Below, in pieces: positions 1-56,840 of a DNA stretch of 56,840 nucleotides; position 1 is the stretch's first letter, and each line of letters begins with the position of its first letter. Below the pieces are notes generated by a model, which searched no databases, was not told the origin of the DNA, and saw only the letters and a list, made by a program, of their open reading frames with translations. A program made the translations under genes and the position numbers. Origin of the DNA: an uncultured Lachnospiraceae bacterium (GTDB taxonomy: Bacteria > Bacillota > Clostridia > Lachnospirales > Lachnospiraceae); NCBI GenBank assembly GCA_944384025.1, contig CALWRS010000013.1:1-56840 (forward strand), in the 5' to 3' direction.

Positions 1-118
1 GTGCTCAAAGTCAATATCGAGATCGCACAGCGGATGGGAATTCTGTGACAGAGGTGGACGGCTATGGAGGAGATGCAAAAAAGATGCGCATAGCCTCTAT
101 ATCCTTTTTCGCAACTTT

Positions 119-601
119 GTGTTTTCCGAACAGGATTTCTGGCAGACATTTGGCGGGTATCTGATTGCCCTCCAACCAAAATGGAAAATCGGTATCTTTG
201 GCACAGAACTTTCTTCACAGGAAACGGTAGCATTGTTGCTGGACCAGCAAAACGGGAAATTCTATGCGGTTCAAAAAACGATTTCAGGCCGCTATGCGGA
301 CAGTATCCGTTCTCTCTGCCTGCGAATTGAATGTGCCAACACAGAGGACGCCGCGATGGTGAACTTGCTCTGTCAGCATATCAACTGGCAGAGCGGGATT
401 CTTTTGGCAGATTGGGATCTGCGCGAGGCATTTGAACGGGAGTACATCCCATGGCTACATCAGAGTACCTGCTACTGTTATGGGAATCTGTCAGAAGATC
501 AGGAACAGCAGGACTACCTGGATGTGTTATCCTTCCCGCAGAAAAAGAACCGGCTGCGCTGGATAGCGTACCGGCTTCATGGGATGATAAAATTGTTATA
601 G
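119..601 (+). CDS. Hypothetical protein, possibly the 3' part of a gene entering from the left edge
   Basis: I do not recognise this 160-residue protein. It has no signal peptide or clear membrane segment and is rich in aromatic residues, with many Trp, Tyr and Phe through its length. The listed start is a GTG with no convincing ribosome binding site. The same frame stays open to base 2 of the window, so the true N-terminus may lie further left or outside the window. Its 3' end overlaps by six bases the 3' end of the convergent sigma-like gene. Next to that gene it probably belongs to the remains of a conjugative or mobilisable element. Function unknown. Confidence 0.45.
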   Translation: MFSEQDFWQTFGGYLIALQPKWKIGIFGTELSSQETVALLLDQQNGKFYAVQKTISGRYADSIRSLCLRIECANTEDAAMVNLLCQHINWQSGILLADWDLREAFEREYIPWLHQSTCYCYGNLSEDQEQQDYLDVLSFPQKKNRLRWIAYRLHGMIKLL

Positions 602-829
602 TTGCTGTTTTGCGATAGAAATGGCTTCCTGCGTCTGTTCCGGCAAAAGGGCAAGGGCGGCAGCAAGCTGGAAAAACTTCTCATTCATCAGATAGTCAAG
701 GGAAACTTCCCGTTCCCACCTCCAGCGTAGCCTTAAAATCTTATCTATGGCAGCATGGCGAATGACAATCTTGCAATAGGCGTTAAAGGTGTACTGGATA
801 TGCACTTTGTAGGCTTCATCTTCGGTCAT
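596..829 (-). CDS. Small sigma-factor-like / helix-turn-helix protein of a Tn916-type element
   Basis: A 77-residue protein starting MTEDEAYK. The stretch NAYCKIVIRHAAIDKILR and the later REVSLDYL and EKFFQLAAAL resemble the small ECF-sigma-like HTH proteins carried by Tn916-family conjugative elements in Firmicutes, where they act as regulators of element genes. The ATG at 829 is chosen over the upstream start at 871 because a strong AGAGGGGG ribosome binding site lies seven bases before it. A GC-rich hairpin (859-887) lies just upstream in the same transcript. The family call is by pattern memory; no relaxase or integrase is visible beside it here, so this looks like an element end or remnant. 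Confidence 0.6.
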   Translation of the reverse strand: MTEDEAYKVHIQYTFNAYCKIVIRHAAIDKILRLRWRWEREVSLDYLMNEKFFQLAAALALLPEQTQEAISIAKQQL

Positions 830-858
830 GGAAATTCCCCCTCTCTGAATAATAGTGC

Positions 859-887
859 GGGGCGGCAGCACTCCTTGCTGTCGCCCC
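859..887 (-). promoter_or_regulatory. Hairpin in the leader of the sigma-like gene
   Basis: Arms at 859-870 (GGGGCGGCAGCA) and 876-887 (TGCTGTCGCCCC) pair over 12 positions with one wobble. Read on the minus strand, the loop region contains AAGGAG, which resembles a ribosome binding site, but no start codon follows it. It lies about 30 bases upstream of the ATG at 829. Role unknown; it may be an attenuator or processing site of the mobile element. Confidence 0.35.
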
Positions 888-1015
888 TTGATTGCCTATC
901 TGCAAAGGCGGGCGGGGCTGTCAACGGCGGCGCGTAGCGGCGTTCATCTTGTCGTTGACTGGCTCGGCTGGCTTTGCTATTTCTGAACAGTGCAGAAAGT
1001 TTTTCTCACATGATA

Positions 1016-1560
1016 TTAAAACTTATCAGCTAAAGCTGCCGCCTGCACACACCCATCTGTCTTGTCAATATCGCCTGTATTTACAACTGCCGGAATCATT
1101 ACTGCACCAATCACTTTCTATTTCAATAATGTAGCAGGCCGTTCAACAGGAATCCGAATACCGTCCATAACAAATTTATCATCTTCCTCGCAACAAGTAA
1201 TGATAGCACACTCTTTTCCAGAAATATCTATTTCTGCATGATAGAATAAGAATAGCTTATCAATGACCGCCTTTATCTGTGACGGAATCGTGTACCAGTA
1301 AACCGGCATGGAAAAAACAACAGCGTCGGCTTCCTGAATAGCTGGGGCAATCACATTGAAATCATCATCAAACGAACAGGCTTTTCCTGTCTTGAAGCAG
1401 GTTTGGCAGGCATGACAGCCGCTTACACTCATCATAGCAGCGTCAAACCGCTTTACCGTATGCCCCTTTTTTTCCGCCGCCTTGATAAAAACCTCTGTCA
1501 TTGCAAAACTGTTTCCTTTTTGCGGGGGGCCACCTGTGATTACAACAATTTTTTGCTCAT
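1016..1560 (-). pseudogene. Flavodoxin-family NAD(P)H-dependent FMN reductase, doubly disrupted
   Basis: The readable middle (1118-1501) has the features of the NADPH-dependent FMN reductase / iron-sulfur flavoprotein group: the C-H-A-C-Q-T-C cluster, FDDDFNVI, and the MPVYWYTIPSQIK flavin-loop region. Two lesions are visible. At the 5' end, an ATG at 1560 preceded by GAGGA is followed by a run of six A; one more A would give MSKKIVVITGG and join the frame of the body. At the 3' end, an in-frame TAG (1118-1120) follows LLK. Beyond it the same frame continues as KVIGAVMIPAVV and on to a TAA at 1016, the expected family C-terminus, so the TAG most simply replaces a TGG tryptophan codon. Divergent from the HxlR regulator, a common pairing for redox enzymes. 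Sequencing error could explain the A-run lesion, less easily the TAG. Confidence 0.75.
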
Positions 1561-1640
1561 AAAATTTGTCCTCTTTATGATAATGGGATTGACTTTCCCT
1601 CTTTCGATATTATCATAATAACAAGAATGAAACAGAAATC

Positions 1641-1663
1641 AAGTACGCACAATTAAGTGCGAT
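1641..1663. promoter_or_regulatory. Probable HxlR-regulator operator between the divergent genes
   Basis: An imperfect inverted repeat, GTACGCAC followed six bases later by GTGCGATAC, lies between the flavodoxin pseudogene and the HxlR gene. Read on the minus strand the box is GTGCGTACTT, and it runs directly into a TTGATT that can act as the -35 of the flavodoxin gene. The same ten bases recur at 2767-2776, in the same position relative to the -35 of the DUF1349 gene. Operator function is inferred from position and symmetry. Confidence 0.5.
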
Positions 1664-1705
1664 ACTAAAATCAGTGTAATATACTTACGAAAAGGAAAGT
1701 GTAAA

Positions 1706-2038
1706 ATGAGCGAACGCAATATTTCAAATGAGTGCTTTAGAAGTGCGGGATTTAGTTATACTTTATCTTTGATTAACGGAAAATACAAAATGACGATACT
1801 CTATGTTCTGGCTGAATTTGGAGTTGTCCGTTTCAATGAGATGAAAAAATACATTGATGAAATTTCCTACAAAACATTAAGCTCTACCTTGAAAGAATTA
1901 GAAGCAGATAAATTAGTCCATAGAGAAGAATATCCGCAAATTCCACCCAAAGCCGAATACAGCCTTACAGAGCGTGGAAAATCTCTTATTCCTATACTGG
2001 AAACAATGTGCGACTGGGGAGAAGAAAACAGATTGTAA
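1706..2038 (+). CDS. HxlR-family transcriptional regulator
   Basis: A 110-residue winged-helix protein of the usual HxlR length. An N-terminal Cys (SNECF, residue 10) matches the conserved Cys of the family, which in studied members can sense oxidants or electrophiles. The body shows the winged helix: a KMTILYVLAEFGVVRFNEM helix pair, ISYKTLSSTLKELE as recognition helix, and the wing AEYSLTERG. The start is an ATG preceded by AAAGGAAAG. It faces away from the flavodoxin-family pseudogene, and a palindromic box lies between them. It is followed by a strong terminator. It probably controls the flavodoxin gene, and by shared motif perhaps the DUF1349 gene at 2116-2706. Confidence 0.88.
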   Translation: MSERNISNECFRSAGFSYTLSLINGKYKMTILYVLAEFGVVRFNEMKKYIDEISYKTLSSTLKELEADKLVHREEYPQIPPKAEYSLTERGKSLIPILETMCDWGEENRL

Positions 2039-2080
2039 AAAAGCAGACTGAAATCTGAAACGGTTTCGGTCTGCTTTTTC
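2038..2080 (+). terminator. Rho-independent terminator after the HxlR gene
   Basis: AAAAAGCAGACTGAAA pairs with TTTCGGTCTGCTTTTT (one G-T wobble) around a short loop, giving a stem of about 15 pairs ending in a T-run. It directly follows the stop codon of the regulator. The A-rich 5' side means it may also stop minus-strand transcripts coming from the DUF1349 gene. Confidence 0.85.
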
Positions 2081-2115
2081 ATCGCATTTCGCTTGTGATA
2101 GCGGCACATAATTAC

Positions 2116-2706
2116 TTATTCGCCCATACGGATATTTTTTACTGTTTTCTGCTCAAATGTAAGGTCTGAATAAACTCGGCTTCCTCCGTTTCCAACAGGC
2201 GCTTGTGCAAGAAGCCCTACTTTTACAGTATCGCCCGCAGGAAGATTGAAGAACCTCATCATGTAAAAATTCTTTCCGTCAACGGAGTAATGAAACGCAA
2301 AAGAGTTTTTACATCTGCACACCTGTAACCATGCTGTGTTACCGTCAATATTACATCCATTTGCGTCGTCTGATTCTCCATTTCGCGCGATAACGCTAAC
2401 TGCGGCGTGTGTTCCAAAGTCTGTCATTTCAAAGCACGCTTTCGCCCAGTTTTTCATGTCCTGCATTACCATAATGGAAGCAGAATCATAGGTATCTTTA
2501 AAGTCGTGTGATACCTTTACTCTCATTACAAAATCGCCTGTAATCTCTGTGTAATAAAACGGAGCGTTGCACAAAGATTCTGGTGTAATTCCTTCTTCTC
2601 CGATTGCGCCGTTGTTAAAGAAAAAATCGCTTTGTGCGGGAGCAAATATTTCTATTTTGTTCCCGTCTGTTTTTATCTGTCCTTCATTTAACCATTTAAA
2701 ATCCAT
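2116..2706 (-). CDS. DUF1349 (concanavalin-like) protein
   Basis: A 196-residue protein with a full-length DUF1349 fold: MDFKWLNEG at the start, FYYTEITGDFVMRVKV, YDSASIMVM, KACFEMTDFG, and a late SVDGKNFYMMRFF followed by VKVGLLAQAP. This family has a beta-sandwich related to concanavalin-like lectins and beta-xylosidase C-terminal domains; many members are cytosolic and have no defined reaction. No signal peptide is seen. The ATG follows a GGAGG site. A promoter with TTTACA, 17 bases and TATGAT lies just upstream, and a GTGCGTACTT box overlaps its -35, which links it to the HxlR regulator. Confidence 0.85.
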   Translation of the reverse strand: MDFKWLNEGQIKTDGNKIEIFAPAQSDFFFNNGAIGEEGITPESLCNAPFYYTEITGDFVMRVKVSHDFKDTYDSASIMVMQDMKNWAKACFEMTDFGTHAAVSVIARNGESDDANGCNIDGNTAWLQVCRCKNSFAFHYSVDGKNFYMMRFFNLPAGDTVKVGLLAQAPVGNGGSRVYSDLTFEQKTVKNIRMGE

Positions 2707-2739
2707 AGAAACGTCCTCCTTGTTGAAAGCTATAACTTT

Positions 2740-2787
2740 ATCATAGTCCCATAGAAAACCTTTGTAAAGTACGCACTTTAGCGTAAG
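2740..2787 (-). promoter_or_regulatory. Promoter and HxlR-like box of the DUF1349 gene
   Basis: On the minus strand TTTACA (2763-2768), a 17-base spacer and TATGAT (2740-2745) form a near-consensus sigma-A promoter. The ten-base box GTGCGTACTT (2767-2776) overlaps the upstream edge of the -35, and TACGC/GCGTA arms form an inverted repeat with a 6-base gap (2770-2785). The same box sits at the same offset in front of the flavodoxin gene. Confidence 0.55.
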
Positions 2788-2877
2788 ATGCTTATCTCAA
2801 AGTAATATAGCGAAAAATAGTTAAATGTTCAGAATACAGGAGCTGCTGTCTACCAAATTCTTGTGTGTTACTTTATC

Positions 2878-5439
2878 TCACATGAGCATTCTCTTGCGGC
2901 TGTAAACGGCTGTGCCGGTCAGGACAGCGCCCGCAGCTAACATCAACGCCATCCAAAGAGCGATATTGCTCTCGTCGCCGGTCTGCGGAGAAGTGGTATC
3001 GCCGGTCTGGTCGCCGCTTGGCTTATCGGTATCCGTCGGCGGCTCGGACGGATCTGTTGTCCCCGTTGCGGGGATTTCCACCGCCGCTTCCTCATAGCCG
3101 CAAACGGTGCATTCCTTGTGCCGAGAGCCTGCTTCTGTGGCAGTCGCTTCCTTATCCGTTACCCACTCAAAAGTGTGGGCGGCTTCGTTCAGCTTCTCGC
3201 CGCACTCGCAGGTGTTCCAATGGTTCGTTTCATCGGAATGCCAGCCTGTTCCATCGGCGGTATGTTCCGTCAGCTTCGGAATAACCGTATCTTTAAGGGC
3301 AATCTCTTTTGTACCGGCTTCATCGCTGAAATATTTACCGCAGCCGTCGCAGTACCAGTATTCGATGTTGCCCTCGGTCATATGCGTCGCTGGTTTCGCT
3401 TCGGTCTTTATGAGGTTTGTGTGGTTGGAAGCGCTTACTTCCCCGTATTCCTCGCCGCAGATGTCGCAGACTGCTTTTTGCGTACAAGTAGCCGTGCCGC
3501 CGTCATGCTGGCATTCATAACCGCATTCCGAGCATACGCCGTTTTGCCATTCGTGTACTTCTTCTGCTACGACCGGCGCATTGCAGCAGCTATATGCGCT
3601 GGAATGGGTAGTCGCTGTCTTTGTCCAAACGACAGTGCCGGTATGATTATCAGGATTGATTGCTCCATAGGCGTTTCCACAGGTTTCGCAGACTGCCGGT
3701 GCAGTACAGGTCGCTTCGCCGCCGGAGCATTCGGCTTCGTCGAGATGGGTATCGCAGCCATACTCGCATTTATGGTAATGTTTTCCGTTTTCCTGCGTCC
3801 ATGCGCTTACTGCCTTATGATTGTCAGCGTCATAGTCTCCGTACTGGCTTCCGCAAATATCGCATACCGCAAGCTGTGAGCAGGTCGCTGTGCCGCCTGT
3901 GTGCTGACACGGATACTGGCAGATTGTGCAAGTGCCGTTTTCCCAGTTGTGTTCTTCTTCAGCTTCGATAACCGCCTGGCAGCAGCGCCATACCTTGGTG
4001 TGCATCGTGTCCGTTGTTATCCATGCTTCGGTGCCGGTGTGGTTTGTGGGGTCAACTGCGCCGTGTTCGGCGTTGCACACACTGCAGATGGCCTTGTTCA
4101 CACAGGTCGCCGTACCGCCTGTGCAATTCTCTGTCTCTTCCACAGCACAAATTTGGCAGGTGCGGGTGTGCGTGTCGTCTCCATTGCTCTGCCAGCTACC
4201 CCAGCTATGGCCAAGAGCATCTCCGTTTTCAAAGGTTTCTGTTCCTTTTTCACCACAAACACACGACATATAATATACAGCAACATTTATGCAAGTGGCA
4301 GGTGTTTTCAAATATTTGTCATTTACTACTTTTTGGCCATAAATATGAGAAGCCTCTGTGGTTCCATTTCCGCTTACTGCAGCAGGAATTGATGTATCTT
4401 GACAAAAATACTTTATTACCCCATCATTTTGTAAAGTTCCGCCACTGCTTACTGTCAACTTTGTCCCATTTGCGAATATCATTGTTTGCCCAGAAGGAAT
4501 AATAAATGTTGCGTTTTCAGGAATAGCAAGGGATGAATTAATTGTAGTTTGACCATTAAATCGGATAGCTTTTGTAACATCAAATGTGCCTGCGTTATAT
4601 TGCAAATTGGTAAAAGAGAATTCCTTATCCTGACTCAATTTTAAAATACCGCCGTCCATTTTCAGACGACAATTCCCAAATTCTCTGTCATAATTAAATT
4701 GTAACTCTCCGTTTTTCAATTCTATAGACGGATTATCTCTAAATACTTTTCCTTTTACTTCGTCGGCAACAAGCACCGTACCACCGTCAACTACTAATTT
4801 ACCTGATCCGCCAACGGTATGCGGATCTCGATGAGAATTGGGGTTTTGCCCACCTTTGAACTGTACAGAACCACTCTTAATGATAAATTCCGCTGTATCT
4901 GATAAATATAATTTAGGATAACCGAAATTCCTCTTACAGATCAGTGAACCGTTTCCGCTTACAGTTACTTTGGCGTTATTGTCCAAATAGACGGAATAAT
5001 TGTGAATGTCATCCCAACCGAGACAAAATATGTTTTCTCCAGCGAGTACAAGGTTTACCGTCGCATTTGCGCCGATTTTTAATCCGGGGCCTCCAATACC
5101 TCCATTAACGTCAGACACGGGACTAACATCGCGTATCGTCAATTCCAAAACCGAATTCGGAGCTACTTCTGTACAAGCTGGATCCGATTTATCCGGTGTA
5201 CCGGATACCGACAATGTTCCGCTATACAGCGTAAGTTTATGACTTGTAACATCATAAACATAGTTTTCTCCATAACTGCCTCCGGTAACTGTATATGGAC
5301 ATTGTGACATGATCTCCTCAATTTCTTTGTCACTATATTGAGAGCTTGTTCCACTTGTAGCAAACGTGTTAACAGGAAACAAACTTATCGTTAAGCACAC
5401 TACCAGCACTAAACAGCATAATCTTTTCTTTACTTTCAT
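2878..5439 (-). CDS. Sortase-anchored surface protein with Cys-rich repeats
   Basis: About 853 residues. The start at 5439 (MKVKKRLCC) is preferred over 5463 because an AGAGG site precedes it. A signal peptide is followed by a beta-helix-like region of about 330 residues with repeated short beta motifs (for example VTVSGNGSLI, KLVVDGGTVLV), resembling carbohydrate-binding-type surface modules. From about residue 400 come repeated Cys units with the pattern C-x-G-G-x-A-T-C ... A-V-C-x-x-C-G followed by a Tyr-Gly turn, and intervening W and H residues. The C-terminus has an SPQTG sortase motif, a hydrophobic segment and RKRM, so the protein should be covalently attached to the wall. The paired CxxC motifs suggest metal binding, which is inference. 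The ligand is unknown. Confidence 0.85.
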   Translation of the reverse strand: MKVKKRLCCLVLVVCLTISLFPVNTFATSGTSSQYSDKEIEEIMSQCPYTVTGGSYGENYVYDVTSHKLTLYSGTLSVSGTPDKSDPACTEVAPNSVLELTIRDVSPVSDVNGGIGGPGLKIGANATVNLVLAGENIFCLGWDDIHNYSVYLDNNAKVTVSGNGSLICKRNFGYPKLYLSDTAEFIIKSGSVQFKGGQNPNSHRDPHTVGGSGKLVVDGGTVLVADEVKGKVFRDNPSIELKNGELQFNYDREFGNCRLKMDGGILKLSQDKEFSFTNLQYNAGTFDVTKAIRFNGQTTINSSLAIPENATFIIPSGQTMIFANGTKLTVSSGGTLQNDGVIKYFCQDTSIPAAVSGNGTTEASHIYGQKVVNDKYLKTPATCINVAVYYMSCVCGEKGTETFENGDALGHSWGSWQSNGDDTHTRTCQICAVEETENCTGGTATCVNKAICSVCNAEHGAVDPTNHTGTEAWITTDTMHTKVWRCCQAVIEAEEEHNWENGTCTICQYPCQHTGGTATCSQLAVCDICGSQYGDYDADNHKAVSAWTQENGKHYHKCEYGCDTHLDEAECSGGEATCTAPAVCETCGNAYGAINPDNHTGTVVWTKTATTHSSAYSCCNAPVVAEEVHEWQNGVCSECGYECQHDGGTATCTQKAVCDICGEEYGEVSASNHTNLIKTEAKPATHMTEGNIEYWYCDGCGKYFSDEAGTKEIALKDTVIPKLTEHTADGTGWHSDETNHWNTCECGEKLNEAAHTFEWVTDKEATATEAGSRHKECTVCGYEEAAVEIPATGTTDPSEPPTDTDKPSGDQTGDTTSPQTGDESNIALWMALMLAAGAVLTGTAVYSRKRMLM

Positions 5440-5630
5440 TTCTTCAAGCCTCTTTCCGAACATAAATATATATGTAAAATTTTATCACAAATCCCGCTGA
5501 TTTTCAACCTCTATTCGAGAAAAAAATGGGGTGCGCTATCAACAATTCAGGTCGAATCATCTATTCCGCCGTGTAGACATTTAGAGGTCAAAAAGGCGTG
5601 ATTTTAAGCCGTTTCCAGAGCCTAAACTTT

Positions 5631-5667
5631 GAGGGGCAAGGTGTTTGTACCTTACCCCTCGTTTTTG
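5631..5667 (+). terminator. Terminator-like hairpin
   Basis: GAGGGG-c-AAGGT pairs with ACCTT-a-CCCCTC around GTTTGT and is followed by GTTTTT on the plus strand. No plus-strand gene is visible upstream, so it may be the end of a small RNA or part of the TnpV element border. The 248 bases between the surface protein and TnpV hold nothing else I can identify. Confidence 0.5.
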
Positions 5668-5687
5668 CGTCTGAAAGCGTTACAGGC

Positions 5688-6101
5688 TCATTTTTGCAGC
5701 TTTATCATTACCTCGTCTATAAGGTCTGTATATCTGCCCTGCGCCAGCAGCTTATTGCGGTACGCAAGCAGGGCGTTTATCCTGCCAACCCATGCCATCT
5801 GATTGTCGGCTTTCAGCGTTTCGGTAATGCCCTCACGCTCCGCCCGCTGCTTCATAAGCCAGTCAAACAGCTCCTGCGCCTGTTCTTCAACATTGGCAAG
5901 ATAGGATTGCAGCTTGCCGCTTGTCAAAAGGCTGGTATAAAGAGCCTTTTTGTGCTTGCGGATATACCGCAAGTGCCGATGCCCCCATACACCGATGTGC
6001 CGTTCTTCTTTTTCGGCTGGTAATTCCAAATAGGGAATATAATAATCGCCCAGCAGCTCATACCAAAGACCGTTTTGCTCGTTATAGATGTACTGTTCCA
6101 T
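5688..6101 (-). CDS. tnpV: TnpV transposon-encoded protein
   Basis: A 137-residue protein starting MEQYIYNEQNG; the start at 6101 has a GGAGG eight bases upstream. It matches the TnpV family in length and motifs: YELLGDYYIPYLELP, GVWGHRHLRYI, FDWLMKQ, and the C-terminal AYRNKLLAQGRYTDLIDEV. TnpV proteins are carried by Firmicutes mobilisable elements such as Tn4451-like transposons; their role is not defined. No serine recombinase (TnpX-like) lies beside it, so this is either a solo insertion or a remnant. Confidence 0.85.
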   Translation of the reverse strand: MEQYIYNEQNGLWYELLGDYYIPYLELPAEKEERHIGVWGHRHLRYIRKHKKALYTSLLTSGKLQSYLANVEEQAQELFDWLMKQRAEREGITETLKADNQMAWVGRINALLAYRNKLLAQGRYTDLIDEVMIKLQK

Positions 6102-6338
6102 TTTGTAATCCTCCAAAATCATATATTCGCACATACATCACAGTTTCCCGATTGCCACACTTGTGTTTATCGTGTTATCAGTTTTTCCTGCCCTTGCTTT
6201 TGCCCTTATAACTTCTCGGAGCAAGGGTAAAACGGTGTGAAATCGTATAAAGGGATAAGGCGAGCAGGGTGCGAAAAATCCTTTATTTTCAACGGTTTCG
6301 GAGGTCTTTATTAAATCCCTATGAGGTGGTATAACCAC

Positions 6339-6761
6339 CTACATAATTTGAAGTTTCAAATATAAATTTTCTTTTGTAACCATGAAAACCTCTTCATAAG
6401 GAAGGGCATTGATCGCCTTAGCGCCATCAAGCACGGCGTTCCTTGACGGTGCATTTGAAACATCGCTGATTTGAAGCGTTTGAGGATCGCTTGAAGAGGC
6501 ATAAGCAGCTGCAAGCAGGTAATATTCGCCCGCACTCAGCGAAAATAAGTGAGATTCGCCGCCGAAACTGAGGCTGTCCTCATCAACACGGGTTACTAAA
6601 TTAAACCCATTTGAATCGTATGTATACACCTCTAAAAATGCATCCGTATCGCCGGAAAACGGAATGCCGCTTACAGCCTGAGCGTCAGACAGCACAGCGT
6701 CATAATACTGCGTGCCGTTATCAGCCGAAGCCACCAAGCTTGCGCCGCCATTGACTGTCAT
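6339..6761 (-). CDS. Hypothetical protein with an internal duplication, coupled to the ATPase gene
   Basis: A 140-residue acidic protein with no signal peptide. Two similar segments, AVLSDAQAVSGIPF and AVLDGAKAINALPY, suggest two copies of a motif around a beta-rich middle (LFSLSAGEYYLLAAAYASS), reminiscent of secreted or surface beta-sandwich modules. Its ATG overlaps the TGA of the upstream ATPase gene, so translation may be coupled. It may be the tail of a once larger surface protein captured behind the ATPase gene, or a real partner. A small inverted repeat (AGGTGGT/ACCACCT) lies just past its stop. Function unknown. Confidence 0.5.
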   Translation of the reverse strand: MTVNGGASLVASADNGTQYYDAVLSDAQAVSGIPFSGDTDAFLEVYTYDSNGFNLVTRVDEDSLSFGGESHLFSLSAGEYYLLAAAYASSSDPQTLQISDVSNAPSRNAVLDGAKAINALPYEEVFMVTKENLYLKLQIM

Positions 6762-8143
6762 TCCAGCATATCCTCGTACAAAACAAGCGTCACATTCCCC
6801 ATTTCCGCCGCCTTATCCATACAGCCCGCGGTAAAGCCGGTTTTTGCAAAAAGATAAAAATGCTTTTGCTTGTATGCAAGCAGGCTGCTGCGGTCAACAA
6901 GAGCTTCCAAAAAGCTCAGAGCGACCTTTTCGTTTGTCCATTTGCACGCAGCAAAGAGTGCAGCGTCCTTGTCCGCGCCCATAATGTCAATTTCCTCTTG
7001 GGCTCTCGTTTTTGGGTTCGTGCCCCACCAGCGACCGAGGTCGCTGAAATTTACAGGGCATTTGTTTTCAAGGAGCATTTTCCAAAGGTATTGCCTGCAT
7101 ATTTCTTCGAAAACGCCGCCCATATAAGAAGAGAGTTCCGGGGCAATTCTCCTGTATGCAAGATCCGCTGCTCCGCGGGAAATGATGGAAGTGTTTTCCG
7201 GCACAAAGCGGTACCAGAACCGAAACATATTGTCCTCAATCGCGTAAATCGTCTTCCGGCTGGATTTTTCGCCGTAGGGCGATTCTTTTTTTACAATTCC
7301 CAAGGCAAGCAGGTTTTTAATATAGATAGCGCACACGCTGGTGTCCTCATGAATTTTGCCGGAAATCTCGTTCATTTTTGAGCAACCGGTAGCGATTGCC
7401 GTAATGATCGCATTGTAAAGGGCCGGTTCGCGCACTTCCTGCTTTAAAAGATTGCTCGGCTCTTCGAACATGGCGGAAGACGGATTCAAGTAAATATTTC
7501 TGATATTCTCTTCAATCGAGCAGCGATCATCGACCTGCATAAGATACTGCGGGGTTCCGCCAACAATTCCATATGCGAGCGCCTTGTCAATGCTTGAAAA
7601 ATTCGTAAAATAGCGGCAAACTTCAAAAAAGTCAAAAGGGTTAATTTTCAGCTGCGCCGTTCTCCTGCCGTAGAGCGGCGCTTTGTATGCTAGCACATGA
7701 TCCTCCATATACGACATAGAAGAACCGCAAAGAATCAGAAACAGCTTTGAGCTGTCCTTGTTTTTATCAATCAGTAGCTGAATCGTAGAGGCAAGGCTTT
7801 TGGATGCACGTGCAACATAAGGATATTCGTCGATAACAAGCACAATTCTTTTCGTTTTTGCCAGCGCAAAAACATGTTCCAGCGCCGATTGGAAAGACGC
7901 AAAGGAGGAATCGGCAGCAATCCCCGTATGGTATTCCATAACACATTTCGAAAGGTTGTCGAGATTTTGCCTTGCATTGGTTTCAACGCCGGTAAAGAAA
8001 ATGACGTCCTTTCCTTTTGCAAATTCGTTTATGAGCGCAGTTTTTCCTACCCGTCTGCGGCCGTAAATAACCGCAAACTCAAATTTGCCGGAATTATAGA
8101 GCTTATTCAATGTATCTAGTTCCTGCTCTCTGCCGATAAACAT
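6758..8143 (-). CDS. ATP-binding protein, archaeal-type ATPase with DUF234
   Basis: A 461-residue P-loop ATPase. The start at 8143 (MFIGREQEL) has a GGAGG site; the longer alternative at 8173 does not. FIGREQELDTL opens the ATPase_2-type domain. The Walker A is YGRRRVGKTAL near residue 30, the Walker B VLVIDEYPYVA near 110, and a sensor-type LILCGSS near 140. A winged-helix-like segment follows, then a C-terminal DUF234-type domain (FRFWYRFVPEN, and EEIDIMGAD, which resembles a restriction-endonuclease-like core). Such proteins are widespread, often multicopy, and mostly uncharacterised; the C-terminal domain suggests nucleic-acid action. It precedes the 140-residue gene with an ATGA overlap. 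Confidence 0.88.
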   Translation of the reverse strand: MFIGREQELDTLNKLYNSGKFEFAVIYGRRRVGKTALINEFAKGKDVIFFTGVETNARQNLDNLSKCVMEYHTGIAADSSFASFQSALEHVFALAKTKRIVLVIDEYPYVARASKSLASTIQLLIDKNKDSSKLFLILCGSSMSYMEDHVLAYKAPLYGRRTAQLKINPFDFFEVCRYFTNFSSIDKALAYGIVGGTPQYLMQVDDRCSIEENIRNIYLNPSSAMFEEPSNLLKQEVREPALYNAIITAIATGCSKMNEISGKIHEDTSVCAIYIKNLLALGIVKKESPYGEKSSRKTIYAIEDNMFRFWYRFVPENTSIISRGAADLAYRRIAPELSSYMGGVFEEICRQYLWKMLLENKCPVNFSDLGRWWGTNPKTRAQEEIDIMGADKDAALFAACKWTNEKVALSFLEALVDRSSLLAYKQKHFYLFAKTGFTAGCMDKAAEMGNVTLVLYEDMLE

Positions 8144-8208
8144 CCGTATTCCTCCAAGAATTTGGTAAATCACGATTTACTAAATCATGCCATACTTCCT
8201 TCTGACCG

Positions 8209-9222
8209 TCAACCGTTCTCCAACTGGTGCCGCAGCATGCTTCTAAATTCTGCCCGCACCGCTTCCGGCCCTTCAATCACAATTGCGCCCTTAAAACCAA
8301 ACACCCACGCGTAAAACGTAGGGCTGCAAAAGACCTTTACATTGGCGCGAAAATGCTCGCTGTCTGCTTTTTTTACGGTGAATTTCATCCCAAATTTATC
8401 AACGAGATATTTCATTTGCGAATTCTCGCAAAGCAGCGTCACCGTTTCCGATCCCTCGGAAACGTACATATGAAACGCTTCATTTATAAAGCGGTCTACT
8501 TCGTAATCCTCCGGCTTTGGTTCAATCCTCTCGTTTAGAATTTCCGGCGCATTGAAGATGCGGTCAACGCGGAATGTGCGGACGCTTTCGCGCTCGTCGC
8601 AATAGCCAATCAAGTAGTAAAAATCGCCGTCCCAGTGCAAGTCATAAGGGCTTATCGTATACGGCTCTCCTTCGTTGCGCAGCTTTTTCTTACGCCTTGC
8701 GTCGTACTCGAAATACTGGAAGGAAATTTTTAACTCTTTGTTAATGGCCTCGTTAATCGCATCGACAATGTAATACGCCTTTTTGTTTTCCGACTTTGCC
8801 CGGCCCGTGATGTGGATGTTTCGTTTTAGCTTCTGCGCGCTTCCTTTGCTTGCTAAGGAGGCCAGCTTTGCGATTAGGTTTGCGCTCTGCTTTGCCGTAA
8901 TAAGTTTGGAGGACTGCACCGCGTCAATCAGGATTTTTAGCTCAGCTACAGAAAACTCGCGTCCCGCAAGATAATACCTTGTAGAGCGTCCTCGGTACTT
9001 AATAATATCTAGGCCGGCCGAGCGCAAAAGGTCAATGTCTGTCGCCACGGTCGTCCGATGCATTTTTATTTCGTGCTGCCGCTGCATTTGCGCTACGATT
9101 TGGTTTGTCGTCATCGGATTTTCTTCGTCCGTGTTTTCAAGCAGCATACGATACAAATAGAACAGGCGCAGCCTTGGATCGTTTTTTAGTGAAACTTCTT
9201 CCTTTGTGTTTTCTTGAGACAT
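8209..9222 (-). CDS. WYL-domain transcriptional regulator (HTH_11 + WYL)
   Basis: A 337-residue regulator. The N-terminal winged helix (residues about 15-80) contains TTNQIVAQMQ and HRTTVATDIDLLRSAGLDI, typical of DeoR/HTH_11-type WYL proteins. The middle has SFQYFEYDARRKKKLR and the Tyr-rich PYDLHWDGDFYYLIGYCDERESVRTFRVDRI, the WYL-domain core, followed by a C-terminal WCX-like extension ending MLRHQLENG. WYL domains are thought to bind nucleic acid or nucleotide ligands and often control DNA-damage or defence genes; no target is evident here. GGAGGAAG precedes the ATG. Copy A of the interspersed repeat fills its upstream region. Confidence 0.88.
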   Translation of the reverse strand: MSQENTKEEVSLKNDPRLRLFYLYRMLLENTDEENPMTTNQIVAQMQRQHEIKMHRTTVATDIDLLRSAGLDIIKYRGRSTRYYLAGREFSVAELKILIDAVQSSKLITAKQSANLIAKLASLASKGSAQKLKRNIHITGRAKSENKKAYYIVDAINEAINKELKISFQYFEYDARRKKKLRNEGEPYTISPYDLHWDGDFYYLIGYCDERESVRTFRVDRIFNAPEILNERIEPKPEDYEVDRFINEAFHMYVSEGSETVTLLCENSQMKYLVDKFGMKFTVKKADSEHFRANVKVFCSPTFYAWVFGFKGAIVIEGPEAVRAEFRSMLRHQLENG

Positions 9223-9252
9223 AATCTTCCTCCTTAATGCCCTCTACGGGCG

Positions 9253-9430
9253 TTCAAGACTCGCTCGCGAGTCTTGGCGCGGGATTCGGGTCGGCTTTTG
9301 CCGACATAATTCCTATCCGAATCCCTGCGCATCCTCGCGGAGCGTATATCAGATGGAGATTGACACCCGCCACTGATACAAATTTGTTACCCACCGCCTA
9401 TAGAGGCGGGGGTCATCTCCCATCTGATAT
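9253..9430 (+). repeat. Interspersed structured repeat, copy A (full length, modules 1-3)
   Basis: Fills the gap between the WYL gene and the transglutaminase lipoprotein gene. Module 1 (9255-9276) is a 10-bp stem, CAAGACTCGC / GCGAGTCTTG, around TC. Module 2 (9277-9330) has an outer stem GCGC-GGGATTCGG / CCGAATCCC-t-GCGC and an inner hairpin GTCGGC-TTTT-GCCGAC. Module 3 has arms ATATCAGATGG (9346-9356) and CCATCTGATAT (9420-9430), extended inward by CCCGCC/GGCGGG pairing. Its last base is the first base of the lipoprotein stop codon (read on plus). Other copies are at 18371, 24965, 30334 and, module 1 only, 12078. Confidence 0.85.
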
Positions 9431-10548
9431 TATTGCATTGCGACAGAAACTTCCCACGTTGCGTCATTTAGCAAACTGTAGCAAATAATCACTTCTCTTT
9501 CTCTGTCCACGTGAAAGTAGTCGCATTCGCGAAACAGCGCGAACCGCGTGTCGCTTATATCAAATTCCTTGCTGTAAAATTCGTTCGTTGAACCAATAAG
9601 AAAATATTCCGGGTCATAATCCCCAAGGACTTCTCTGTCCGCTGTCGTCATGCCAAAGTAGCGCAGTCCTTCGCCCAGCGTGCCCCCGTTTTCATAAGTG
9701 GGGTCAATGTAGTAATCCTTCCCATCCAACGTCGCAACGCACCATTCGTGCGAAACCGATAAATCGTACGTATGTCCGGAGCAGAAGTTTGCACGAATGC
9801 CTACTTGCTGCAGCAGGTGCATATAGGCTCCCGCAAAGCTTTGGCAAATGCCCGTCTGGTTGACGAGCGCATTATACGGACTTACGTCATGATCCTGCGG
9901 TCTTCCATCCAGCGCTTCATAATCATAAGTCATGCGTCTTGAAAGCTCCCGATAAAGCTCTATCGCGCGAATAATCTCGTTGTCGCCCTCTTTCAGACAC
10001 GGTTCAATGTAGCCAGCAACCACTTCCTCAAACTTTGCGATTGCTTCCTCGTGCTCCTCTTTGGAATCCGACTTGTAAAACCAGTAAAATTGCTGATTTT
10101 CTGCATCATAACAGTGGTCATAATCCACATAAGCATCGGCAGAAAACATAAGGAATGAGGCTCTTAGCGTATCGATAAGCCAATACATCTGTTCCTCCCC
10201 CGGACAGTCGATGGACGTTTCGTAATTCAGATACGCGGTGACAAAATCATGATACAGCTCCGAAAATTCTTCCCCGTAAGACGCTTCGTAATCCCAAGCC
10301 ACCACGTAAGGATCGTACACGAATTCATACGGCTTTTCCTCCGGCGTGGGCGTGGGCGTAGGCGTAGACGTAGCTGTTGGCGTGGGCGTAGACGTGACCG
10401 TCGGCGTAGGTGTAGATGTAGTTGTTGGCGCAATTATCGGCGTTGCGCCCTGTGAGCCCGGTGTGTCTTTGCCGCTCTTTCCGCAGCCAAACAAAACTAC
10501 GGATACCAAGAGGAGTACGAAAGCGACCCTGCAAAACTGATTTTTCAT
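9430..10548 (-). CDS. Transglutaminase-like lipoprotein
   Basis: A 372-residue lipoprotein. Signal sequence with lipobox VVLFGC (Cys near residue 22), then a linker of Thr-Pro repeats (TPTPTVTSTPTPTATSTP) that would span the wall, then a transglutaminase-like domain. The triad is readable: Cys in NQTGICQSFAGAYMHLL, His in SVSHEWCVATL, Asp in DYYIDPTYENG. Such domains act as cysteine proteases, transglutaminases or wall-modifying enzymes; the substrate is unknown. GGAGG precedes the ATG. Its stop codon touches repeat copy A. The DNA of the Thr-Pro linker is a degenerate 6-base tandem repeat and could change length by slippage. Confidence 0.88.
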   Translation of the reverse strand: MKNQFCRVAFVLLLVSVVLFGCGKSGKDTPGSQGATPIIAPTTTSTPTPTVTSTPTPTATSTPTPTPTPEEKPYEFVYDPYVVAWDYEASYGEEFSELYHDFVTAYLNYETSIDCPGEEQMYWLIDTLRASFLMFSADAYVDYDHCYDAENQQFYWFYKSDSKEEHEEAIAKFEEVVAGYIEPCLKEGDNEIIRAIELYRELSRRMTYDYEALDGRPQDHDVSPYNALVNQTGICQSFAGAYMHLLQQVGIRANFCSGHTYDLSVSHEWCVATLDGKDYYIDPTYENGGTLGEGLRYFGMTTADREVLGDYDPEYFLIGSTNEFYSKEFDISDTRFALFRECDYFHVDREREVIICYSLLNDATWEVSVAMQ

Positions 10549-10590
10549 TTAAAATTCCTCCCTTTCCAAAGCATATCGTTTTTGGCATAA

Positions 10591-11442
10591 TTAGACTTCT
10601 CCGTGCGAAACCTTGACCAGTTCACCGTACTTCCCCGGATGACGATAAGCATTTCCCATGACCTCGCGCTTTCGGTACGCGCGAAGCATGTCCATATCAA
10701 TCTCCGCCAAATAAATTCCTTCTTCTTCCGGCGCTTCTAGGATGCACATATCCCGCGAACCTGCTTCGTCCCAAAGCCATGCCACGCCGTCAAATACGGT
10801 GGAATGACCGTTGCAGTCGATTTTGCCCGCCGGATAGTTGCAGGTTGCGATTGCAAGCATGTTTTCATAGGCGCGGGCGCGAAGCGCCGATAAGCGATTG
10901 ATTTCCATTGGGCAGGCGTTTGGCGCCAGAATCACCTCTGCCCCCTTTAGCATCAGAAGCCTTGCACTCTCGGGAAACTCTCTGTCAAAGCAAATCATGC
11001 TTCCTATTTTCACAACGTCTCTGCCAATATCCAAATCGCATACATAAAATGCTTCGCCGGATGAAAGCATTTTCTCATCTGAAAAGTCGCAAGTATGCAC
11101 TTTGGAGTAATGAAGTCTGCTTTCGCCATTCCTGTCAAAAAGCATCACGGAATTTAAAGGCCTTGGCGCGTACTTTTCAAGAAACGTAATTCCGATTGCC
11201 ATTTGCAGCTTCGCCGCCAGTTTTCGAAAGCCCTGTACAAAAGCATCGTCCGCGCAAATCTCCAGTTTTCTAAGCAAATCCTTATCCTGCGGAATAGAAT
11301 ACCCGCTGCTCCACATCTCAGGAAAAAGGGCAATATCCGCCCCCATTTCCTTTGCCCTTTCGCATGCGTCTTTCCCTTTTTGAAATTGTTCTTCCAGATT
11401 CCGCCCCGGAAGTAATTGGAGCAATGCTATCTTTAAAATCAT
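10591..11442 (-). CDS. Carbon-nitrogen hydrolase (nitrilase superfamily)
   Basis: A 283-residue enzyme with the Glu-Lys-Cys triad of the nitrilase superfamily: Glu in ALFPEMW (about residue 42), Lys in HYSKVHTCDF (about 114), Cys in GSMICFDREFPE (about 150). The superfamily cleaves non-peptide C-N bonds in nitriles, amides and carbamoyl compounds; the exact substrate cannot be read here, though the FDREFPE context is common in amidase-like branches. Cytosolic. It overlaps the upstream DUF3791/YunG-like gene by four bases (ATGA), so the two are translationally coupled. Confidence 0.9.
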   Translation of the reverse strand: MILKIALLQLLPGRNLEEQFQKGKDACERAKEMGADIALFPEMWSSGYSIPQDKDLLRKLEICADDAFVQGFRKLAAKLQMAIGITFLEKYAPRPLNSVMLFDRNGESRLHYSKVHTCDFSDEKMLSSGEAFYVCDLDIGRDVVKIGSMICFDREFPESARLLMLKGAEVILAPNACPMEINRLSALRARAYENMLAIATCNYPAGKIDCNGHSTVFDGVAWLWDEAGSRDMCILEAPEEEGIYLAEIDMDMLRAYRKREVMGNAYRHPGKYGELVKVSHGEV

Positions 11443-12041
11443 CGCAACTTCTTCCTTAACTCCTCCCGCAAATACGCGTACCTTTGCTTTTTTTCTTCCT
11501 TGGCAAAGTGTACTTCGCGAAGCTGCCGGGGATTTTCCGTATAATCTAATTTCTCATCTCCGAACTGCTCGCTCGTCAAATCAAATTTGCAGTCTCCCAC
11601 AACGTTATAGCAATGATAATTGCCGCCCTCCCGCAGAATTCCGTAAACTTCTCCGCCGAAAATGTCCTGCGCCAGAAAAGCGGTAACGGAGCACTGACCA
11701 AGCGTCCGGTTTTCCTCGCTCCAATTTTGTCGCAGTCTTGGCGCGCACGTGTACTCGCACCAAATTTCCGAAAGAAGGTCATAGAGCATCCTCGGGTCCT
11801 TGATTTTCCCGTAAAGCCTTCTTTCTTCATCATCCATTTGCTCTACGCAAGGCGCTATGTCAGCTCCCTGCCAACCGTAAAATTTGTATTCCATTCCCAT
11901 GCCATGCAAATCGTCATAATCCTCTTGAAGCATTTCAATCACGTTTTCCCGTTTGAAGATTTCATAAACTTCATCGCTTGGCTTGTTAACATGCTCGGCA
12001 TAATATTTCGCACAAAATGTTATAAACGACAGTCTGCTCAT
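11439..12041 (-). CDS. DUF3791 / YunG-like two-domain protein
   Basis: A 200-residue protein. The N-terminal 70 residues (SFITFCAKYYAEHVNKPSDEV onward, with YDDLHGMG) resemble DUF3791, a small domain found in many Firmicutes and often beside toxin-like proteins. The C-terminal part, TLGQCSVTAFLAQDIFGGEVY followed by HCYNVVGDCKFDLTSEQFG, matches the YunG-type fold with Cys, His and Asp in a papain-like order. EYKFYGWQGADIAPCVEQMD joins them. Start supported by GGAGG. It heads a two-gene unit with the nitrilase-like hydrolase. A decayed copy of its middle lies at 13372-13452. Function unknown. Confidence 0.7.
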   Translation of the reverse strand: MSRLSFITFCAKYYAEHVNKPSDEVYEIFKRENVIEMLQEDYDDLHGMGMEYKFYGWQGADIAPCVEQMDDEERRLYGKIKDPRMLYDLLSEIWCEYTCAPRLRQNWSEENRTLGQCSVTAFLAQDIFGGEVYGILREGGNYHCYNVVGDCKFDLTSEQFGDEKLDYTENPRQLREVHFAKEEKKQRYAYLREELRKKLR

Positions 12042-12077
12042 GCTGCACCTCCACTTCTATTCCGTTCATCATACTTT

Positions 12078-12099
12078 CAAGACTCGCTCGCGAGTCTTG
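12078..12099 (+). repeat. Interspersed repeat, copy E (module 1 only)
   Basis: A lone copy of the 22-base module 1 palindrome (CAAGACTCGC, TC, GCGAGTCTTG) between the DUF3791/YunG-like gene and the DUF2262 gene. Sequence identical to module 1 of copies A and C. Modules 2 and 3 are absent. Confidence 0.8.
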
Positions 12100-12147
12100 A
12101 ACAAGTCAATTTCTTTTATACCAAATCCTGTGGAACACGCTGGGACT

Positions 12148-13308
12148 TCATCCCTGTATTTTTGCCTCCTCGATTTCTCCGCTTGCATTAATTTCCACCG
12201 TTATCACATGGTCAGTAAACATCCCGTCACTTTCAAACATAAGGCTCATACTTCCTTCCGGGTAAATTGTAATCAGCGGGATGCCGATTCTCCGGACGAA
12301 TTCTTCTTTTGTAACCGCATCTTCCTCTTCTGCAAGCCAGTCATCATTAGCAAACTCAAGAAGTTCGCATGCAACAAATTCCCTTACCCTGTTGTCAAAC
12401 GCCGGAAGATCCGTAAATATCTCATCCAGCCTCTGCAACTGCGTCTTTACTGAAATATCTCCCTCCAAGACTTCCAGCCATACTTCACACTTTTCTCCCA
12501 GATAATCCTGACTTCCCTCGAATCTATTGTATCGTCTGTCTAAGATAAATTCCGCTTCCCCGTGCATAAACGTAACCGGCCTTATGTATTCTTCCTTTAC
12601 CTGTTCCAGTTTTTCATTTTTAACCTTTTTTACAACATCGACAAGCATGTAGGAATTTGCATTTGTTTTGCTCTTTCTGGCTCTGATATGGTATATCCCC
12701 AAGTCGTTAAAGTTATATTTAATGCTAGAACAGGAGTCTTTTTCTATCCATCGAAGAGAGGCCGGGCTTCCGTCGATCTCCTGTGTCCGCAAATCGACGG
12801 AAGCTATGACCGTTGTCCCGGGCGTTCTGTGCCCGGCACTGCACACATATCCGATTATCCTGTTTTTTATCAGCACAGCCAAATCGAAAATCTCATCGCC
12901 ATATTCCAACCCAAAGAGGTATACCGGGTCGAAACTTTTCTCCTTCACGTCATGCTCCAGCACGTCCTCTACGTAATATTTGACAAATTTGTCAGAGGGT
13001 TTATTGATGTATTCTCTCGCCAGAATGCGGTAAACCTTTCCCTCTTTCAATTTATAACCGTATTTAAATCCAAAAGGTCCGGTCTTTTTTGGCGCCAGCC
13101 ATTCCAGCCAGCAAAAGCCCTTTGTAGCAAGCAGTTCTCCCGTTGCAGCATCTAACGCCATATCAAAACGGGCCCTCGCCTTGTAGTAGTCCCCCAGAGT
13201 GCCAAATCCTCCTGATTTACCCTTTTTATAGCACCAGCTTATCCTGACAAGCAGCTCCCTTTTATCTTCCCGGAAGCCCTCCTTATATTCCTCGATACCT
13301 TCCGCCAT
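12148..13308 (-). CDS. DUF2262-containing protein
   Basis: A 386-residue cytosolic protein. The C-terminal 130 residues match DUF2262: VREFVACELLEFANDDWL, then VTKEEFVRRIGIPLITIYPEG and MFTDHVITVEINASG. The N-terminal 230 residues form a beta-rich domain (FGTLGDYYKARARFDMAL, KYGYKLKEGKVYRILARE) that I recognise only as a common N-terminal companion of DUF2262 proteins. GGAGAAG precedes the ATG. Function unknown; such proteins are often found near immunity-type and DUF-rich clusters. A decayed DUF3791-like fragment lies just upstream. Confidence 0.7.
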   Translation of the reverse strand: MAEGIEEYKEGFREDKRELLVRISWCYKKGKSGGFGTLGDYYKARARFDMALDAATGELLATKGFCWLEWLAPKKTGPFGFKYGYKLKEGKVYRILAREYINKPSDKFVKYYVEDVLEHDVKEKSFDPVYLFGLEYGDEIFDLAVLIKNRIIGYVCSAGHRTPGTTVIASVDLRTQEIDGSPASLRWIEKDSCSSIKYNFNDLGIYHIRARKSKTNANSYMLVDVVKKVKNEKLEQVKEEYIRPVTFMHGEAEFILDRRYNRFEGSQDYLGEKCEVWLEVLEGDISVKTQLQRLDEIFTDLPAFDNRVREFVACELLEFANDDWLAEEEDAVTKEEFVRRIGIPLITIYPEGSMSLMFESDGMFTDHVITVEINASGEIEEAKIQG

Positions 13309-13371
13309 AATCTTCTCCTTCCCGTAGTTTCCATCCCTCGCGTGTGTTTATCTCACCTCTGCTTTTTGCAT

Positions 13372-13452
13372 CTAAAGTCTTCTTTCCGCAGCGTCCATCT
13401 GCTCTATACAGGGCGCTGCGTTGGCACCCTGCCAGCCGAAAAACTTGTATTC
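13372..13452 (-). pseudogene. Decayed fragment of a DUF3791/YunG-like gene
   Basis: On the minus strand this stretch reads EYKFFGWQGANAAPCIEQMD and then AAERRL before a TAG. It is closely similar to EYKFYGWQGADIAPCVEQMD followed by DEERRL in the intact gene at 11439-12041. No start, ribosome site or flanking domain remains. It sits in a 341-base gap (13309-13649) that otherwise shows nothing I can identify. It points to a past tandem duplication of the DUF3791 locus that was later lost or replaced by the DUF2262 gene. Confidence 0.75.
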
Positions 13453-13649
13453 CTAAGAACCTCCACAAGGATTGCCGCATTTTTTGTCCCTTGCAAACAA
13501 TTATAACATAGAGTACGGCGGGGGCGGTAGAAGAAATTTCAGAAAAATCAGAGAGGTTGCATTTTCCTCTCGAGTATGGTTCAATGTACAAAGTGCACAG
13601 CGCTTGGCTCTTCTTGGGCTGCGCGTAAGATACGAAGAGGTACACGTTT

Positions 13650-14426
13650 ATGAAAGATCAGCTGCTGCCCTATTTAACGACGCCCGAGCGAAACGCCGCT
13701 TTTTTGCAGGTCTCAAACCAAACTCTTGACGAACAAACCGGCGCAAACGGCATCGGAACGCTTGCGGAAAAAAGCATCCACGCGGTTTTAAAGCGCTTTT
13801 ACGCGGGCAGCCCTGCTTTCGAGGAAGTCCGCTGCCACGGCTACGTCGCAGACGTTCGCACGAAGGAAGGCATTACCGAAATTCAAACGCGTGCGTTTTA
13901 CAGCATGAAGAAAAAGCTGCACGCATTTTTGACCGAGTGTCCGGTCACCATTGTCTATCCGGTCACACACCGCAAATGGCTCTCCTGGATTACGCCCGAA
14001 ACCGGCGCAGTCAGCAAGCCGCGCCGAACCAACCGCACAGGCTACGGCTTCTCGATTTTTCCGGAACTCTACAGCATTAAGGACTTTCTGCGGCACCCCA
14101 ACCTCTCGTTTCGGCTGGCGCTGCTTGACGTGGAAGAATATAAGATGCTTGACGGCTACGGGCCAAACCGCAAAATCCGCGCCACACGAAACGACGGGCT
14201 GCCGCAGGCGCTAATTGCCGAAGTCCCCTTAAAAAGCGCCGAAAGCTTCTCCTACTTTCTCCCGGCCTCTTTGCCGGAGCGCTTTTCCACTGCCGAATTA
14301 GCCGCCTGCGCCAAAATTCCTCCAGAGCTTGCCAGTGTTGCCTTAAACGTCCTGCTGCACATGGAAACCGTACAGCGGGTCGGGAAAATCGGACATTCTT
14401 ATTTATACGAGCGCTCGTTAAAATAG
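13650..14426 (+). CDS. Hypothetical protein, PD-(D/E)XK-like N-terminal half and winged-helix-like C-terminus
   Basis: A 258-residue protein that I cannot name. Residues about 30-90 carry GTLAEKSIHAVLKRFY, then CHGYVADVRTKEGITEIQTR. The order Glu/Lys helix, Asp-Val-Arg, then Glu-Ile-Gln-Thr looks like the core of a restriction-endonuclease-like fold. A middle region has PVTIVYPVTHRKWLSWITPETG. The last 70 residues (STAELAACAKIPPELASVALNVL, HMETVQRVGKIGHSYLYE) look like a winged helix. GAAGAGG lies about nine bases before the ATG. It is the only plus-strand gene in a minus-strand stretch, with a bidirectional terminator behind it. The nuclease idea is inference from motif order. Confidence 0.65.
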   Translation: MKDQLLPYLTTPERNAAFLQVSNQTLDEQTGANGIGTLAEKSIHAVLKRFYAGSPAFEEVRCHGYVADVRTKEGITEIQTRAFYSMKKKLHAFLTECPVTIVYPVTHRKWLSWITPETGAVSKPRRTNRTGYGFSIFPELYSIKDFLRHPNLSFRLALLDVEEYKMLDGYGPNRKIRATRNDGLPQALIAEVPLKSAESFSYFLPASLPERFSTAELAACAKIPPELASVALNVLLHMETVQRVGKIGHSYLYERSLK

Positions 14427-14484
14427 GGGCGCTTGTGTAAATATGGATCCGCGGAGTACTTCGCACGGCAAACCCGAAGGTGAG

Positions 14485-14515
14485 AAAAAAGACTGCGCAC
14501 TTGGCGCAGTCTTTT
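14485..14515. terminator. Bidirectional terminator between convergent genes
   Basis: AAAAGACTGCGC pairs with GCGCAGTCTTTT around a short loop, with A-run and T-run on the two sides. It lies between the plus-strand nuclease-like gene and the minus-strand PQQ-propeller gene, and should stop both transcripts. Confidence 0.85.
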
Positions 14516-14540
14516 GTTATAATTCAAAACTTACTTTGGT

Positions 14541-16232
14541 CTACTCCAGCGTTATCGCGTAGATCTTTTTTCCTCTCGTTCCAACTACGATCGTATTTTC
14601 AAATACGGCAGGGGACGCTTCCACGTTCTTGCCAAGGTTGATCGTATCTTTTAGTTCTCCGGTGCGCCCGTCAAGCAGATGCATGTTGCCGTCGGAATCG
14701 CACAGGATAATATAGCCGTCGCCTTTTGTATCGTAAACGGCAACCGGAGACGACCAGCTGTAGTATTTCAAATCTACGCTCCAAGCCTCGCCGCCCGTGG
14801 CTTTGTAAATTGCTACGAGTTTTCCGTGCTTTTTCCCGCCGGTTCGCGCAATGTTAAAGAACACAAGGTCGTCGATGTTGTTCTGTCCTAGGCACGCCGT
14901 CGCCTGCACGCCGCCGGAAACACCGTCTACGGTCTTGCATTCGTAGGTACGCTTCCAGATAATCTCGCCGGTAGCGGCATTGATTTTAAAAATCGGGATG
15001 TCCCCGGAATCTTTTTTGTCTTTTGTCCAATGCAGCGATGTGGAGATATAAATATACGCCGTGCCGTCGCTTTGGCTGACCTCAAGCACCGGCGAAGCGT
15101 TGCTGTCGTCAAGAATATCTTGGCTCCAGACAAGCGCCATCGTATTTAAGTCAAGGCACATCAAATCGCCGCCGTTGTTGCACACATACAAGTAATGGTC
15201 GTAAACGACTGCCGAGGATTCCATTCCAAGCCAATACTTATCGTCGCCCGTCCGGCTTGTCGTATAATTCCACTTCACAACGTCCGACGGGTCAATCGAA
15301 ACGCTCGTGCCGTCGTAGGAAACATTCAGCTTCGTCGTATAGAGTATGCCGTTTTCGCCCGGCTGGATAAGCGTATCGGTTGCAACATCAAACAGCGCGG
15401 AGGAATCAAATGCGCAGAAGCTGCCATTGTCCGTCCGCAGGGAAAACTCGTCGTCGTTTCCGTATTCGTAAATCACTTTCCCTTGAATCAAATCGACAAT
15501 AAAGGTTCTAGCGCTTTCTTCGCCCATATCATCACCGGCTCCAACGACATAAAGCGGCGTTCCGTCCGGGTAGAGCGAGCCCGTTCCTTTAATCGGGAAG
15601 CCAAGCTTGATTTTGTCGCGGGTCGCGCTGCCGTCTTCTAGGTCAAGGAAATAAATATTGCCGTCCATGGTGGCGTAAATAACCTCGACAAGATTGGACT
15701 TGTTCTTTTTGGAATCGTACAGATTCATAATCTTGCGGGTTTCCTCCGGCCAGCGGATAATAAGCGGCTGTCCGGTCCAGCCGCTGCCGGTCCACTCGCC
15801 TTTTCCGGTCGTCTTTTTCAGCTCTCCGGTGTTTACGCTCCACGCTTTTTTAAGCGAATACGACTCCATATCGGCAATGCCGTACGCCGCTGTGGAACGA
15901 TAATTGTCGCCGCGAAATGTAATAATCCCTTCCAGTTCCGTATAATGGTTCCCGTCAAAGTGAATTTCGTCCTGGCGGACAAACGCGTCTACTTCCACTT
16001 GATTTACCATTAGCTTTGTCACAAATCCAAAGCGAGACGGCATCGTCTGACTGACCGGCACGCTAATCCCGGTTTCCAAAAGCTTTTGCTCGGTTGTAAG
16101 CTCCATAGTATTTAGCACCGGCGCAACCGCGTCTCCTTCGTTTGGCTCTGATATGACGTCCATACAGCCGGTCAGCAAACCAAGCGCTGCGCAAAGCAGC
16201 ACACACAGCCATCCATATTGTATCTTCTTCAC
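14541..16232 (-). CDS. PQQ-like beta-propeller lipoprotein
   Basis: About 563 residues. Lipobox LLTGC about 20 residues in. The start is taken at the GTG at 16232 (VKKIQYGW) because GGAGG lies five bases before it; an upstream GTG at 16244 is inside the same region and lacks its own site. Repeated blades such as VIYATMDGNIYFLDLEDG, YLYVCNNGGDLMCLDLNTM, YIILCDSDGNMHLLDGRTG and VGTRGKKIYAITL are typical of PQQ_2/PQQ_3 beta-propeller proteins. In this group they usually serve as surface binding scaffolds without the cofactor. Outside face of the membrane. The partner is unknown. Confidence 0.88.
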   Translation of the reverse strand: MKKIQYGWLCVLLCAALGLLTGCMDVISEPNEGDAVAPVLNTMELTTEQKLLETGISVPVSQTMPSRFGFVTKLMVNQVEVDAFVRQDEIHFDGNHYTELEGIITFRGDNYRSTAAYGIADMESYSLKKAWSVNTGELKKTTGKGEWTGSGWTGQPLIIRWPEETRKIMNLYDSKKNKSNLVEVIYATMDGNIYFLDLEDGSATRDKIKLGFPIKGTGSLYPDGTPLYVVGAGDDMGEESARTFIVDLIQGKVIYEYGNDDEFSLRTDNGSFCAFDSSALFDVATDTLIQPGENGILYTTKLNVSYDGTSVSIDPSDVVKWNYTTSRTGDDKYWLGMESSAVVYDHYLYVCNNGGDLMCLDLNTMALVWSQDILDDSNASPVLEVSQSDGTAYIYISTSLHWTKDKKDSGDIPIFKINAATGEIIWKRTYECKTVDGVSGGVQATACLGQNNIDDLVFFNIARTGGKKHGKLVAIYKATGGEAWSVDLKYYSWSSPVAVYDTKGDGYIILCDSDGNMHLLDGRTGELKDTINLGKNVEASPAVFENTIVVGTRGKKIYAITLE

Positions 16233-16291
16233 AACTACCTCCACCGCAAAGCAGCTTCCTTTGCGTATCGTTTCTTACCTATGAGCGGTAA

Positions 16292-16317
16292 GGGGATTCC
16301 GGTCGCCCGGAATCCCC
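16292..16317 (-). terminator. Hairpin behind the transketolase gene
   Basis: An 11-bp perfect stem, GGGGATTCCGG / CCGGAATCCCC, closes a four-base loop (GCGA on the minus strand, a GNRA-type tetraloop). It lies between transketolase and the PQQ lipoprotein gene. No T-run follows on the minus strand, so it may be a processing or stability element rather than a full terminator. Confidence 0.5.
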
Positions 16318-16361
16318 CCGCTGTTATTTCTTATTCTTGCCGTTTGTGCAACGGTTCATTC

Positions 16362-18347
16362 TCAAAGTACCGATTTTACAGTAGCGACTACGTTGTCTGT
16401 CGTAATACCGAACTTCTTAAAGAGAACTGCCGCCGGAGCGCTTGCGCCAAAGCCGTGCATCGTTACGTAACCGCCGTCAAGGCCTACGTATTTCGCCCAG
16501 CCGAAATCGCTAAGCGCTTCTACTGCAACGCGCGCACGCACGTTTTTCGGAAGCACGCTCTCTTTGTATTCCTCGCTCTGCTCTTCGAACAGATCCATAC
16601 AAGGCATGGAAACAACGCGCACATCTACGCCCTCCTTGGCAAGAATCTTCTTTGCTTCAAGGGAGATGCTAACTTCGGAACCGCTGGCAATAATAATCGC
16701 ATCCGGTGTTTCCTTTGCCGAATCTTCAATAATGTACGCGCCCTTTAACGCCTCTTTCGAGGATCCTGCAAGCTGCGGCAAATTCTGGCGGGTCAGAACA
16801 AGCGCTGTAGGCGTTTCCTTGCTTGTCACTGCGCTGTACCACGCCGCAAGCGTTTCCGTAGCGTCCGCCGGACGGAACACGTGGAAGTTTGGCAGGGAGC
16901 GAAGCATTGCAAGCTGCTCAATCGGCTCGTGGGTCGGGCCATCTTCGCCAACGCCGATGCTGTCGTGCGTCAAAACAAAGGTGGTCGGGATGCGCATCAG
17001 CGAAGAAAGTCTTGCCATCGGTTTTACGTAATCGCTGAATACAAAGAAGGTTGCGCAGTAAGCGCGAAGTCCGTGCAGCACCATACCGTTGCTGATAGCC
17101 GCCATAGCAAATTCACGCACGCCAAAGTGCAGGTTTCTGCCAGTGTAGTCGTCCTTAGAAAAGTCGCCCATGTCCTTCATGTACGTCTTGTTGGACGGCG
17201 CAAGGTCTGCCGAGCCGCCAATCAGGTTCGGGATTTTATTTTTCAGCTTATTAAGCGCCCAGCCGCTTAAGTTTCTCGTAGCGTCCGCTTTTTCCTCGTA
17301 CGCCCAGTACTCTTCGTCGTCAATTAACGGCTTTGCGATGTCCATGTTAAACTCGTCTTCCCAAGCCTTTTTCATCTCCGGATACTTCTCGCAATATTCG
17401 GCAAACATCCGATTCCAGCTTTCCTCGTCCTTTGCGTTTGCCTCGGCGATCGCCTTATAATTTGCGTATACTTCGTCCGGTACAAAGAACGGCTCCATGC
17501 TTGGCCAGCCAAGGTTTTCCTTCATGGCCGCTACGTTTTCTTCGCCTAACGGTTCTCCGTGCGCGCTTGCTTTGCCCTGCTTAGCCGGGCAGCCGTAGCC
17601 AATTTGCGTCTTTACGGTAATCATGGAAGGACGGGTCTTGTCCGCCTTTGCCGCTTCAATCGCTTTGCCGATTTCTTCAAGGTCGTTTCCGTCCTCTACA
17701 ACAAGCGTCTGGAAGCCCATAGCCGCGAAGCGAGCCTGTACATTTTCGGTAAACGCAATGTCGGTGTCGCCCTCGATGGAGATTTTGTTGCTGTCATAAA
17801 ATACAATCAGCTTAGAGAGGCCAAGCGTTCCGGCAAGCGACATCGCTTCGTAGGAAACGCCCTCCATCATACAGCCGTCGCCGCCAAGAACGTACGTGTA
17901 ATGGTCAACGACCGGATAACCCTCTTTGTTAAATTTGGCTGCCAAATGCGCTTCGGCCATAGCCATGCCGACTGCCATGCCCATACCTGCGCCAAGCGGG
18001 CCGGTAGTAGCTTCCACGCCAACGGTGTGGCGGTATTCCGGATGTCCCGGCGTCAGGGAGCCGTCCTGCCGAAACTGCATCATATCCTCTTTTGTCAGAC
18101 CGTAGCCAAACAAATGAAGCAGCGAATACAAAAGTGTAGAGCCGTGTCCGCCGGACAAAATAAAACGGTCTCTGTTTGCCCAGTCCGGATTTGCCGGATT
18201 GTGCTTCATATGCTTTGCCCAAAGCTCGTAGGCAACTGCCGCCGAACCAAGAGGCAGACCCGGGTGACCGGATTTCGCCTTCTGAATAGCATCTGCCGCC
18301 AGTACGCGAATTGCGTTGACTGACATGTTGTCAATAGAATTGCTCAT
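16362..18347 (-). CDS. tkt: Transketolase
   Basis: A 661-residue enzyme, full length. It transfers two-carbon units between sugar phosphates in the non-oxidative pentose phosphate pathway, using thiamine diphosphate. Motifs: VNAIRVLAADAIQKAKSGHPG at the N-terminus, GGDGCMMEG (ThDP/Mg region, about residue 155), GSADLAPSNKTYM, the pyrimidine-domain LTHDSIGVGEDGPTHEPIEQ, and the C-terminal MHGFGASAPA. The start at 18347 (MSNSIDNMS) has GGAGGG seven bases upstream; earlier in-frame starts would overlap that site. Upstream lies repeat copy B; downstream a GNRA-capped hairpin. Monocistronic by spacing. Confidence 0.97.
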   Translation of the reverse strand: MSNSIDNMSVNAIRVLAADAIQKAKSGHPGLPLGSAAVAYELWAKHMKHNPANPDWANRDRFILSGGHGSTLLYSLLHLFGYGLTKEDMMQFRQDGSLTPGHPEYRHTVGVEATTGPLGAGMGMAVGMAMAEAHLAAKFNKEGYPVVDHYTYVLGGDGCMMEGVSYEAMSLAGTLGLSKLIVFYDSNKISIEGDTDIAFTENVQARFAAMGFQTLVVEDGNDLEEIGKAIEAAKADKTRPSMITVKTQIGYGCPAKQGKASAHGEPLGEENVAAMKENLGWPSMEPFFVPDEVYANYKAIAEANAKDEESWNRMFAEYCEKYPEMKKAWEDEFNMDIAKPLIDDEEYWAYEEKADATRNLSGWALNKLKNKIPNLIGGSADLAPSNKTYMKDMGDFSKDDYTGRNLHFGVREFAMAAISNGMVLHGLRAYCATFFVFSDYVKPMARLSSLMRIPTTFVLTHDSIGVGEDGPTHEPIEQLAMLRSLPNFHVFRPADATETLAAWYSAVTSKETPTALVLTRQNLPQLAGSSKEALKGAYIIEDSAKETPDAIIIASGSEVSISLEAKKILAKEGVDVRVVSMPCMDLFEEQSEEYKESVLPKNVRARVAVEALSDFGWAKYVGLDGGYVTMHGFGASAPAAVLFKKFGITTDNVVATVKSVL

Positions 18348-18370
18348 GAACATACCCTCCTGTGAATTCA

Positions 18371-18550
18371 TTCAAGACCCGCTCGCGGGTCTTGGCGCGG
18401 GATTCGGGTCAGCTTTAGCTGACATTTTCCTTACCGAATCCCTGCGCATCCCCGCGGAGCGTTTATCAGATGGGGGATTGACTCCCGCCACTGATACGAA
18501 TTTGCTATACTCGCCGTCTATAGAGGCGGGAGTCTTCCCACATCTGATCA
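18371..18550 (+). repeat. Interspersed structured repeat, copy B (modules 1-3, compensatory changes)
   Basis: Between transketolase and the first SGNH lipoprotein gene. Module 1 (18373-18394) is CAAGACCCGC / GCGGGTCTTG: relative to copy A a T-A pair has become C-G on both sides. Module 2 (18395-18447) keeps the outer stem and has the inner hairpin GTCAGC-TTTA-GCTGAC, again changed on both sides. Module 3 has ATCAGATG / CATCTGAT arms with inner ACTCCCGCC / GGCGGGAGT pairing, where copy A has ACACCCGCC / GGCGGGGGT. The 282-base gap holds nothing else evident. Confidence 0.85.
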
Positions 18551-18629
18551 AAATATATCTGTTCTCTTACCGAAAATAGTACCATACTACATGTGCAAAG
18601 TCAAACCTTTCCCGCAGTTCCTTTTGTAT

Positions 18630-19868
18630 TTATGGCACAATCCCTAACGCCAAAATCGAAAACCGCTTCGCCTCGTCTCCTTCCTTCATGCGAACGCTCA
18701 CCGTGTGCTCCGCTGACTCCCCGCTTGTATAAAGCATCGTCGTTACCGGGTTGTTCCAGCCGTCCGAAGAATTGCCTTCTAACTCGCAGACTTTTTCGCC
18801 GTCCACATAAACCTCCGCCGTTGCGTAGCGGCTGTCCGTCGTATCCTTAAAAACCATATACAGCGCCTTCCCGGTAAACGTAAACGCAAACGTTCCGTCT
18901 TCTCCTTCGCGCTTTGTCCAGCCGTTATTAAACGAGTTCAGATCGCCTTCTTCGGCATAGCCTTCGCATGCGGTGATTGTAATCTGCTCGCTGTTTGTGA
19001 AGCGGTCAACCATTTTCAGTCCCGTGTGGTCGCTGCCCATGAAAAACTTCGCAGGAAGCTCCTTTTCTTCCTCAAGCTCCGCCGCGTCCAGAAGCTCAAT
19101 CAGGTGAAAGATAAACTTACTGTAGAGCAAATGCCCGGATGCATTCGGGTGCGCAGCGTCACTCGCCCAATCTCCCCAAGCAAATTCTCCGTCGTTCGCC
19201 TCGATGTACGGCCAAATCGCGGTTTTTACATTAACCGACGGAACGCCGTACTGAAACGCAATCGCGTTCATATCGTCTTGGCAGGTATACCCTTCCTCGG
19301 TAACGGAATTTAGCACAATGACCGCCGGTTCCTGCGGCTGTGTTAGCGACTTTTTAAGCAGGCTCTCAAAGCCGTTTTTGTCCATTTGACTCTGCCCGTC
19401 GTTTACGGCAAACTCAATAAAAATCAAGTCGGGCTCGGCGTAAAAAATGTCCCGGTCAGACCGAATCAGCCCTAAAATGGAAGGCGTCCCGCTTAAGCCT
19501 GCGTTAACGCAGGTTACGTTGCTGCCGGTTCCGTACACCGTGTTTAAGTAATCGGTCACAAGGGCGGAAAAAATCATGTCGGTACCGGCGTTGTAGCCCT
19601 CCGTAATCGACCCGCCGATAAACGCAACGGTAACGTCCTCTCCGGCGCGCACCTTTGCCAGAAAATTTTTAAGGCGGTAGTTATTTCCCCGGCTTCCAAG
19701 CGAATTTTGAATCATCGTCTCTTCGGTTGTCAAAGGAGCCTGCGTCGCTTCCTTTGTGGGCATAGCTTCCTGTGTAGGCTCCGCCTGTTTTGTCTCCTCT
19801 TTTTTACAAGCCGTGCAGCCGGCTAGCAATAAAAGCCCTAAAAGAAAAAAAGATCTGTACTTTTTCAT
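18630..19868 (-). CDS. SGNH/GDSL-hydrolase lipoprotein
   Basis: A 412-residue lipoprotein with lipobox LLLAGC and a Glu/Thr/Pro-rich linker. The SGNH-hydrolase signature is present: VAFIGGSITEGYN (block I Ser), NAGLSGTPS (block II Gly), FIEFAVNDGQ (block III Asn) and DAAHPNASGH (block V Asp and His). The C-terminal 150 residues form a beta-sandwich (TFAFTFTGKALYMVFKD, AEVYVDGEKVCEL) like a carbohydrate-binding module. It probably removes acetyl or similar esters from surface or dietary polysaccharides; the substrate is not known. GGAGG precedes the ATG. A paralogue of the same layout lies at 29022-30329. Confidence 0.88.
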   Translation of the reverse strand: MKKYRSFFLLGLLLLAGCTACKKEETKQAEPTQEAMPTKEATQAPLTTEETMIQNSLGSRGNNYRLKNFLAKVRAGEDVTVAFIGGSITEGYNAGTDMIFSALVTDYLNTVYGTGSNVTCVNAGLSGTPSILGLIRSDRDIFYAEPDLIFIEFAVNDGQSQMDKNGFESLLKKSLTQPQEPAVIVLNSVTEEGYTCQDDMNAIAFQYGVPSVNVKTAIWPYIEANDGEFAWGDWASDAAHPNASGHLLYSKFIFHLIELLDAAELEEEKELPAKFFMGSDHTGLKMVDRFTNSEQITITACEGYAEEGDLNSFNNGWTKREGEDGTFAFTFTGKALYMVFKDTTDSRYATAEVYVDGEKVCELEGNSSDGWNNPVTTMLYTSGESAEHTVSVRMKEGDEAKRFSILALGIVP

Positions 19869-19948
19869 TGAAACCTCCTTTATAGCAGCAAACGTGGAAC
19901 TCTCCCTTTGATTTTATCAGATTGTCCGCAAAAGCTCAATCCTGCTCC

Positions 19949-19977
19949 TTGCAGTTCATCGGCATTTATTGTAGAAT
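19949..19977 (+). promoter_or_regulatory. Promoter of prfC
   Basis: TTGCAG, a 17-base spacer and TAGAAT lie about 40 bases before the prfC start. Four of six bases match consensus at -35 and five of six at -10. Confidence 0.6.
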
Positions 19978-20014
19978 GTAAAGCGCTAAATTGAGTTAGG
20001 GAGATCAACCACTT

Positions 20015-21607
20015 ATGCAGGATTACTCATCAGAAATAAAAAAACGCAGAACCTTCGCCATTATCTCGCACCCGGATGCCGGGAAAACAACGCTTACGGA
20101 AAAGTTTCTGCTCTACGGCGGCGCGATTAATCTGGCGGGCTCGGTCAAAGGAAGAAAGACAGCAAAACACGCGGTCTCGGACTGGATGGAAATTGAAAAG
20201 GAGCGTGGTATTTCCGTTACGTCCTCGGTAATGCAATTTAACTACGACGGCTACTGCATTAACATTTTGGATACGCCGGGGCACGAAGACTTCTCGGAGG
20301 ATACGTACCGGACGTTAATGGCGGCGGATTCTGCGGTTATGGTTATCGACGCTTCTAAGGGCGTGGAGAAACAGACGATTAAGCTGTTTAAAGTCTGCGT
20401 TATGCGCCACATCCCTATCTTCACCTTTATTAACAAGATGGACCGGGAGGCGAACGACCCGTACGAGCTGTTAAGCGACATTGAAAACGTGCTTGGTATT
20501 GCCACCTGTCCTGTCAATTGGCCCATTGGCTCGGGCAAAAGCTTTAAAGGCGTTTACGACCGCAACACCGGAGAAGTCGCTTTGTTTACCGCTGCTATGA
20601 ACGGGCAAAAAGAAATTGCGACTCGCTACGTAGCCGCCTCCGACCCGGCTCTTGCAAAAGAGATTGGCAGCGACTTTTACGAAAAATTACAGGAAGATAT
20701 TGAACTTCTAGACGGCGCAAGCGCCGAGTTTGACCAAGACGCGGTAAGCGCCGGAGAACTCTCGCCAGTCTTTTTTGGTTCCGCGCTTACAAACTTCGGT
20801 GTGGAAACGTTTTTACAGCACTTTTTGAAAATGACGTACTCGCCGCTGCCGCGCAAATCCGACGCCGGAGAGATTGACCCGTTTACCGAAGACTTTTCCG
20901 CTTTTGTATTTAAGATTCAGGCGAATATGAACAAAGCGCACCGCGACCGCATTGCGTTTATGCGCATTTGCTCCGGCCGTTTTCAAGCCGGCATGGAAGT
21001 GTTTCACGTTCAGGGCGGGAAAAAGGTCAAGCTTTCCCAGCCTCAGCAAATGATGGCGCAGGAGCGCCACATCGTAGAAGAAGCTTATGCCGGCGATATT
21101 ATCGGCGTTTTCGACCCCGGCATTTTCTCCATTGGCGATACGCTCTGCCTTAGCAATAAAAAGTTCCGCTTTGAGGGCATCCCTACGTTCGCCCCGGAGC
21201 ATTTTGCGCGGGTGCGTCAGGCGGATACTATGAAGCGGAAACAGTTTATGAAAGGCATTTCGCAAATTGCGCAGGAAGGCGCGATCCAGATTTTCCAGGA
21301 ATTTAACACCGGAATGGAAGAGATTATTGTCGGCGTTGTCGGAGTGCTGCAATTTGACGTGCTCTCCTTCCGCCTGCAAAGCGAGTACGGCGTGGAAATT
21401 CGCCTGGATCCTTTGCCTTACGAGCACATCCGCTGGGTTATGAACCCGCAGGAATGCCCGGTCGATAAAATCATCGGCACAAGCGACATGAAGCGCATTA
21501 AAGACCTGCACGACAACCCCTTGCTGCTGTTTGTAAACGCGTGGTCGGTCGGCATGGTGCAGGAGAGAAATAAAAATCTGAAATTGCAGGAATTCCGCGT
21601 GGACTAA
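20015..21607 (+). CDS. prfC: Peptide chain release factor 3
   Basis: A 530-residue translational GTPase, the usual RF3 length. It recycles class I release factors from the ribosome after termination. G1 SHPDAGKTTL (about residue 19), the RF3-type RKTAKHAVSDWMEIEKERGIS switch region, G3 DTPGHEDFSEDTYRTL, and G4 INKMDRE; the C-terminal half shows RKQFMKGISQIAQEGAIQIF and VGVLQFDVLSFRL, typical of RF3 and not of EF-G. GGGAG precedes the ATG, with a clear promoter upstream. Single gene, convergent with the feo cluster. Confidence 0.96.
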   Translation: MQDYSSEIKKRRTFAIISHPDAGKTTLTEKFLLYGGAINLAGSVKGRKTAKHAVSDWMEIEKERGISVTSSVMQFNYDGYCINILDTPGHEDFSEDTYRTLMAADSAVMVIDASKGVEKQTIKLFKVCVMRHIPIFTFINKMDREANDPYELLSDIENVLGIATCPVNWPIGSGKSFKGVYDRNTGEVALFTAAMNGQKEIATRYVAASDPALAKEIGSDFYEKLQEDIELLDGASAEFDQDAVSAGELSPVFFGSALTNFGVETFLQHFLKMTYSPLPRKSDAGEIDPFTEDFSAFVFKIQANMNKAHRDRIAFMRICSGRFQAGMEVFHVQGGKKVKLSQPQQMMAQERHIVEEAYAGDIIGVFDPGIFSIGDTLCLSNKKFRFEGIPTFAPEHFARVRQADTMKRKQFMKGISQIAQEGAIQIFQEFNTGMEEIIVGVVGVLQFDVLSFRLQSEYGVEIRLDPLPYEHIRWVMNPQECPVDKIIGTSDMKRIKDLHDNPLLLFVNAWSVGMVQERNKNLKLQEFRVD

Positions 21608-21642
21608 TCCGCAAAATCCCTGCAATCTCCTTAACCCGTTTC

Positions 21643-21849
21643 TTATTTTGCGCTGTCTCCCCCGCTTTTTTCTGCCGGGCGGCAGGCAGCGCTTCCCTTA
21701 CAGCAGCACGACGCGCACTTGCTGCCCTCCGGACAGCCAATACACTTCACGCCTCTTTTCCTTGCTCGAATGATATAGCAAAGCGCAAGACCTATTAACG
21801 CGACGACAATTCCGCCAACAAGCAGATTTGCTAAAATCGATGTAAGCAT
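21643..21849 (-). CDS. FeoB-associated Cys-rich membrane protein
   Basis: A 68-residue protein starting MLTSILANLL; the start at 21849 has GAGGG five bases upstream. One membrane helix (VGGIVVALIGLALCYII), then RKRGVKCIGCPEGSKCASCCCKG, with seven Cys in about 20 residues. This is the small FeoB-associated type found at the end of feo operons in Clostridia, thought to help deliver or sense iron near FeoB. It overlaps no gene and follows feoB after about 30 bases. Confidence 0.85.
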   Translation of the reverse strand: MLTSILANLLVGGIVVALIGLALCYIIRARKRGVKCIGCPEGSKCASCCCKGSAACRPAEKSGGDSAK

Positions 21850-21880
21850 ACCATCCCTCTTTTCCGGGCTGCGCCCATTC

Positions 21881-23890
21881 TTATGCCTGCGCACGCTTTT
21901 CTAACGCGTACTCCGCTGCCAGATTCCGGTTTGTTCTGCGAATTAAGTATAGCACAACAGCGCCCATAACGGCAATCGCAATCAAGCCCGGAACGAAACC
22001 GGCGCCAAGCGTTCCTTCCACTGCAACGGTTCCAATCTGGTATACCAAAAATCCAATCGTATAGCCAACGCCCAACTGTAGGCAGATGCCGCCCCACAGC
22101 CATTTTTTGCTCTTCATCTCCGAATTCATTGCGCCGATTGCGGCAAAGCAAGGCGGTGTGAAGAGGTTAAACATCAGATAGGCAAGCGCCGCAACTTTTG
22201 TCATGGCAAAGATACCGGCAACCTCGCCGCCCGCGCCTTCCACAAGCGCCAACTCATCCACATCAATAAAATTCGTCACGCCGTAGCATACGGCAAGCGT
22301 TCCCACAACATTTTCCTTCGCAATAAAGCCGGTAACCGCTGCTGCGGCAAGCTGCCAAGCCTTAAAGCCGACAATCGGAACCAAAAGGTACGCAAACGGT
22401 TCTGCGATGGAAGCCAAAATAGACGTCTTCTCCATTCCCTCTTCCACCAACTGAAAACTCCACGTAAAGCTTTGCATAATCTGCACGACCGTGTTGCACA
22501 CAAGAATAATGGTGCCCGCTTTTACAATGTACGCCCATCCGCGTCCGCACATCGAAACAATCGCGCGGCGAAGACTCGGAAGCTTATATTCCGGCAGCTC
22601 CACAAGGAAGAACGACTTTCTTATCTTGTGCCCCGCCAGACGATTGACAAGCAGTGCGCAAAGCAGGATCAGCGCAATTCCGACAAAATACATCAGCGTT
22701 CCAACCCAAGAAGCGTCCCCGAAAAACGCTCCGGCAAACAGCGCGATTACCGGCAATTTAGCGCCGCAGGGCATAAAAGGCGTAAGCATGGCGCTTGCGC
22801 GGCGCTCCCGCTCGTTGCGGATGGTGCGGCACGCCATAATGCCCGGAATGGCGCAGCCGGTACCGATTACAAAAGGAATCACGGACTTTCCGGAAAGCCC
22901 TACTTTTTTAAAGATCGGGTCAAGCACAACCGTTGCCCGCGCCATATAGCCGCAGTCTTCAAGAAGCGCAATCAAAAAGTACATTACCATAACCAAAGGC
23001 AGGAAGCCGACAACCGCGCCTACGCCGCCGATGATTCCGTCTACCAAAAGTGCAGAAAGGAACGGATTTGCGCTTTCCATAAGACCGCCCACCGTTTCCT
23101 GAAACGCCTCAATCCATCCAACAAGCGTATCCGCAATCAGAGGACCCACCCACGCCTGAGAAATCTGAAACACAAAAAACATAATCGCCGCAAAAATAAA
23201 CAGACCGGACACCGGATTTGTTAAGACGCGGTCTAATTTATCCTGCGCATTTTTCTCTTTCGTAAGAACCTTTCGAACCTCGACCTGCGCGACAATCTGC
23301 TTTACAAAATCGAATCGCTTTCGATCCGCCGCCTCAACCTCTTTTTTATTCGTAAGGTCAACGCCGCTTTGCACGTAAGGGCGCTTTTGCCCCTTTCCTT
23401 TTAGCGAGGCCGCAAGCCGCACGACCTCCTGAAGCCCTTCCGCAGACGTAGACACCGTATTTACAACCGGACAGCAAAGGCGCTCCGAGAGTTTTTCGGT
23501 ATCGATTCTGGTTTCTTTTTTCTTGTTGATGTCGCTTTTATTTAGTGCCACAACAACCGGAACGCCCAGCTCCAAAAGCTGCGTCGTAAAAAACAGGCTT
23601 CTGCTTAAGTTGGTCGCATCCACAATGTTAATCAGCACATCCGGCCGCTCCTGCCGGACGTAGCTGCTTGTGATGCTTTCCTCCGAAGTAAACGGCGACA
23701 TCGAGTAAGCGCCGGGCAAATCCACGGCAATTAGCTCCTCTTCTCCCTCATAAAAGCTCTTCTTAATAGGGCTTTCTTTCTTTTCCACGGTAACGCCGGC
23801 CCAGTTGCCGACCTTTTCGTTTCTTCCGGTAAGCGCGTTGTACATTGTCGTCTTACCGCTGTTTGGATTTCCTGCAAAAGCAATCCGCAT
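21881..23890 (-). CDS. feoB: Ferrous iron transporter FeoB
   Basis: A 669-residue membrane GTPase that imports Fe(II). The start at 23890 (MRIAFAGNPNSGKTT) has GGAG eight bases before it. G1 GNPNSGKTT, G3 DLPGAYSM, G4 ALNKSDI, then two Gate-type membrane halves with PLVMVMYFLIALLEDCGYMAR, the GTGCAIPGIMACRTI core (conserved Cys for metal) and PCGAKLPVIALF. Second gene of feoA-feoB-Cys-rich small protein. A palindromic box (23919-23934) sits between feoA and feoB, suggesting an internal regulated start. Confidence 0.96.
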   Translation of the reverse strand: MRIAFAGNPNSGKTTMYNALTGRNEKVGNWAGVTVEKKESPIKKSFYEGEEELIAVDLPGAYSMSPFTSEESITSSYVRQERPDVLINIVDATNLSRSLFFTTQLLELGVPVVVALNKSDINKKKETRIDTEKLSERLCCPVVNTVSTSAEGLQEVVRLAASLKGKGQKRPYVQSGVDLTNKKEVEAADRKRFDFVKQIVAQVEVRKVLTKEKNAQDKLDRVLTNPVSGLFIFAAIMFFVFQISQAWVGPLIADTLVGWIEAFQETVGGLMESANPFLSALLVDGIIGGVGAVVGFLPLVMVMYFLIALLEDCGYMARATVVLDPIFKKVGLSGKSVIPFVIGTGCAIPGIMACRTIRNERERRASAMLTPFMPCGAKLPVIALFAGAFFGDASWVGTLMYFVGIALILLCALLVNRLAGHKIRKSFFLVELPEYKLPSLRRAIVSMCGRGWAYIVKAGTIILVCNTVVQIMQSFTWSFQLVEEGMEKTSILASIAEPFAYLLVPIVGFKAWQLAAAAVTGFIAKENVVGTLAVCYGVTNFIDVDELALVEGAGGEVAGIFAMTKVAALAYLMFNLFTPPCFAAIGAMNSEMKSKKWLWGGICLQLGVGYTIGFLVYQIGTVAVEGTLGAGFVPGLIAIAVMGAVVLYLIRRTNRNLAAEYALEKRAQA

Positions 23891-23918
23891 TTTCTTTGCT
23901 CCTTTCCATTTCCTTCTA

Positions 23919-23934
23919 GTTAGTTTCAACTAAC
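23919..23934. promoter_or_regulatory. Probable metal-responsive operator before feoB
   Basis: GTTAGTT-TC-AACTAAC, a perfect 7-bp inverted repeat with a two-base centre, lies about 28 bases before the feoB ATG. Related GTTAG/CTAAC boxes lie before feoA. The form suits a dimeric DtxR/MntR-type iron or manganese repressor. The regulator is not in the window. Confidence 0.5.
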
Positions 23935-23977
23935 CCGTTGGCCAAAAAAAACAGCAGGAACTGCCATCCTAAACTTT

Positions 23978-24190
23978 TCAGATCAGGATGGCCGCTGCCA
24001 ACTGATTGTCGATGTTGTATCTGCCGTCCTTGATGGAAACGACGCAGCTGTTTTTCAGGCGGGACACAACCGTAATCGGCTCGCCGCTATAGCATCCAAG
24101 CGAAAACAGAAAAGCATTCCACTCGTCGTCGTCCGTCTCAATCCGCTGAATAATGTACTCTTTGCCTTCAACGGCATCGGTTAAATTCAT
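23978..24190 (-). CDS. feoA: FeoA-type SH3-like protein
   Basis: A 70-residue cytosolic SH3-like protein that works with FeoB. The start at 24190 (MNLTDAVEG) has AAGGGGG eight bases upstream; longer starts run through the operator region. LFSLGCYSGEPITVV is the conserved FeoA turn (usually LGLxxGxxI), followed by CVVSIKDGRYNIDNQLAAAI, which matches the usual RYxLxxELAxxI end. First gene of the feo operon. Confidence 0.92.
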   Translation of the reverse strand: MNLTDAVEGKEYIIQRIETDDDEWNAFLFSLGCYSGEPITVVSRLKNSCVVSIKDGRYNIDNQLAAAILI

Positions 24191-24218
24191 GCAAACCGCC
24201 CCCTTTCCATCCTTGATA

Positions 24219-24262
24219 GTTGGTTCTAACTTCTTAAAGTCAGTTCTAACTGGGGTTAGTTT
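24219..24262. promoter_or_regulatory. Clustered GTTAG/CTAAC boxes before feoA
   Basis: Three related boxes in 45 bases: GTTGGTTCTAAC, AGTTCTAACT (a palindrome) and GGGGTTAGTTT. They share the arms of the perfect palindrome before feoB (23919-23934). Probably operators of an iron-dependent repressor acting on the feo promoter; exact promoter boxes are not clear. Confidence 0.45.
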
Positions 24263-24357
24263 AGCATTCACGCGGCAAATTGTCAATGGGGGAATTTTCC
24301 TTATTTTCGCGGGTACACTATTTTCGCATTCCGGCCTCTGTCAGGTAGCCAGCGTTT

Positions 24358-24858
24358 TCAGCACATCCATTTCAGCGCCGATAAAAATGTCTCCGTCCCG
24401 ATTTTGTTGCGGCTGCGGATCACATCGCAGATGGTGCGCTCCAAATCGTAGCAGGGAACGGGATTCCCGGCGAGGGTTTGCACCATCGTTTTACCCAACT
24501 CGAACAACTCTGGTTTGATGTAGTAAACCTTGCACTCCGCTTTGATGGCAGCAGACGGGATACAGCCGGAGGGAGCGGTTACGGTGTGCTCAAAGGGTAT
24601 CCGGTCAGACATCCCGTAAAGAAACAGCGCCGTCTCGTGGGAAAAAATAAGCTTTCCCGTCCGGCGGCTGATGGATAACAGCTCGTCCTGCATATCTTCC
24701 AAGAGAACATACTGCCCCTTGACAATGCGGTGAATCTTTTCCGCCTTACACAGCTTGTAAAGCATCGCTTTGGAAATGCCGTGCTGCGCCGCTGTTTTCG
24801 TTTCAATGATGCCGCCGTTTTTATTTGCAATTGCGGCCAGTTCCGCCATATAGTTCAT
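24358..24858 (-). pseudogene. AbiEi-type (type IV) antitoxin, C-terminally truncated and without its toxin
   Basis: 166 residues of an AbiEi-family antitoxin: the N-terminal winged helix (AAIANKNGGIIETKTAAQHGISKAMLYKL), VKGQYVLLED, SHETALFLYGMSDRIPF, and YDLERTICDVIRSRNKI. Family members normally continue for about 30-40 more residues past the LKxY region; here the frame ends with LKWMC and a TGA. No AbiEii nucleotidyltransferase toxin gene follows, only a short gap and the feoA leader. It is an orphan remnant, though the N-terminal DNA-binding half could still be made. GAGGTGAG precedes the ATG. Confidence 0.75.
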
Positions 24859-24964
24859 CCGCTCACCTCGCAGTAACGACCTGATAATATTATGTCCAAA
24901 ATCACGATGAAGGTCAACAGCTGCATCGGTAACCTCAAGCTAAAATTGGAGTTGATATTATGCT

Positions 24965-25094
24965 CAAGACTCGCTCGCGAGTCTTGGCGCGGGATTCGGG
25001 CCGGCTTTTGCCGACATAATTCCTATCCGAATCCCTGCGCATCCTCGCGGAGCGTATATCCGATGGGGGATTGACACCCGCCATTGATACAAAT
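24965..25094 (+). repeat. Interspersed structured repeat, copy C (module 3 cut short)
   Basis: Between the AbiEi remnant and the beta-CASP protein. Module 1 (24965-24986) and module 2 (24987-25040) are complete; the inner hairpin has one mismatch (GCCGGC against GCCGAC). Module 3 keeps only its left arm and spacer, up to about 25094. In that arm, ATATCCGATGG differs from copy A by one base, as expected once the partner arm is gone. Confidence 0.85.
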
Positions 25095-25110
25095 CCTAGA
25101 AGCTTCCCTT

Positions 25111-26718
25111 CTACCGGTCCCACTTATTGCTTAGTTCGTTAATCTGGTCGGCAAATTTCGCCAGATCTTTGTTTGCCCCTTCTCGGTTCTTTTCAATTAC
25201 GGAAAGCAGCCGTTTGCCTGCTGCCATCAGGCGGTCAAAGACAGTCGTCGCTCTCGTACTCTTTTTCTTTTCCGAGCGCGCCACGCGCACTCTGCTGCCG
25301 GCCAAAATGCGCTCGCCTGTAAGCAAGTCGTAACAGTCGCCGCTGTAAGGAGCCTCGGCGGGCATGGAGAGCTCGCCCTCAATCAGCGAAGCAAAATCGT
25401 CGCACACCGTATCGTCTCCGTGGTTTACAAAAACCTTCTGTGGTTTTTTCTCGCTCATTGCTCCGAGCCAAGAAAGGAGAATCTTCTGGTCGGCATGGCC
25501 GCTGACGCCGTCCATACGCGCGATTCTTGCGTTTACCTGAATTTCCTCTCCAAACAGCCGGACGCTTTCCGCGCCATTTAAAAGCGCCTGCCCAAGCGTC
25601 CCTTCCGACTGGTAGCCAACAAACAGCACAGTGCTCTCTGCCCGCCAAAGATTGTGCTTTAAGTGGTGACGGATTCGTCCCGCCTCGCACATTCCGCTTG
25701 CGGAAATAATCACTTTAGGCGTAGGGTCTGCGTTAATTTGCTTGGACTCCTGGCTTGTGATGGAGAGCGAAAGTCCGGGGAAGCGAATCGGGTTTATGCC
25801 TTGCTTAAGCAGCGCAAGCGTTTCGTTATCGCAAAAAGAAAGAACGTCCTCCGAGTATATGTTCGTCGCTTCTACCGCCAACGGGCTGTCCACCCAAACC
25901 GGGAATTCTCCGTGACCCTGGATGCGCTTTTGCTCCTTTAGCTCGCGAATAAGAAACAGCATTTCCTGTGTACGGCCAACGGCAAAGCAGGGAATTACTA
26001 CGTTCCCGCCTTTATCAAGCGTTGTTTGAATAACTTCGGCAAGCTGGCTTGCGTAATCGCTGCGCTTGCCATGAAGCCGCGTACCGTACGTAGACTCCAC
26101 AACAACGTAATCCGTTGGCTGCGGCTTTTGCGGGTCGCGAATCAGCGGGCGATCCACATTTCCAAGGTCTCCGGAAAACAGGATGGAGCGCGTCTGTCCT
26201 TCTTCCGTAATCGTAACCTCGTAACTCGCAGAGCCAAGCAAATGCCCCGCGTCCCAAAGGCGCACGCGCACACCGTCAAACAGTGTATACTCCTTCCCGT
26301 AATCCAGCACCTGAAAGAGCTTCAGCGTCGCTACCGCGTCGTTTGTCGTATATGCGGGCGCAACGGGCTTGCCGCCGGAGCGCTGCGCCTTGCGGTTTTT
26401 CCACTCCGCTTCCTGCTCCTGAATGTGCGCCGAATCGCGCAGCATAATGTTGCAAAGATTGTACGTCGCCTGCGTTGCGTATATCGGTCCGGAAAATCCG
26501 GCCGCTACAAGCGCAGGCAGCATTCCAGAATGGTCAATGTGCGCATGCGTCAAAAGGACGCAGGAAATTTCTCCCGGCGCAACGGGAAGCTCTGCATTTT
26601 CGTACAGATTGACTCCCTGCTCCATTCCGTAATCCACCAATATCTTTTCCCCATTCGCCCACAAAAGCGTTTTGGAGCCGGTCACTTCGTGCGCCGCTCC
26701 CAAAAACTGAACCTTCAT
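25111..26718 (-). CDS. Beta-CASP metallo-beta-lactamase-fold ribonuclease-like protein
   Basis: About 535 residues. The start at 26718 (MKVQFLGAAHEVTGS) has GGAGG just upstream. MBL motifs: THAHIDHSG (motif 2, about residue 63), DAGHLLGSAS, FSGDLGN. The beta-CASP region shows VVESTYG, VVIPCFAVGRTQEML, SASGMCEAGRI and SGHADQ. This is the CPSF/Int11-like branch (YSH1-type) rather than RNase J; such enzymes are two-zinc RNases. A basic C-terminal tail (SEKKKSTRATT) may bind RNA. It follows the LCP gene after 16 bases, so the two are probably co-transcribed. Confidence 0.92.
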   Translation of the reverse strand: MKVQFLGAAHEVTGSKTLLWANGEKILVDYGMEQGVNLYENAELPVAPGEISCVLLTHAHIDHSGMLPALVAAGFSGPIYATQATYNLCNIMLRDSAHIQEQEAEWKNRKAQRSGGKPVAPAYTTNDAVATLKLFQVLDYGKEYTLFDGVRVRLWDAGHLLGSASYEVTITEEGQTRSILFSGDLGNVDRPLIRDPQKPQPTDYVVVESTYGTRLHGKRSDYASQLAEVIQTTLDKGGNVVIPCFAVGRTQEMLFLIRELKEQKRIQGHGEFPVWVDSPLAVEATNIYSEDVLSFCDNETLALLKQGINPIRFPGLSLSITSQESKQINADPTPKVIISASGMCEAGRIRHHLKHNLWRAESTVLFVGYQSEGTLGQALLNGAESVRLFGEEIQVNARIARMDGVSGHADQKILLSWLGAMSEKKPQKVFVNHGDDTVCDDFASLIEGELSMPAEAPYSGDCYDLLTGERILAGSRVRVARSEKKKSTRATTVFDRLMAAGKRLLSVIEKNREGANKDLAKFADQINELSNKWDR

Positions 26719-26734
26719 ACCTTCCTCCACATTT

Positions 26735-28822
26735 TTATTCGAAATCCACCGTTCCGTCGGGAATTTTCTCTCCGTTTAGCACCCGCACCATTAAATCCGC
26801 CGCCTCGTAAACCGACGACTGACTTAAGACGCTGACGCAGAGCTTGCTCGCACGGTAAGACGAGCAGTATTCGTAGGAATAATTTCCGGAAGTCGCATAC
26901 GACGTAAAGTGCCACTCCGCGTTGTCGCTAAGCTGCATACTAACGAGTTCGGCAATCTGATTCATAGACATATTCGTCTGGAAATTGTCCTTCACCTCGT
27001 TTAACAGGCTTTGGTAATTCATCAAAATCGAGGTCGTCGTCGCTTTTGCAAAAATGCCTTTAATCAGCTCCAAATGGTGCTTTCCGCGCGTCACGTCTCC
27101 ACCGGTTACTGTCTTACGCTCCCGCGCAAACGCAAGCGCCTGACTGCCGTTCATGTGATTGTAGCCTTTGTTAAAATGGTAGTGGTGGAATCTAGACGTA
27201 AAGTCGTAATGGGAATATACGTCAATTCCGTCCAGCAGATCTACAATCGCTTCCATACTCGTAAAGTTCACGCGAACAAAAAAGTCAATGTTTAGTCCGT
27301 AGAGCTGCTCTAAGGTAGCCATGGAGTAGCTAACTCCGTAATTTCCCGCGTGCGTAAGCTTGTCGCGAAGCGTCGTCGTTTTCCCCGGAATGTCTACGTA
27401 TGCGTCGCGAGGCGTTGTTACCATCGCAATTTCCTTTGTCTGCGGATTTACTGCAACAAGGACGTTTACGTCGCTTCGGCTTTTCGTTGTAATGGAGCCG
27501 TATACGTCGATTCCGCTGACATATACGACAAACGGCTGAAGCGACAGGGAAGTGTTTTCGTCGATGTTGGAATTCGTATGAATATCCGGCGCTTCCTCTT
27601 CTTCTACGACGTATTCCAGCTCAAGCGTGTAGATGATTTTCATCTCCTCGGAAATAACTCTGTCTTCCCCGCGCATTTCAAGCTCCGCGTCCATATCGTC
27701 AATCGTTCCCGTATCCAGCACAAACGCGTCGATTTCGCCGTCGTCGTAGAGCTTTAGCAATGCGGAAACGCTGTCGGTTTCGTAAAAGGACAGCTGGGTG
27801 CCCGCCGCCGCATTCAGCTTCGCAACCACTTCGTTCATTTCTTCTTCGCTGTGCTCGTAATGAAGCCCGATCCGGTAATCCAAAATGTCTTCCAGCCCGT
27901 CCGCCGGCGCTTTTTTATCTACGTAAACGTAATACGCAATCGTATTTACCGTATCTTCCGCCCCTACGACGATTTTCGATGCGTCGCTCTCTAAGCTGCC
28001 TACAATGTTTGACGCAAAGAGAATCGCGCAGCTAAACACAACCGCCGTCAGCTTTCCAACAATCTGAAATTCCCGAAAAAACTGCAGCGAAAGCGATACA
28101 ACAAGCGCTACGACCAAAACAATCGCCACCATCGTAAGCACTTGTTCCAGTGTTTTTGACTCCAGCAGCTCGGAAATCGCTCCAAGCACTTTTGTGGAGC
28201 GGTTCAGCCGGTAAAATTCCAACAGCGTTACAATCGCCTGTACAAGCACTGCGGCGGCGGCAAGCAAAAGATTTAGCCTGCGGTCGCCCCAAACGGCAAG
28301 GGAAAGAAGGACGATCACAAGCAAGTACATCCCTACAATTCTTGCCGGTGAGAGCAGTTCGTTTTTGTACTGAAACGAAACGAGCACCATAAAGATAAGC
28401 TGCGTCAGGGCAATGCCGGTCATCCCTGCCTTCCACGGGTTTTCATCAAGCAAAAGCTGCACGGCGCCAAGAAGCGCGGCAATCATATAAAGCCCGGCAA
28501 AAAACGCAACTTCCGTTCCGGACAAAACGCCTTTCCCGCGAAACAAAAAGATACCAACAAGCCAAACTGCCGCAAGCGAAAGCTCCGGCAAAAGCGTCGC
28601 CCAAACAGTGCAAAGAAGCTTTTTTGAGCGCAAAACGCTTGTCACAAGAAGCGTCAAAAGCAAAATGGCGAATGCGCCGAACTGAAACAATAAAATCGGC
28701 AGCAGTACGCCTTTAATGCTTGCGTCCTTTGTGATAACCGCGTCAAAGCTAAAGATCAGGCAGCTCATTTGCAGCAGCAGTAAAAGCGCCGCAAACGCCG
28801 CTCTTTTTTTCGTTAATTCCAT
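26735..28822 (-). CDS. LCP-family protein (LytR-CpsA-Psr) with a polytopic N-terminus
   Basis: About 695 residues. Eight or nine hydrophobic segments fill the first 290 residues, an external domain of about 110 residues follows, and the LCP domain covers the last 280: MVTTPRDAYVDIPGK, DFFVRVNFTSMEAIVDLLDGIDV, GYNHMNGSQALAFARERKTVTGGDVTRGKHHLELI. LCP enzymes transfer undecaprenyl-linked glycopolymers to peptidoglycan. The long polytopic N-terminus is unusual against the common single anchor helix. The start at 28822 (MELTKK) is taken, but its GGAG is 11 bases away; a GTG at 28843 is the alternative. Confidence 0.85.
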   Translation of the reverse strand: MELTKKRAAFAALLLLLQMSCLIFSFDAVITKDASIKGVLLPILLFQFGAFAILLLTLLVTSVLRSKKLLCTVWATLLPELSLAAVWLVGIFLFRGKGVLSGTEVAFFAGLYMIAALLGAVQLLLDENPWKAGMTGIALTQLIFMVLVSFQYKNELLSPARIVGMYLLVIVLLSLAVWGDRRLNLLLAAAAVLVQAIVTLLEFYRLNRSTKVLGAISELLESKTLEQVLTMVAIVLVVALVVSLSLQFFREFQIVGKLTAVVFSCAILFASNIVGSLESDASKIVVGAEDTVNTIAYYVYVDKKAPADGLEDILDYRIGLHYEHSEEEMNEVVAKLNAAAGTQLSFYETDSVSALLKLYDDGEIDAFVLDTGTIDDMDAELEMRGEDRVISEEMKIIYTLELEYVVEEEEAPDIHTNSNIDENTSLSLQPFVVYVSGIDVYGSITTKSRSDVNVLVAVNPQTKEIAMVTTPRDAYVDIPGKTTTLRDKLTHAGNYGVSYSMATLEQLYGLNIDFFVRVNFTSMEAIVDLLDGIDVYSHYDFTSRFHHYHFNKGYNHMNGSQALAFARERKTVTGGDVTRGKHHLELIKGIFAKATTTSILMNYQSLLNEVKDNFQTNMSMNQIAELVSMQLSDNAEWHFTSYATSGNYSYEYCSSYRASKLCVSVLSQSSVYEAADLMVRVLNGEKIPDGTVDFE

Positions 28823-28958
28823 GATGTGATATACTCCTGTCACTTCCTGTTTTCCTCCATTATATTCTGCCTTCGTCCATTATGCAAGCCCGTCCCGATG
28901 CGTCTTTTGCCTCTTGTTTTTTTTAGCGCTTTTTTGTATCATAATTTAGGAACACCGC

Positions 28959-28995
28959 CACCCCGCCGCAGCGCTGGCGGCGGGGTGACAATTTT
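28959..28995 (+). terminator. Terminator-like hairpin in the leader of the second SGNH gene
   Basis: CACCCCGCCGC pairs perfectly with GCGGCGGGGTG (11 bp, loop of 7) and is followed by ACAATTTTTC. It lies 27 bases before the SGNH gene start, with no plus-strand gene upstream, so it falls in that gene's 5' leader and could act as an attenuator. Confidence 0.55.
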
Positions 28996-29021
28996 TCAGC
29001 GCAGATTGGAGAATTCCTAAA

Positions 29022-30329
29022 ATGAAACGCCTATACCTTTTCTTTCTTGCTGCCTTGCTTAGCGGTCTTTTCCTTGCCTGTGAGGCAAAGCCCGCAGACG
29101 CTCCGGCCGCAACTCCCTCACCGACCGCCGCGCCTCCTGCTTCCACGGACGATAACACGAAGAAGTATTCCGACGTCGTCTCCGTTCCCGAAGTGCTGAC
29201 GACTTATAAAATCGATCCTGTAGAACCGCTTGGCGTTTCCGTTACCGCAGAAATGCTCGCGGCGTCCGTAATTAACCAAGGAAACATCACGCGCATTGCA
29301 GACGTTTTAGTGCGCGCCGCAAACGGAGAAGAAATTACCATCGCCTATATTGGCGGCTCCATTACAAACGGATCCTCCGCTTCGCCGCAGCAAACTTCCT
29401 GCTACGCTTACTTGACAACCGAATGGTGGAAAAAATCCTTTCCGGACGCAACGATTAACTACGTAAACGCGGGAATTGGCGCAACGGACTCGTATCTGGG
29501 CGTTCACCGGGTGGAAAAAGACGTTTTGCAAAGCAATCCGGACCTTGTGATCGTAGAATTCAGCGTCAACGACAGCCGCGCGCATAACAAAGAAACTTAC
29601 GAATCTCTTTTGCGCCGCATTCTAAGCTACGAAACCAACCCCGCGGTTGTTGCCCTGTTTTTGACGCAGGAAAACGGCAGCGACTACCAAAGCGAACATC
29701 AGCAAGTCGCTTTTAAGCTTCAGGTGCCTATGATTAGCTACCGAAACGCAATTTTGCCGTCCTTAAACGACGGAAGCCTTGCTTGGTCGAGCGTGGGCGC
29801 GCCGGACGGAACGCACCCAAATAACGGCGGGCACTCGGTTATCGCGTATTTTCTAACGAGCTTTTTTGCCTCCGTACAAGAACAGATTCCGACTATGGCG
29901 TACGAACCGTACGAAATTCCTTCCGAAAAGCTTACGCTTTGCCGTTACACAAACGGAACCATGTACGACAATACGAATCTGACGGCCACTTCGCTTGACG
30001 GCTTTGCGCCTGCAACGATAAGCGCGGCGCAGTTTCCAAACGGCTGGACAACGACAAGCGGCGGAACAGCCGAGTTTGAGATTACCGGAACGAATATCGG
30101 CATTGTCTTTTACGGAACGCTCGACGGCAAAAGCGGCCAGTTCGACGTCTACCTTGACGGCGAGCTGTGCACAACGATTGACGCGAACTTCGTTGGACAA
30201 TGGGGAAGCTACGCGGATTACCGTGAGTTGAAAAAATTCGACGAAGAGGGAACGCATACAATCCGGATTCAGCCCTCCGCAAATACAACCGGAGAGCAGT
30301 TTACAATCCTTGCCTTTACCGTTTCCTAA
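29022..30329 (+). CDS. SGNH/GDSL-hydrolase lipoprotein, paralogue
   Basis: A 435-residue lipoprotein: lipobox LFLAC, an Ala/Pro/Thr-rich linker, then SGNH blocks IAYIGGSITNGSS (Ser), NAGIGATDS (Gly), IVEFSVNDSRAH (Asn) and DGTHPNNGGH (Asp, His). A C-terminal beta-sandwich (TAEFEITGTNIGIVFYG, QFDVYLDGELCTTI) resembles a carbohydrate-binding module. Same architecture as 18630-19868, so the pair probably arose by duplication and acts on surface or external glycans. GGAGA precedes the ATG. Divergent from the LCP gene, with a terminator-like hairpin in its leader and repeat copy D right behind its stop. Confidence 0.88.
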   Translation: MKRLYLFFLAALLSGLFLACEAKPADAPAATPSPTAAPPASTDDNTKKYSDVVSVPEVLTTYKIDPVEPLGVSVTAEMLAASVINQGNITRIADVLVRAANGEEITIAYIGGSITNGSSASPQQTSCYAYLTTEWWKKSFPDATINYVNAGIGATDSYLGVHRVEKDVLQSNPDLVIVEFSVNDSRAHNKETYESLLRRILSYETNPAVVALFLTQENGSDYQSEHQQVAFKLQVPMISYRNAILPSLNDGSLAWSSVGAPDGTHPNNGGHSVIAYFLTSFFASVQEQIPTMAYEPYEIPSEKLTLCRYTNGTMYDNTNLTATSLDGFAPATISAAQFPNGWTTTSGGTAEFEITGTNIGIVFYGTLDGKSGQFDVYLDGELCTTIDANFVGQWGSYADYRELKKFDEEGTHTIRIQPSANTTGEQFTILAFTVS

Positions 30330-30333
30330 ATTC

Positions 30334-30411
30334 TTCAAGACCCGCAAGCGGGTCTTGGCGCGGGATTCGGGTCAGCTTTAGCTGACACTTTCCTTACCGA
30401 ATCCCTGCGCA
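30334..30411 (+). repeat. Interspersed structured repeat, copy D (modules 1 and 2)
   Basis: Starts about five bases after the stop of the SGNH paralogue. Module 1 (30336-30357) is CAAGACCCGC-AA-GCGGGTCTTG, with the same C-G pair as copy B but an AA loop. Module 2 (30358-30410) has the inner hairpin GTCAGC-TTTA-GCTGAC. Module 3 is missing. The rest of the 372-base gap to tuf holds the tRNA and two terminators. Confidence 0.85.
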
Positions 30412-30425
30412 GCAAGAAAAAGCTC

Positions 30426-30453
30426 TTGAAAAAAACCGAATTTGTGTTACAAT
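30426..30453 (+). promoter_or_regulatory. Promoter of tRNA-Gly
   Basis: TTGAAA, a 16-base spacer and TACAAT end nine bases before the tRNA 5' end. The transcript would start only one to three bases before the mature tRNA. Confidence 0.65.
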
Positions 30454-30461
30454 CAGGATAT

Positions 30462-30532
30462 GCAGATATGGTTCATCGGTAGAACGCTAGCTTCCCAAGC
30501 TGGAAAGGGGGGTTCGATTCCCCTTATCTGCT
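30462..30532 (+). tRNA. tRNA-Gly (anticodon CCC)
   Basis: 71 bases. The acceptor stem GCAGATA / TATCTGC pairs perfectly, with discriminator T. D arm GTTC-ATCGGTA-GAAC; anticodon stem CTAGC / GCTGG with loop TTCCCAA (anticodon CCC, reads GGG); T arm GGGGG-TTCGATT-CCCCT. CCA is not encoded. Own promoter and terminator; single tRNA unit. Confidence 0.95.
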
Positions 30533-30534
30533 CT

Positions 30535-30563
30535 AAAAAAGCCGAAATTCTTTCGGCTTTTTT
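30535..30563 (+). terminator. Terminator of the tRNA unit
   Basis: AAAAGCCGAAA / TTTCGGCTTTT stem with loop TTC, followed by a six-base T-run, three bases after the tRNA. Confidence 0.88.
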
Positions 30564-30645
30564 CTGTTGGCGCACAACCACTTGCGACGTTTCTTTCCAC
30601 CACCGGCGATGCCTGTGGAACGAACCGCTGTTTCCGATAAAATCC

Positions 30646-30678
30646 AAAAAGGCTTCCGGGAATTTCCCGGAAGCCTTT
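30646..30678 (-). terminator. Terminator of the str operon
   Basis: AAAGGCTTCCGGGAA pairs with TTCCCGGAAGCCTTT, and on the minus strand the stem is followed by TTTTTGG. It lies 24 bases after the tuf stop. Confidence 0.9.
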
Positions 30679-30701
30679 GAAATTGCTTGGTTTTCTGCGG
30701 A

Positions 30702-31889
30702 TTACTCGATAATGGATGCTACCTTACCGGATCCTACGGTTCTACCACCCTCACGGATAGCGAAGCCAAGACCCTGCTCCATAGCAATCGGATGAATCAG
30801 CTCGATGGTCATCTCGATGTTATCGCCAGGCATGCACATTTCTACACCTTCAGGAAGGTTGCACACGCCGGTAACGTCTGTAGTTCTGAAGTAGAACTGC
30901 GGGCGATAGTTGTTGAAGAACGGCGTATGACGACCACCTTCGTCCTTGGTCAAAACGTATACCTGAGCGGTAAACTTTTTGTGGCAGGTAACCGAACCCG
31001 GCTTACAAATAACCTGTCCTCTTACGATGTCCGTTCTCTGAACACCACGAAGCAGCGCACCGATGTTGTCACCAGCCTGTGCTTCATCAAGGAGCTTACG
31101 GAACATTTCGATACCGGTTACAACGGTCTTGCGGTTCTCTTCCTTAACACCAACGATTTCTACTTCGTCGTTCAAGTGAAGAACACCACGCTCTACTCTA
31201 CCGGTTGCTACAGTACCACGTCCGGTAATCGTAAATACGTCCTCTACAGGCATAAGGAACGGCTTGTCGGTCTCTCTTTGAGGATCCGGAACGTACTCGT
31301 CAACCGTATGCATCAGCTCGAGGATCTTGTCGCCCCACTCGCCGGACGGATCTTCCAGTGCCTTCAGAGCGGAACCCTTGATGATCGGGCAGTCTGTAAA
31401 TCCATACTCTTCAAGTACTTCGGTAATTTCCATCTCAACCAGTTCGAGCAGCTCAGGATCGTCAACCATATCGCACTTGTTCATGAAAACTACGATATAA
31501 GGAACGCCTACCTGACGAGACAGAAGGATGTGCTCCTTCGTCTGAGCCATAACACCGTCGGTAGCAGCTACTACGAGGATAGCGCCGTCCATCTGCGCAG
31601 CACCGGTGATCATGTTCTTAACGTAGTCTGCGTGACCAGGACAGTCAACGTGTGCGTAATGTCTCTTTTCGGTCTCGTACTCTACGTGAGCGGTAGAAAT
31701 CGTAATACCTCTTTCTCTTTCTTCCGGAGCCTTGTCGATCTGGTCGAACGCTACGGCTTCGCCGGTACCAAGTCTTGCATTCAGAGTCTTGGTGATAGCG
31801 GCAGTAAGAGTGGTTTTACCATGGTCAACGTGACCGATGGTACCGATATTACAATGCGGCTTGCTTCTTTCAAATTTTGCTTTTGCCAT
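30702..31889 (-). CDS. tuf: Elongation factor Tu
   Basis: 395 residues, full length. The GTPase delivers aminoacyl-tRNA to the ribosome. G1 [14 protein letters not shown], switch region [20 protein letters not shown]3 DCPGHADY, G4 [10 protein letters not shown]; domains 2 and 3 are complete ([37 protein letters not shown]). GGAGGAATTTTCC precedes the ATG. Last gene of rpsL-rpsG-fusA-tuf, ending at a strong terminator. A long open frame on the opposite strand is a shadow of this conserved gene. Confidence 0.98.
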
Positions 31890-32004
31890 TGGAAAATTCC
31901 TCCTTAAAATAAATTAATAGAAGTCTTCGTTAAGTCCATATGCCCTCATTATATTTCATACAGGAAATAAATTCAAGCATAATTTCTGAATCTGTCCACA
32001 AAGT

Positions 32005-34125
32005 TTACTTAGAAGGCTTGCTGTTTAATACCTTCTCTTGCACGCTCTTAGGAACCGGCTCGTAACTGCTAAAGAACATCGAGTACGCCCCGCGGCCCTG
32101 TGTCTTAGAACGGAGCGTCGTTGCGTAGCCAAACATTTCCGACAGCGGGACAAAGCCGCGGATCAGCTTGGTTCCGTTAATATCTTCCGAGCCCTCAATA
32201 CGTCCGCGCCGTGCGCTGATATCGCCGATAACATCGCCCATATAGTCTTCCGGCACAGTTACTTCCACACGCATGATCGGCTCAAGGAGAACCGGATCTG
32301 CCTTTCTCATAGCATCTTTAAAAGCCATGGAGCCGGCAATCTTAAATGCCATTTCGTTGGAGTCTACTTCGTGGTAGGAACCGTCGTAGCAGTTTGCGTG
32401 AATACCAAGAACCGGATATCCGCCGAGAATACCAGCCTTCATCGCGTCTTGGATACCTGCGTCAACCGCCGGAATGTATTCCTTAGGAATGGATCCGCCC
32501 ACGGTCGTGTTTTCGAACTCGTAGAACTTCTCGCCGTTAACGTCCATCGGGGAGAAGATAACTTTACAGTGTCCGTATTGACCGCTACCACCGGACTGCT
32601 TTTTGTACTTGCTGTCCACATTAACTTCTTTGGTAATGGTTTCTTTGTAAGCAACCTGCGGTGCGCCTACATTTGCCTCTACCTTGAACTCGCGGAGCAG
32701 ACGGTCAACAATAATTTCAAGGTGCAGCTCGCCCATACCTGCAATCAGAGTCTGACCGGTTTCCTCGTTTGTCGATACGCGGAACGTCGGGTCTTCTTCT
32801 GCCAGCTTCGCAAGAGCTTCGCCCATCTTATCCTGACCGGCCTTCGTCTTAGGCTCGATCGCTACTTCGATAACCGGTTCCGGGAATTCCATGGATTCCA
32901 GAATAACCGGGTGCTTCTCGTCGCAGATTGTGTCGCCGGTTGTCGTAAACTTCAGACCTACTGCGGCAGCGATATCGCCGGAATATACTTTTTCCAGCTC
33001 CATACGCTTGTTTGCGTGCATCTGAAGGATACGGCCTACGCGCTCTTTCTTGTTCTTGGTCGCATTCAGCACGTAAGAACCAGCATTCATCGTACCGGAG
33101 TATACGCGGAAGAACGCAAGCTTTCCAACGAACGGGTCTGCCATAATCTTAAATGCAAGCGCGGAAAACGGCTCGTCATCCGAAGATTTTCTGGTTACGT
33201 CGTTGCCGTCCTCGTCAACGCCCTTAATGTCCGGAACGTCGGTAGGAGCCGGCAAATACTCGATGATCGCGTCCAGAAGCTTCTGTACGCCTTTGTTTCT
33301 GTATGCGGAGCCGCAAAGAACCGGGATGATTTCCGTTGTAATGGTCGCTTTGCGAAGTGCCTTCTTTAATGCGTCAACATCCGGGATTTCTCCCTCAAGG
33401 TACATTTCAACCAACTCGTCGTCGGTCTCGCAAATAGCTTCTACCATCTTCTCGCGGTATTCGTCCGCCTCGTCCTTCATATCGTCCGGAATATCCTCGA
33501 TACGAACGACATCTCCCTTATCGTCGTCAAAGAAGTACGCTTTCATTTCCATCAGGTCTACGATGCCTTTAAACGTATCTTCCTTTCCGATCGGAAGCTG
33601 CAGGGCAACCGGGTTTTTCCCGAGTCTGCTCTTAATCATGTCAATAACGTTGTAGAAATTTGCTCCGGAAATATCCATTTTGTTTACAAATGCAATTCTC
33701 GGAACGTGATACTTGTCTGCCTGACGCCAAACGGTCTCAGACTGCGGCTCAACGCCGCCCTTTGCACAGAACACACCAACCGCACTGTCCAATACACGCA
33801 GCGAGCGCTCTACCTCAACGGTAAAGTCTACGTGTCCGGGCGTATCAATGATATTGATTCTGTGTTCCAGAGCACCGGCCTTGGGCTTCATCTGCTCTTC
33901 CAGTGTCCAGTGGCAGGTCGTAGCAGCAGACGTAATGGTAATTCCTCTTTCCTGCTCCTGCTCCATCCAGTCCATGGTTGCAGTGCCTTCATGAGTATCA
34001 CCGATCTTGTAGTTAACGCCTGTATAATACAGGATACGCTCTGTAAGAGTCGTCTTACCGGCATCGATGTGTGCCATAATACCGATATTTCTTGTTCTCT
34101 CAAGCGGGTATTCTCTTCCAGCCAA
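32005..34125 (-). CDS. fusA: Elongation factor G
   Basis: 706 residues, full length. The translocation GTPase: G1 [16 protein letters not shown]3 [21 protein letters not shown]4 [12 protein letters not shown]; domain [14 protein letters not shown] and domain [23 protein letters not shown]. The start codon is TTG at 34125, set by GGAGG eight bases upstream and by the conserved start [16 protein letters not shown]; no ATG fits. 115 bases separate it from tuf. Confidence 0.97.
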
Positions 34126-34158
34126 GGATTTTTCCTCCTATAATTAGTCGTTGTGTTT

Positions 34159-34689
<531 letters not shown>

Positions 34690-34833
34690 TTACTGTGTTC
34701 ATGCTCGCAAATTTGTATCAGCACGCACCGCAACCACAAAACCTGCGACTGTCACGTTAAAAACGTGAGTGAAATCTGCCTGCATTTCGTTTTTAGTAAT
34801 GATTTGTAATTTTCCGATTTCTCGGTGTTTGTT

Positions 34834-35256
34834 TTATTTCTTAGCTTCTTTCGGTCTCTTCGCGCCGTACTTGGAGCGTGCCTGACGTCTCTTTGCTACG
34901 CCGGCCGTATCAAGCGTACCACGAACAATGTGGTATCTGGTACCCGGAAGGTCTTTTACTCTTCCGCCACGAATCAAAACAACGCTGTGCTCCTGAAGGT
35001 TATGACCTTCGCCCGGAATGTAGCTCGTTACTTCAATTCCGTTGGAGAGACGAACTCTGGCAATTTTTCTAAGTGCGGAGTTCGGCTTCTTCGGGGTTGC
35101 CGTTCTTACTGCGGTGCAAACTCCTCTCTTTTGCGGAGAAGATGCGCTGGTGGATCTCTTTCTCAGCGAGTTAAAACTCTTCTGCAATGCAGGTGCTGTA
35201 GACTTCTTATCCATCGTCTGACGACCTTTTCTTACTAACTGATTAAATGTAGGCAT
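34834..35256 (-). CDS. rpsL: 30S ribosomal protein S12
   Basis: 140 residues: [32 protein letters not shown] (as [12 protein letters not shown] onward), [42 protein letters not shown]. Part of the decoding centre. The PKKPNS and GRVKDLPG loops where streptomycin-resistance changes occur read as wild type, with Lys at the classic PKKPNS position. AGGAGGTG precedes the ATG. First gene of the str operon; a 204-base gap separates it from rpsG, with nothing else evident in it. Confidence 0.97.
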
Positions 35257-35362
35257 TCTTTCACCTCCTGTTAAATTTCCCTGTGGTTGTCGGGTGCAGA
35301 AAACATCTATCGTAAAATGAATTACTGCCTTTTTTTAAAATCGCGCTATACGCGCACCGCTT

Positions 35363-35391
35363 ATTATACAAATTATGGTTCGCCTTGTCAA
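35363..35391 (-). promoter_or_regulatory. Promoter of the str operon
   Basis: Perfect consensus on the minus strand: TTGACA (35386-35391), 17-base spacer, TATAAT (35363-35368). It lies about 107 bases before the rpsL start. Confidence 0.9.
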
Positions 35392-35443
35392 GAATTTTTA
35401 TTCGACTTTCCGCACGAAGCGAGGGAAAAAGTTTATTTTGCTA

Positions 35444-35500
35444 TTGAAAAAAATCACGGCATCCTTTATAATCAACTTTTGTAGGGTTACAAAAACCCTA
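35444..35500 (+). promoter_or_regulatory. Promoter and leader hairpin of the SDR gene
   Basis: TTGAAA (35444-35449), 17-base spacer, TATAAT (35467-35472). Just after the expected start, TAGGGTT-ACAAA-AACCCTA forms a 7-bp hairpin at the 5' end of the transcript. It is divergent from the str promoter; together they explain the 316-base gap. Confidence 0.8.
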
Positions 35501-35572
35501 AAAATATCTATGCCTGCACTGCGAAGAAAATAAAAAGTGCAGAGTATTTTAATTTTATGGGAGAACGGAATC

Positions 35573-36349
35573 ATGGCAAAAAACTATTTTGATTTGACCG
35601 GACAGGTTGCCGTTGTAACTGGCTGCTCAACAGGGCTTGGCGTACAGATGGCAAAAGCGCTTGCAAATCAAGGGGCAAAAATTGTGGTGCTTGCCCGCAG
35701 ACAGAATCTTATTGATGAGGTAGCAAAGCAAATTTCTGAAGAGTACGGAGTAGAGACGCTGCCTGTTTCTTGCGACATCACAGACACCGAAAAGGTGGCG
35801 GCGGCAGTAAAGGCGGTTATGGACCGCTTCGGACGCATCGACATATTAATTAATAACGCCGGAACAGGCGCGGTAGCTCCTGCGGAGGACATTACGGACG
35901 AGCAGTTTGCAAACGAAATGAACATCGACTTGTTCGGAACGTTTAAAATGGCGCGCGAGGTGGCAAAACAAGCGATGATCCCTGCGGGCTACGGACGCGT
36001 AATTAACATTTCGTCCATGTACGGACTTGTCGGAAACAAAATTGCTCCCGCATCGCCGTATCATGCGGCAAAGGGCGGGGTTGTAAACCTCACAAGAGCG
36101 CTTGCGTGCGAGTGGGGCGAAAAAGGCATTACAGTAAATGCAATTTGCCCGGGGTACTTCTACACGCCGCTTACAGAAGAGACGCTTAAGAGCGATTTCT
36201 TCATCCAGTATGCAAAAACAATGATCCCTCTGGCGCGTTACGGAGAAGAAGGCGAGCTTGACAGCGCAGTAATTTTCCTCTCCTCCCCCGCAAGCTCCTA
36301 CGTGAACGGCGTGATTATGCCGGTTGACGGCGGATACACAAGCCTGTAA
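35573..36349 (+). CDS. Short-chain dehydrogenase/reductase
   Basis: 258 residues starting MAKNYFDLTGQVAVVTG; the start at 35573 has GGGAG nine bases upstream. Classical SDR: TGCSTGLG cofactor loop, ILINNAGTGAV, catalytic Ser in NISSMYG, YHAAK as Tyr-x-x-x-Lys, and C-terminal FLSSPASSYVNGVIMPVDGGY. The Arg-Arg after the second strand (LARRQNLID) favours NADP(H). The layout resembles gluconate 5-dehydrogenase and 3-oxoacyl reductase groups; the substrate cannot be read. Two hairpins follow (GCACCT/AGGTGC at 36364-36381 and a 12-bp stem with a GAAA tetraloop at 36406-36433). Confidence 0.88.
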   Translation: MAKNYFDLTGQVAVVTGCSTGLGVQMAKALANQGAKIVVLARRQNLIDEVAKQISEEYGVETLPVSCDITDTEKVAAAVKAVMDRFGRIDILINNAGTGAVAPAEDITDEQFANEMNIDLFGTFKMAREVAKQAMIPAGYGRVINISSMYGLVGNKIAPASPYHAAKGGVVNLTRALACEWGEKGITVNAICPGYFYTPLTEETLKSDFFIQYAKTMIPLARYGEEGELDSAVIFLSSPASSYVNGVIMPVDGGYTSL

Positions 36350-36405
36350 AAGAAAAACCGCCTGCACCTTAGCCGAGGTGCGATAACGAAGGAAATATGT
36401 AAGGT

Positions 36406-36433
36406 GGCGGTGCAGCCGAAAGGCTGTGCCGCC
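36406..36433 (+). other. GAAA-tetraloop hairpin at the edge of the recombinase remnant
   Basis: GGCGGTGCAGCC and GGCTGTGCCGCC form a 12-pair stem (two G-T wobbles) closed by GAAA, a GNRA tetraloop. It lies 12 bases past the recombinase stop codon. It could be a border structure of the former element or an RNA stability element; no T-run follows on either strand. Confidence 0.5.
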
Positions 36434-36444
36434 GCTTTGCGTTG

Positions 36445-37998
36445 TCAGGCTGTTTTCTTCTTTCGGTTTTGCATACCGAGCCTGCCGTCGAGGGCAACGC
36501 AGTCCTCATCGGCAATGTTGATAATACCCGCAGCCTTGTAGTAAATCTCAATCTTCTGCTTTCTGTGGCCGCTGCTTTTGTCCGGAGCGTGTACCACGAT
36601 TTTGTCAACCAAATCATTCAGGATTTCCGCCGTAAGCTTCTCTGGATCAGTGTACTTACGAACATTCTTCAGAAACTGCTGAAGGTCGTGCTGTTCCTGT
36701 TCGCCGCTGTCAATCAGATCCTGCAAATCAAGAATCGCCGCTTTGACATCCTTCTGCTCCGTTTCATACTCGGAAGAAAGCTTGTCAAACCGTTCCGCCG
36801 ACAGCCTGCCCGATACCATATCCTTATAGATTCGCTTGAACAGCGTATCCAAATCCTCATCCCGGCGCTTGAGCGTTACAATGTCTACCTTTGCCTTTTC
36901 AACGGATAATTTTCGTTCTGCGTTTGCTTTTTCCATTTCCTTTTTGACAAAGGACGCTTCAAACTGCTGGATATAGGACAACACGCCCTGAATATGCCGA
37001 AGCACAAGCCGGTTCAGAGTAACTGCCCGGATATAATGCCCCGTGCAGGTTCCCGTATTGCTGCGGTAGTTGGCGCATACAAAGCATTCCTGACTTTCCT
37101 TATGGGAATGGGAAGTCTGAAAGTGCAGTTTTGCTCCACAGTCCGCACAGAACACCTTGCCCGAAAAGATACTGATTTTTCCTGTTGCGGTCGGGCGACG
37201 TTTGTTTTTGCGGATTTCCTGTACCGTCTCAAAGATATGCCTGTCAACAATGGCAGGGTGAGTATCCTCAAATATCCGGCGTTTTTCCTTGTCGTTCCAC
37301 ACACGCTTTTTGCTGCGGTAATTCTTAGAGGTCGTTTTGAAGTTTTCGGTATGCCCGATATATTCCAGCTTCTCTAAAATCCCCGCAACGGTTTTCTGCG
37401 CCCATTTGTACGGCTCGGCAGGAAGCAGTTTCCCATCCTTCTGTGCCTTGTACGCCGTTGGAGTCAGCACTTTTTCCGCTTTCAACTTTTTAGCGATCTG
37501 CGTAGGCCCAAGCCCGTCATAGCACAGCTTAAAGATATACCGTACGGTTTGCGCAGCTTCTTCGTCAATCAGCCATTTGTCCTCGTTTTCGGTATCCTTA
37601 ACGAATCCAAATGGCGGATTGGTAGTCAGGTGCTTTCCGCTTTCGCCCTTCATTCGTAAGGTGGACTTGATTTTCTTAGCGGTATCTCTGGCATAGAGTT
37701 CATTGCAGAAGTTGCGGATCGGCGTCATATCAAATTCCGTTTGTACGGCGGAATCTACATTGTCGTTAACAGCAATAAACCGCACATCATTTTCGGGAAA
37801 AACAATGTCCGTATACATCCCAACCTGCAAATAGTTCCTGCCAAGCCGGGACATATCCTTGACGATAACCGTTCCCACCTTGCCACTTTCAATCAACTGT
37901 TCCATTTCCCGGAAAGACGGACGGTCGAAGCTTGTACCTGAATATCCGTCATCTATGTAAACGCTGTCTTTGATACAAGGGAAATCCCCAATAAACAA
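36445..37998 (-). pseudogene. Large serine recombinase lacking its catalytic N-terminus
   Basis: 517 residues remain. The frame opens with YIDDGYSGTSFDRPSFREM, then VIVKDMSRLGRNYLQVG, the recombinase domain with NPPFGFVKD and the AEPYKWAQKTVAGILEKLEYIGH segment, the zinc ribbon CADCG ... CVCANYR, and a coiled coil near the C-terminus. Intact relatives begin about 50-60 residues earlier with the VALYxRLSxDD motif that carries the catalytic Ser; here a TGA lies four codons upstream of the first usable codon (a TTG) and the sequence switches to an unrelated terminator hairpin at 37998. It marks the left edge of the defence island as a former mobile element border. Confidence 0.85.
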
Positions 37999-38040
37999 GG
38001 GCTTTCAGCGGTTTTGCTCCGCCGGAAGCCCTCTTTTTTT
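37998..38040 (+). terminator. Terminator at the break point of the recombinase gene
   Basis: AGGGCTTTCAGCGG pairs (with small mismatches) with CCGCCGGAAGCCCT, followed by CTTTTTTT. It points right on the plus strand although no plus-strand gene precedes it, so it probably came with the sequence that replaced the recombinase 5' end. Confidence 0.65.
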
Positions 38041-38123
38041 ATGTCTGTTTTCAGTTAATCAGTGACTTCACCCGTGAGAATTTGAACCCCTGTGAACCCT
38101 TGATTTGAACCCCTCCGAGGGAA

Positions 38124-38174
38124 AATCAAAAGGTATAGGCAAAATCAAAAGGTATGAGGAATAATCAAAAGGTA
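38124..38174 (+). repeat. Three direct repeats of AATCAAAAGGTA behind the defence operon
   Basis: AATCAAAAGGTA occurs at 38124-38135, 38143-38154 and 38163-38174, spaced 19 and 20 bases, close to two helical turns. Just left of it, three GGGTTCA-type units (minus strand) appear around 38082-38116. The array ends four bases from the stop of the ADP-ribosylglycohydrolase gene. Iteron-like; could be a protein-binding array or an old recombination site. Confidence 0.6.
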
Positions 38175-38178
38175 CACA

Positions 38179-39036
38179 TCAACCTTTGGGAATAAACTTC
38201 TTCCACCTTCTGAGTACATCCTTCAACGGCTCATCCAGATAGGAATACGCCTTGTCCTTAATCCAGTCGGGAATGCTGTATGCCGCCTCTGCGATGCTGC
38301 CAGTGATTGCCGCGAGGGTGTCGCTGTCGCCACCAAGTGAGATGGCGTTTCGGATGGCATCCTCAAAGTCCGTGCTTTCCAAGAAAGCGATGATGGCCTG
38401 CGGTACAGTATCTTGACAGGTCTCGTTGAAGCGATATGTAGGACGGATTTCATCCAGTGTCTTGGAAAGGTCGTAGCCGTACTCGTTTTCGATGTGTTCC
38501 TTGATGCGCCGCTTGCACTCTGCCGGATCATCGTTGATGGGCTGCTCGTAGTCGCCGTAATAACCGCCAAAATAATAACGGCACATAAAGATCGCATCTG
38601 CTGTTGCCATCGCGCCTTTGATGCCTTCCGGGTGGTCATGCGTGACCTCGGCTGATGTTTTTGCCCGCTCTCTGCCGTTGGACGGCCACATTCCCGTTCT
38701 TGCGCAGAAGCCGCAATCCATCATCCAGGCGCATGGAGAAACACGCATAGCCGAGCCGTTGCCGTAGCTGTTGTAAGGCTCACGGTTATCAGAGTTAATC
38801 CACGCTCCGAATCTGCCGCCGTATCCCGCATCAGGATACATCCGACCGTATTTCTTCATAGCATCGATGAAGTCATCGCGCTCACCGCCGTTCATAATCG
38901 CCTCCGCAACGGCGCAGGTCATGACGGTATCATCTGTGAAAAAGCAGTCATCCCGGAATAAGGGAAACTCCTTCGTTTTGATATTGTGCCACTCGTAAAC
39001 AGAGCCTACGATGTCACCGACTATTGCTCCAAGCAT
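38179..39036 (-). CDS. ADP-ribosylglycohydrolase-family protein
   Basis: 285 residues. The ADP-ribosylglycohydrolase fold with its two metal motifs: FFTDDTVMT (about residue 34) and the C-terminal SLGGDSDTLAAITGSIAEA. NGSAMRVSP and THDHPEGIKGAMATADA match the family. It hydrolyses ADP-ribose from proteins, nucleic acids or small molecules; the target is unknown. No signal peptide. It is the last gene of the minus-strand defence operon, 26 bases after the membrane-type unknown gene, with GGGTG before the ATG. Here it may reverse an ADP-ribosyl mark or act on a nucleotide signal; this is inference. Confidence 0.88.
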   Translation of the reverse strand: MLGAIVGDIVGSVYEWHNIKTKEFPLFRDDCFFTDDTVMTCAVAEAIMNGGERDDFIDAMKKYGRMYPDAGYGGRFGAWINSDNREPYNSYGNGSAMRVSPCAWMMDCGFCARTGMWPSNGRERAKTSAEVTHDHPEGIKGAMATADAIFMCRYYFGGYYGDYEQPINDDPAECKRRIKEHIENEYGYDLSKTLDEIRPTYRFNETCQDTVPQAIIAFLESTDFEDAIRNAISLGGDSDTLAAITGSIAEAAYSIPDWIKDKAYSYLDEPLKDVLRRWKKFIPKG

Positions 39037-39062
39037 AAAATCACCCTTTCATGGAATATCGG

Positions 39063-40511
39063 TCATGTCATGACATAACCGATTTTATTTACGCCGATAA
39101 CTCCACGGCGGAGAACGGTAATGTCAATAGTTTCATACTCCGATTTGTTAATATCTGCGGTCGAGGTTTGCGTTCTCGGAATATCAATCCTCTCAATCTG
39201 CGTCCTTGGAATTGGGATAGTCTTCACGCCGAGTTCGTGGAGAACTTCATCAGGCAGTTCATAATTCTGCTCAACAAGTCCAAAGCAGGTGAAGCCCGTA
39301 TCCACGCAGAACGATATGAGTTTCTTTTTCCCGATGTTGTAAATGACGCAGAACGATGTGCCAATCAAGCTGCCGAGAAGGTAGCCTACAACAGGAAGTT
39401 CAAAGCCAAGTGCCTGACCGATAATGCCGCCGATATGTGCGCCGAGCAGATAGCCGCCTGAAATGACCACGGTATCCACGAAGGCTGCACCCATCTGCTG
39501 TGTACTCATCTTTCCGGCAGCAACGAGAATACTGTTCTTTACCGTCTGCATGACAAGGGCAACGACCGTACCAAGAACGGTAGGATTGATACCTTTGAAC
39601 GCCTCGCCAAGAACTCCTTTTTCGCACATAATCAACAGAGAAGAAGATATAGAGCCACGAAGGAAACCTTCTGCTCCGGCAGAGATTCCCTTGGTTCCCA
39701 TCCTTTTAATCTGCTGAATGTCGATTTCTCCATGCTTGATGAGAAAATCTATCGCTTTGTATATTTCAGGCGCAAGTTGGAATGCAACGGTAATCGCCGC
39801 AGTAGTGTAGCCAGCCTTCAACGCCTGTTTAAGCATATATTCCGTATTGATTGCGCTGTCCGCGGTTACGCCGTGATCTTCCGCCTTAAACTTCTGCTCC
39901 TTGCTTTCGTGGGCGATGTCCTCCAGCTCCTTTCTTGACGCGCTTTTTGAACTGACCCCTTTTTCATTTTTTATTGTGTCCGTCAGCCTTGATTCGGTTT
40001 CGGCATAGGCATCGGAAACATCGGAACGGATCGGCTGATTTCTCAACGCCTCACGATGCGCGGTCGCCTTGGCATCAGAAAGCTGGTCTGATGGAACGAG
40101 TCTACCCTGGTCATGATAGCTTGCATGACCGGATTCCGGGCTGAACCTTGCCTGTGCCTTTGCGGTTTTTTCTGCCGTAACATAGGACTTCGCACTATAA
40201 GTCTCGCCGGAGTCCAATTGGATATCAACAGAGTCTTTCAAAGTGCTGTGCAGAACAGAAGCACGGTCTGCTGAATCAGCCGCGACCGCATCCACATTGA
40301 AGGTTCCAGCTCCCCATTCCTCAAGCATATACCCCTGGAGCTGTCCGATTCCAAGGTTTCTGTACTGATGGTTATTTATGTTTTCTTCAAGCTGTTTGAT
40401 TGCTGCCTCGACTGCGCTTACATATTCCTGTCCCATGTGGGCAGCAATATCAGCGCCCATTATCCCAGTAGCAAATTCCCAGCCTTGCTGCATCTCGGTT
40501 TTTAACTGCAT
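39063..40511 (-). CDS. Unknown island protein with a Gly-rich membrane-like C-terminal half
   Basis: About 482 residues. The start at 40511 (MQLKTEMQQGWEF) has GAGGTG seven bases upstream; a GTG at 40526 overlapping the previous gene is the alternative. The N-terminal 180 residues are soluble, with GWEFATGIMGADIAAHMGQ and a KAQARFSPESGHASYHDQGR / LVPSDQLSDAKATAHREAL block. I recall this arrangement from a widespread family of no known function. Residues about 230-430 have several hydrophobic, Gly-rich helices (GAEGFLRGSISSSLLIM, VISGGYLLGAHIGGIIGQAL, VVGYLLGSLIGTSFCVI) like glycine-zipper membrane segments. It follows the 238-residue gene closely and precedes the ADP-ribosylglycohydrolase. 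A membrane effector is possible but unproven. Confidence 0.7.
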   Translation of the reverse strand: MQLKTEMQQGWEFATGIMGADIAAHMGQEYVSAVEAAIKQLEENINNHQYRNLGIGQLQGYMLEEWGAGTFNVDAVAADSADRASVLHSTLKDSVDIQLDSGETYSAKSYVTAEKTAKAQARFSPESGHASYHDQGRLVPSDQLSDAKATAHREALRNQPIRSDVSDAYAETESRLTDTIKNEKGVSSKSASRKELEDIAHESKEQKFKAEDHGVTADSAINTEYMLKQALKAGYTTAAITVAFQLAPEIYKAIDFLIKHGEIDIQQIKRMGTKGISAGAEGFLRGSISSSLLIMCEKGVLGEAFKGINPTVLGTVVALVMQTVKNSILVAAGKMSTQQMGAAFVDTVVISGGYLLGAHIGGIIGQALGFELPVVGYLLGSLIGTSFCVIYNIGKKKLISFCVDTGFTCFGLVEQNYELPDEVLHELGVKTIPIPRTQIERIDIPRTQTSTADINKSEYETIDITVLRRGVIGVNKIGYVMT

Positions 40512-40522
40512 AGGCTGACACC

Positions 40523-41239
40523 TCACATATTCATAAACTTTTCAAGCCCGTCATTGTAGAGGCTGACCACTCCATAGAAAAGCATCTGCCGTTTCATCAA
40601 CGATTTGTTTCTGAAAACCTCCTCGGACTTTGAAGCGACCTGTGTGCCAACTTTTCCAATGGCATCTGCACCCGTTGAGAACGCTTTTTTAACACCTTTA
40701 AGGATATCGACCTTTTTGTGCTTTTTCTCATCATCTACAACAGTCTCAGCATCCGTATTTTCGGGAACATTGTCTGTGGGCGTCTCAATTGTTTCCTCGG
40801 CTTTATGATCTGTACCCGTGGCAGCTATACTTTCCTTTGTGGCCTTGAGGAAACTCGGAACAGGCAGCGCAGAGAGTTTTTCCAGGAACGCATCGTAGTC
40901 CTCGCGAGTAGTCAGCACCTTTGGATCGGCGTATACGACCGCCTGATTACCTGCCCAGCCGAACTTAACGCCGCATTCATCAAACTTCACATCGATAACA
41001 GGAATCAGTTTATCTGTGCCTTTTATCTCTCCGAGAAAGAGGATTTTACCCTGGATATTTCCGGCTTTTTTGTTGCCCAGCCAGACCTTTTCTGTCCAAG
41101 AGACGATGTTTATGGAATCGTCCCTTGTGCCGATAACTCCTTGTTCGTTATCATCGTGTGTTTCCACCATCTTCTTTAGCTGGTTCATCAGCAACTCATC
41201 CTTATAAACAACGATGAGAGTTTTCTTGGTTTCAAACAT
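40523..41239 (-). CDS. Unknown island protein, 238 residues
   Basis: Not recognised. The start at 41239 (MFETKKTLIVVYKDELL) has AAGGAG seven bases upstream; the ATG two codons earlier sits too close to that site. Residues 1-130 look like a compact alpha/beta domain (IVSWTEKVWLGNKKAGNIQGKILFLG, VIDVKFDECGVKFGWAGNQAVVYAD). A Glu/Thr/Asp-rich linker (about 140-170) follows, then a Lys-rich helical tail (KKHKKVDILKGVKKAFSTGADAIGKVG). It lies 11 bases after the DUF262 gene and is tightly followed by the membrane-type unknown gene, so the two probably act together. Confidence 0.65.
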   Translation of the reverse strand: MFETKKTLIVVYKDELLMNQLKKMVETHDDNEQGVIGTRDDSINIVSWTEKVWLGNKKAGNIQGKILFLGEIKGTDKLIPVIDVKFDECGVKFGWAGNQAVVYADPKVLTTREDYDAFLEKLSALPVPSFLKATKESIAATGTDHKAEETIETPTDNVPENTDAETVVDDEKKHKKVDILKGVKKAFSTGADAIGKVGTQVASKSEEVFRNKSLMKRQMLFYGVVSLYNDGLEKFMNM

Positions 41240-41250
41240 AAGCATTCTCC

Positions 41251-43038
41251 TTACTCCACATTCTTTTTCAACTGCTCATACGCTGCCTTAATCTTTGCGG
41301 CCATCAGCTTTCTGCGCTCCTCAAGGAAATCCTCGTAAGCCATATTTTCCCAGCCATGAGGCAGAGCGTTTTCTTCCTCCATGCGGCGAATCTCATCCTC
41401 GGACTTGCCTTCGCAGACGATGGGATAATAGACCGAAGGAGCGTCATCAAGAATGTCCATATTGTCCTTCCAATCTATGAAGGCATAGTTTGCCATCTGA
41501 TTGATTTTAGAATCCGGGTATCCCAGAGATTTCAAATACGCTTTCGGGAACAGATGATGCTTTTCGAGAGACCTTCTGTTTCCGTCCGTTCCCGGCTCAA
41601 ACAGCTTTGAAACAAGCAAGCTGCTCTTGGAGAACAGAATCTTCGCGTCCATGATATTCAGCGATGCGACATAAGCGTTCCAAGCGTTATTGCCTCTGCC
41701 GGAAACTGCCAGTCCTTCGGAGCCGAGGAGCGTGATATCGAAATAGTCGTTTGTCAGCCGTTCATTGACTCTCGACAGGATAAAGCCTTTATACTCATTG
41801 AGCGTGGTCAGTTCCTTTATGCTGTTCAGATGGCTCTCAACTGTGGATTCAAAGGAACCCGTGTAGAGAGAAATCAGCGAGGCATAGAAGAACCACAGCG
41901 ATGTGAGGTGCATATTTTCGTTATAGGACGCATTGAACCTGTGTTTGGCAATCAGATAAAAAGCGTAACTGTAGAATATGGCATTGCCGGAAAGAATAAG
42001 ATCGCCCGACATATAACCGGCATTCATGATTGCCTTGAGGAACTCGTGCCAGCTATGGACATCAAGCACATCCGGCAGTTTTGCCTTCAGCGTGTCGAAC
42101 CGCTGCACACGCAGTTCATCGTCAACGGCACCACGGCGGTCGAAATCTGCGCCGCGGAGCAGCTTGTATCCATACTTCAATCTCGCTCTGTCAAAAGCGT
42201 AAGCCATAACCACGCGGATAATATCCTGGGCGCTCACCGTGGTGATCTGGTTATACGATGTAGTCTTGCCCTTTGTCGGATAGGTGGATTCCTTACTGAA
42301 CTCCTCAATCTCCCTGCGTCCGTCATCCCAATAAAGAGAAAGCAGGGTAAGAATAAAGTCATTCTGCTTCAGCGAAACGCCGCCAGAGTTTACACGAACG
42401 AATATTTCCGAAACATCCTCTTCCTCGGCATTGGACTTGATGTCGAAAACAGGAAGCGTATGCGATTTCAGATTTACCACCGCATTGATGCGCTCGGCGA
42501 TAACACCTTGCTCCTCATCGGTAAGTTCCTCGCCCTTGGATGCACGATAATCATGCAAGTGCTGAATGAAGTCCCCGATATACTTGAAGGTGTTATTTGT
42601 GGTGAACAGTTCGCTGATGTTATAAATCCACTCCGGGTCTTTCTTCGTGGCTGAATAACCGACCTCGAATTTGTCCTGCAACGGGCAGTAAGAAATCACG
42701 ATTGCTTTCTCATCAAATTTGGAATTGATGACCTTCTTGCCCTTCATGACAGCATACAAAGAAGTGAGGCGCTGCTGCCCATCGATAATAACTTCCTTCG
42801 GAGAGTCATAGCTATGCGAGTCAACACCGATAGATTTCTTCTTATCCAACGCAGGGCATTCCCACAGCATGAGATACCCAATTGGATAGCCGCGCATCAT
42901 GGAATCAAAAAGGTCTCTGACCTTCGAGTCTTTCCAAATAAACGGACGCTGCAATTCCGGCAGCCCGAGTTCTCCTGTGTCAATTTTCTCAATAAGCTGA
43001 TTGACGGTCAGCGTGGTGTTACTAAAAATCTCTTGCAT
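41251..43038 (-). CDS. DUF262 + HNH-type defence protein (GmrSD-like, single chain)
   Basis: 595 residues. The N-terminal DUF262 (ParB/sulfiredoxin-like) shows LPELQRPFIWKDSKVRDLFDSMMRGYPIG and the IDGQQRLTSL motif at residues 85-94, then FVRVNSGGVSLKQNDFIL. A long helical middle follows. The C-terminal part has EKHHLFPKAYL near residue 507, the HH core of a DUF1524/HNH-type nuclease. This is the single-chain layout of GmrSD-type modification-dependent restriction proteins, in which DUF262 binds or hydrolyses nucleotide and the HNH cuts DNA. AAGGAG precedes the ATG. It sits between the Hachiman-like helicase (32-base gap) and the 238-residue unknown gene. Confidence 0.88.
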   Translation of the reverse strand: MQEIFSNTTLTVNQLIEKIDTGELGLPELQRPFIWKDSKVRDLFDSMMRGYPIGYLMLWECPALDKKKSIGVDSHSYDSPKEVIIDGQQRLTSLYAVMKGKKVINSKFDEKAIVISYCPLQDKFEVGYSATKKDPEWIYNISELFTTNNTFKYIGDFIQHLHDYRASKGEELTDEEQGVIAERINAVVNLKSHTLPVFDIKSNAEEEDVSEIFVRVNSGGVSLKQNDFILTLLSLYWDDGRREIEEFSKESTYPTKGKTTSYNQITTVSAQDIIRVVMAYAFDRARLKYGYKLLRGADFDRRGAVDDELRVQRFDTLKAKLPDVLDVHSWHEFLKAIMNAGYMSGDLILSGNAIFYSYAFYLIAKHRFNASYNENMHLTSLWFFYASLISLYTGSFESTVESHLNSIKELTTLNEYKGFILSRVNERLTNDYFDITLLGSEGLAVSGRGNNAWNAYVASLNIMDAKILFSKSSLLVSKLFEPGTDGNRRSLEKHHLFPKAYLKSLGYPDSKINQMANYAFIDWKDNMDILDDAPSVYYPIVCEGKSEDEIRRMEEENALPHGWENMAYEDFLEERRKLMAAKIKAAYEQLKKNVE

Positions 43039-43070
43039 AACTTTTTCTCCTTGTGTCTCGTAGTTGAGGA

Positions 43071-45728
43071 TTATTCCTCTTCAAAGAGTTTCGGTCTGTT
43101 CAGCGAGATTAGTTCCGCCTCTGTTCTTGCATCGTTGTTCTTGCATTTCAGAAGGGAGCGACGCAGCATCAGAACGCCGTCCTGTCTGAAGATATATTCA
43201 GGGTGATCCTTTATGTAGTTTGCGGACTCGCGGGAGAATCCGTTCCGCTGCAGGAACACCGTGATTTCATTTGTCGTGCCGTATTCCACGAACTCATACC
43301 AGTTATTGTCATCAAGGGAATGCTCTCCGTTGATGGCAATGCACATATTGGAAAACCGCAGGAAGTAGTTTGATATGCTGAAGAGAATGACATTTTCAAT
43401 AACCTCCAACGTATCGGCAAACACCACATTTCGGTGTTCCGGGCTGTCATCAAAATACGACGGTGTATATTCGTTAAGCCAGAACTTCTCCGGGTGTTCG
43501 TTCATATAATCGATAGCCTTGCGCATGATATAACTCAGCCCGTGACCTTCCATCCATTGAGATAGGATTACGGCATACCAGCTTAACTTGGCGTGTTCGC
43601 CCACCTTATTCCGTTTGCCAAGCGTTCCGAACTCGTACTTATCCCAATTGAAGATACGGCTCAGTTCCTCAAGGAATCCGAGAACAACGGAATGAGAGAA
43701 CCGTCCGTCCTGGGATTTCGGATAATGGGTGCCGTTCCTGATAGCGGCTGCAAGTTTCCGAGTCTGATCTGCTGAAATGTTGATGTCGCTGTCAATGAAC
43801 TCCTTTTGTCCCGTGAATTTCTCACGGATAATCTCTTCGCCACCTTCAGGCATAAATGCCGCAAACTCGCGGCGGACGAGACTGTTTCTGTCGTCCATAA
43901 TATCTTTCAAAAGAATCAGCCCGAATTTCCGCATCATGACATATTCTTCTTCTGACTGCTTTTGGCTTTTTGTATCGTAAGGCTCGATCTTGGAACTGCC
44001 TGAAAGAAGCGTATCCACGACGTGCTTTTTCAGTTTCGGTTTCAATTCCTGAACGATCGACAGTTTCTGCTCCGGTATTGGTTCGCGGAGAAGGCGTACA
44101 TACTCCTTCTCGGTCACCTGGTTCCCATCGCTGATAAAGAACACATTGCCGTAAAGATTGAACTTGATGCGTCCCACGCGACCGATGAGATTACGGAACT
44201 CCACACTTGTCATCTGCGGTCTGCCGCTGCGGTAGTTCGTAATGAAAAGATTATCAGCAGGAAGGTTGACGCCCTCTATCAATGTGCTGGTGCAGAACAT
44301 CGCTGTTATCTTTCCCGCCTTAAACAGCTTCTCGATTCGCTGCCGGATAGAGGCGGGAAGATATCCGATGTGGTATGCGATACCCTTGCGGATAAGTTTC
44401 GTAAGGTAATAATCGCCATGCACCTGGTCTCTGATATCGTTCGCCAATTGCTTCAAGTCCTCATCGTCAATATCATCTTTCCCTTTGGCAAATGCTCTGG
44501 CAGCTTCGATAGCACCATTCTTCCCGCTGAAATAAGCAATGTTGCGCTTGCGTTCTCCCAACGGCTTATCCTGATCGAAAGCCGTCATGATATTCATGAA
44601 GTCCACGACCGACATAGAGGCATTACCGTACTTGCAGATAAAAATAGTATCCTGTGTGTGGTCGTTAAAGATGCGGATGGACTTTGTTTCCTGGCTTATC
44701 AGGAACTTAAACTGCGTCACAGGAGCAAAAGTCGAGGAGATGGCATTCCCCGCGCCTTTCTGCGCCTCGGTAACAAGTTTCAGATAAACCTCCGGATTCG
44801 GAATATTCGGCGAGGCAAATATAAAGTGAGGTGGCGGGTCTTGCTGGGCAAGCATATCCACCGTCTTGTAGTAGAACGGTCCGCGGCTGTTCCTGCCGGT
44901 CATTTTATGAGCCTCATCTATGAAAATGTAGTCTATCTTGAAATCGGGCTTGCTGATAAGAAGATACAAAAGGCGTTCAGGTGTCATAACGAGGATAAAA
45001 TTGTGATCCTCCTCCAACGAGTAGTCGCTTGCTGCCGTGATTACGCTATAGTTCATTTCTTCCAGCAACTTGTCCAGTCCCTTGACCGTGTCTTCTCTGA
45101 CCTCGTTAATGAGAGCCTTGGTAGGAACGATTCGGGCAAAGTTGCACCTTGCACCATTCTGAATCTTGTTCTTGATGAATACCTCCATGATGAAGGACTT
45201 TCCCATAGAGGTCGGCGCAGAATAGCTGAAAGCATCATCGTTCAACTGGTCGTAGATATTCTTCTGCGGAATGAAGAACCGCATATCCTTCTGCGCAGGA
45301 ACAGACAAATAGTCGCTTATGAATGTAGCGAACGCCTTCTCCTGCAGGGTGGTTTCGGTATAGCCGGACTTATAAACGGTCTTGGCGATTTCCGTGCCGC
45401 GGAAGTTCCCTATGCTCGAAAGAACCGAACCGGCGTAGTAGGCAACATCCTCGTTTTCCGGCTCCAGTTCAAGAAGCAGCGTGATAATTGCCTGTGCCCA
45501 CATCTTATGGTCATCGGATTTTGTCGGATGTGTGGACTTGGAAAGCAGGTCAGCAAAGCGCAAGGCCGCCTCCACATCCACCTGGCGTGCCTGCTGAAAG
45601 CCCTCCAGGTGCAGTTTCAGAATGGCGTAGTTGTAGAGCATATTGTCATACAGGACATTGAGGAAGTCGTTGTCATCAATGCTACCGAATATGGCATCGC
45701 CGAGTTTTGTTTTTTGCGTATCGCTCAT
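43071..45728 (-). CDS. SF2 DEAD/DEAH helicase, HamB-like
   Basis: 885 residues. Motif I SAPTSMGKS (170-178), motif II DEAH (271-274), motif III-like FASPN, motif V TSTLIEGVNLPADN and motif VI NLIGRVGR. The long N-terminal helical domain (150 residues) and 300-residue C-terminal region match the helicase partner of DUF1837 proteins. In Hachiman, HamB senses or unwinds damaged DNA and holds the HamA nuclease inactive until triggered. Its start overlaps the DUF1837 gene by four bases (ATGA), so the two are coupled. It is carried between hsdR and the DUF262 gene. Confidence 0.85.
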   Translation of the reverse strand: MSDTQKTKLGDAIFGSIDDNDFLNVLYDNMLYNYAILKLHLEGFQQARQVDVEAALRFADLLSKSTHPTKSDDHKMWAQAIITLLLELEPENEDVAYYAGSVLSSIGNFRGTEIAKTVYKSGYTETTLQEKAFATFISDYLSVPAQKDMRFFIPQKNIYDQLNDDAFSYSAPTSMGKSFIMEVFIKNKIQNGARCNFARIVPTKALINEVREDTVKGLDKLLEEMNYSVITAASDYSLEEDHNFILVMTPERLLYLLISKPDFKIDYIFIDEAHKMTGRNSRGPFYYKTVDMLAQQDPPPHFIFASPNIPNPEVYLKLVTEAQKGAGNAISSTFAPVTQFKFLISQETKSIRIFNDHTQDTIFICKYGNASMSVVDFMNIMTAFDQDKPLGERKRNIAYFSGKNGAIEAARAFAKGKDDIDDEDLKQLANDIRDQVHGDYYLTKLIRKGIAYHIGYLPASIRQRIEKLFKAGKITAMFCTSTLIEGVNLPADNLFITNYRSGRPQMTSVEFRNLIGRVGRIKFNLYGNVFFISDGNQVTEKEYVRLLREPIPEQKLSIVQELKPKLKKHVVDTLLSGSSKIEPYDTKSQKQSEEEYVMMRKFGLILLKDIMDDRNSLVRREFAAFMPEGGEEIIREKFTGQKEFIDSDINISADQTRKLAAAIRNGTHYPKSQDGRFSHSVVLGFLEELSRIFNWDKYEFGTLGKRNKVGEHAKLSWYAVILSQWMEGHGLSYIMRKAIDYMNEHPEKFWLNEYTPSYFDDSPEHRNVVFADTLEVIENVILFSISNYFLRFSNMCIAINGEHSLDDNNWYEFVEYGTTNEITVFLQRNGFSRESANYIKDHPEYIFRQDGVLMLRRSLLKCKNNDARTEAELISLNRPKLFEEE

Positions 45729-46660
45729 AGGACAACATCTCCCTTCATGACATGATCCATAATTTCACTCTTGTTGGTTTCTGCATCCATGAAGGGAAGG
45801 ATGTAGATATAAAACGAGTGCATATCAAGTCCGTTACTCTTTATCTTGTCAGCGATATACCCTGCGTGACGCTGGATATCCTCGACCATTTTCTTCGTGA
45901 CAAGTTGTTCGTATTCAATTTCCGGGTGATCCTCCGCATTGACGCCAATGGAATAGCCGAGGAACACTCCGTATGCCGTATTGTATTTGCTCTTTGCGTT
46001 TGGTGTGGGAATGATGGTATCCTTCAGAAAGGCAATCTCGTCATCTGCAAACGAGCGGTCAAGCGCAGTTTTCTCTACCATCTGGATTTCACGGGATGTG
46101 TGGTTTTTGATGCGAAGTATAGCGTCAAAGGCATTGTCTACGGCATCACGGATTTCACCGACAATGTTGGATGCTCCGAAGACCATCTGATTGAACGGAG
46201 CACCGTTCTCATCAGTATTGGAGAACAGGTGAATACTTTCGCATACACTTTTATACTGCGGAAGATCTGTGGACAGTTCCACACGGCTCATCAGTTTCGG
46301 AGCAGACAGTTTGCCCTCCAGAAAAGCGTAAATCATCATCTCGCCGAGTTCATTGCCCATGCCTTTCTCGTCCGCAGCGCCGTTTTCACGCATCGTCTGA
46401 ATGGCACGTTCGATGGCGGCATCCAAATCGTCATCCTTACGGAACTGCTCAAGCATCGCTCGTGAAAAGACATACCGGCTGAGATTTCGATAGAGCCACC
46501 TCTCCAAATCCTCGTGATAGAACTTGCCGTCACGCACAAGAAGGTGAAACAGGCGCAGTTGGCCAGGCTTGCTCAAGCCGAGGTCTTCCGTGCATGGTAC
46601 CTCCGCAAAAATCCTGTCCATATCCTTGTCCTTAAGCGTTTTTGATAAAGCTGCGCTCAT
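45725..46660 (-). CDS. DUF1837 protein, HamA-like, variant active site
   Basis: 311 residues. GMGNELGEMMIYAFLEGKL (about 100-118), SVCESIHLFSNTDENG (138-153), QMVFGASNIVGEIRDAVDNAF (158-178) and IDKxxF-like C-terminus match DUF1837/HamA in order. In the HamA proteins I know, the region at 161-165 carries Gly-Glu-x-Lys of a PD-(D/E)XK nuclease; here it reads FGASN, so the Glu and Lys positions are Ala and Asn. The later Glu in NIVGEI might substitute. Coupled to the helicase gene, 20 bases after hsdR, with CGGAGG before the ATG. Either a variant subgroup or a catalytically dead HamA. Confidence 0.8.
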   Translation of the reverse strand: MSAALSKTLKDKDMDRIFAEVPCTEDLGLSKPGQLRLFHLLVRDGKFYHEDLERWLYRNLSRYVFSRAMLEQFRKDDDLDAAIERAIQTMRENGAADEKGMGNELGEMMIYAFLEGKLSAPKLMSRVELSTDLPQYKSVCESIHLFSNTDENGAPFNQMVFGASNIVGEIRDAVDNAFDAILRIKNHTSREIQMVEKTALDRSFADDEIAFLKDTIIPTPNAKSKYNTAYGVFLGYSIGVNAEDHPEIEYEQLVTKKMVEDIQRHAGYIADKIKSNGLDMHSFYIYILPFMDAETNKSEIMDHVMKGDVVL

Positions 46661-46679
46661 TTCCTACCTCCGTGTTACC

Positions 46680-49600
46680 TTATTCCTCGTCTTTCTTTTC
46701 TTCTCGTGTTGCGGCTGCATACTGTCCAAGTCTGTCAGCATAAGCCTCTACACGGCGTTCCATATCGTTGTTATCTGTCCACAGTTCGCACTGAAGCATC
46801 ACGGTCTGTACGGCATCATCCATGCCTTCCGGCGGATACTTGTGCTTCTTGAGGAGCTTCTTTATCATCATCCGCATCTTCGCTCTGGCAGAGTCACGCT
46901 TCTGCCAGTCGATGGTGCGATTATTTCGCAGGGCTTCAGCCAGTTCTTTTGTAATGGCGATCAGTTCTTCATTCTCGTAAAAGTCCTTGATTGCCTGCGG
47001 TTTCGTCAAAGCATCATAGAATGCCAGTTCATCTGCGGTAAGTCCAAGCTGCTCGCCTTCCTTCTGAGCCGCCTGTATCTGCTTTGCCAGATTCAGTAGT
47101 TCCTCAATGACCTGTTCATTGGTAAGCATACCGTTGAGGTAGCGGTTCATAGCCTGCTGGATGATTTCGCTGAACTTCTCTGACTTGACCACATTCGTTC
47201 TCTTGTAAATAATGACCTGCTCGGCTATGAGTTTTTTCAACAGTTCCACGGCGAGATTCTTTTCTTTCATCTTGCTGATTTCTTCGAGGAACTTCGGATC
47301 GAACAGGGAGAAGTCGCCGTTCACATCGGAGAACAGATTGATTACTCCGCTCGACTTTATACTCTGCTCCAACAGGGCGTTGATTCGTGCATTCATTTCC
47401 GGCAGGGAGATTTTCTTTCCCTCGCCCTGGTTCATCAGCCTCATAACGAGGACACGGACGGATTCAAAGAATGCCGCCTCAATTCGCAGGGATTCCTCCG
47501 CAAGAGAAGAACACAGCGACAATGCCTGTCGCAGGAGCAGAGATTCCTTCAGGAAGTCTTCACGCTTTTCTTCCTTGTCCGGTGCAACGATAAAGTTAAC
47601 CGCACCGCTGATAGCCTTGGAGCGTTCAAGGTCTGTGCCTGTCGTGAACTTGGAATAATCGTAGCCGTGGAATATATCACGGCAAATTGAAAGTTTCTCC
47701 AGGAACTTCGGATATGCCACCTTTGCAATATCGGTATCGCCGTAGTTCTTCTTGTCACGTGAGGTGTAATCGTTCATCGCTTCCTTAAGAGCAGAAGCAA
47801 TGCCGACATAATCGACAACAAGTCCACCTTCCTTATCGGCGAACACACGATTTACGCGAGCGATAGCCTGCATCAGGTTATATCCCTGCATCGGCTTGTA
47901 AACATACATGGTCGCAAGGGACGGAACATCAAAGCCCGTCAGCCACATATCCACCACGATGGCAATCTTCAGAGGGCTGTTATTGTCTTTGAACTTTTTA
48001 GCGAGTTCATCCTTGTGACGCTTGTTTCCGATGACTGCACGCCATTCCTCCGGGTCCTTGTTGCTCTCTGTCATAACGACAGCGACTTTTTCTGTCCAGG
48101 ACGGGCGGAGCTGCAGGATGCGATTGTAAATCTTCATGGCGATAGCGCGGGAATATGCCACAATCATAGCCTTACCCGTAAGCAAATCCGCACGGTAATT
48201 CTCGTAGTGGTCAAGGATATCATCGACAAGGGAAGCAATAGTCTGATCGTTTCCGAGTATTGCCTCCATCTGACCGAGTTCCTTCTTGCTCTTTGCCACC
48301 ACTTCGGGATCGGCATTATTCGCCATGACCTCGTACTCTGTATCAATCATGCGCAGAGTTTCTTCATCAAGGTTCAGCTTGATGACGCGGCTTTCATAAT
48401 AAACCGGGCGGGTAGCACCATCCTCGACCGCCTGCGTCATGTCGTAGACATCGATATAGTCACCAAAGACCTCGCGGGTGCTTCTGTCCTTCATGGAAAT
48501 AGGCGTACCCGTGAATCCGATGTATGTAGCGTTCGGTAGGCTGTTGCGGATGATGCGGGCTGTGCCAATCTTGATTTTACCTGTCTCGGCATCGACCTTT
48601 TCCTTCAATCCGTACTGCCCACGGTGCGCCTCATCTGCCATAACGACAATGTTCCTGCGTTCGGAAAGAGGCTCATGGGACTCCTCGAATTTCTGCATCG
48701 TAGTAAAGATGATGCCGTTTGCCTGTCTGCCGTCAAGCAGGGATTTCAGATGTTCCCGGCTCTCGGCGTGCATCGGCTCCTGACGCAGGAAGTCCTTACA
48801 CTTGGCGAACTGGCCGAAAAGCTGATCGTCAAGGTCATTGCGGTCGGTCAGCACAACGATGGTTGGGCTGTCCAAAGCCTCCTGCAGAAGATGTGCATAA
48901 AAGACCATCGACAGAGACTTTCCGCTGCCCTGGGTATGCCAGAACACGCCGCCTTTACCGTCCGTTTCCGTGGCGTGCTTTGTCGATTCCACAGCTTTGT
49001 TGACAGCAAAATACTGGTGGTAACCGGCGAGTATCTTGAACTGTTTCAATCCCTCGTTGGAGAAGCAGATGAAGTTTTTGATAATGTCGAGCAGACGCTC
49101 CCGCTCAAAGATGCCCTCGAAGAAGGTATCGAACTGTGCGTACTGCGTGTTTTCATAGTTGCCATCCTTCGTTTTCCACTCCATGAAGCGGTCTTCGCCG
49201 GAGGTGATCGTTCCCGCCTTGGAAGTCAGATGGTCGCTCATAACGCAAATGCAGTTATAAATGAACATGGACGGTATCTCATGCATATAATTCCGTATCT
49301 GAGTATAAGCCTCCGATGCGTCCGTTTCTTCTCTTGAGGGAGACTTCAACTCCACAAGCACAACGGGCAGACCGTTGAGGAACAGAAGGACGTCCGGGCG
49401 CTTGTTGCTGTTCTCAATGAAAGTCCACTGATTGGCAACTACGAAGGAGTTCTTGTCAGGATTCTTGTAATCCATAAGGTAAACGAGGCCGGAGCGTTCC
49501 TCGCCCTTGACGAAGTAGCGCACTTCGATTCCATGCTGAATATAGTCCATGAAAACAGCGTTTTTCTGAACCAGTTCGGCATTCTCAAAATTCTTCAGTT

Positions 49601-49796
49601 TGAACAGGGCATCAGCAATCGCGTCCTCCGGCATGGTCGGATTGAGCCGATGTAGCGCATCGTTCAGTTCGACATCATAAAGAGGACTGCTGAAATCCCT
49701 CTCCACATCGGGACCGTAAACATAACGGTATCCCATGTTCTGAAACAGTTCTATGATGGAGTTCTCATAGTCCGCTTCCGTATAAAATCCTGACAT
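46680..49796 (-). CDS. hsdR: Type I restriction enzyme, R subunit
   Basis: 1038 residues, normal HsdR length. The N-terminal nuclease has the PD-(D/E)XK core in RPDVLLFLNGLPVVLVELKSP. The translocase domain shows FWHTQGSGKSLSMVFYA (Walker A, near 290), VVLTDRNDLDDQL, MADEAHR, IGFTGTPI, and the helicase motifs to QAIARVNRVFADKEGG. The C-terminal helical domain binds the methylase core. AAGGAG precedes the ATG at 49796. It lies downstream of the invertible specificity cassette and upstream of the DUF1837 gene, so the Hachiman-like pair is inside the hsd transcription unit. Confidence 0.96.
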   Translation of the reverse strand: MSGFYTEADYENSIIELFQNMGYRYVYGPDVERDFSSPLYDVELNDALHRLNPTMPEDAIADALFKLKNFENAELVQKNAVFMDYIQHGIEVRYFVKGEERSGLVYLMDYKNPDKNSFVVANQWTFIENSNKRPDVLLFLNGLPVVLVELKSPSREETDASEAYTQIRNYMHEIPSMFIYNCICVMSDHLTSKAGTITSGEDRFMEWKTKDGNYENTQYAQFDTFFEGIFERERLLDIIKNFICFSNEGLKQFKILAGYHQYFAVNKAVESTKHATETDGKGGVFWHTQGSGKSLSMVFYAHLLQEALDSPTIVVLTDRNDLDDQLFGQFAKCKDFLRQEPMHAESREHLKSLLDGRQANGIIFTTMQKFEESHEPLSERRNIVVMADEAHRGQYGLKEKVDAETGKIKIGTARIIRNSLPNATYIGFTGTPISMKDRSTREVFGDYIDVYDMTQAVEDGATRPVYYESRVIKLNLDEETLRMIDTEYEVMANNADPEVVAKSKKELGQMEAILGNDQTIASLVDDILDHYENYRADLLTGKAMIVAYSRAIAMKIYNRILQLRPSWTEKVAVVMTESNKDPEEWRAVIGNKRHKDELAKKFKDNNSPLKIAIVVDMWLTGFDVPSLATMYVYKPMQGYNLMQAIARVNRVFADKEGGLVVDYVGIASALKEAMNDYTSRDKKNYGDTDIAKVAYPKFLEKLSICRDIFHGYDYSKFTTGTDLERSKAISGAVNFIVAPDKEEKREDFLKESLLLRQALSLCSSLAEESLRIEAAFFESVRVLVMRLMNQGEGKKISLPEMNARINALLEQSIKSSGVINLFSDVNGDFSLFDPKFLEEISKMKEKNLAVELLKKLIAEQVIIYKRTNVVKSEKFSEIIQQAMNRYLNGMLTNEQVIEELLNLAKQIQAAQKEGEQLGLTADELAFYDALTKPQAIKDFYENEELIAITKELAEALRNNRTIDWQKRDSARAKMRMMIKKLLKKHKYPPEGMDDAVQTVMLQCELWTDNNDMERRVEAYADRLGQYAAATREEKKDEE

Positions 49797-49886
49797 AGCA
49801 TTCGCTCCTTTGTGTTCTTTCTATCCATCATGATGCCCTTTGCAGGGTGCTAATCTTCATTACATTTTCGTTCCTTGCTTCGATTC

Positions 49887-50571
49887 AAACGAGAATTTAC
49901 TTCAGCAGGTAATCGCTCTGTATGAGCATCTTCTCCAAGATACCGAGTGGCCAACAGCTACAATTCTTGATGTAGCGGAGAAAGTAGCTATGGGGCCTTT
50001 TGGATCAAATATCAAGGTTTCCACTTTTGTTCCAGAGGGTGTACCTATTATCAGCGGAAACCACCTGCGCGGGTACTTTCTGGAAGAACCTGAATTCAAT
50101 TACATAACCGAGGAACACGCAGAACGCTTGAAAAATTCCATTGTGTTTCCTCATGACCTTATTTTTACCCACGCCGGGAATATTGGACAAGTAGCTATGA
50201 TTCCCGATGGATGTAAATATGATCGATATGTTTTATCGCAGCGACAATTTTATCTGCGGTGCGATGAGACAAAGGTTGTCCCGGAGTTCCTTCTTTTGTT
50301 CTTCCATAGTGCATCTGGACAGCATGAGTTGCTTTCTTATGCTAACCAGACAGGAGTTCCATCAATAGCTCAACCAGCATCGAACTTAAAAAAAATACCG
50401 TTCAAGTGTCCGCCGATGCAAGAACAATTGATGTGGCAAGAGCAGGTGCATCCGCTGTTAGGTCGATATTTGAACAATCGACTCGAAAATGAAAGATTAT
50501 CATCGTTACGGGACACTCTATTGCCAAAGCTGATATCCGGTGAACTTGATGTCTCCGGCCTCGACTTCTAA
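49887..50571 (+). pseudogene. Silent HsdS second-half cassette (TRD2 alternative)
   Basis: Reads from NENLLQQVIALYEHLLQ into a target-recognition domain (TATILDVAEKVAMGPFGSNI, GVPIISGNHLRG, FTHAGNIGQVAMIPDG) and ends with the HsdS C-terminal helix and tail (LSSLRDTLLPKLISGELDVSG). No ribosome site or promoter precedes it on the plus strand. In this orientation it is a stored cassette rather than an expressed gene. Its C-terminal tail is nearly the same as that of the intact HsdS (RDSLLPRLMSGELDVSD), while the TRD body differs. Confidence 0.85.
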
Positions 50572-50589
50572 GCCACTAAATTCTCGTTT
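49887..50589. other. Invertible segment 1, flanked by 13-base inverted boxes
   Basis: Box 1 (49887-49899) is AAACGAGAATTTA; box 2 (50577-50589) is its exact reverse complement. The segment carries a target-recognition half of HsdS in plus orientation, opposite to the operon. Both boxes encode Asn-Glu-Asn-Leu in the same codon frame. Inverting the segment would join the half-length HsdS at 50568-51119 in frame to this second half. The same boxes flank the distal half of the intact hsdS (52209-52902). Confidence 0.85.
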
Positions 50590-51119
50590 ACCTCCGTATT
50601 CTGTGTTATTTTCCTGTCCAAGCTACCAAGAATATCTGCAATCTTTTTCTGCGTAGCAAGTTCAGGTATTTCTATTTCCAAGTCCTCTATATCAGAAGGC
50701 TTGATAGACGGGTACGCTGATGTGCTTTGCTCTGCGATAGCATGAAGTGCCTCGACAAGAGTTGGCTGCGTCAGCAGATAATAAAGGAAGTCTGCATCAA
50801 GCATACCAGCATCCACATCAATCACAGCAAATCCCGTTGAAACGAGGAAATTTTCCGGCTGTGTTTTGATGATTCCAAAGTGACGCTGATTCGGGCGCAC
50901 TGTAGAATAAATGATGCTGTTCTTTTTGACTTTTCTTCTCGCTCTGCTGGGGAGCTTATCATTCTCCACATCTATGCATTGAATGGAATCGATTCTGTTG
51001 TCGGTGATGTTTCCTGTGTCCAAATAGTTCACGAACTTCCATTCCTCTTTCGGAGAGTAGGAATCTGCATTGGTAACGCAGGCATCACCTAATCTAATTT
51101 TTTTCCATGCTTCCATCAT
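50568..51119 (-). CDS. Half-length HsdS (first TRD plus central helix), truncated by inversion
   Basis: 183 residues with one target-recognition domain (WKKIRLGDACVTNADSYSPK, NYLDTGNITDNRID, STAYPSIKPSDIEDLEIEIP as SAYPSIKPSDI) and the central conserved helix ATQKKIADILGSLDRKI, ending NTEVNENL-VA at box 2. A full HsdS has two TRDs; the second lies inverted next door. Nine bases after the recombinase stop. As it stands, two half subunits might still pair into a symmetric specificity unit, as known for some truncated HsdS proteins, or it is inactive until the switch flips. Confidence 0.85.
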   Translation of the reverse strand: MMEAWKKIRLGDACVTNADSYSPKEEWKFVNYLDTGNITDNRIDSIQCIDVENDKLPSRARRKVKKNSIIYSTVRPNQRHFGIIKTQPENFLVSTGFAVIDVDAGMLDADFLYYLLTQPTLVEALHAIAEQSTSAYPSIKPSDIEDLEIEIPELATQKKIADILGSLDRKITQNTEVNENLVA

Positions 51120-51128
51120 GTCACCGTC

Positions 51129-52115
51129 CTAACCTATATATTTCCTGTGAGCCGTTTTTACATTGCTCTGTTTGACCATTGCGTACTGCAAAGTCGTATC
51201 TATCCGTTGATGCCCAAGGAGCCGCTGAAGCTGCTCAATCGGCATTCCCTTATCAATAGCCATTGTCGCCAGCGTCCGCCGAAATTTGTGCGGATGCACT
51301 TTCGGAATGTTCAGCCGCCTGCCCATCTCGCGGAGCCTATGCTCGATGCCGCCAATCTGTATCCGTTCATGCGGAGCCCTCAATGTTACGAACAGGGCGG
51401 AATTCTCGTCCGTCCGGCTGTCGAGATACTCCTGCAAATGCAACTTGGCTCTGGCATCAAAGTACACGATTCGTTCCTTGTCGCCCTTGCCGAACACCAC
51501 GCATTCCCGTTCCGCAAAGTTGATATCATCGCGGTTCAGAAGAACCATCTCACCGACACGCATTCCCGTTGAAGCAAGCATATCGATCATTGCCAAGTCC
51601 CGCAGTTCCTCGCAGTTGTCCCGCATCTTCTCCAAGTCCTCATCCGAGTAGGTCTCTTTGATGCTGCTTGCCGTTTTCACCTTATGAATACGGCGGACGG
51701 GGCTTTTTATGATGTAATCCTCATCCTCCAGCCACGAAAAGAAGCTGGACAGGATGCGGCGGATATTGTCAATTGTTACCCGGCTCGACTGGTTCCTGCT
51801 CTGATACTCGGTGAGGTATGTCCGCAAATCCTCCGTAAGAATATGTCGGACATTCTTGCCGAGAGATGAGACCATAGCGTCAATCGTGGTCTGATAATAC
51901 TTCAGCGTCTTTTCCGAGCATCCCTCGATCCGCTTGGCGGCTATGAACATTGCTACAAGGTCATTGCTATCGTCCTCCTCCGGCTTAACCTCTGCGCCGG
52001 TCACTTCGTAGTGAAAGAGCGTCTGCTCCATCACTTGTCTCAGCTGTTGCAGCTGGGCATTGTCGAGGTATGGCAGCATCTGCTGCATTACCTCCGTCAT
52101 CAGTTCCTGTTTCAT
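51129..52115 (-). CDS. Tyrosine recombinase, likely HsdS invertase
   Basis: 328 residues. The start at 52115 (MKQELMTEVMQQML) has AAAGGAG before it. N-terminal SAM-like core-binding domain (VAMFIAAKRIEGCSEKTLKYY, with TIDAMVSSLG). The catalytic domain carries Arg in ASTGMRVGEMVLLN, Lys in VFGKGDKERIVYF, His-x-x-Arg in HPHKFRRTLA, His in LLGHQRIDTTLQ and Tyr in LQYAMV. It lies between the two hsdS loci and between boxes 2 and 3, as in the phase-variable type I systems whose XerC-like invertases (PsrA/CreX type) shuffle specificity modules. Same strand and unit as the hsd genes. Confidence 0.92.
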   Translation of the reverse strand: MKQELMTEVMQQMLPYLDNAQLQQLRQVMEQTLFHYEVTGAEVKPEEDDSNDLVAMFIAAKRIEGCSEKTLKYYQTTIDAMVSSLGKNVRHILTEDLRTYLTEYQSRNQSSRVTIDNIRRILSSFFSWLEDEDYIIKSPVRRIHKVKTASSIKETYSDEDLEKMRDNCEELRDLAMIDMLASTGMRVGEMVLLNRDDINFAERECVVFGKGDKERIVYFDARAKLHLQEYLDSRTDENSALFVTLRAPHERIQIGGIEHRLREMGRRLNIPKVHPHKFRRTLATMAIDKGMPIEQLQRLLGHQRIDTTLQYAMVKQSNVKTAHRKYIG

Positions 52116-52208
52116 GTCGTTTCTCCTTTTATTGGTATTTCCAGAGAACGACATCAACGGCAGTTCCGTTGGCTTTACTCTCGCCGTTGGTGAGAGTTAA
52201 TCGCACTT

Positions 52209-52902
52209 AAACGAGAATTTAGCGGCTTAGAGGTCAAGGTCGGACACATCCAGTTCGCCGGACATCAGCCGAGGGAGTAAACTGTCACGAGTTTTCGACA
52301 ATGACTGATTCTCAACAATGTTAGAGGTGATTAGGTCGTACATTGGCGTAACAATATGACAAAATTCCTCAATTACAGAGTCAGGAGGCAGTAAGAACGA
52401 AAACTCAAGTGTGGTCTTCGGTGTTGCTCTTTGACGGCTGTTTGTTGAACCTGTCGTATGTGAGCAAAGATGGTTGAAGAACGGAATGCTATCAATGAGC
52501 GAGTATATGTAATCTCGCTGCCCATTCTTCTTTGCCTCATAGACAATAAACTCCGTGGAGCAAACCGGATATTCCGAAAGACACACAGGTCTCCAGATTC
52601 GCTTGGTGTCAGGGTTGAGTTTAGAAATCATCACTGATTCAGGAGTGAGAATGTATTTGTTGCTCTTGATTTCAGATGCGATTTCGAACACAGGGTAATG
52701 CTTCTCATCGAATGCGGGAATGCTGTAGTGTTCCACCACAACACCAGGATTCTTCGCAGGTGACCAGCTATCGGTTTTCATGATCGCTACTTGTCCTAAC
52801 GTGGATGGAAACCAATCTGAAGGAGCTGCTCCACCAAATGGCTCATAATCAATGAACCATGACTGGAAAATGGAGCGAGCTTGCTCCTCTAAATTCTCGT
52901 TT
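52209..52902. other. Invertible segment 2, flanked by 13-base inverted boxes
   Basis: Box 3 (52209-52221) AAACGAGAATTTA and box 4 (52890-52902) its reverse complement enclose the second TRD of the intact hsdS, in the expressed orientation. With segment 1 there are four boxes in alternating orientation (+,-,+,-). Exchange between boxes 1 and 4 would put the silent TRD2 behind the first TRD of this gene. Boxes 2 and 3 share the longer flank GCC(A/G)CTAAATTCTCGTTTA. Confidence 0.85.
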
Positions 52903-53384
52903 ATTTCTGTATTAATCTGTATTTTTCTGTCAAGCACCTCCAGTATTCCTGCGATTTTTTCCTGTTCCTCGTATGTAAAATCGGGAACTTCATATTTCAT
53001 AATGGCTGCTTTGTCCCCACGAGGCATCTTTGTGCCTTTCGAAGTCGCCATCGAGTAATCGAAAAATGTATCGTCTGCAAGCACATAGTACAGAAACCGC
53101 TTGCTCACGCCGTCCTTTGCTCTAAACACGAGAACATCGTTAGAGCAGCCACCATCGAACTCAGCAAACCATATCTTCTTGAAGTACGGTCTGATATTCG
53201 ACACCAAGACATCGCCGGCAAGAAATGCCTGTGTTTGTGCTATGGTCGGCAATGAAGATGCGCTGGTAATGCCACCCTTGTTGGGGATCATATTCTCCGT
53301 GGATATATAGGTTTCATCATCCAGGATAGCAACATCGACTTTGCCCTTGGCGTATTCACATATATCCGCAAGATTATATTTCAT
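52227..53384 (-). CDS. hsdS: Type I restriction-modification specificity subunit, expressed form
   Basis: 385 residues with two TRDs. The start at 53384 (MKYNLADICEYAKGK) has GGAG nine bases before it; a TTG two codons earlier is unlikely. TRD1 spans about 1-145, the central conserved helix (YEEQEKIAGILEVLDRKIQI, then NENLEEQARSIFQSWF) about 146-180, TRD2 about 185-350, and the distal conserved helix SKTRDSLLPRLMSGELD ends the protein. Box 4 encodes the NENL. It overlaps hsdM by 11 bases. It sets the DNA target of the M2S and R2M2S complexes. Confidence 0.93.
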   Translation of the reverse strand: MKYNLADICEYAKGKVDVAILDDETYISTENMIPNKGGITSASSLPTIAQTQAFLAGDVLVSNIRPYFKKIWFAEFDGGCSNDVLVFRAKDGVSKRFLYYVLADDTFFDYSMATSKGTKMPRGDKAAIMKYEVPDFTYEEQEKIAGILEVLDRKIQINTEINENLEEQARSIFQSWFIDYEPFGGAAPSDWFPSTLGQVAIMKTDSWSPAKNPGVVVEHYSIPAFDEKHYPVFEIASEIKSNKYILTPESVMISKLNPDTKRIWRPVCLSEYPVCSTEFIVYEAKKNGQRDYIYSLIDSIPFFNHLCSHTTGSTNSRQRATPKTTLEFSFLLPPDSVIEEFCHIVTPMYDLITSNIVENQSLSKTRDSLLPRLMSGELDVSDLDL

Positions 53385-54882
53385 ACCCAATCGCTCCTAA
53401 CTTTCTTCTGATCTCGTCCTCCAGTTCATGGGACTTGGCGAACATATCGGACAGTTCCGATGTCAGCCGCGCCATTTTCTCCTCAAATGGCTCGCCGTCA
53501 TCTTCCTGCTCCTCAATGCCCACATAGCGTCCCGGCGTCAGTATATAATCCTGCTTTGCGATATCCTGCAGGGTGGCAACAGAGCAGAAACCCTTCACAT
53601 CCTCAAGCGTTCCGTTCTGGAATGCCTCGAAGGTATCAGCCAACTTCTGAATATCCTCCTCGGAGAAATCCCTGTGTTTTCTGTCGACCATGTGTCCCAT
53701 CTTGCGGGCGTCGATAAAGAGTGTCTTGCCTTTCTGCTTCTTGCCCTTCGTGATGAACCACAGCGTAACCGGGATGGTCACACTATAGAAAAGCTGTGTT
53801 GGCATGGCGATGATGCCTTCAATCAAATCATCCTCGATAATCTTCTTACGGATTTCACCTTCGCCGCTGGACTGCGTGGAAAGGGCTCCGTTCGCAAGCA
53901 CCAGACCGATTTTTCCGCTCGGTGCAAGATGATGGATCATGTGCTGAATCCATGCGTAGTTGGCATTGCCCGCAGGCGGGATACCATACTTCCAGCGCAC
54001 ATCCTCCAACAGTTTCTCCTGATTCCACGGGTGATAGTTGAAGGGTGGATTCGCAAGGATAAAGTCCGCTTTCAAGGTTGGGTGCAGATCGTTCGTGAAG
54101 GTGTCCGCCTGATAGGGACCGAAGTCGGCGTCTATTCCGCGGATAGCCATATTCATCTTTGCCATCTTCCAGGTATCGGCGTTTGCCTCCTGTCCGTAAA
54201 CGGAGATTGCCCCACGCTTGCCGGAATGCGCCTGGATAAATTTCGCGCTCTGTACGAACATACCGCCGGAACCGCAGCAGCAGTCATACACGCGGCAGTT
54301 ATCAAACGGACGGAGGATGGAGACAAGGGTCTTAACCACGCTGGACGGCGTATAGAATTCACCGCCTCCGACGCCTTCCTTCTCCGCAAACTGTGCGATA
54401 CAGTATTCGTAGGTACGACCGAGGAGATCTTCACTCTCTTCGGTATTGCTCATATCAATGTTGTTCGTGAAGATGTCCACGACATCGCCCAACACCCGCT
54501 TATCAAGGTCGGGGCTGGCGTAGTTCTTCGGAAGGACATTCTTCAGCGTTTTGTTCTCGGCTTCGATGGCTCTCATGGCGTTATCGATAACCGTGCCGAT
54601 CTCCGGCGTATGAGCGGCGGCAGCGATGGTACTCCATCTTGCCTCCTCTGGCACGAAGAAAACATTCTCCATCGTATAGGCGTCACGGTCATCCTCGAAA
54701 CCATCGCCTTCATCCACGAGTTCCTGATATCTTTTATCAAAGGCCGCGGAAATGTAGCGCAGAAAGATAAGTCCGATGATTACCTTTCTGTATTCCGCTG
54801 CCGGGATATGTCCCCACAGAACGCAAGCCGCATCCCACAGTTGTTTTTCAAAGCCAATGTTGGCATTGGTTTTATCAGCCAT
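53374..54882 (-). CDS. hsdM: Type I restriction-modification methyltransferase subunit
   Basis: 502 residues. N-terminal helical domain (LWDAACVLWGHIPAAEYRKVI), SAM motif I region DCCCGSGGMFVQSAKF, and motif IV NPPFNYHPW, the N6-adenine type. RKMGHMVDRKHRDFSEEDIQ is the usual C-terminal segment. It methylates adenine in the target with HsdS. AGGAGG precedes the ATG. It follows the small HTH gene after 75 bases. Confidence 0.97.
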   Translation of the reverse strand: MADKTNANIGFEKQLWDAACVLWGHIPAAEYRKVIIGLIFLRYISAAFDKRYQELVDEGDGFEDDRDAYTMENVFFVPEEARWSTIAAAAHTPEIGTVIDNAMRAIEAENKTLKNVLPKNYASPDLDKRVLGDVVDIFTNNIDMSNTEESEDLLGRTYEYCIAQFAEKEGVGGGEFYTPSSVVKTLVSILRPFDNCRVYDCCCGSGGMFVQSAKFIQAHSGKRGAISVYGQEANADTWKMAKMNMAIRGIDADFGPYQADTFTNDLHPTLKADFILANPPFNYHPWNQEKLLEDVRWKYGIPPAGNANYAWIQHMIHHLAPSGKIGLVLANGALSTQSSGEGEIRKKIIEDDLIEGIIAMPTQLFYSVTIPVTLWFITKGKKQKGKTLFIDARKMGHMVDRKHRDFSEEDIQKLADTFEAFQNGTLEDVKGFCSVATLQDIAKQDYILTPGRYVGIEEQEDDGEPFEEKMARLTSELSDMFAKSHELEDEIRRKLGAIGYEI

Positions 54883-54957
54883 CTAAATTAACCTCCTGCA
54901 GTAAATTGGATGTATCCATCCTCATTGTACTTTTTTGTGTTGTCCCATAATACGGAC

Positions 54958-55182
54958 TTATTTGCCGTCCTTGTCAGTTTTTTCATCGTCTCTGTCATCG
55001 GCGGCACCGCCGGAACGAATCCAATCGTCCACCTCGGACAGCTTGAACTTCCAAAGTCTCCCTACTTTGTAGGCTGGCATATTGCGCTTGGCAATCCAGG
55101 CGAGAACCGTTTCTCTGCCGACTCCGAGATATGACTGGACTTCTTTCAATGTTACCCACTTCTCGATGTTGACTTCACTCAC
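54958..55182 (-). CDS. Excisionase-type helix-turn-helix protein
   Basis: 74 residues. The start is a GTG at 55182 (VSEVNIEKWVTLKEV) with GGAGG seven bases before it; longer readings overlap the upstream gene. TLKEVQSYLGVGRETVLAWIA and AYKVGRLWKFKLSEVDDWIR are the classic HTH_17/MerR-like layout. Such genes commonly stand in front of type I hsdM genes and probably regulate the operon. Charged C-terminal tail. It lies 14 bases after the FW-domain gene. Confidence 0.88.
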   Translation of the reverse strand: MSEVNIEKWVTLKEVQSYLGVGRETVLAWIAKRNMPAYKVGRLWKFKLSEVDDWIRSGGAADDRDDEKTDKDGK

Positions 55183-55196
55183 TGTATTACCTCCGT

Positions 55197-56051
55197 CTAT
55201 TTCTGATACTCGAATTTTGCACTGACAAAAAATGTGAATGTGTTGCTGTTCGGGAAGCAATCGTTGTCATCGTTGTCTACCATGATCCACTTGCATTCCG
55301 ATTTTCCTTCAAAGCCGCGGGCATCCATGCTCACGGTTATTTTTACGCCCTTATGCGGAGGCGTGTCCGGTATATCGATATAATTGGCGTCTGCTCTCGG
55401 ACGGACGGCATCGTGGTTCAAGAAATAGAGCCTGCGGCCACGCCAGACCTGCGTTCCCGTATTCTCAAACTCCCAGGTGTGCTGAAACTTCTCGTAAATA
55501 TTCACCTGGTAGGTCGGTCGGAACTTCGACTTGAAATATATCTGATCTCCCGGATATAACACCGATGCCGAATGATATGTTTCCGTCGTTTCTTCCTTCG
55601 GATCCGCAAGGAGCTTCTGATACTCCATAGCGGCAATATCGTCAGCCTCATCGGTATCGCTCTCAATAAATGCCCGGAACTGAATCGCCAACGCCCTGCA
55701 CAGACAGTCCTCGTTCATTTTGGAGGTCGGAGGAATGCCAAAGGCAACCATCACATCCCGCATCTTTGCCGTTTCGATGTTTTCCTTATAAAAAGCAGTA
55801 AGACCGTACTCGTCAAACGAATGAAAGGATGCCTTGATATCTGGCGTCATGGTTCGGCTGCCGTCATATAGTTTTCTCGGTAACGGTACATCCCCGGAGG
55901 TGTACCGTTTTCCTTTTGTGAACGGGAAATGATTACTACCTGCTGCGCAGAAGCAGCGCATTACAAATATACCGCTGTTCTTCCTGCTCGGATAGTAAAG
56001 TTCCGTCCGTATGTGCGGGTATAACCGCTCAAAATATGTCTTTACCAGCAC
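55197..56051 (-). CDS. Island-leader protein with a C-terminal NBR1-type Ig-like (FW) domain
   Basis: 284 residues, GTG start with AAGGAG eight bases upstream. N-terminal half: TYFERLYPHIRTELYYPSRKN, RCFCAAGSNHFPFTKGKRY, then a helical block FIESDTDEADDIAAMEYQKLL. From about residue 180, HTWEFENTGTQVWRGRRLYFLN, VKITVSMDAR and CKWIMVDNDDNDCFPNSN show the spaced Trp residues and the WxxxNxGxxxW core of the NBR1 Ig-like (four-tryptophan) domain, known in eukaryotic autophagy receptors and scattered bacterial proteins. No signal peptide. It is the first gene of the operon from the promoter at 56210-56238. Function in bacteria unknown; a protein-recognition role is inference. Confidence 0.7.
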   Translation of the reverse strand: MLVKTYFERLYPHIRTELYYPSRKNSGIFVMRCFCAAGSNHFPFTKGKRYTSGDVPLPRKLYDGSRTMTPDIKASFHSFDEYGLTAFYKENIETAKMRDVMVAFGIPPTSKMNEDCLCRALAIQFRAFIESDTDEADDIAAMEYQKLLADPKEETTETYHSASVLYPGDQIYFKSKFRPTYQVNIYEKFQHTWEFENTGTQVWRGRRLYFLNHDAVRPRADANYIDIPDTPPHKGVKITVSMDARGFEGKSECKWIMVDNDDNDCFPNSNTFTFFVSAKFEYQK

Positions 56052-56209
56052 ATCCGATTCTCCTTGTCCTGCGAATTTCGATTTGTCCTATGTTTTGTCT
56101 CATGTGTCCTATGTTAAGGCCGCTGTGTGTCTCATTTTGCGGCGCGATAATACTCTCGGATGGACGAGGAGTGCCGCCAAGATACACCGATGGCAGATTA
56201 CACCTTTTT

Positions 56210-56238
56210 ATTATATCACGAAAATGTGTAAAAATCAA
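56210..56238 (-). promoter_or_regulatory. Promoter of the defence operon
   Basis: Minus strand TTGATT (56233-56238), 17-base spacer, TATAAT (56210-56215). Between it and the GTG at 56051, the leader repeats ACATAGGACA twice and ATGAGACA twice within about 60 bases, which could be operator sites. The 259-base gap to the next gene contains nothing else evident. Confidence 0.65.
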
Positions 56239-56310
56239 TCCATTTCAGGTGTTTTGGTTTGTAAACCCTCATAAATCCACTTCAACTAACTTTTCAAGGA
56301 GGTGAACGGC

Positions 56311-56451
56311 ATGGCAAGAAACAAGAAGCAGACTTCCAAGGCAGTCGCTACCAAGGCAAGTCAGATTCTCAAAGACGGTCGCTACAGCGACAAGTCAAAG
56401 TCTGTTGCAGGCAGTGCTCTGGCACAGACCAGACCGAGCAAGAAGAAATAA
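56311..56451 (+). CDS. Small basic protein of 46 residues
   Basis: MARNKKQTSKAVATKASQIL and KDGRYSDKSKSVAGSALAQT followed by RPSKKK: 46 residues, about a third Lys/Arg/Ser, no membrane segment. AAGGAGGTGAACGGC before the ATG is an ideal ribosome site. I recall closely similar short proteins across unrelated bacteria, usually on mobile or accessory DNA, so this is a real conserved gene. Its charge suits nucleic-acid binding. Divergent from the defence operon. Function unknown. Confidence 0.8.
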   Translation: MARNKKQTSKAVATKASQILKDGRYSDKSKSVAGSALAQTRPSKKK

Positions 56452-56678
56452 GCCTAATCCTGATGGGCAGTGACGCATTACCCAATACGCCTGCCCATCC
56501 CCTTCGGGGGAACCTGCTATAAAGGTGCATCACCTGATCAATGATGGCTCACGCCTTATAGTGGACAAGTAAATATCAGCACAGCGATCTGATGAGCAAG
56601 AGAGCTGCAATCGGAATGGAGATCACTCCATTTGGACTGCGGTTAGGTTACTATTGCCATTTTTCGCTGTTCAGAGAG

Positions 56679-56709
56679 CCTCCATTCCCACACGAATGGA
56701 GGTTTTCTA
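56679..56709 (+). promoter_or_regulatory. Hairpin that hides the ribosome binding site of the next gene
   Basis: CCTCCATTC (56679-56687) pairs perfectly with GAATGGAGG (56694-56702) around CCACAC. The GGAGG at 56698-56702 is the only ribosome site for the ATG at 56710, seven bases on, so the hairpin would sequester it. TTTTCT follows, so the same hairpin could also act as a terminator. In the 258 bases before it, a possible leader peptide (ATG at 56592, SKRAAIGMEITPFGLRLGYY) runs into the hairpin. Confidence 0.65.
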
Positions 56710-56840
56710 ATGATTATCAAGTACAAATTCGCTACCGGCGAGGTGACGGAGGTCGAGGTCTCAGACGAGATCGGTACCGTCATCCTGGACTCCCGGCGTG
56801 AGGAACACGCCAGCAACGAGCGCCACCGCTATCACACGGC
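56710..56840 (+). CDS. Sigma-70-like HTH protein of a mobile element (5' part)
   Basis: The first 43 residues, MIIKYKFATGEVTEVEVSDE and IGTVILDSRREEHASNERHR, match the start of small sigma-factor-like proteins encoded on Firmicutes conjugative and phage-like elements. The gene runs off the window at 56840. Start set by the ATG seven bases after GGAGG, which lies in a hairpin. Its presence suggests that another mobile element begins at the right edge of the island. Confidence 0.75.
   Translation, partial: MIIKYKFATGEVTEVEVSDEIGTVILDSRREEHASNERHRYHT

Follow-up and report, generated by a model that had tools for sequence, protein, structure and literature searches.

The window analysed here, a stretch of 56,840 nucleotides from an uncultured Lachnospiraceae bacterium, contains five copies of a hairpin-rich repeat whose stems carry paired changes. 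The question is what such a repeat is and how it spreads, a first-pass annotation having named a MITE- or REP-like element and a structured RNA as candidates. We verified all five copies, A to E, every one of them on the + strand, with the following parts.

9253-9426, +: mobile part of copy A (TTCAAG...CATCTG), subfamily A, full length; probable right limit, placed from the empty sites of relatives
9253-9430, +: copy A as first delimited
9255-9276, +: copy A module 1, the 9-bp hairpin hp1, which is the 3' end of the element on the opposite strand; covariation helix 1
9277-9330, +: copy A module 2, a long hairpin with a one-sided bulge; covariation helices 2 and 3
9331-9344, +: copy A conserved linker ATCCTCGCGGAGCG, a possible mini-hairpin with a GGA loop, recognised by eye rather than by tool score
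9345-9349, +: copy A guide TATAT; most A-type copies have a target pentamer complementary to it, a pattern seen over 137 copies
9350-9426, +: copy A module 3, the end hairpin, nesting an IS200/IS605-type hairpin
9427-9431, +: copy A putative target pentamer ATATT, with one mismatch to the guide; assigned from empty sites
12076-12101, +: copy E, a solo module 1, palindrome TTCAAG...CTTGAA
18371-18546, +: mobile part of copy B, a full-length member of subfamily B, with its guide TTTAT at 18462-18466
18371-18550, +: copy B as first delimited
18547-18551, +: copy B target pentamer ATCAA, with one mismatch to the guide
24964-25094, +: copy C, subfamily A, ending inside module 3
30334-30411, +: copy D, consisting of modules 1 and 2 and flanked by a GDSL gene and tRNA-Gly

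A modular repeat in two subfamilies

The repeat is an interspersed element of 178-180 bp with no gene inside. Its module-1 hairpin, with up to 3 mismatches allowed, matches the window 8 times (both strands, five places) against a mean of 0.00 in 100 shuffles, confirming the five copies and shared modules of the first-pass annotation. A genome-wide search, which that annotation had proposed, gave 45 BLAST places in the 1.9 Mb source genome; this figure counts some copies twice, scoring covered 40 of 73 candidates, and the list contains neither D nor E. The module-1 pattern, with up to 2 mismatches, occurs at 49 places per strand, 42 of them without mismatch. Twenty of the 49 lie beyond the BLAST list: D and E in the window, 15 places that were fetched and 3 two-mismatch places that were left out.

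Two subfamilies make up the source-genome set, with 13 full A-type copies (mean identity 0.947) and 7 full B-type copies (0.966), and an identity of 0.841 between types. The paired stem changes are present as first described and are fixed differences between these subfamilies. The earlier suggestion that copies end at module boundaries fails genome-wide, since truncated copies (L026, L040, L041, L042 and C) stop within module 2 or 3, and several others are internal deletions, some of them between short direct repeats (L030, L043, L101, L108). At E <= 0.01, a covariance model of the element matches 129 of 397 Lachnospiraceae genomes, the source genome included; species with copies include Clostridium fessum and Agathobacter ruminis. 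Plasmid and phage records gave no match. Among titles and abstract openings of published work on Lachnospiraceae repeats and on IS605-type non-autonomous elements, with subscription papers mostly outside this range, none describes the repeat.

The data support selection on the stems as a folded strand, as had been proposed: changes on both sides occur in 38 of 49 stem pairs, and the 250 covarying cells compare with 67.8 after shuffling and at most 24 with the structure slid. Within module 3, the alternative pairings keep 93.1% of cells for the nested hairpin, 89.3% for the outer stem, 83.5% for the long-range pairing and 80.7% for the left inner hairpin. Alignment A5 favours the structure of the model, to which it had been fitted. 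Alignment A6 is independent of it. There, 62 of 500 shuffles reach the count of both-sided pairs seen for the nested hairpin and 283 of 500 the count seen for the long-range pairing, so these counts are not beyond shuffles; the number of cells is, for both (0 of 500 each). A pairing between the hp1 loop and the linker, suggested by RNA folds, fails by eye in the subfamily with hp1 loop ACG..CGT, and the linker was therefore treated as a small hairpin of its own.

Insertion sites, guide and orientation

Four comparisons of filled and empty sites reveal insertion without target duplication, beside the pentamer ATAWA or, once, ATGAA. One pair, L346 and L348, is a single IS605-type element that has the insertion in one case and lacks it in the other; the three further empty sites include one from a diverged family that is less certain at its left end. 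One of the four empty sites reads ATGAA and its filled copy ATAAA. For copy A itself, no match to an empty site was found in 21 genus mates. Insertion sites are AT-rich. Duplication was also assessed in 113 of 143 distinct copies, those whose ends are clean and whose flanks each extend for 20 nt or more: flank matches of at least 4 bases occur in 5 of the 113, versus about 2.8 in shuffles.

The target pentamer is matched within the element. An internal 5-nt guide could be parsed in 137 of 162 copies; the parse needs a recognisable stem foot, so that decayed copies drop out among the 25 unparsed. Guide and target are perfectly complementary in 110 of the 137 and differ by one mismatch in 23, and shuffling the targets among copies leaves 49 perfect matches. 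There are three main target pentamers, each matching its own guide.

Insertion is also oriented with respect to replication. In two complete genomes, whose records both start at dnaA, 41 of 54 copies oppose the leading strand; G211 contributes 24 of 27 and G339 17 of 27. The count takes 27 of 43 G211 matches and 27 of 38 G339 matches, by score (about 55 bits upward) and fetched locus, with reverse-strand duplicates dropped. One G339 subfamily, with a tandem GA, has no orientation bias (10 of 20). GC skew of the flanks, computed for the 147 copies whose loci span 3000 bases or more, is clearly negative in 110, clearly positive in 26 and near zero in 11. Where flanking genes run in differing directions, 13 of 20 copies follow replication (12 of 14 without the tandem-GA subfamily). 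Gene order does not cleanly separate transcription from replication.

Relation to IS200/IS605 elements and proposed mechanism

IS200/IS605 elements (IS608, ISDra2) and their non-autonomous derivatives, the PATEs, likewise leave no target duplication, insert 3' of a fixed short target, carry terminal hairpins with guide-target pairing and prefer the lagging-strand template. Moreover, the long form of module 3 nests a hairpin, CTCCCACCTCTATAGGTGG, that occurs in the same or closely variant form at the ends of TnpA/TnpB elements; one locus with this shared hairpin, L373, also has the target TTTAT. Nine viral stretches contain the nested hairpin, and in three of them (L376, L377 and L380) the scanned neighbours include no transposon protein.

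The element also departs from this group. Its guide is fully complementary to the target and lies 3' of the hairpin, whereas in IS608 it is 5'; a guide just 5' of the hairpin foot is an IS200/IS605 hallmark according to PMC6006769, and the other hallmarks compared here follow PMC6006769 and PMC7290912. Unlike IS200/IS605 elements, the repeat has no gene, possesses a conserved central module 2 and a GCATCC...CGGAG linker, ends in an hp1 that matched no known IS end, and comprises several guide/target classes within one family.

A cognate transposase, for which a search had been advised, did not emerge: the source genome has no Y1_Tnp and no TnpB match, and Y1 presence shows no association with the element across all 397 genomes (74 of 129 carriers versus 144 of 268 non-carriers, p = 0.52, unlisted genomes being obtained by subtraction). 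Several candidates were rejected. The largest neighbour-gene clusters are short frames across the repeat itself, ABC transporter ATPases (17 loci, by eye) and other common genes; judged by eye, nothing transposase-like recurs, and neither an autonomous copy nor a recurrent partner gene is present among them. For loci that might share the element's ends, the model found two inserted copies in 37 loci, both at IS605-type loci, and a single copy, in L381, among a further 29 made up of 20 loci with TnpA and 9 viral stretches. Given the lack of its own Y1 or TnpB, the lack of Y1 association and the guide on the other side of the hairpin, we file the element as a variant of IS200/IS605-like non-autonomous elements and not as a simple member.

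We conclude, with a probability of roughly 0.7, that the repeat is mobile and non-autonomous and that it moves in the IS200/IS605 (Y1/HUH) manner, as folded single-stranded DNA. Comparison at the sequence level demonstrates the absence of target duplication, the single target pentamer, the guide-target match, the orientation bias and the stem covariation; we infer the single-strand intermediate, the enzyme class and the role of module 2. The moving strand would be the complement of the strand as read, 5'-[module 3][module 2][hp1]...CTTGAA-3', and would insert directly 3' of an unduplicated pentamer TTTAT, TATAT or TTTAA. The internal 5-nt guide, which lies where module 3 has its foot, would pair with this target, so that guide and target together would form the base of the terminal hairpin. 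The enzyme is likely a Y1-type transposase acting in trans; it may be supplied in this way or have been lost from the source genome.

More tentatively, the element may be a distinct kind of unit for single-strand transposition. The whole 125-190 nt would then be one folded DNA substrate, with two end hairpins, a central hairpin and the GCATCC...CGGAG linker; the guide would program the insertion site by continuing the end hairpin into the target, and in many hosts the mover would be no recognisable Y1 transposase.

Alternative readings and significance

An unlikely reading is a REP/BIME-like repeat mobilised by a domesticated RAYT (TnpA-REP) transposase. Like REP, BIME and REPIN sequences with RAYT, the element is intergenic, multi-copy, hairpin-based and without a gene, and G211 encodes Y1 proteins of RAYT-like type (209 and 263 aa). 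However, its modular body is larger (125-190 nt), its ends are TTCAAG with target ATAWA, and by eye neither the hairpin foot nor the ends carry a GTAG or CGTC tag; the scanned RAYT-like loci have no copy, the two matches in 37 loci being those at IS605-type loci, and the source genome lacks a Y1 match. Of the MITE- or REP-like proposal, the empty sites back mobility; the MITE duplication, the REP tag and the RAYT partner lack support.

A structured RNA whose transcript is what is conserved, for instance a regulator or an element at mRNA 3' ends, is less likely still. It would account for the strong covariation, and both neighbour genes run against the element in 70 of 120 copies, with 0 of 18 source-genome copies having both along it, so that transcripts would mostly carry one strand. 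Yet G.T cells are rare (109 of 6343, versus 73 A.C) with a small strand asymmetry, flanks of copies are unconserved, and the genes beside copies show no recurrence that would point to regulation. The precise insertions and their empty sites argue in the same direction; the insertion anatomy accounts for the structure, which makes an RNA gene, the other initial candidate, less likely.

Very improbable is RNA-mediated insertion, group II intron-like or retro-, guided by pairing. Target pairing, absent duplication and lagging-strand bias are compatible with it, but the element is only 125-190 nt long with low G.T use, and neither the window nor ten copy-bearing loci gave an Rfam match above curated (gathering) scores; in those ten loci the only sub-threshold hit was rliG over the L094 copy (24.5 bits versus 55). 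A classical MITE, derived from a DDE transposon and bounded by terminal inverted repeats and a duplicated target, fits a short, non-coding, multi-copy element at AT-rich sites but can practically be dismissed, as duplication is not beyond chance in the 113 copies and absent at the four empty sites, and the two ends are different hairpins, not mutual inverted repeats.

The pneumococcal BOX and RUP repeats are modular, intergenic and structured. The element resembles them in these respects, but its host group is another, and guide-target pairing and the lack of target duplication are its own features.

The element has a match in roughly one third of the genomes sampled from Lachnospiraceae, a main gut bacterial family, bears the marks of single-strand transposition and raises the question of which enzyme moves it. 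Guide and target vary in concert, and this allows target choice through DNA-DNA pairing to be tested by comparison and mutation, with many natural variants at hand. Some intergenic repeats that recur in Lachnospiraceae genomes, and some of the contig breaks there, may also be due to the element.

Copies, architecture and distribution

The first-pass annotation had placed five copies of a modular repeat in the window. Their positions were confirmed, and all five lie on the + strand:

9253-9430, + strand: copy A
12076-12101, + strand: copy E, a solo hp1 (the module 1 hairpin)
18371-18550, + strand: copy B
24964-25094, + strand: copy C
30334-30411, + strand: copy D
Separately, at 56514-56673, near the window end: Rfam DUF2800 RNA motif (RF02960), 124.7 bits

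A genome-wide search, as the annotation had proposed, found the element repeated across its own genome, with 45 BLAST places for copy A in 1,918,213 bases on 19 contigs. A palindromic pattern search allowing up to 2 mismatches gave 49 places per strand, 42 of them without mismatch; the same pattern read backwards as a control gave 0, and shuffled windows contained no module 1 hairpin. Twenty full-length copies aligned readily, 13 of A-type and 7 of B-type, with mean identities of 0.947 and 0.966 within these subfamilies and 0.841 between them. The paired stem changes noticed earlier among the window copies turned out, in this alignment, to be fixed differences between the two subfamilies. Some copies are mosaics: in L012 the body is A-type and the 3' end B-type, and types are also mixed in L031 and L043. 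Copies had been thought to end at module boundaries, but this did not hold, as truncations also fall elsewhere and several copies carry internal deletions, some between short repeats. Unlike full copies, which continue past hp1 with CTTGGCGC, three solo hp1 copies (copy E, L099 and L102) are completed to a palindrome, TTCAAG...CTTGAA, and are perhaps products of snap-back repair.

On the strand as first read, TTC and hp1 are followed by module 2, a long hairpin bulged on one side. Next come a conserved linker, GCATCC...CGGAG, and a five-base guide; module 3 is last, its outer stem closing with CAG/CTG or CTCAG/CTGAG. Short forms of ~125-129 nt differ from long forms of ~173-191 nt by an extra hairpin inside module 3 in the latter, and both sometimes occur in one genome; forms of 231-233 nt (G211:C1:695331-695563 and similar) stand alongside forms of 178 and 127 nt in one genome. 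The architecture outlives the sequence: by eye, the stems of L384, L385 and L386 are quite unlike, yet the parts follow one another in the same order. The diverged families at L384, L385 and L091:2215-2349 likewise keep the part order with other stem sequences, together with the linker GCATCC..AGCGGAGCG and a T-rich guide.

Searching 21 other species of the same genus by BLAST with copy A gave no match. With a covariance model built from the 20 own copies, 129 of 397 genomes in the family, the Lachnospiraceae, had a match at E <= 0.01 (own genome counted), and by our count from the table 36 of the 397 reached E <= 1e-20. In an even draw across the class, 12 of 391 genomes were matched, 4 from the same family; among the 8 outside it only G735 was strong (E 3.2e-13), and weak partial matches outside the family (G563, G442) fell on the nested-hairpin part. 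A deeper search of four genomes gave 35-44 matches each, counting weak and reverse-strand matches. The conserved linker pattern occurs in at least 116 stretches of GTDB genomes; among those listed, the titles refer to bacteria or genera of the Lachnospiraceae, to Eubacterium or Eubacteriaceae, and to Clostridia or bacteria without further assignment, the species including Catenibacillus scindens, Clostridium fessum, Agathobacter ruminis, Blautia glucerasea, Anaerobutyricum hallii, Faecalicatena contorta and Hominifimenecus microfluidus. At L241 (4699-5273), three copies cluster within 600 bases in mixed orientation. Plasmid and phage records gave no matches to the element, and two IMG/VR contigs with the linker pattern gave no model match at E <= 0.001; another IMG/VR contig, L381, holds a copy. 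The element had no Rfam match above curated scores in the window, and across ten loci Rfam gave only a sub-threshold rliG match, over the L094 copy. Judged by titles and abstract openings, none of the papers that our searches listed describes the element.

Compensatory change in the stems

The covariation suggested by the window copies was borne out in 39 diverse copies, where 38 of 49 pairs had changed on both sides. Such changes filled 250 cells, compared with 67.8 in shuffles (0 of 500 shuffles reached 250) and at most 24 when partners were slid as a control; since these copies were aligned to fit the model, the absolute figures lean towards it. We also aligned 29 long-form module 3 sequences separately with MAFFT.

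Module 3 pairings in the MAFFT alignment (29 sequences): cells kept; pairs changed on both sides
Nested hairpin: 93.1%; 5/10
Outer stem: 89.3%; 6/13
Long-range pairing: 83.5%; 2/7
Left inner hairpin: 80.7%; 5/11

Cells changed on both sides exceeded shuffles in all four pairings; the number of pairs so changed did not exceed them in the nested hairpin, where 62 of 500 shuffles reached it, or in the long-range pairing, where 283 of 500 did. G.T pairs were few and hardly commoner than A.C (109 versus 73 among 6343 cells). Such low G.T use is unlike structured RNAs and would be consistent with selection acting on folded DNA.

Insertion beside a matched pentamer

G046 has an IS605-type element in two states, one holding the repeat (L346) and one lacking it (L348); spanning the join, they share 98% identity over 404 bases. 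The empty site reads CTCG followed directly by ATATAACTACGG, and the filled site CTCG[TTCAAG...CAGCTG]ATATAACTACGG. Three more comparisons agree, with no duplication and one pentamer beside the right end:

Further filled/empty pairs and their pentamers
L077 vs L161: ATAAA
L215 vs L147 and L150: ATGAA (filled copy ATAAA)
L091 (diverged copy) vs L073: ATAAA; left end less certain

The rest of the 15 junction-spanning alignments matched a locus with itself or the same place (not all inspected), or copy with copy (L206 vs L091). Across 113 clean copies, left and right flanks matched over at least 4 bases in 5, versus ~2.8 in shuffles, giving no sign of target duplication. The IS605-type element with the repeat between tnpB and tnpA is present twice (L346 and L347, on G046:C67 and C65); thus, the repeat has been carried along.

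We compared the guide, the five bases before the module 3 stem, with the five bases after it in the 137 of 162 copies that our script parsed. The two were fully complementary in 110 copies, with one mismatch in 23 and three or more in 4. Guide TTTAT was paired with target ATAAA in 60 of 71 copies, TATAT with ATATA in 41 of 54, and TTTAA with TTAAA in 9 of 11, while shuffling targets among copies gave 49 perfect matches on average. Because the right pentamer belongs to the target and not to the insert in the four empty sites, we take the complementarity to mean that element and site match. In tandem copies (L018, L113) CATCTG is joined directly to TTCAAG, which would follow if the terminal ATAT were part of the target. 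L018 (G000:C1:14432-14846), a direct tandem of two full copies and one partial, looks as if later copies had inserted at an earlier copy's target.

Strand preference and likeness to IS200/IS605

Both flanking genes, called by a simple ORF script, ran against the element in 70 of 120 cases and along it in 14. In G211 and G339, two complete genomes whose records start at dnaA, the element opposed the leading strand in 24 of 27 and 17 of 27 copies, respectively (G339 not significant alone, p = 0.25), or 41 of 54 pooled (p = 0.0002). Within G339, the AATGCC subfamily opposed the leading strand in 7 of 7 copies and the rest, of tandem-GA type, in 10 of 20. Flank GC skew on the element strand was clearly negative in 110 of 147 copies and clearly positive in 26; in the window it was negative in every 5-kb step, with all five copies on +. 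Thus, the strand complementary to the one read here is mostly the one in the lagging-strand template: 5'-TWTAT / module 3 - module 2 - hp1 - CTTGAA-3'. Among copies whose two neighbouring genes point different ways, orientation agrees with replication in 13 of 20, or in 12 of 14 once the tandem-GA subfamily of G339 is set aside, and the effects of transcription and replication on orientation can be separated only in part.

The long-form nested hairpin, which reads GACTCCCACCTCTATAGGTGGTGAG on the moving strand, or a close variant of it is also present at termini of TnpA/TnpB elements. It lies upstream of tnpA in the G046 IS605-type element, at three of 20 further TnpA loci (L353, L356 and L364), and at either end of L375. 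In nine viral stretches with this hairpin, TnpB adjoins in L374, L375 and L379, and TnpA with TnpB in L378; L381 is the copy of the element itself, L373 has target TTTAT as in the element and a neighbour that reads as IscB-like, without Pfam match, and the neighbours scanned at L376, L377 and L380 include no transposon protein. Neither Y1_Tnp nor the TnpB zinc-ribbon family has a match in the own genome, although repeated IS copies may have dropped out of this draft assembly. Y1_Tnp was not associated with the element across 397 genomes (74 of 129 carriers versus 144 of 268 non-carriers, p = 0.52), and by eye no transposase-like gene recurs beside copies. As none of these gives an enzyme, we infer that a Y1-type transposase acting in trans probably moves the element.

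The element is filed in neither IS200/IS605 nor REP, because its guide position does not fit the former and it lacks the tag of the latter. According to PMC6006769 and PMC7290912, IS200/IS605 members leave the target unduplicated, insert 3' of a particular tetra- or pentanucleotide, have subterminal hairpins, recognise the site through a guide placed 5' of the hairpin foot, and prefer the lagging-strand template, although PMC7290912 found no such preference in its own host. The element is alike in its lack of duplication, specific pentamer, hairpins, guide and lagging-template preference, and differs in that its guide lies 3' of the hairpin rather than 5' of its foot. We conclude, with a probability of roughly 0.7, that the element works like a non-autonomous element of the IS200/IS605 kind.
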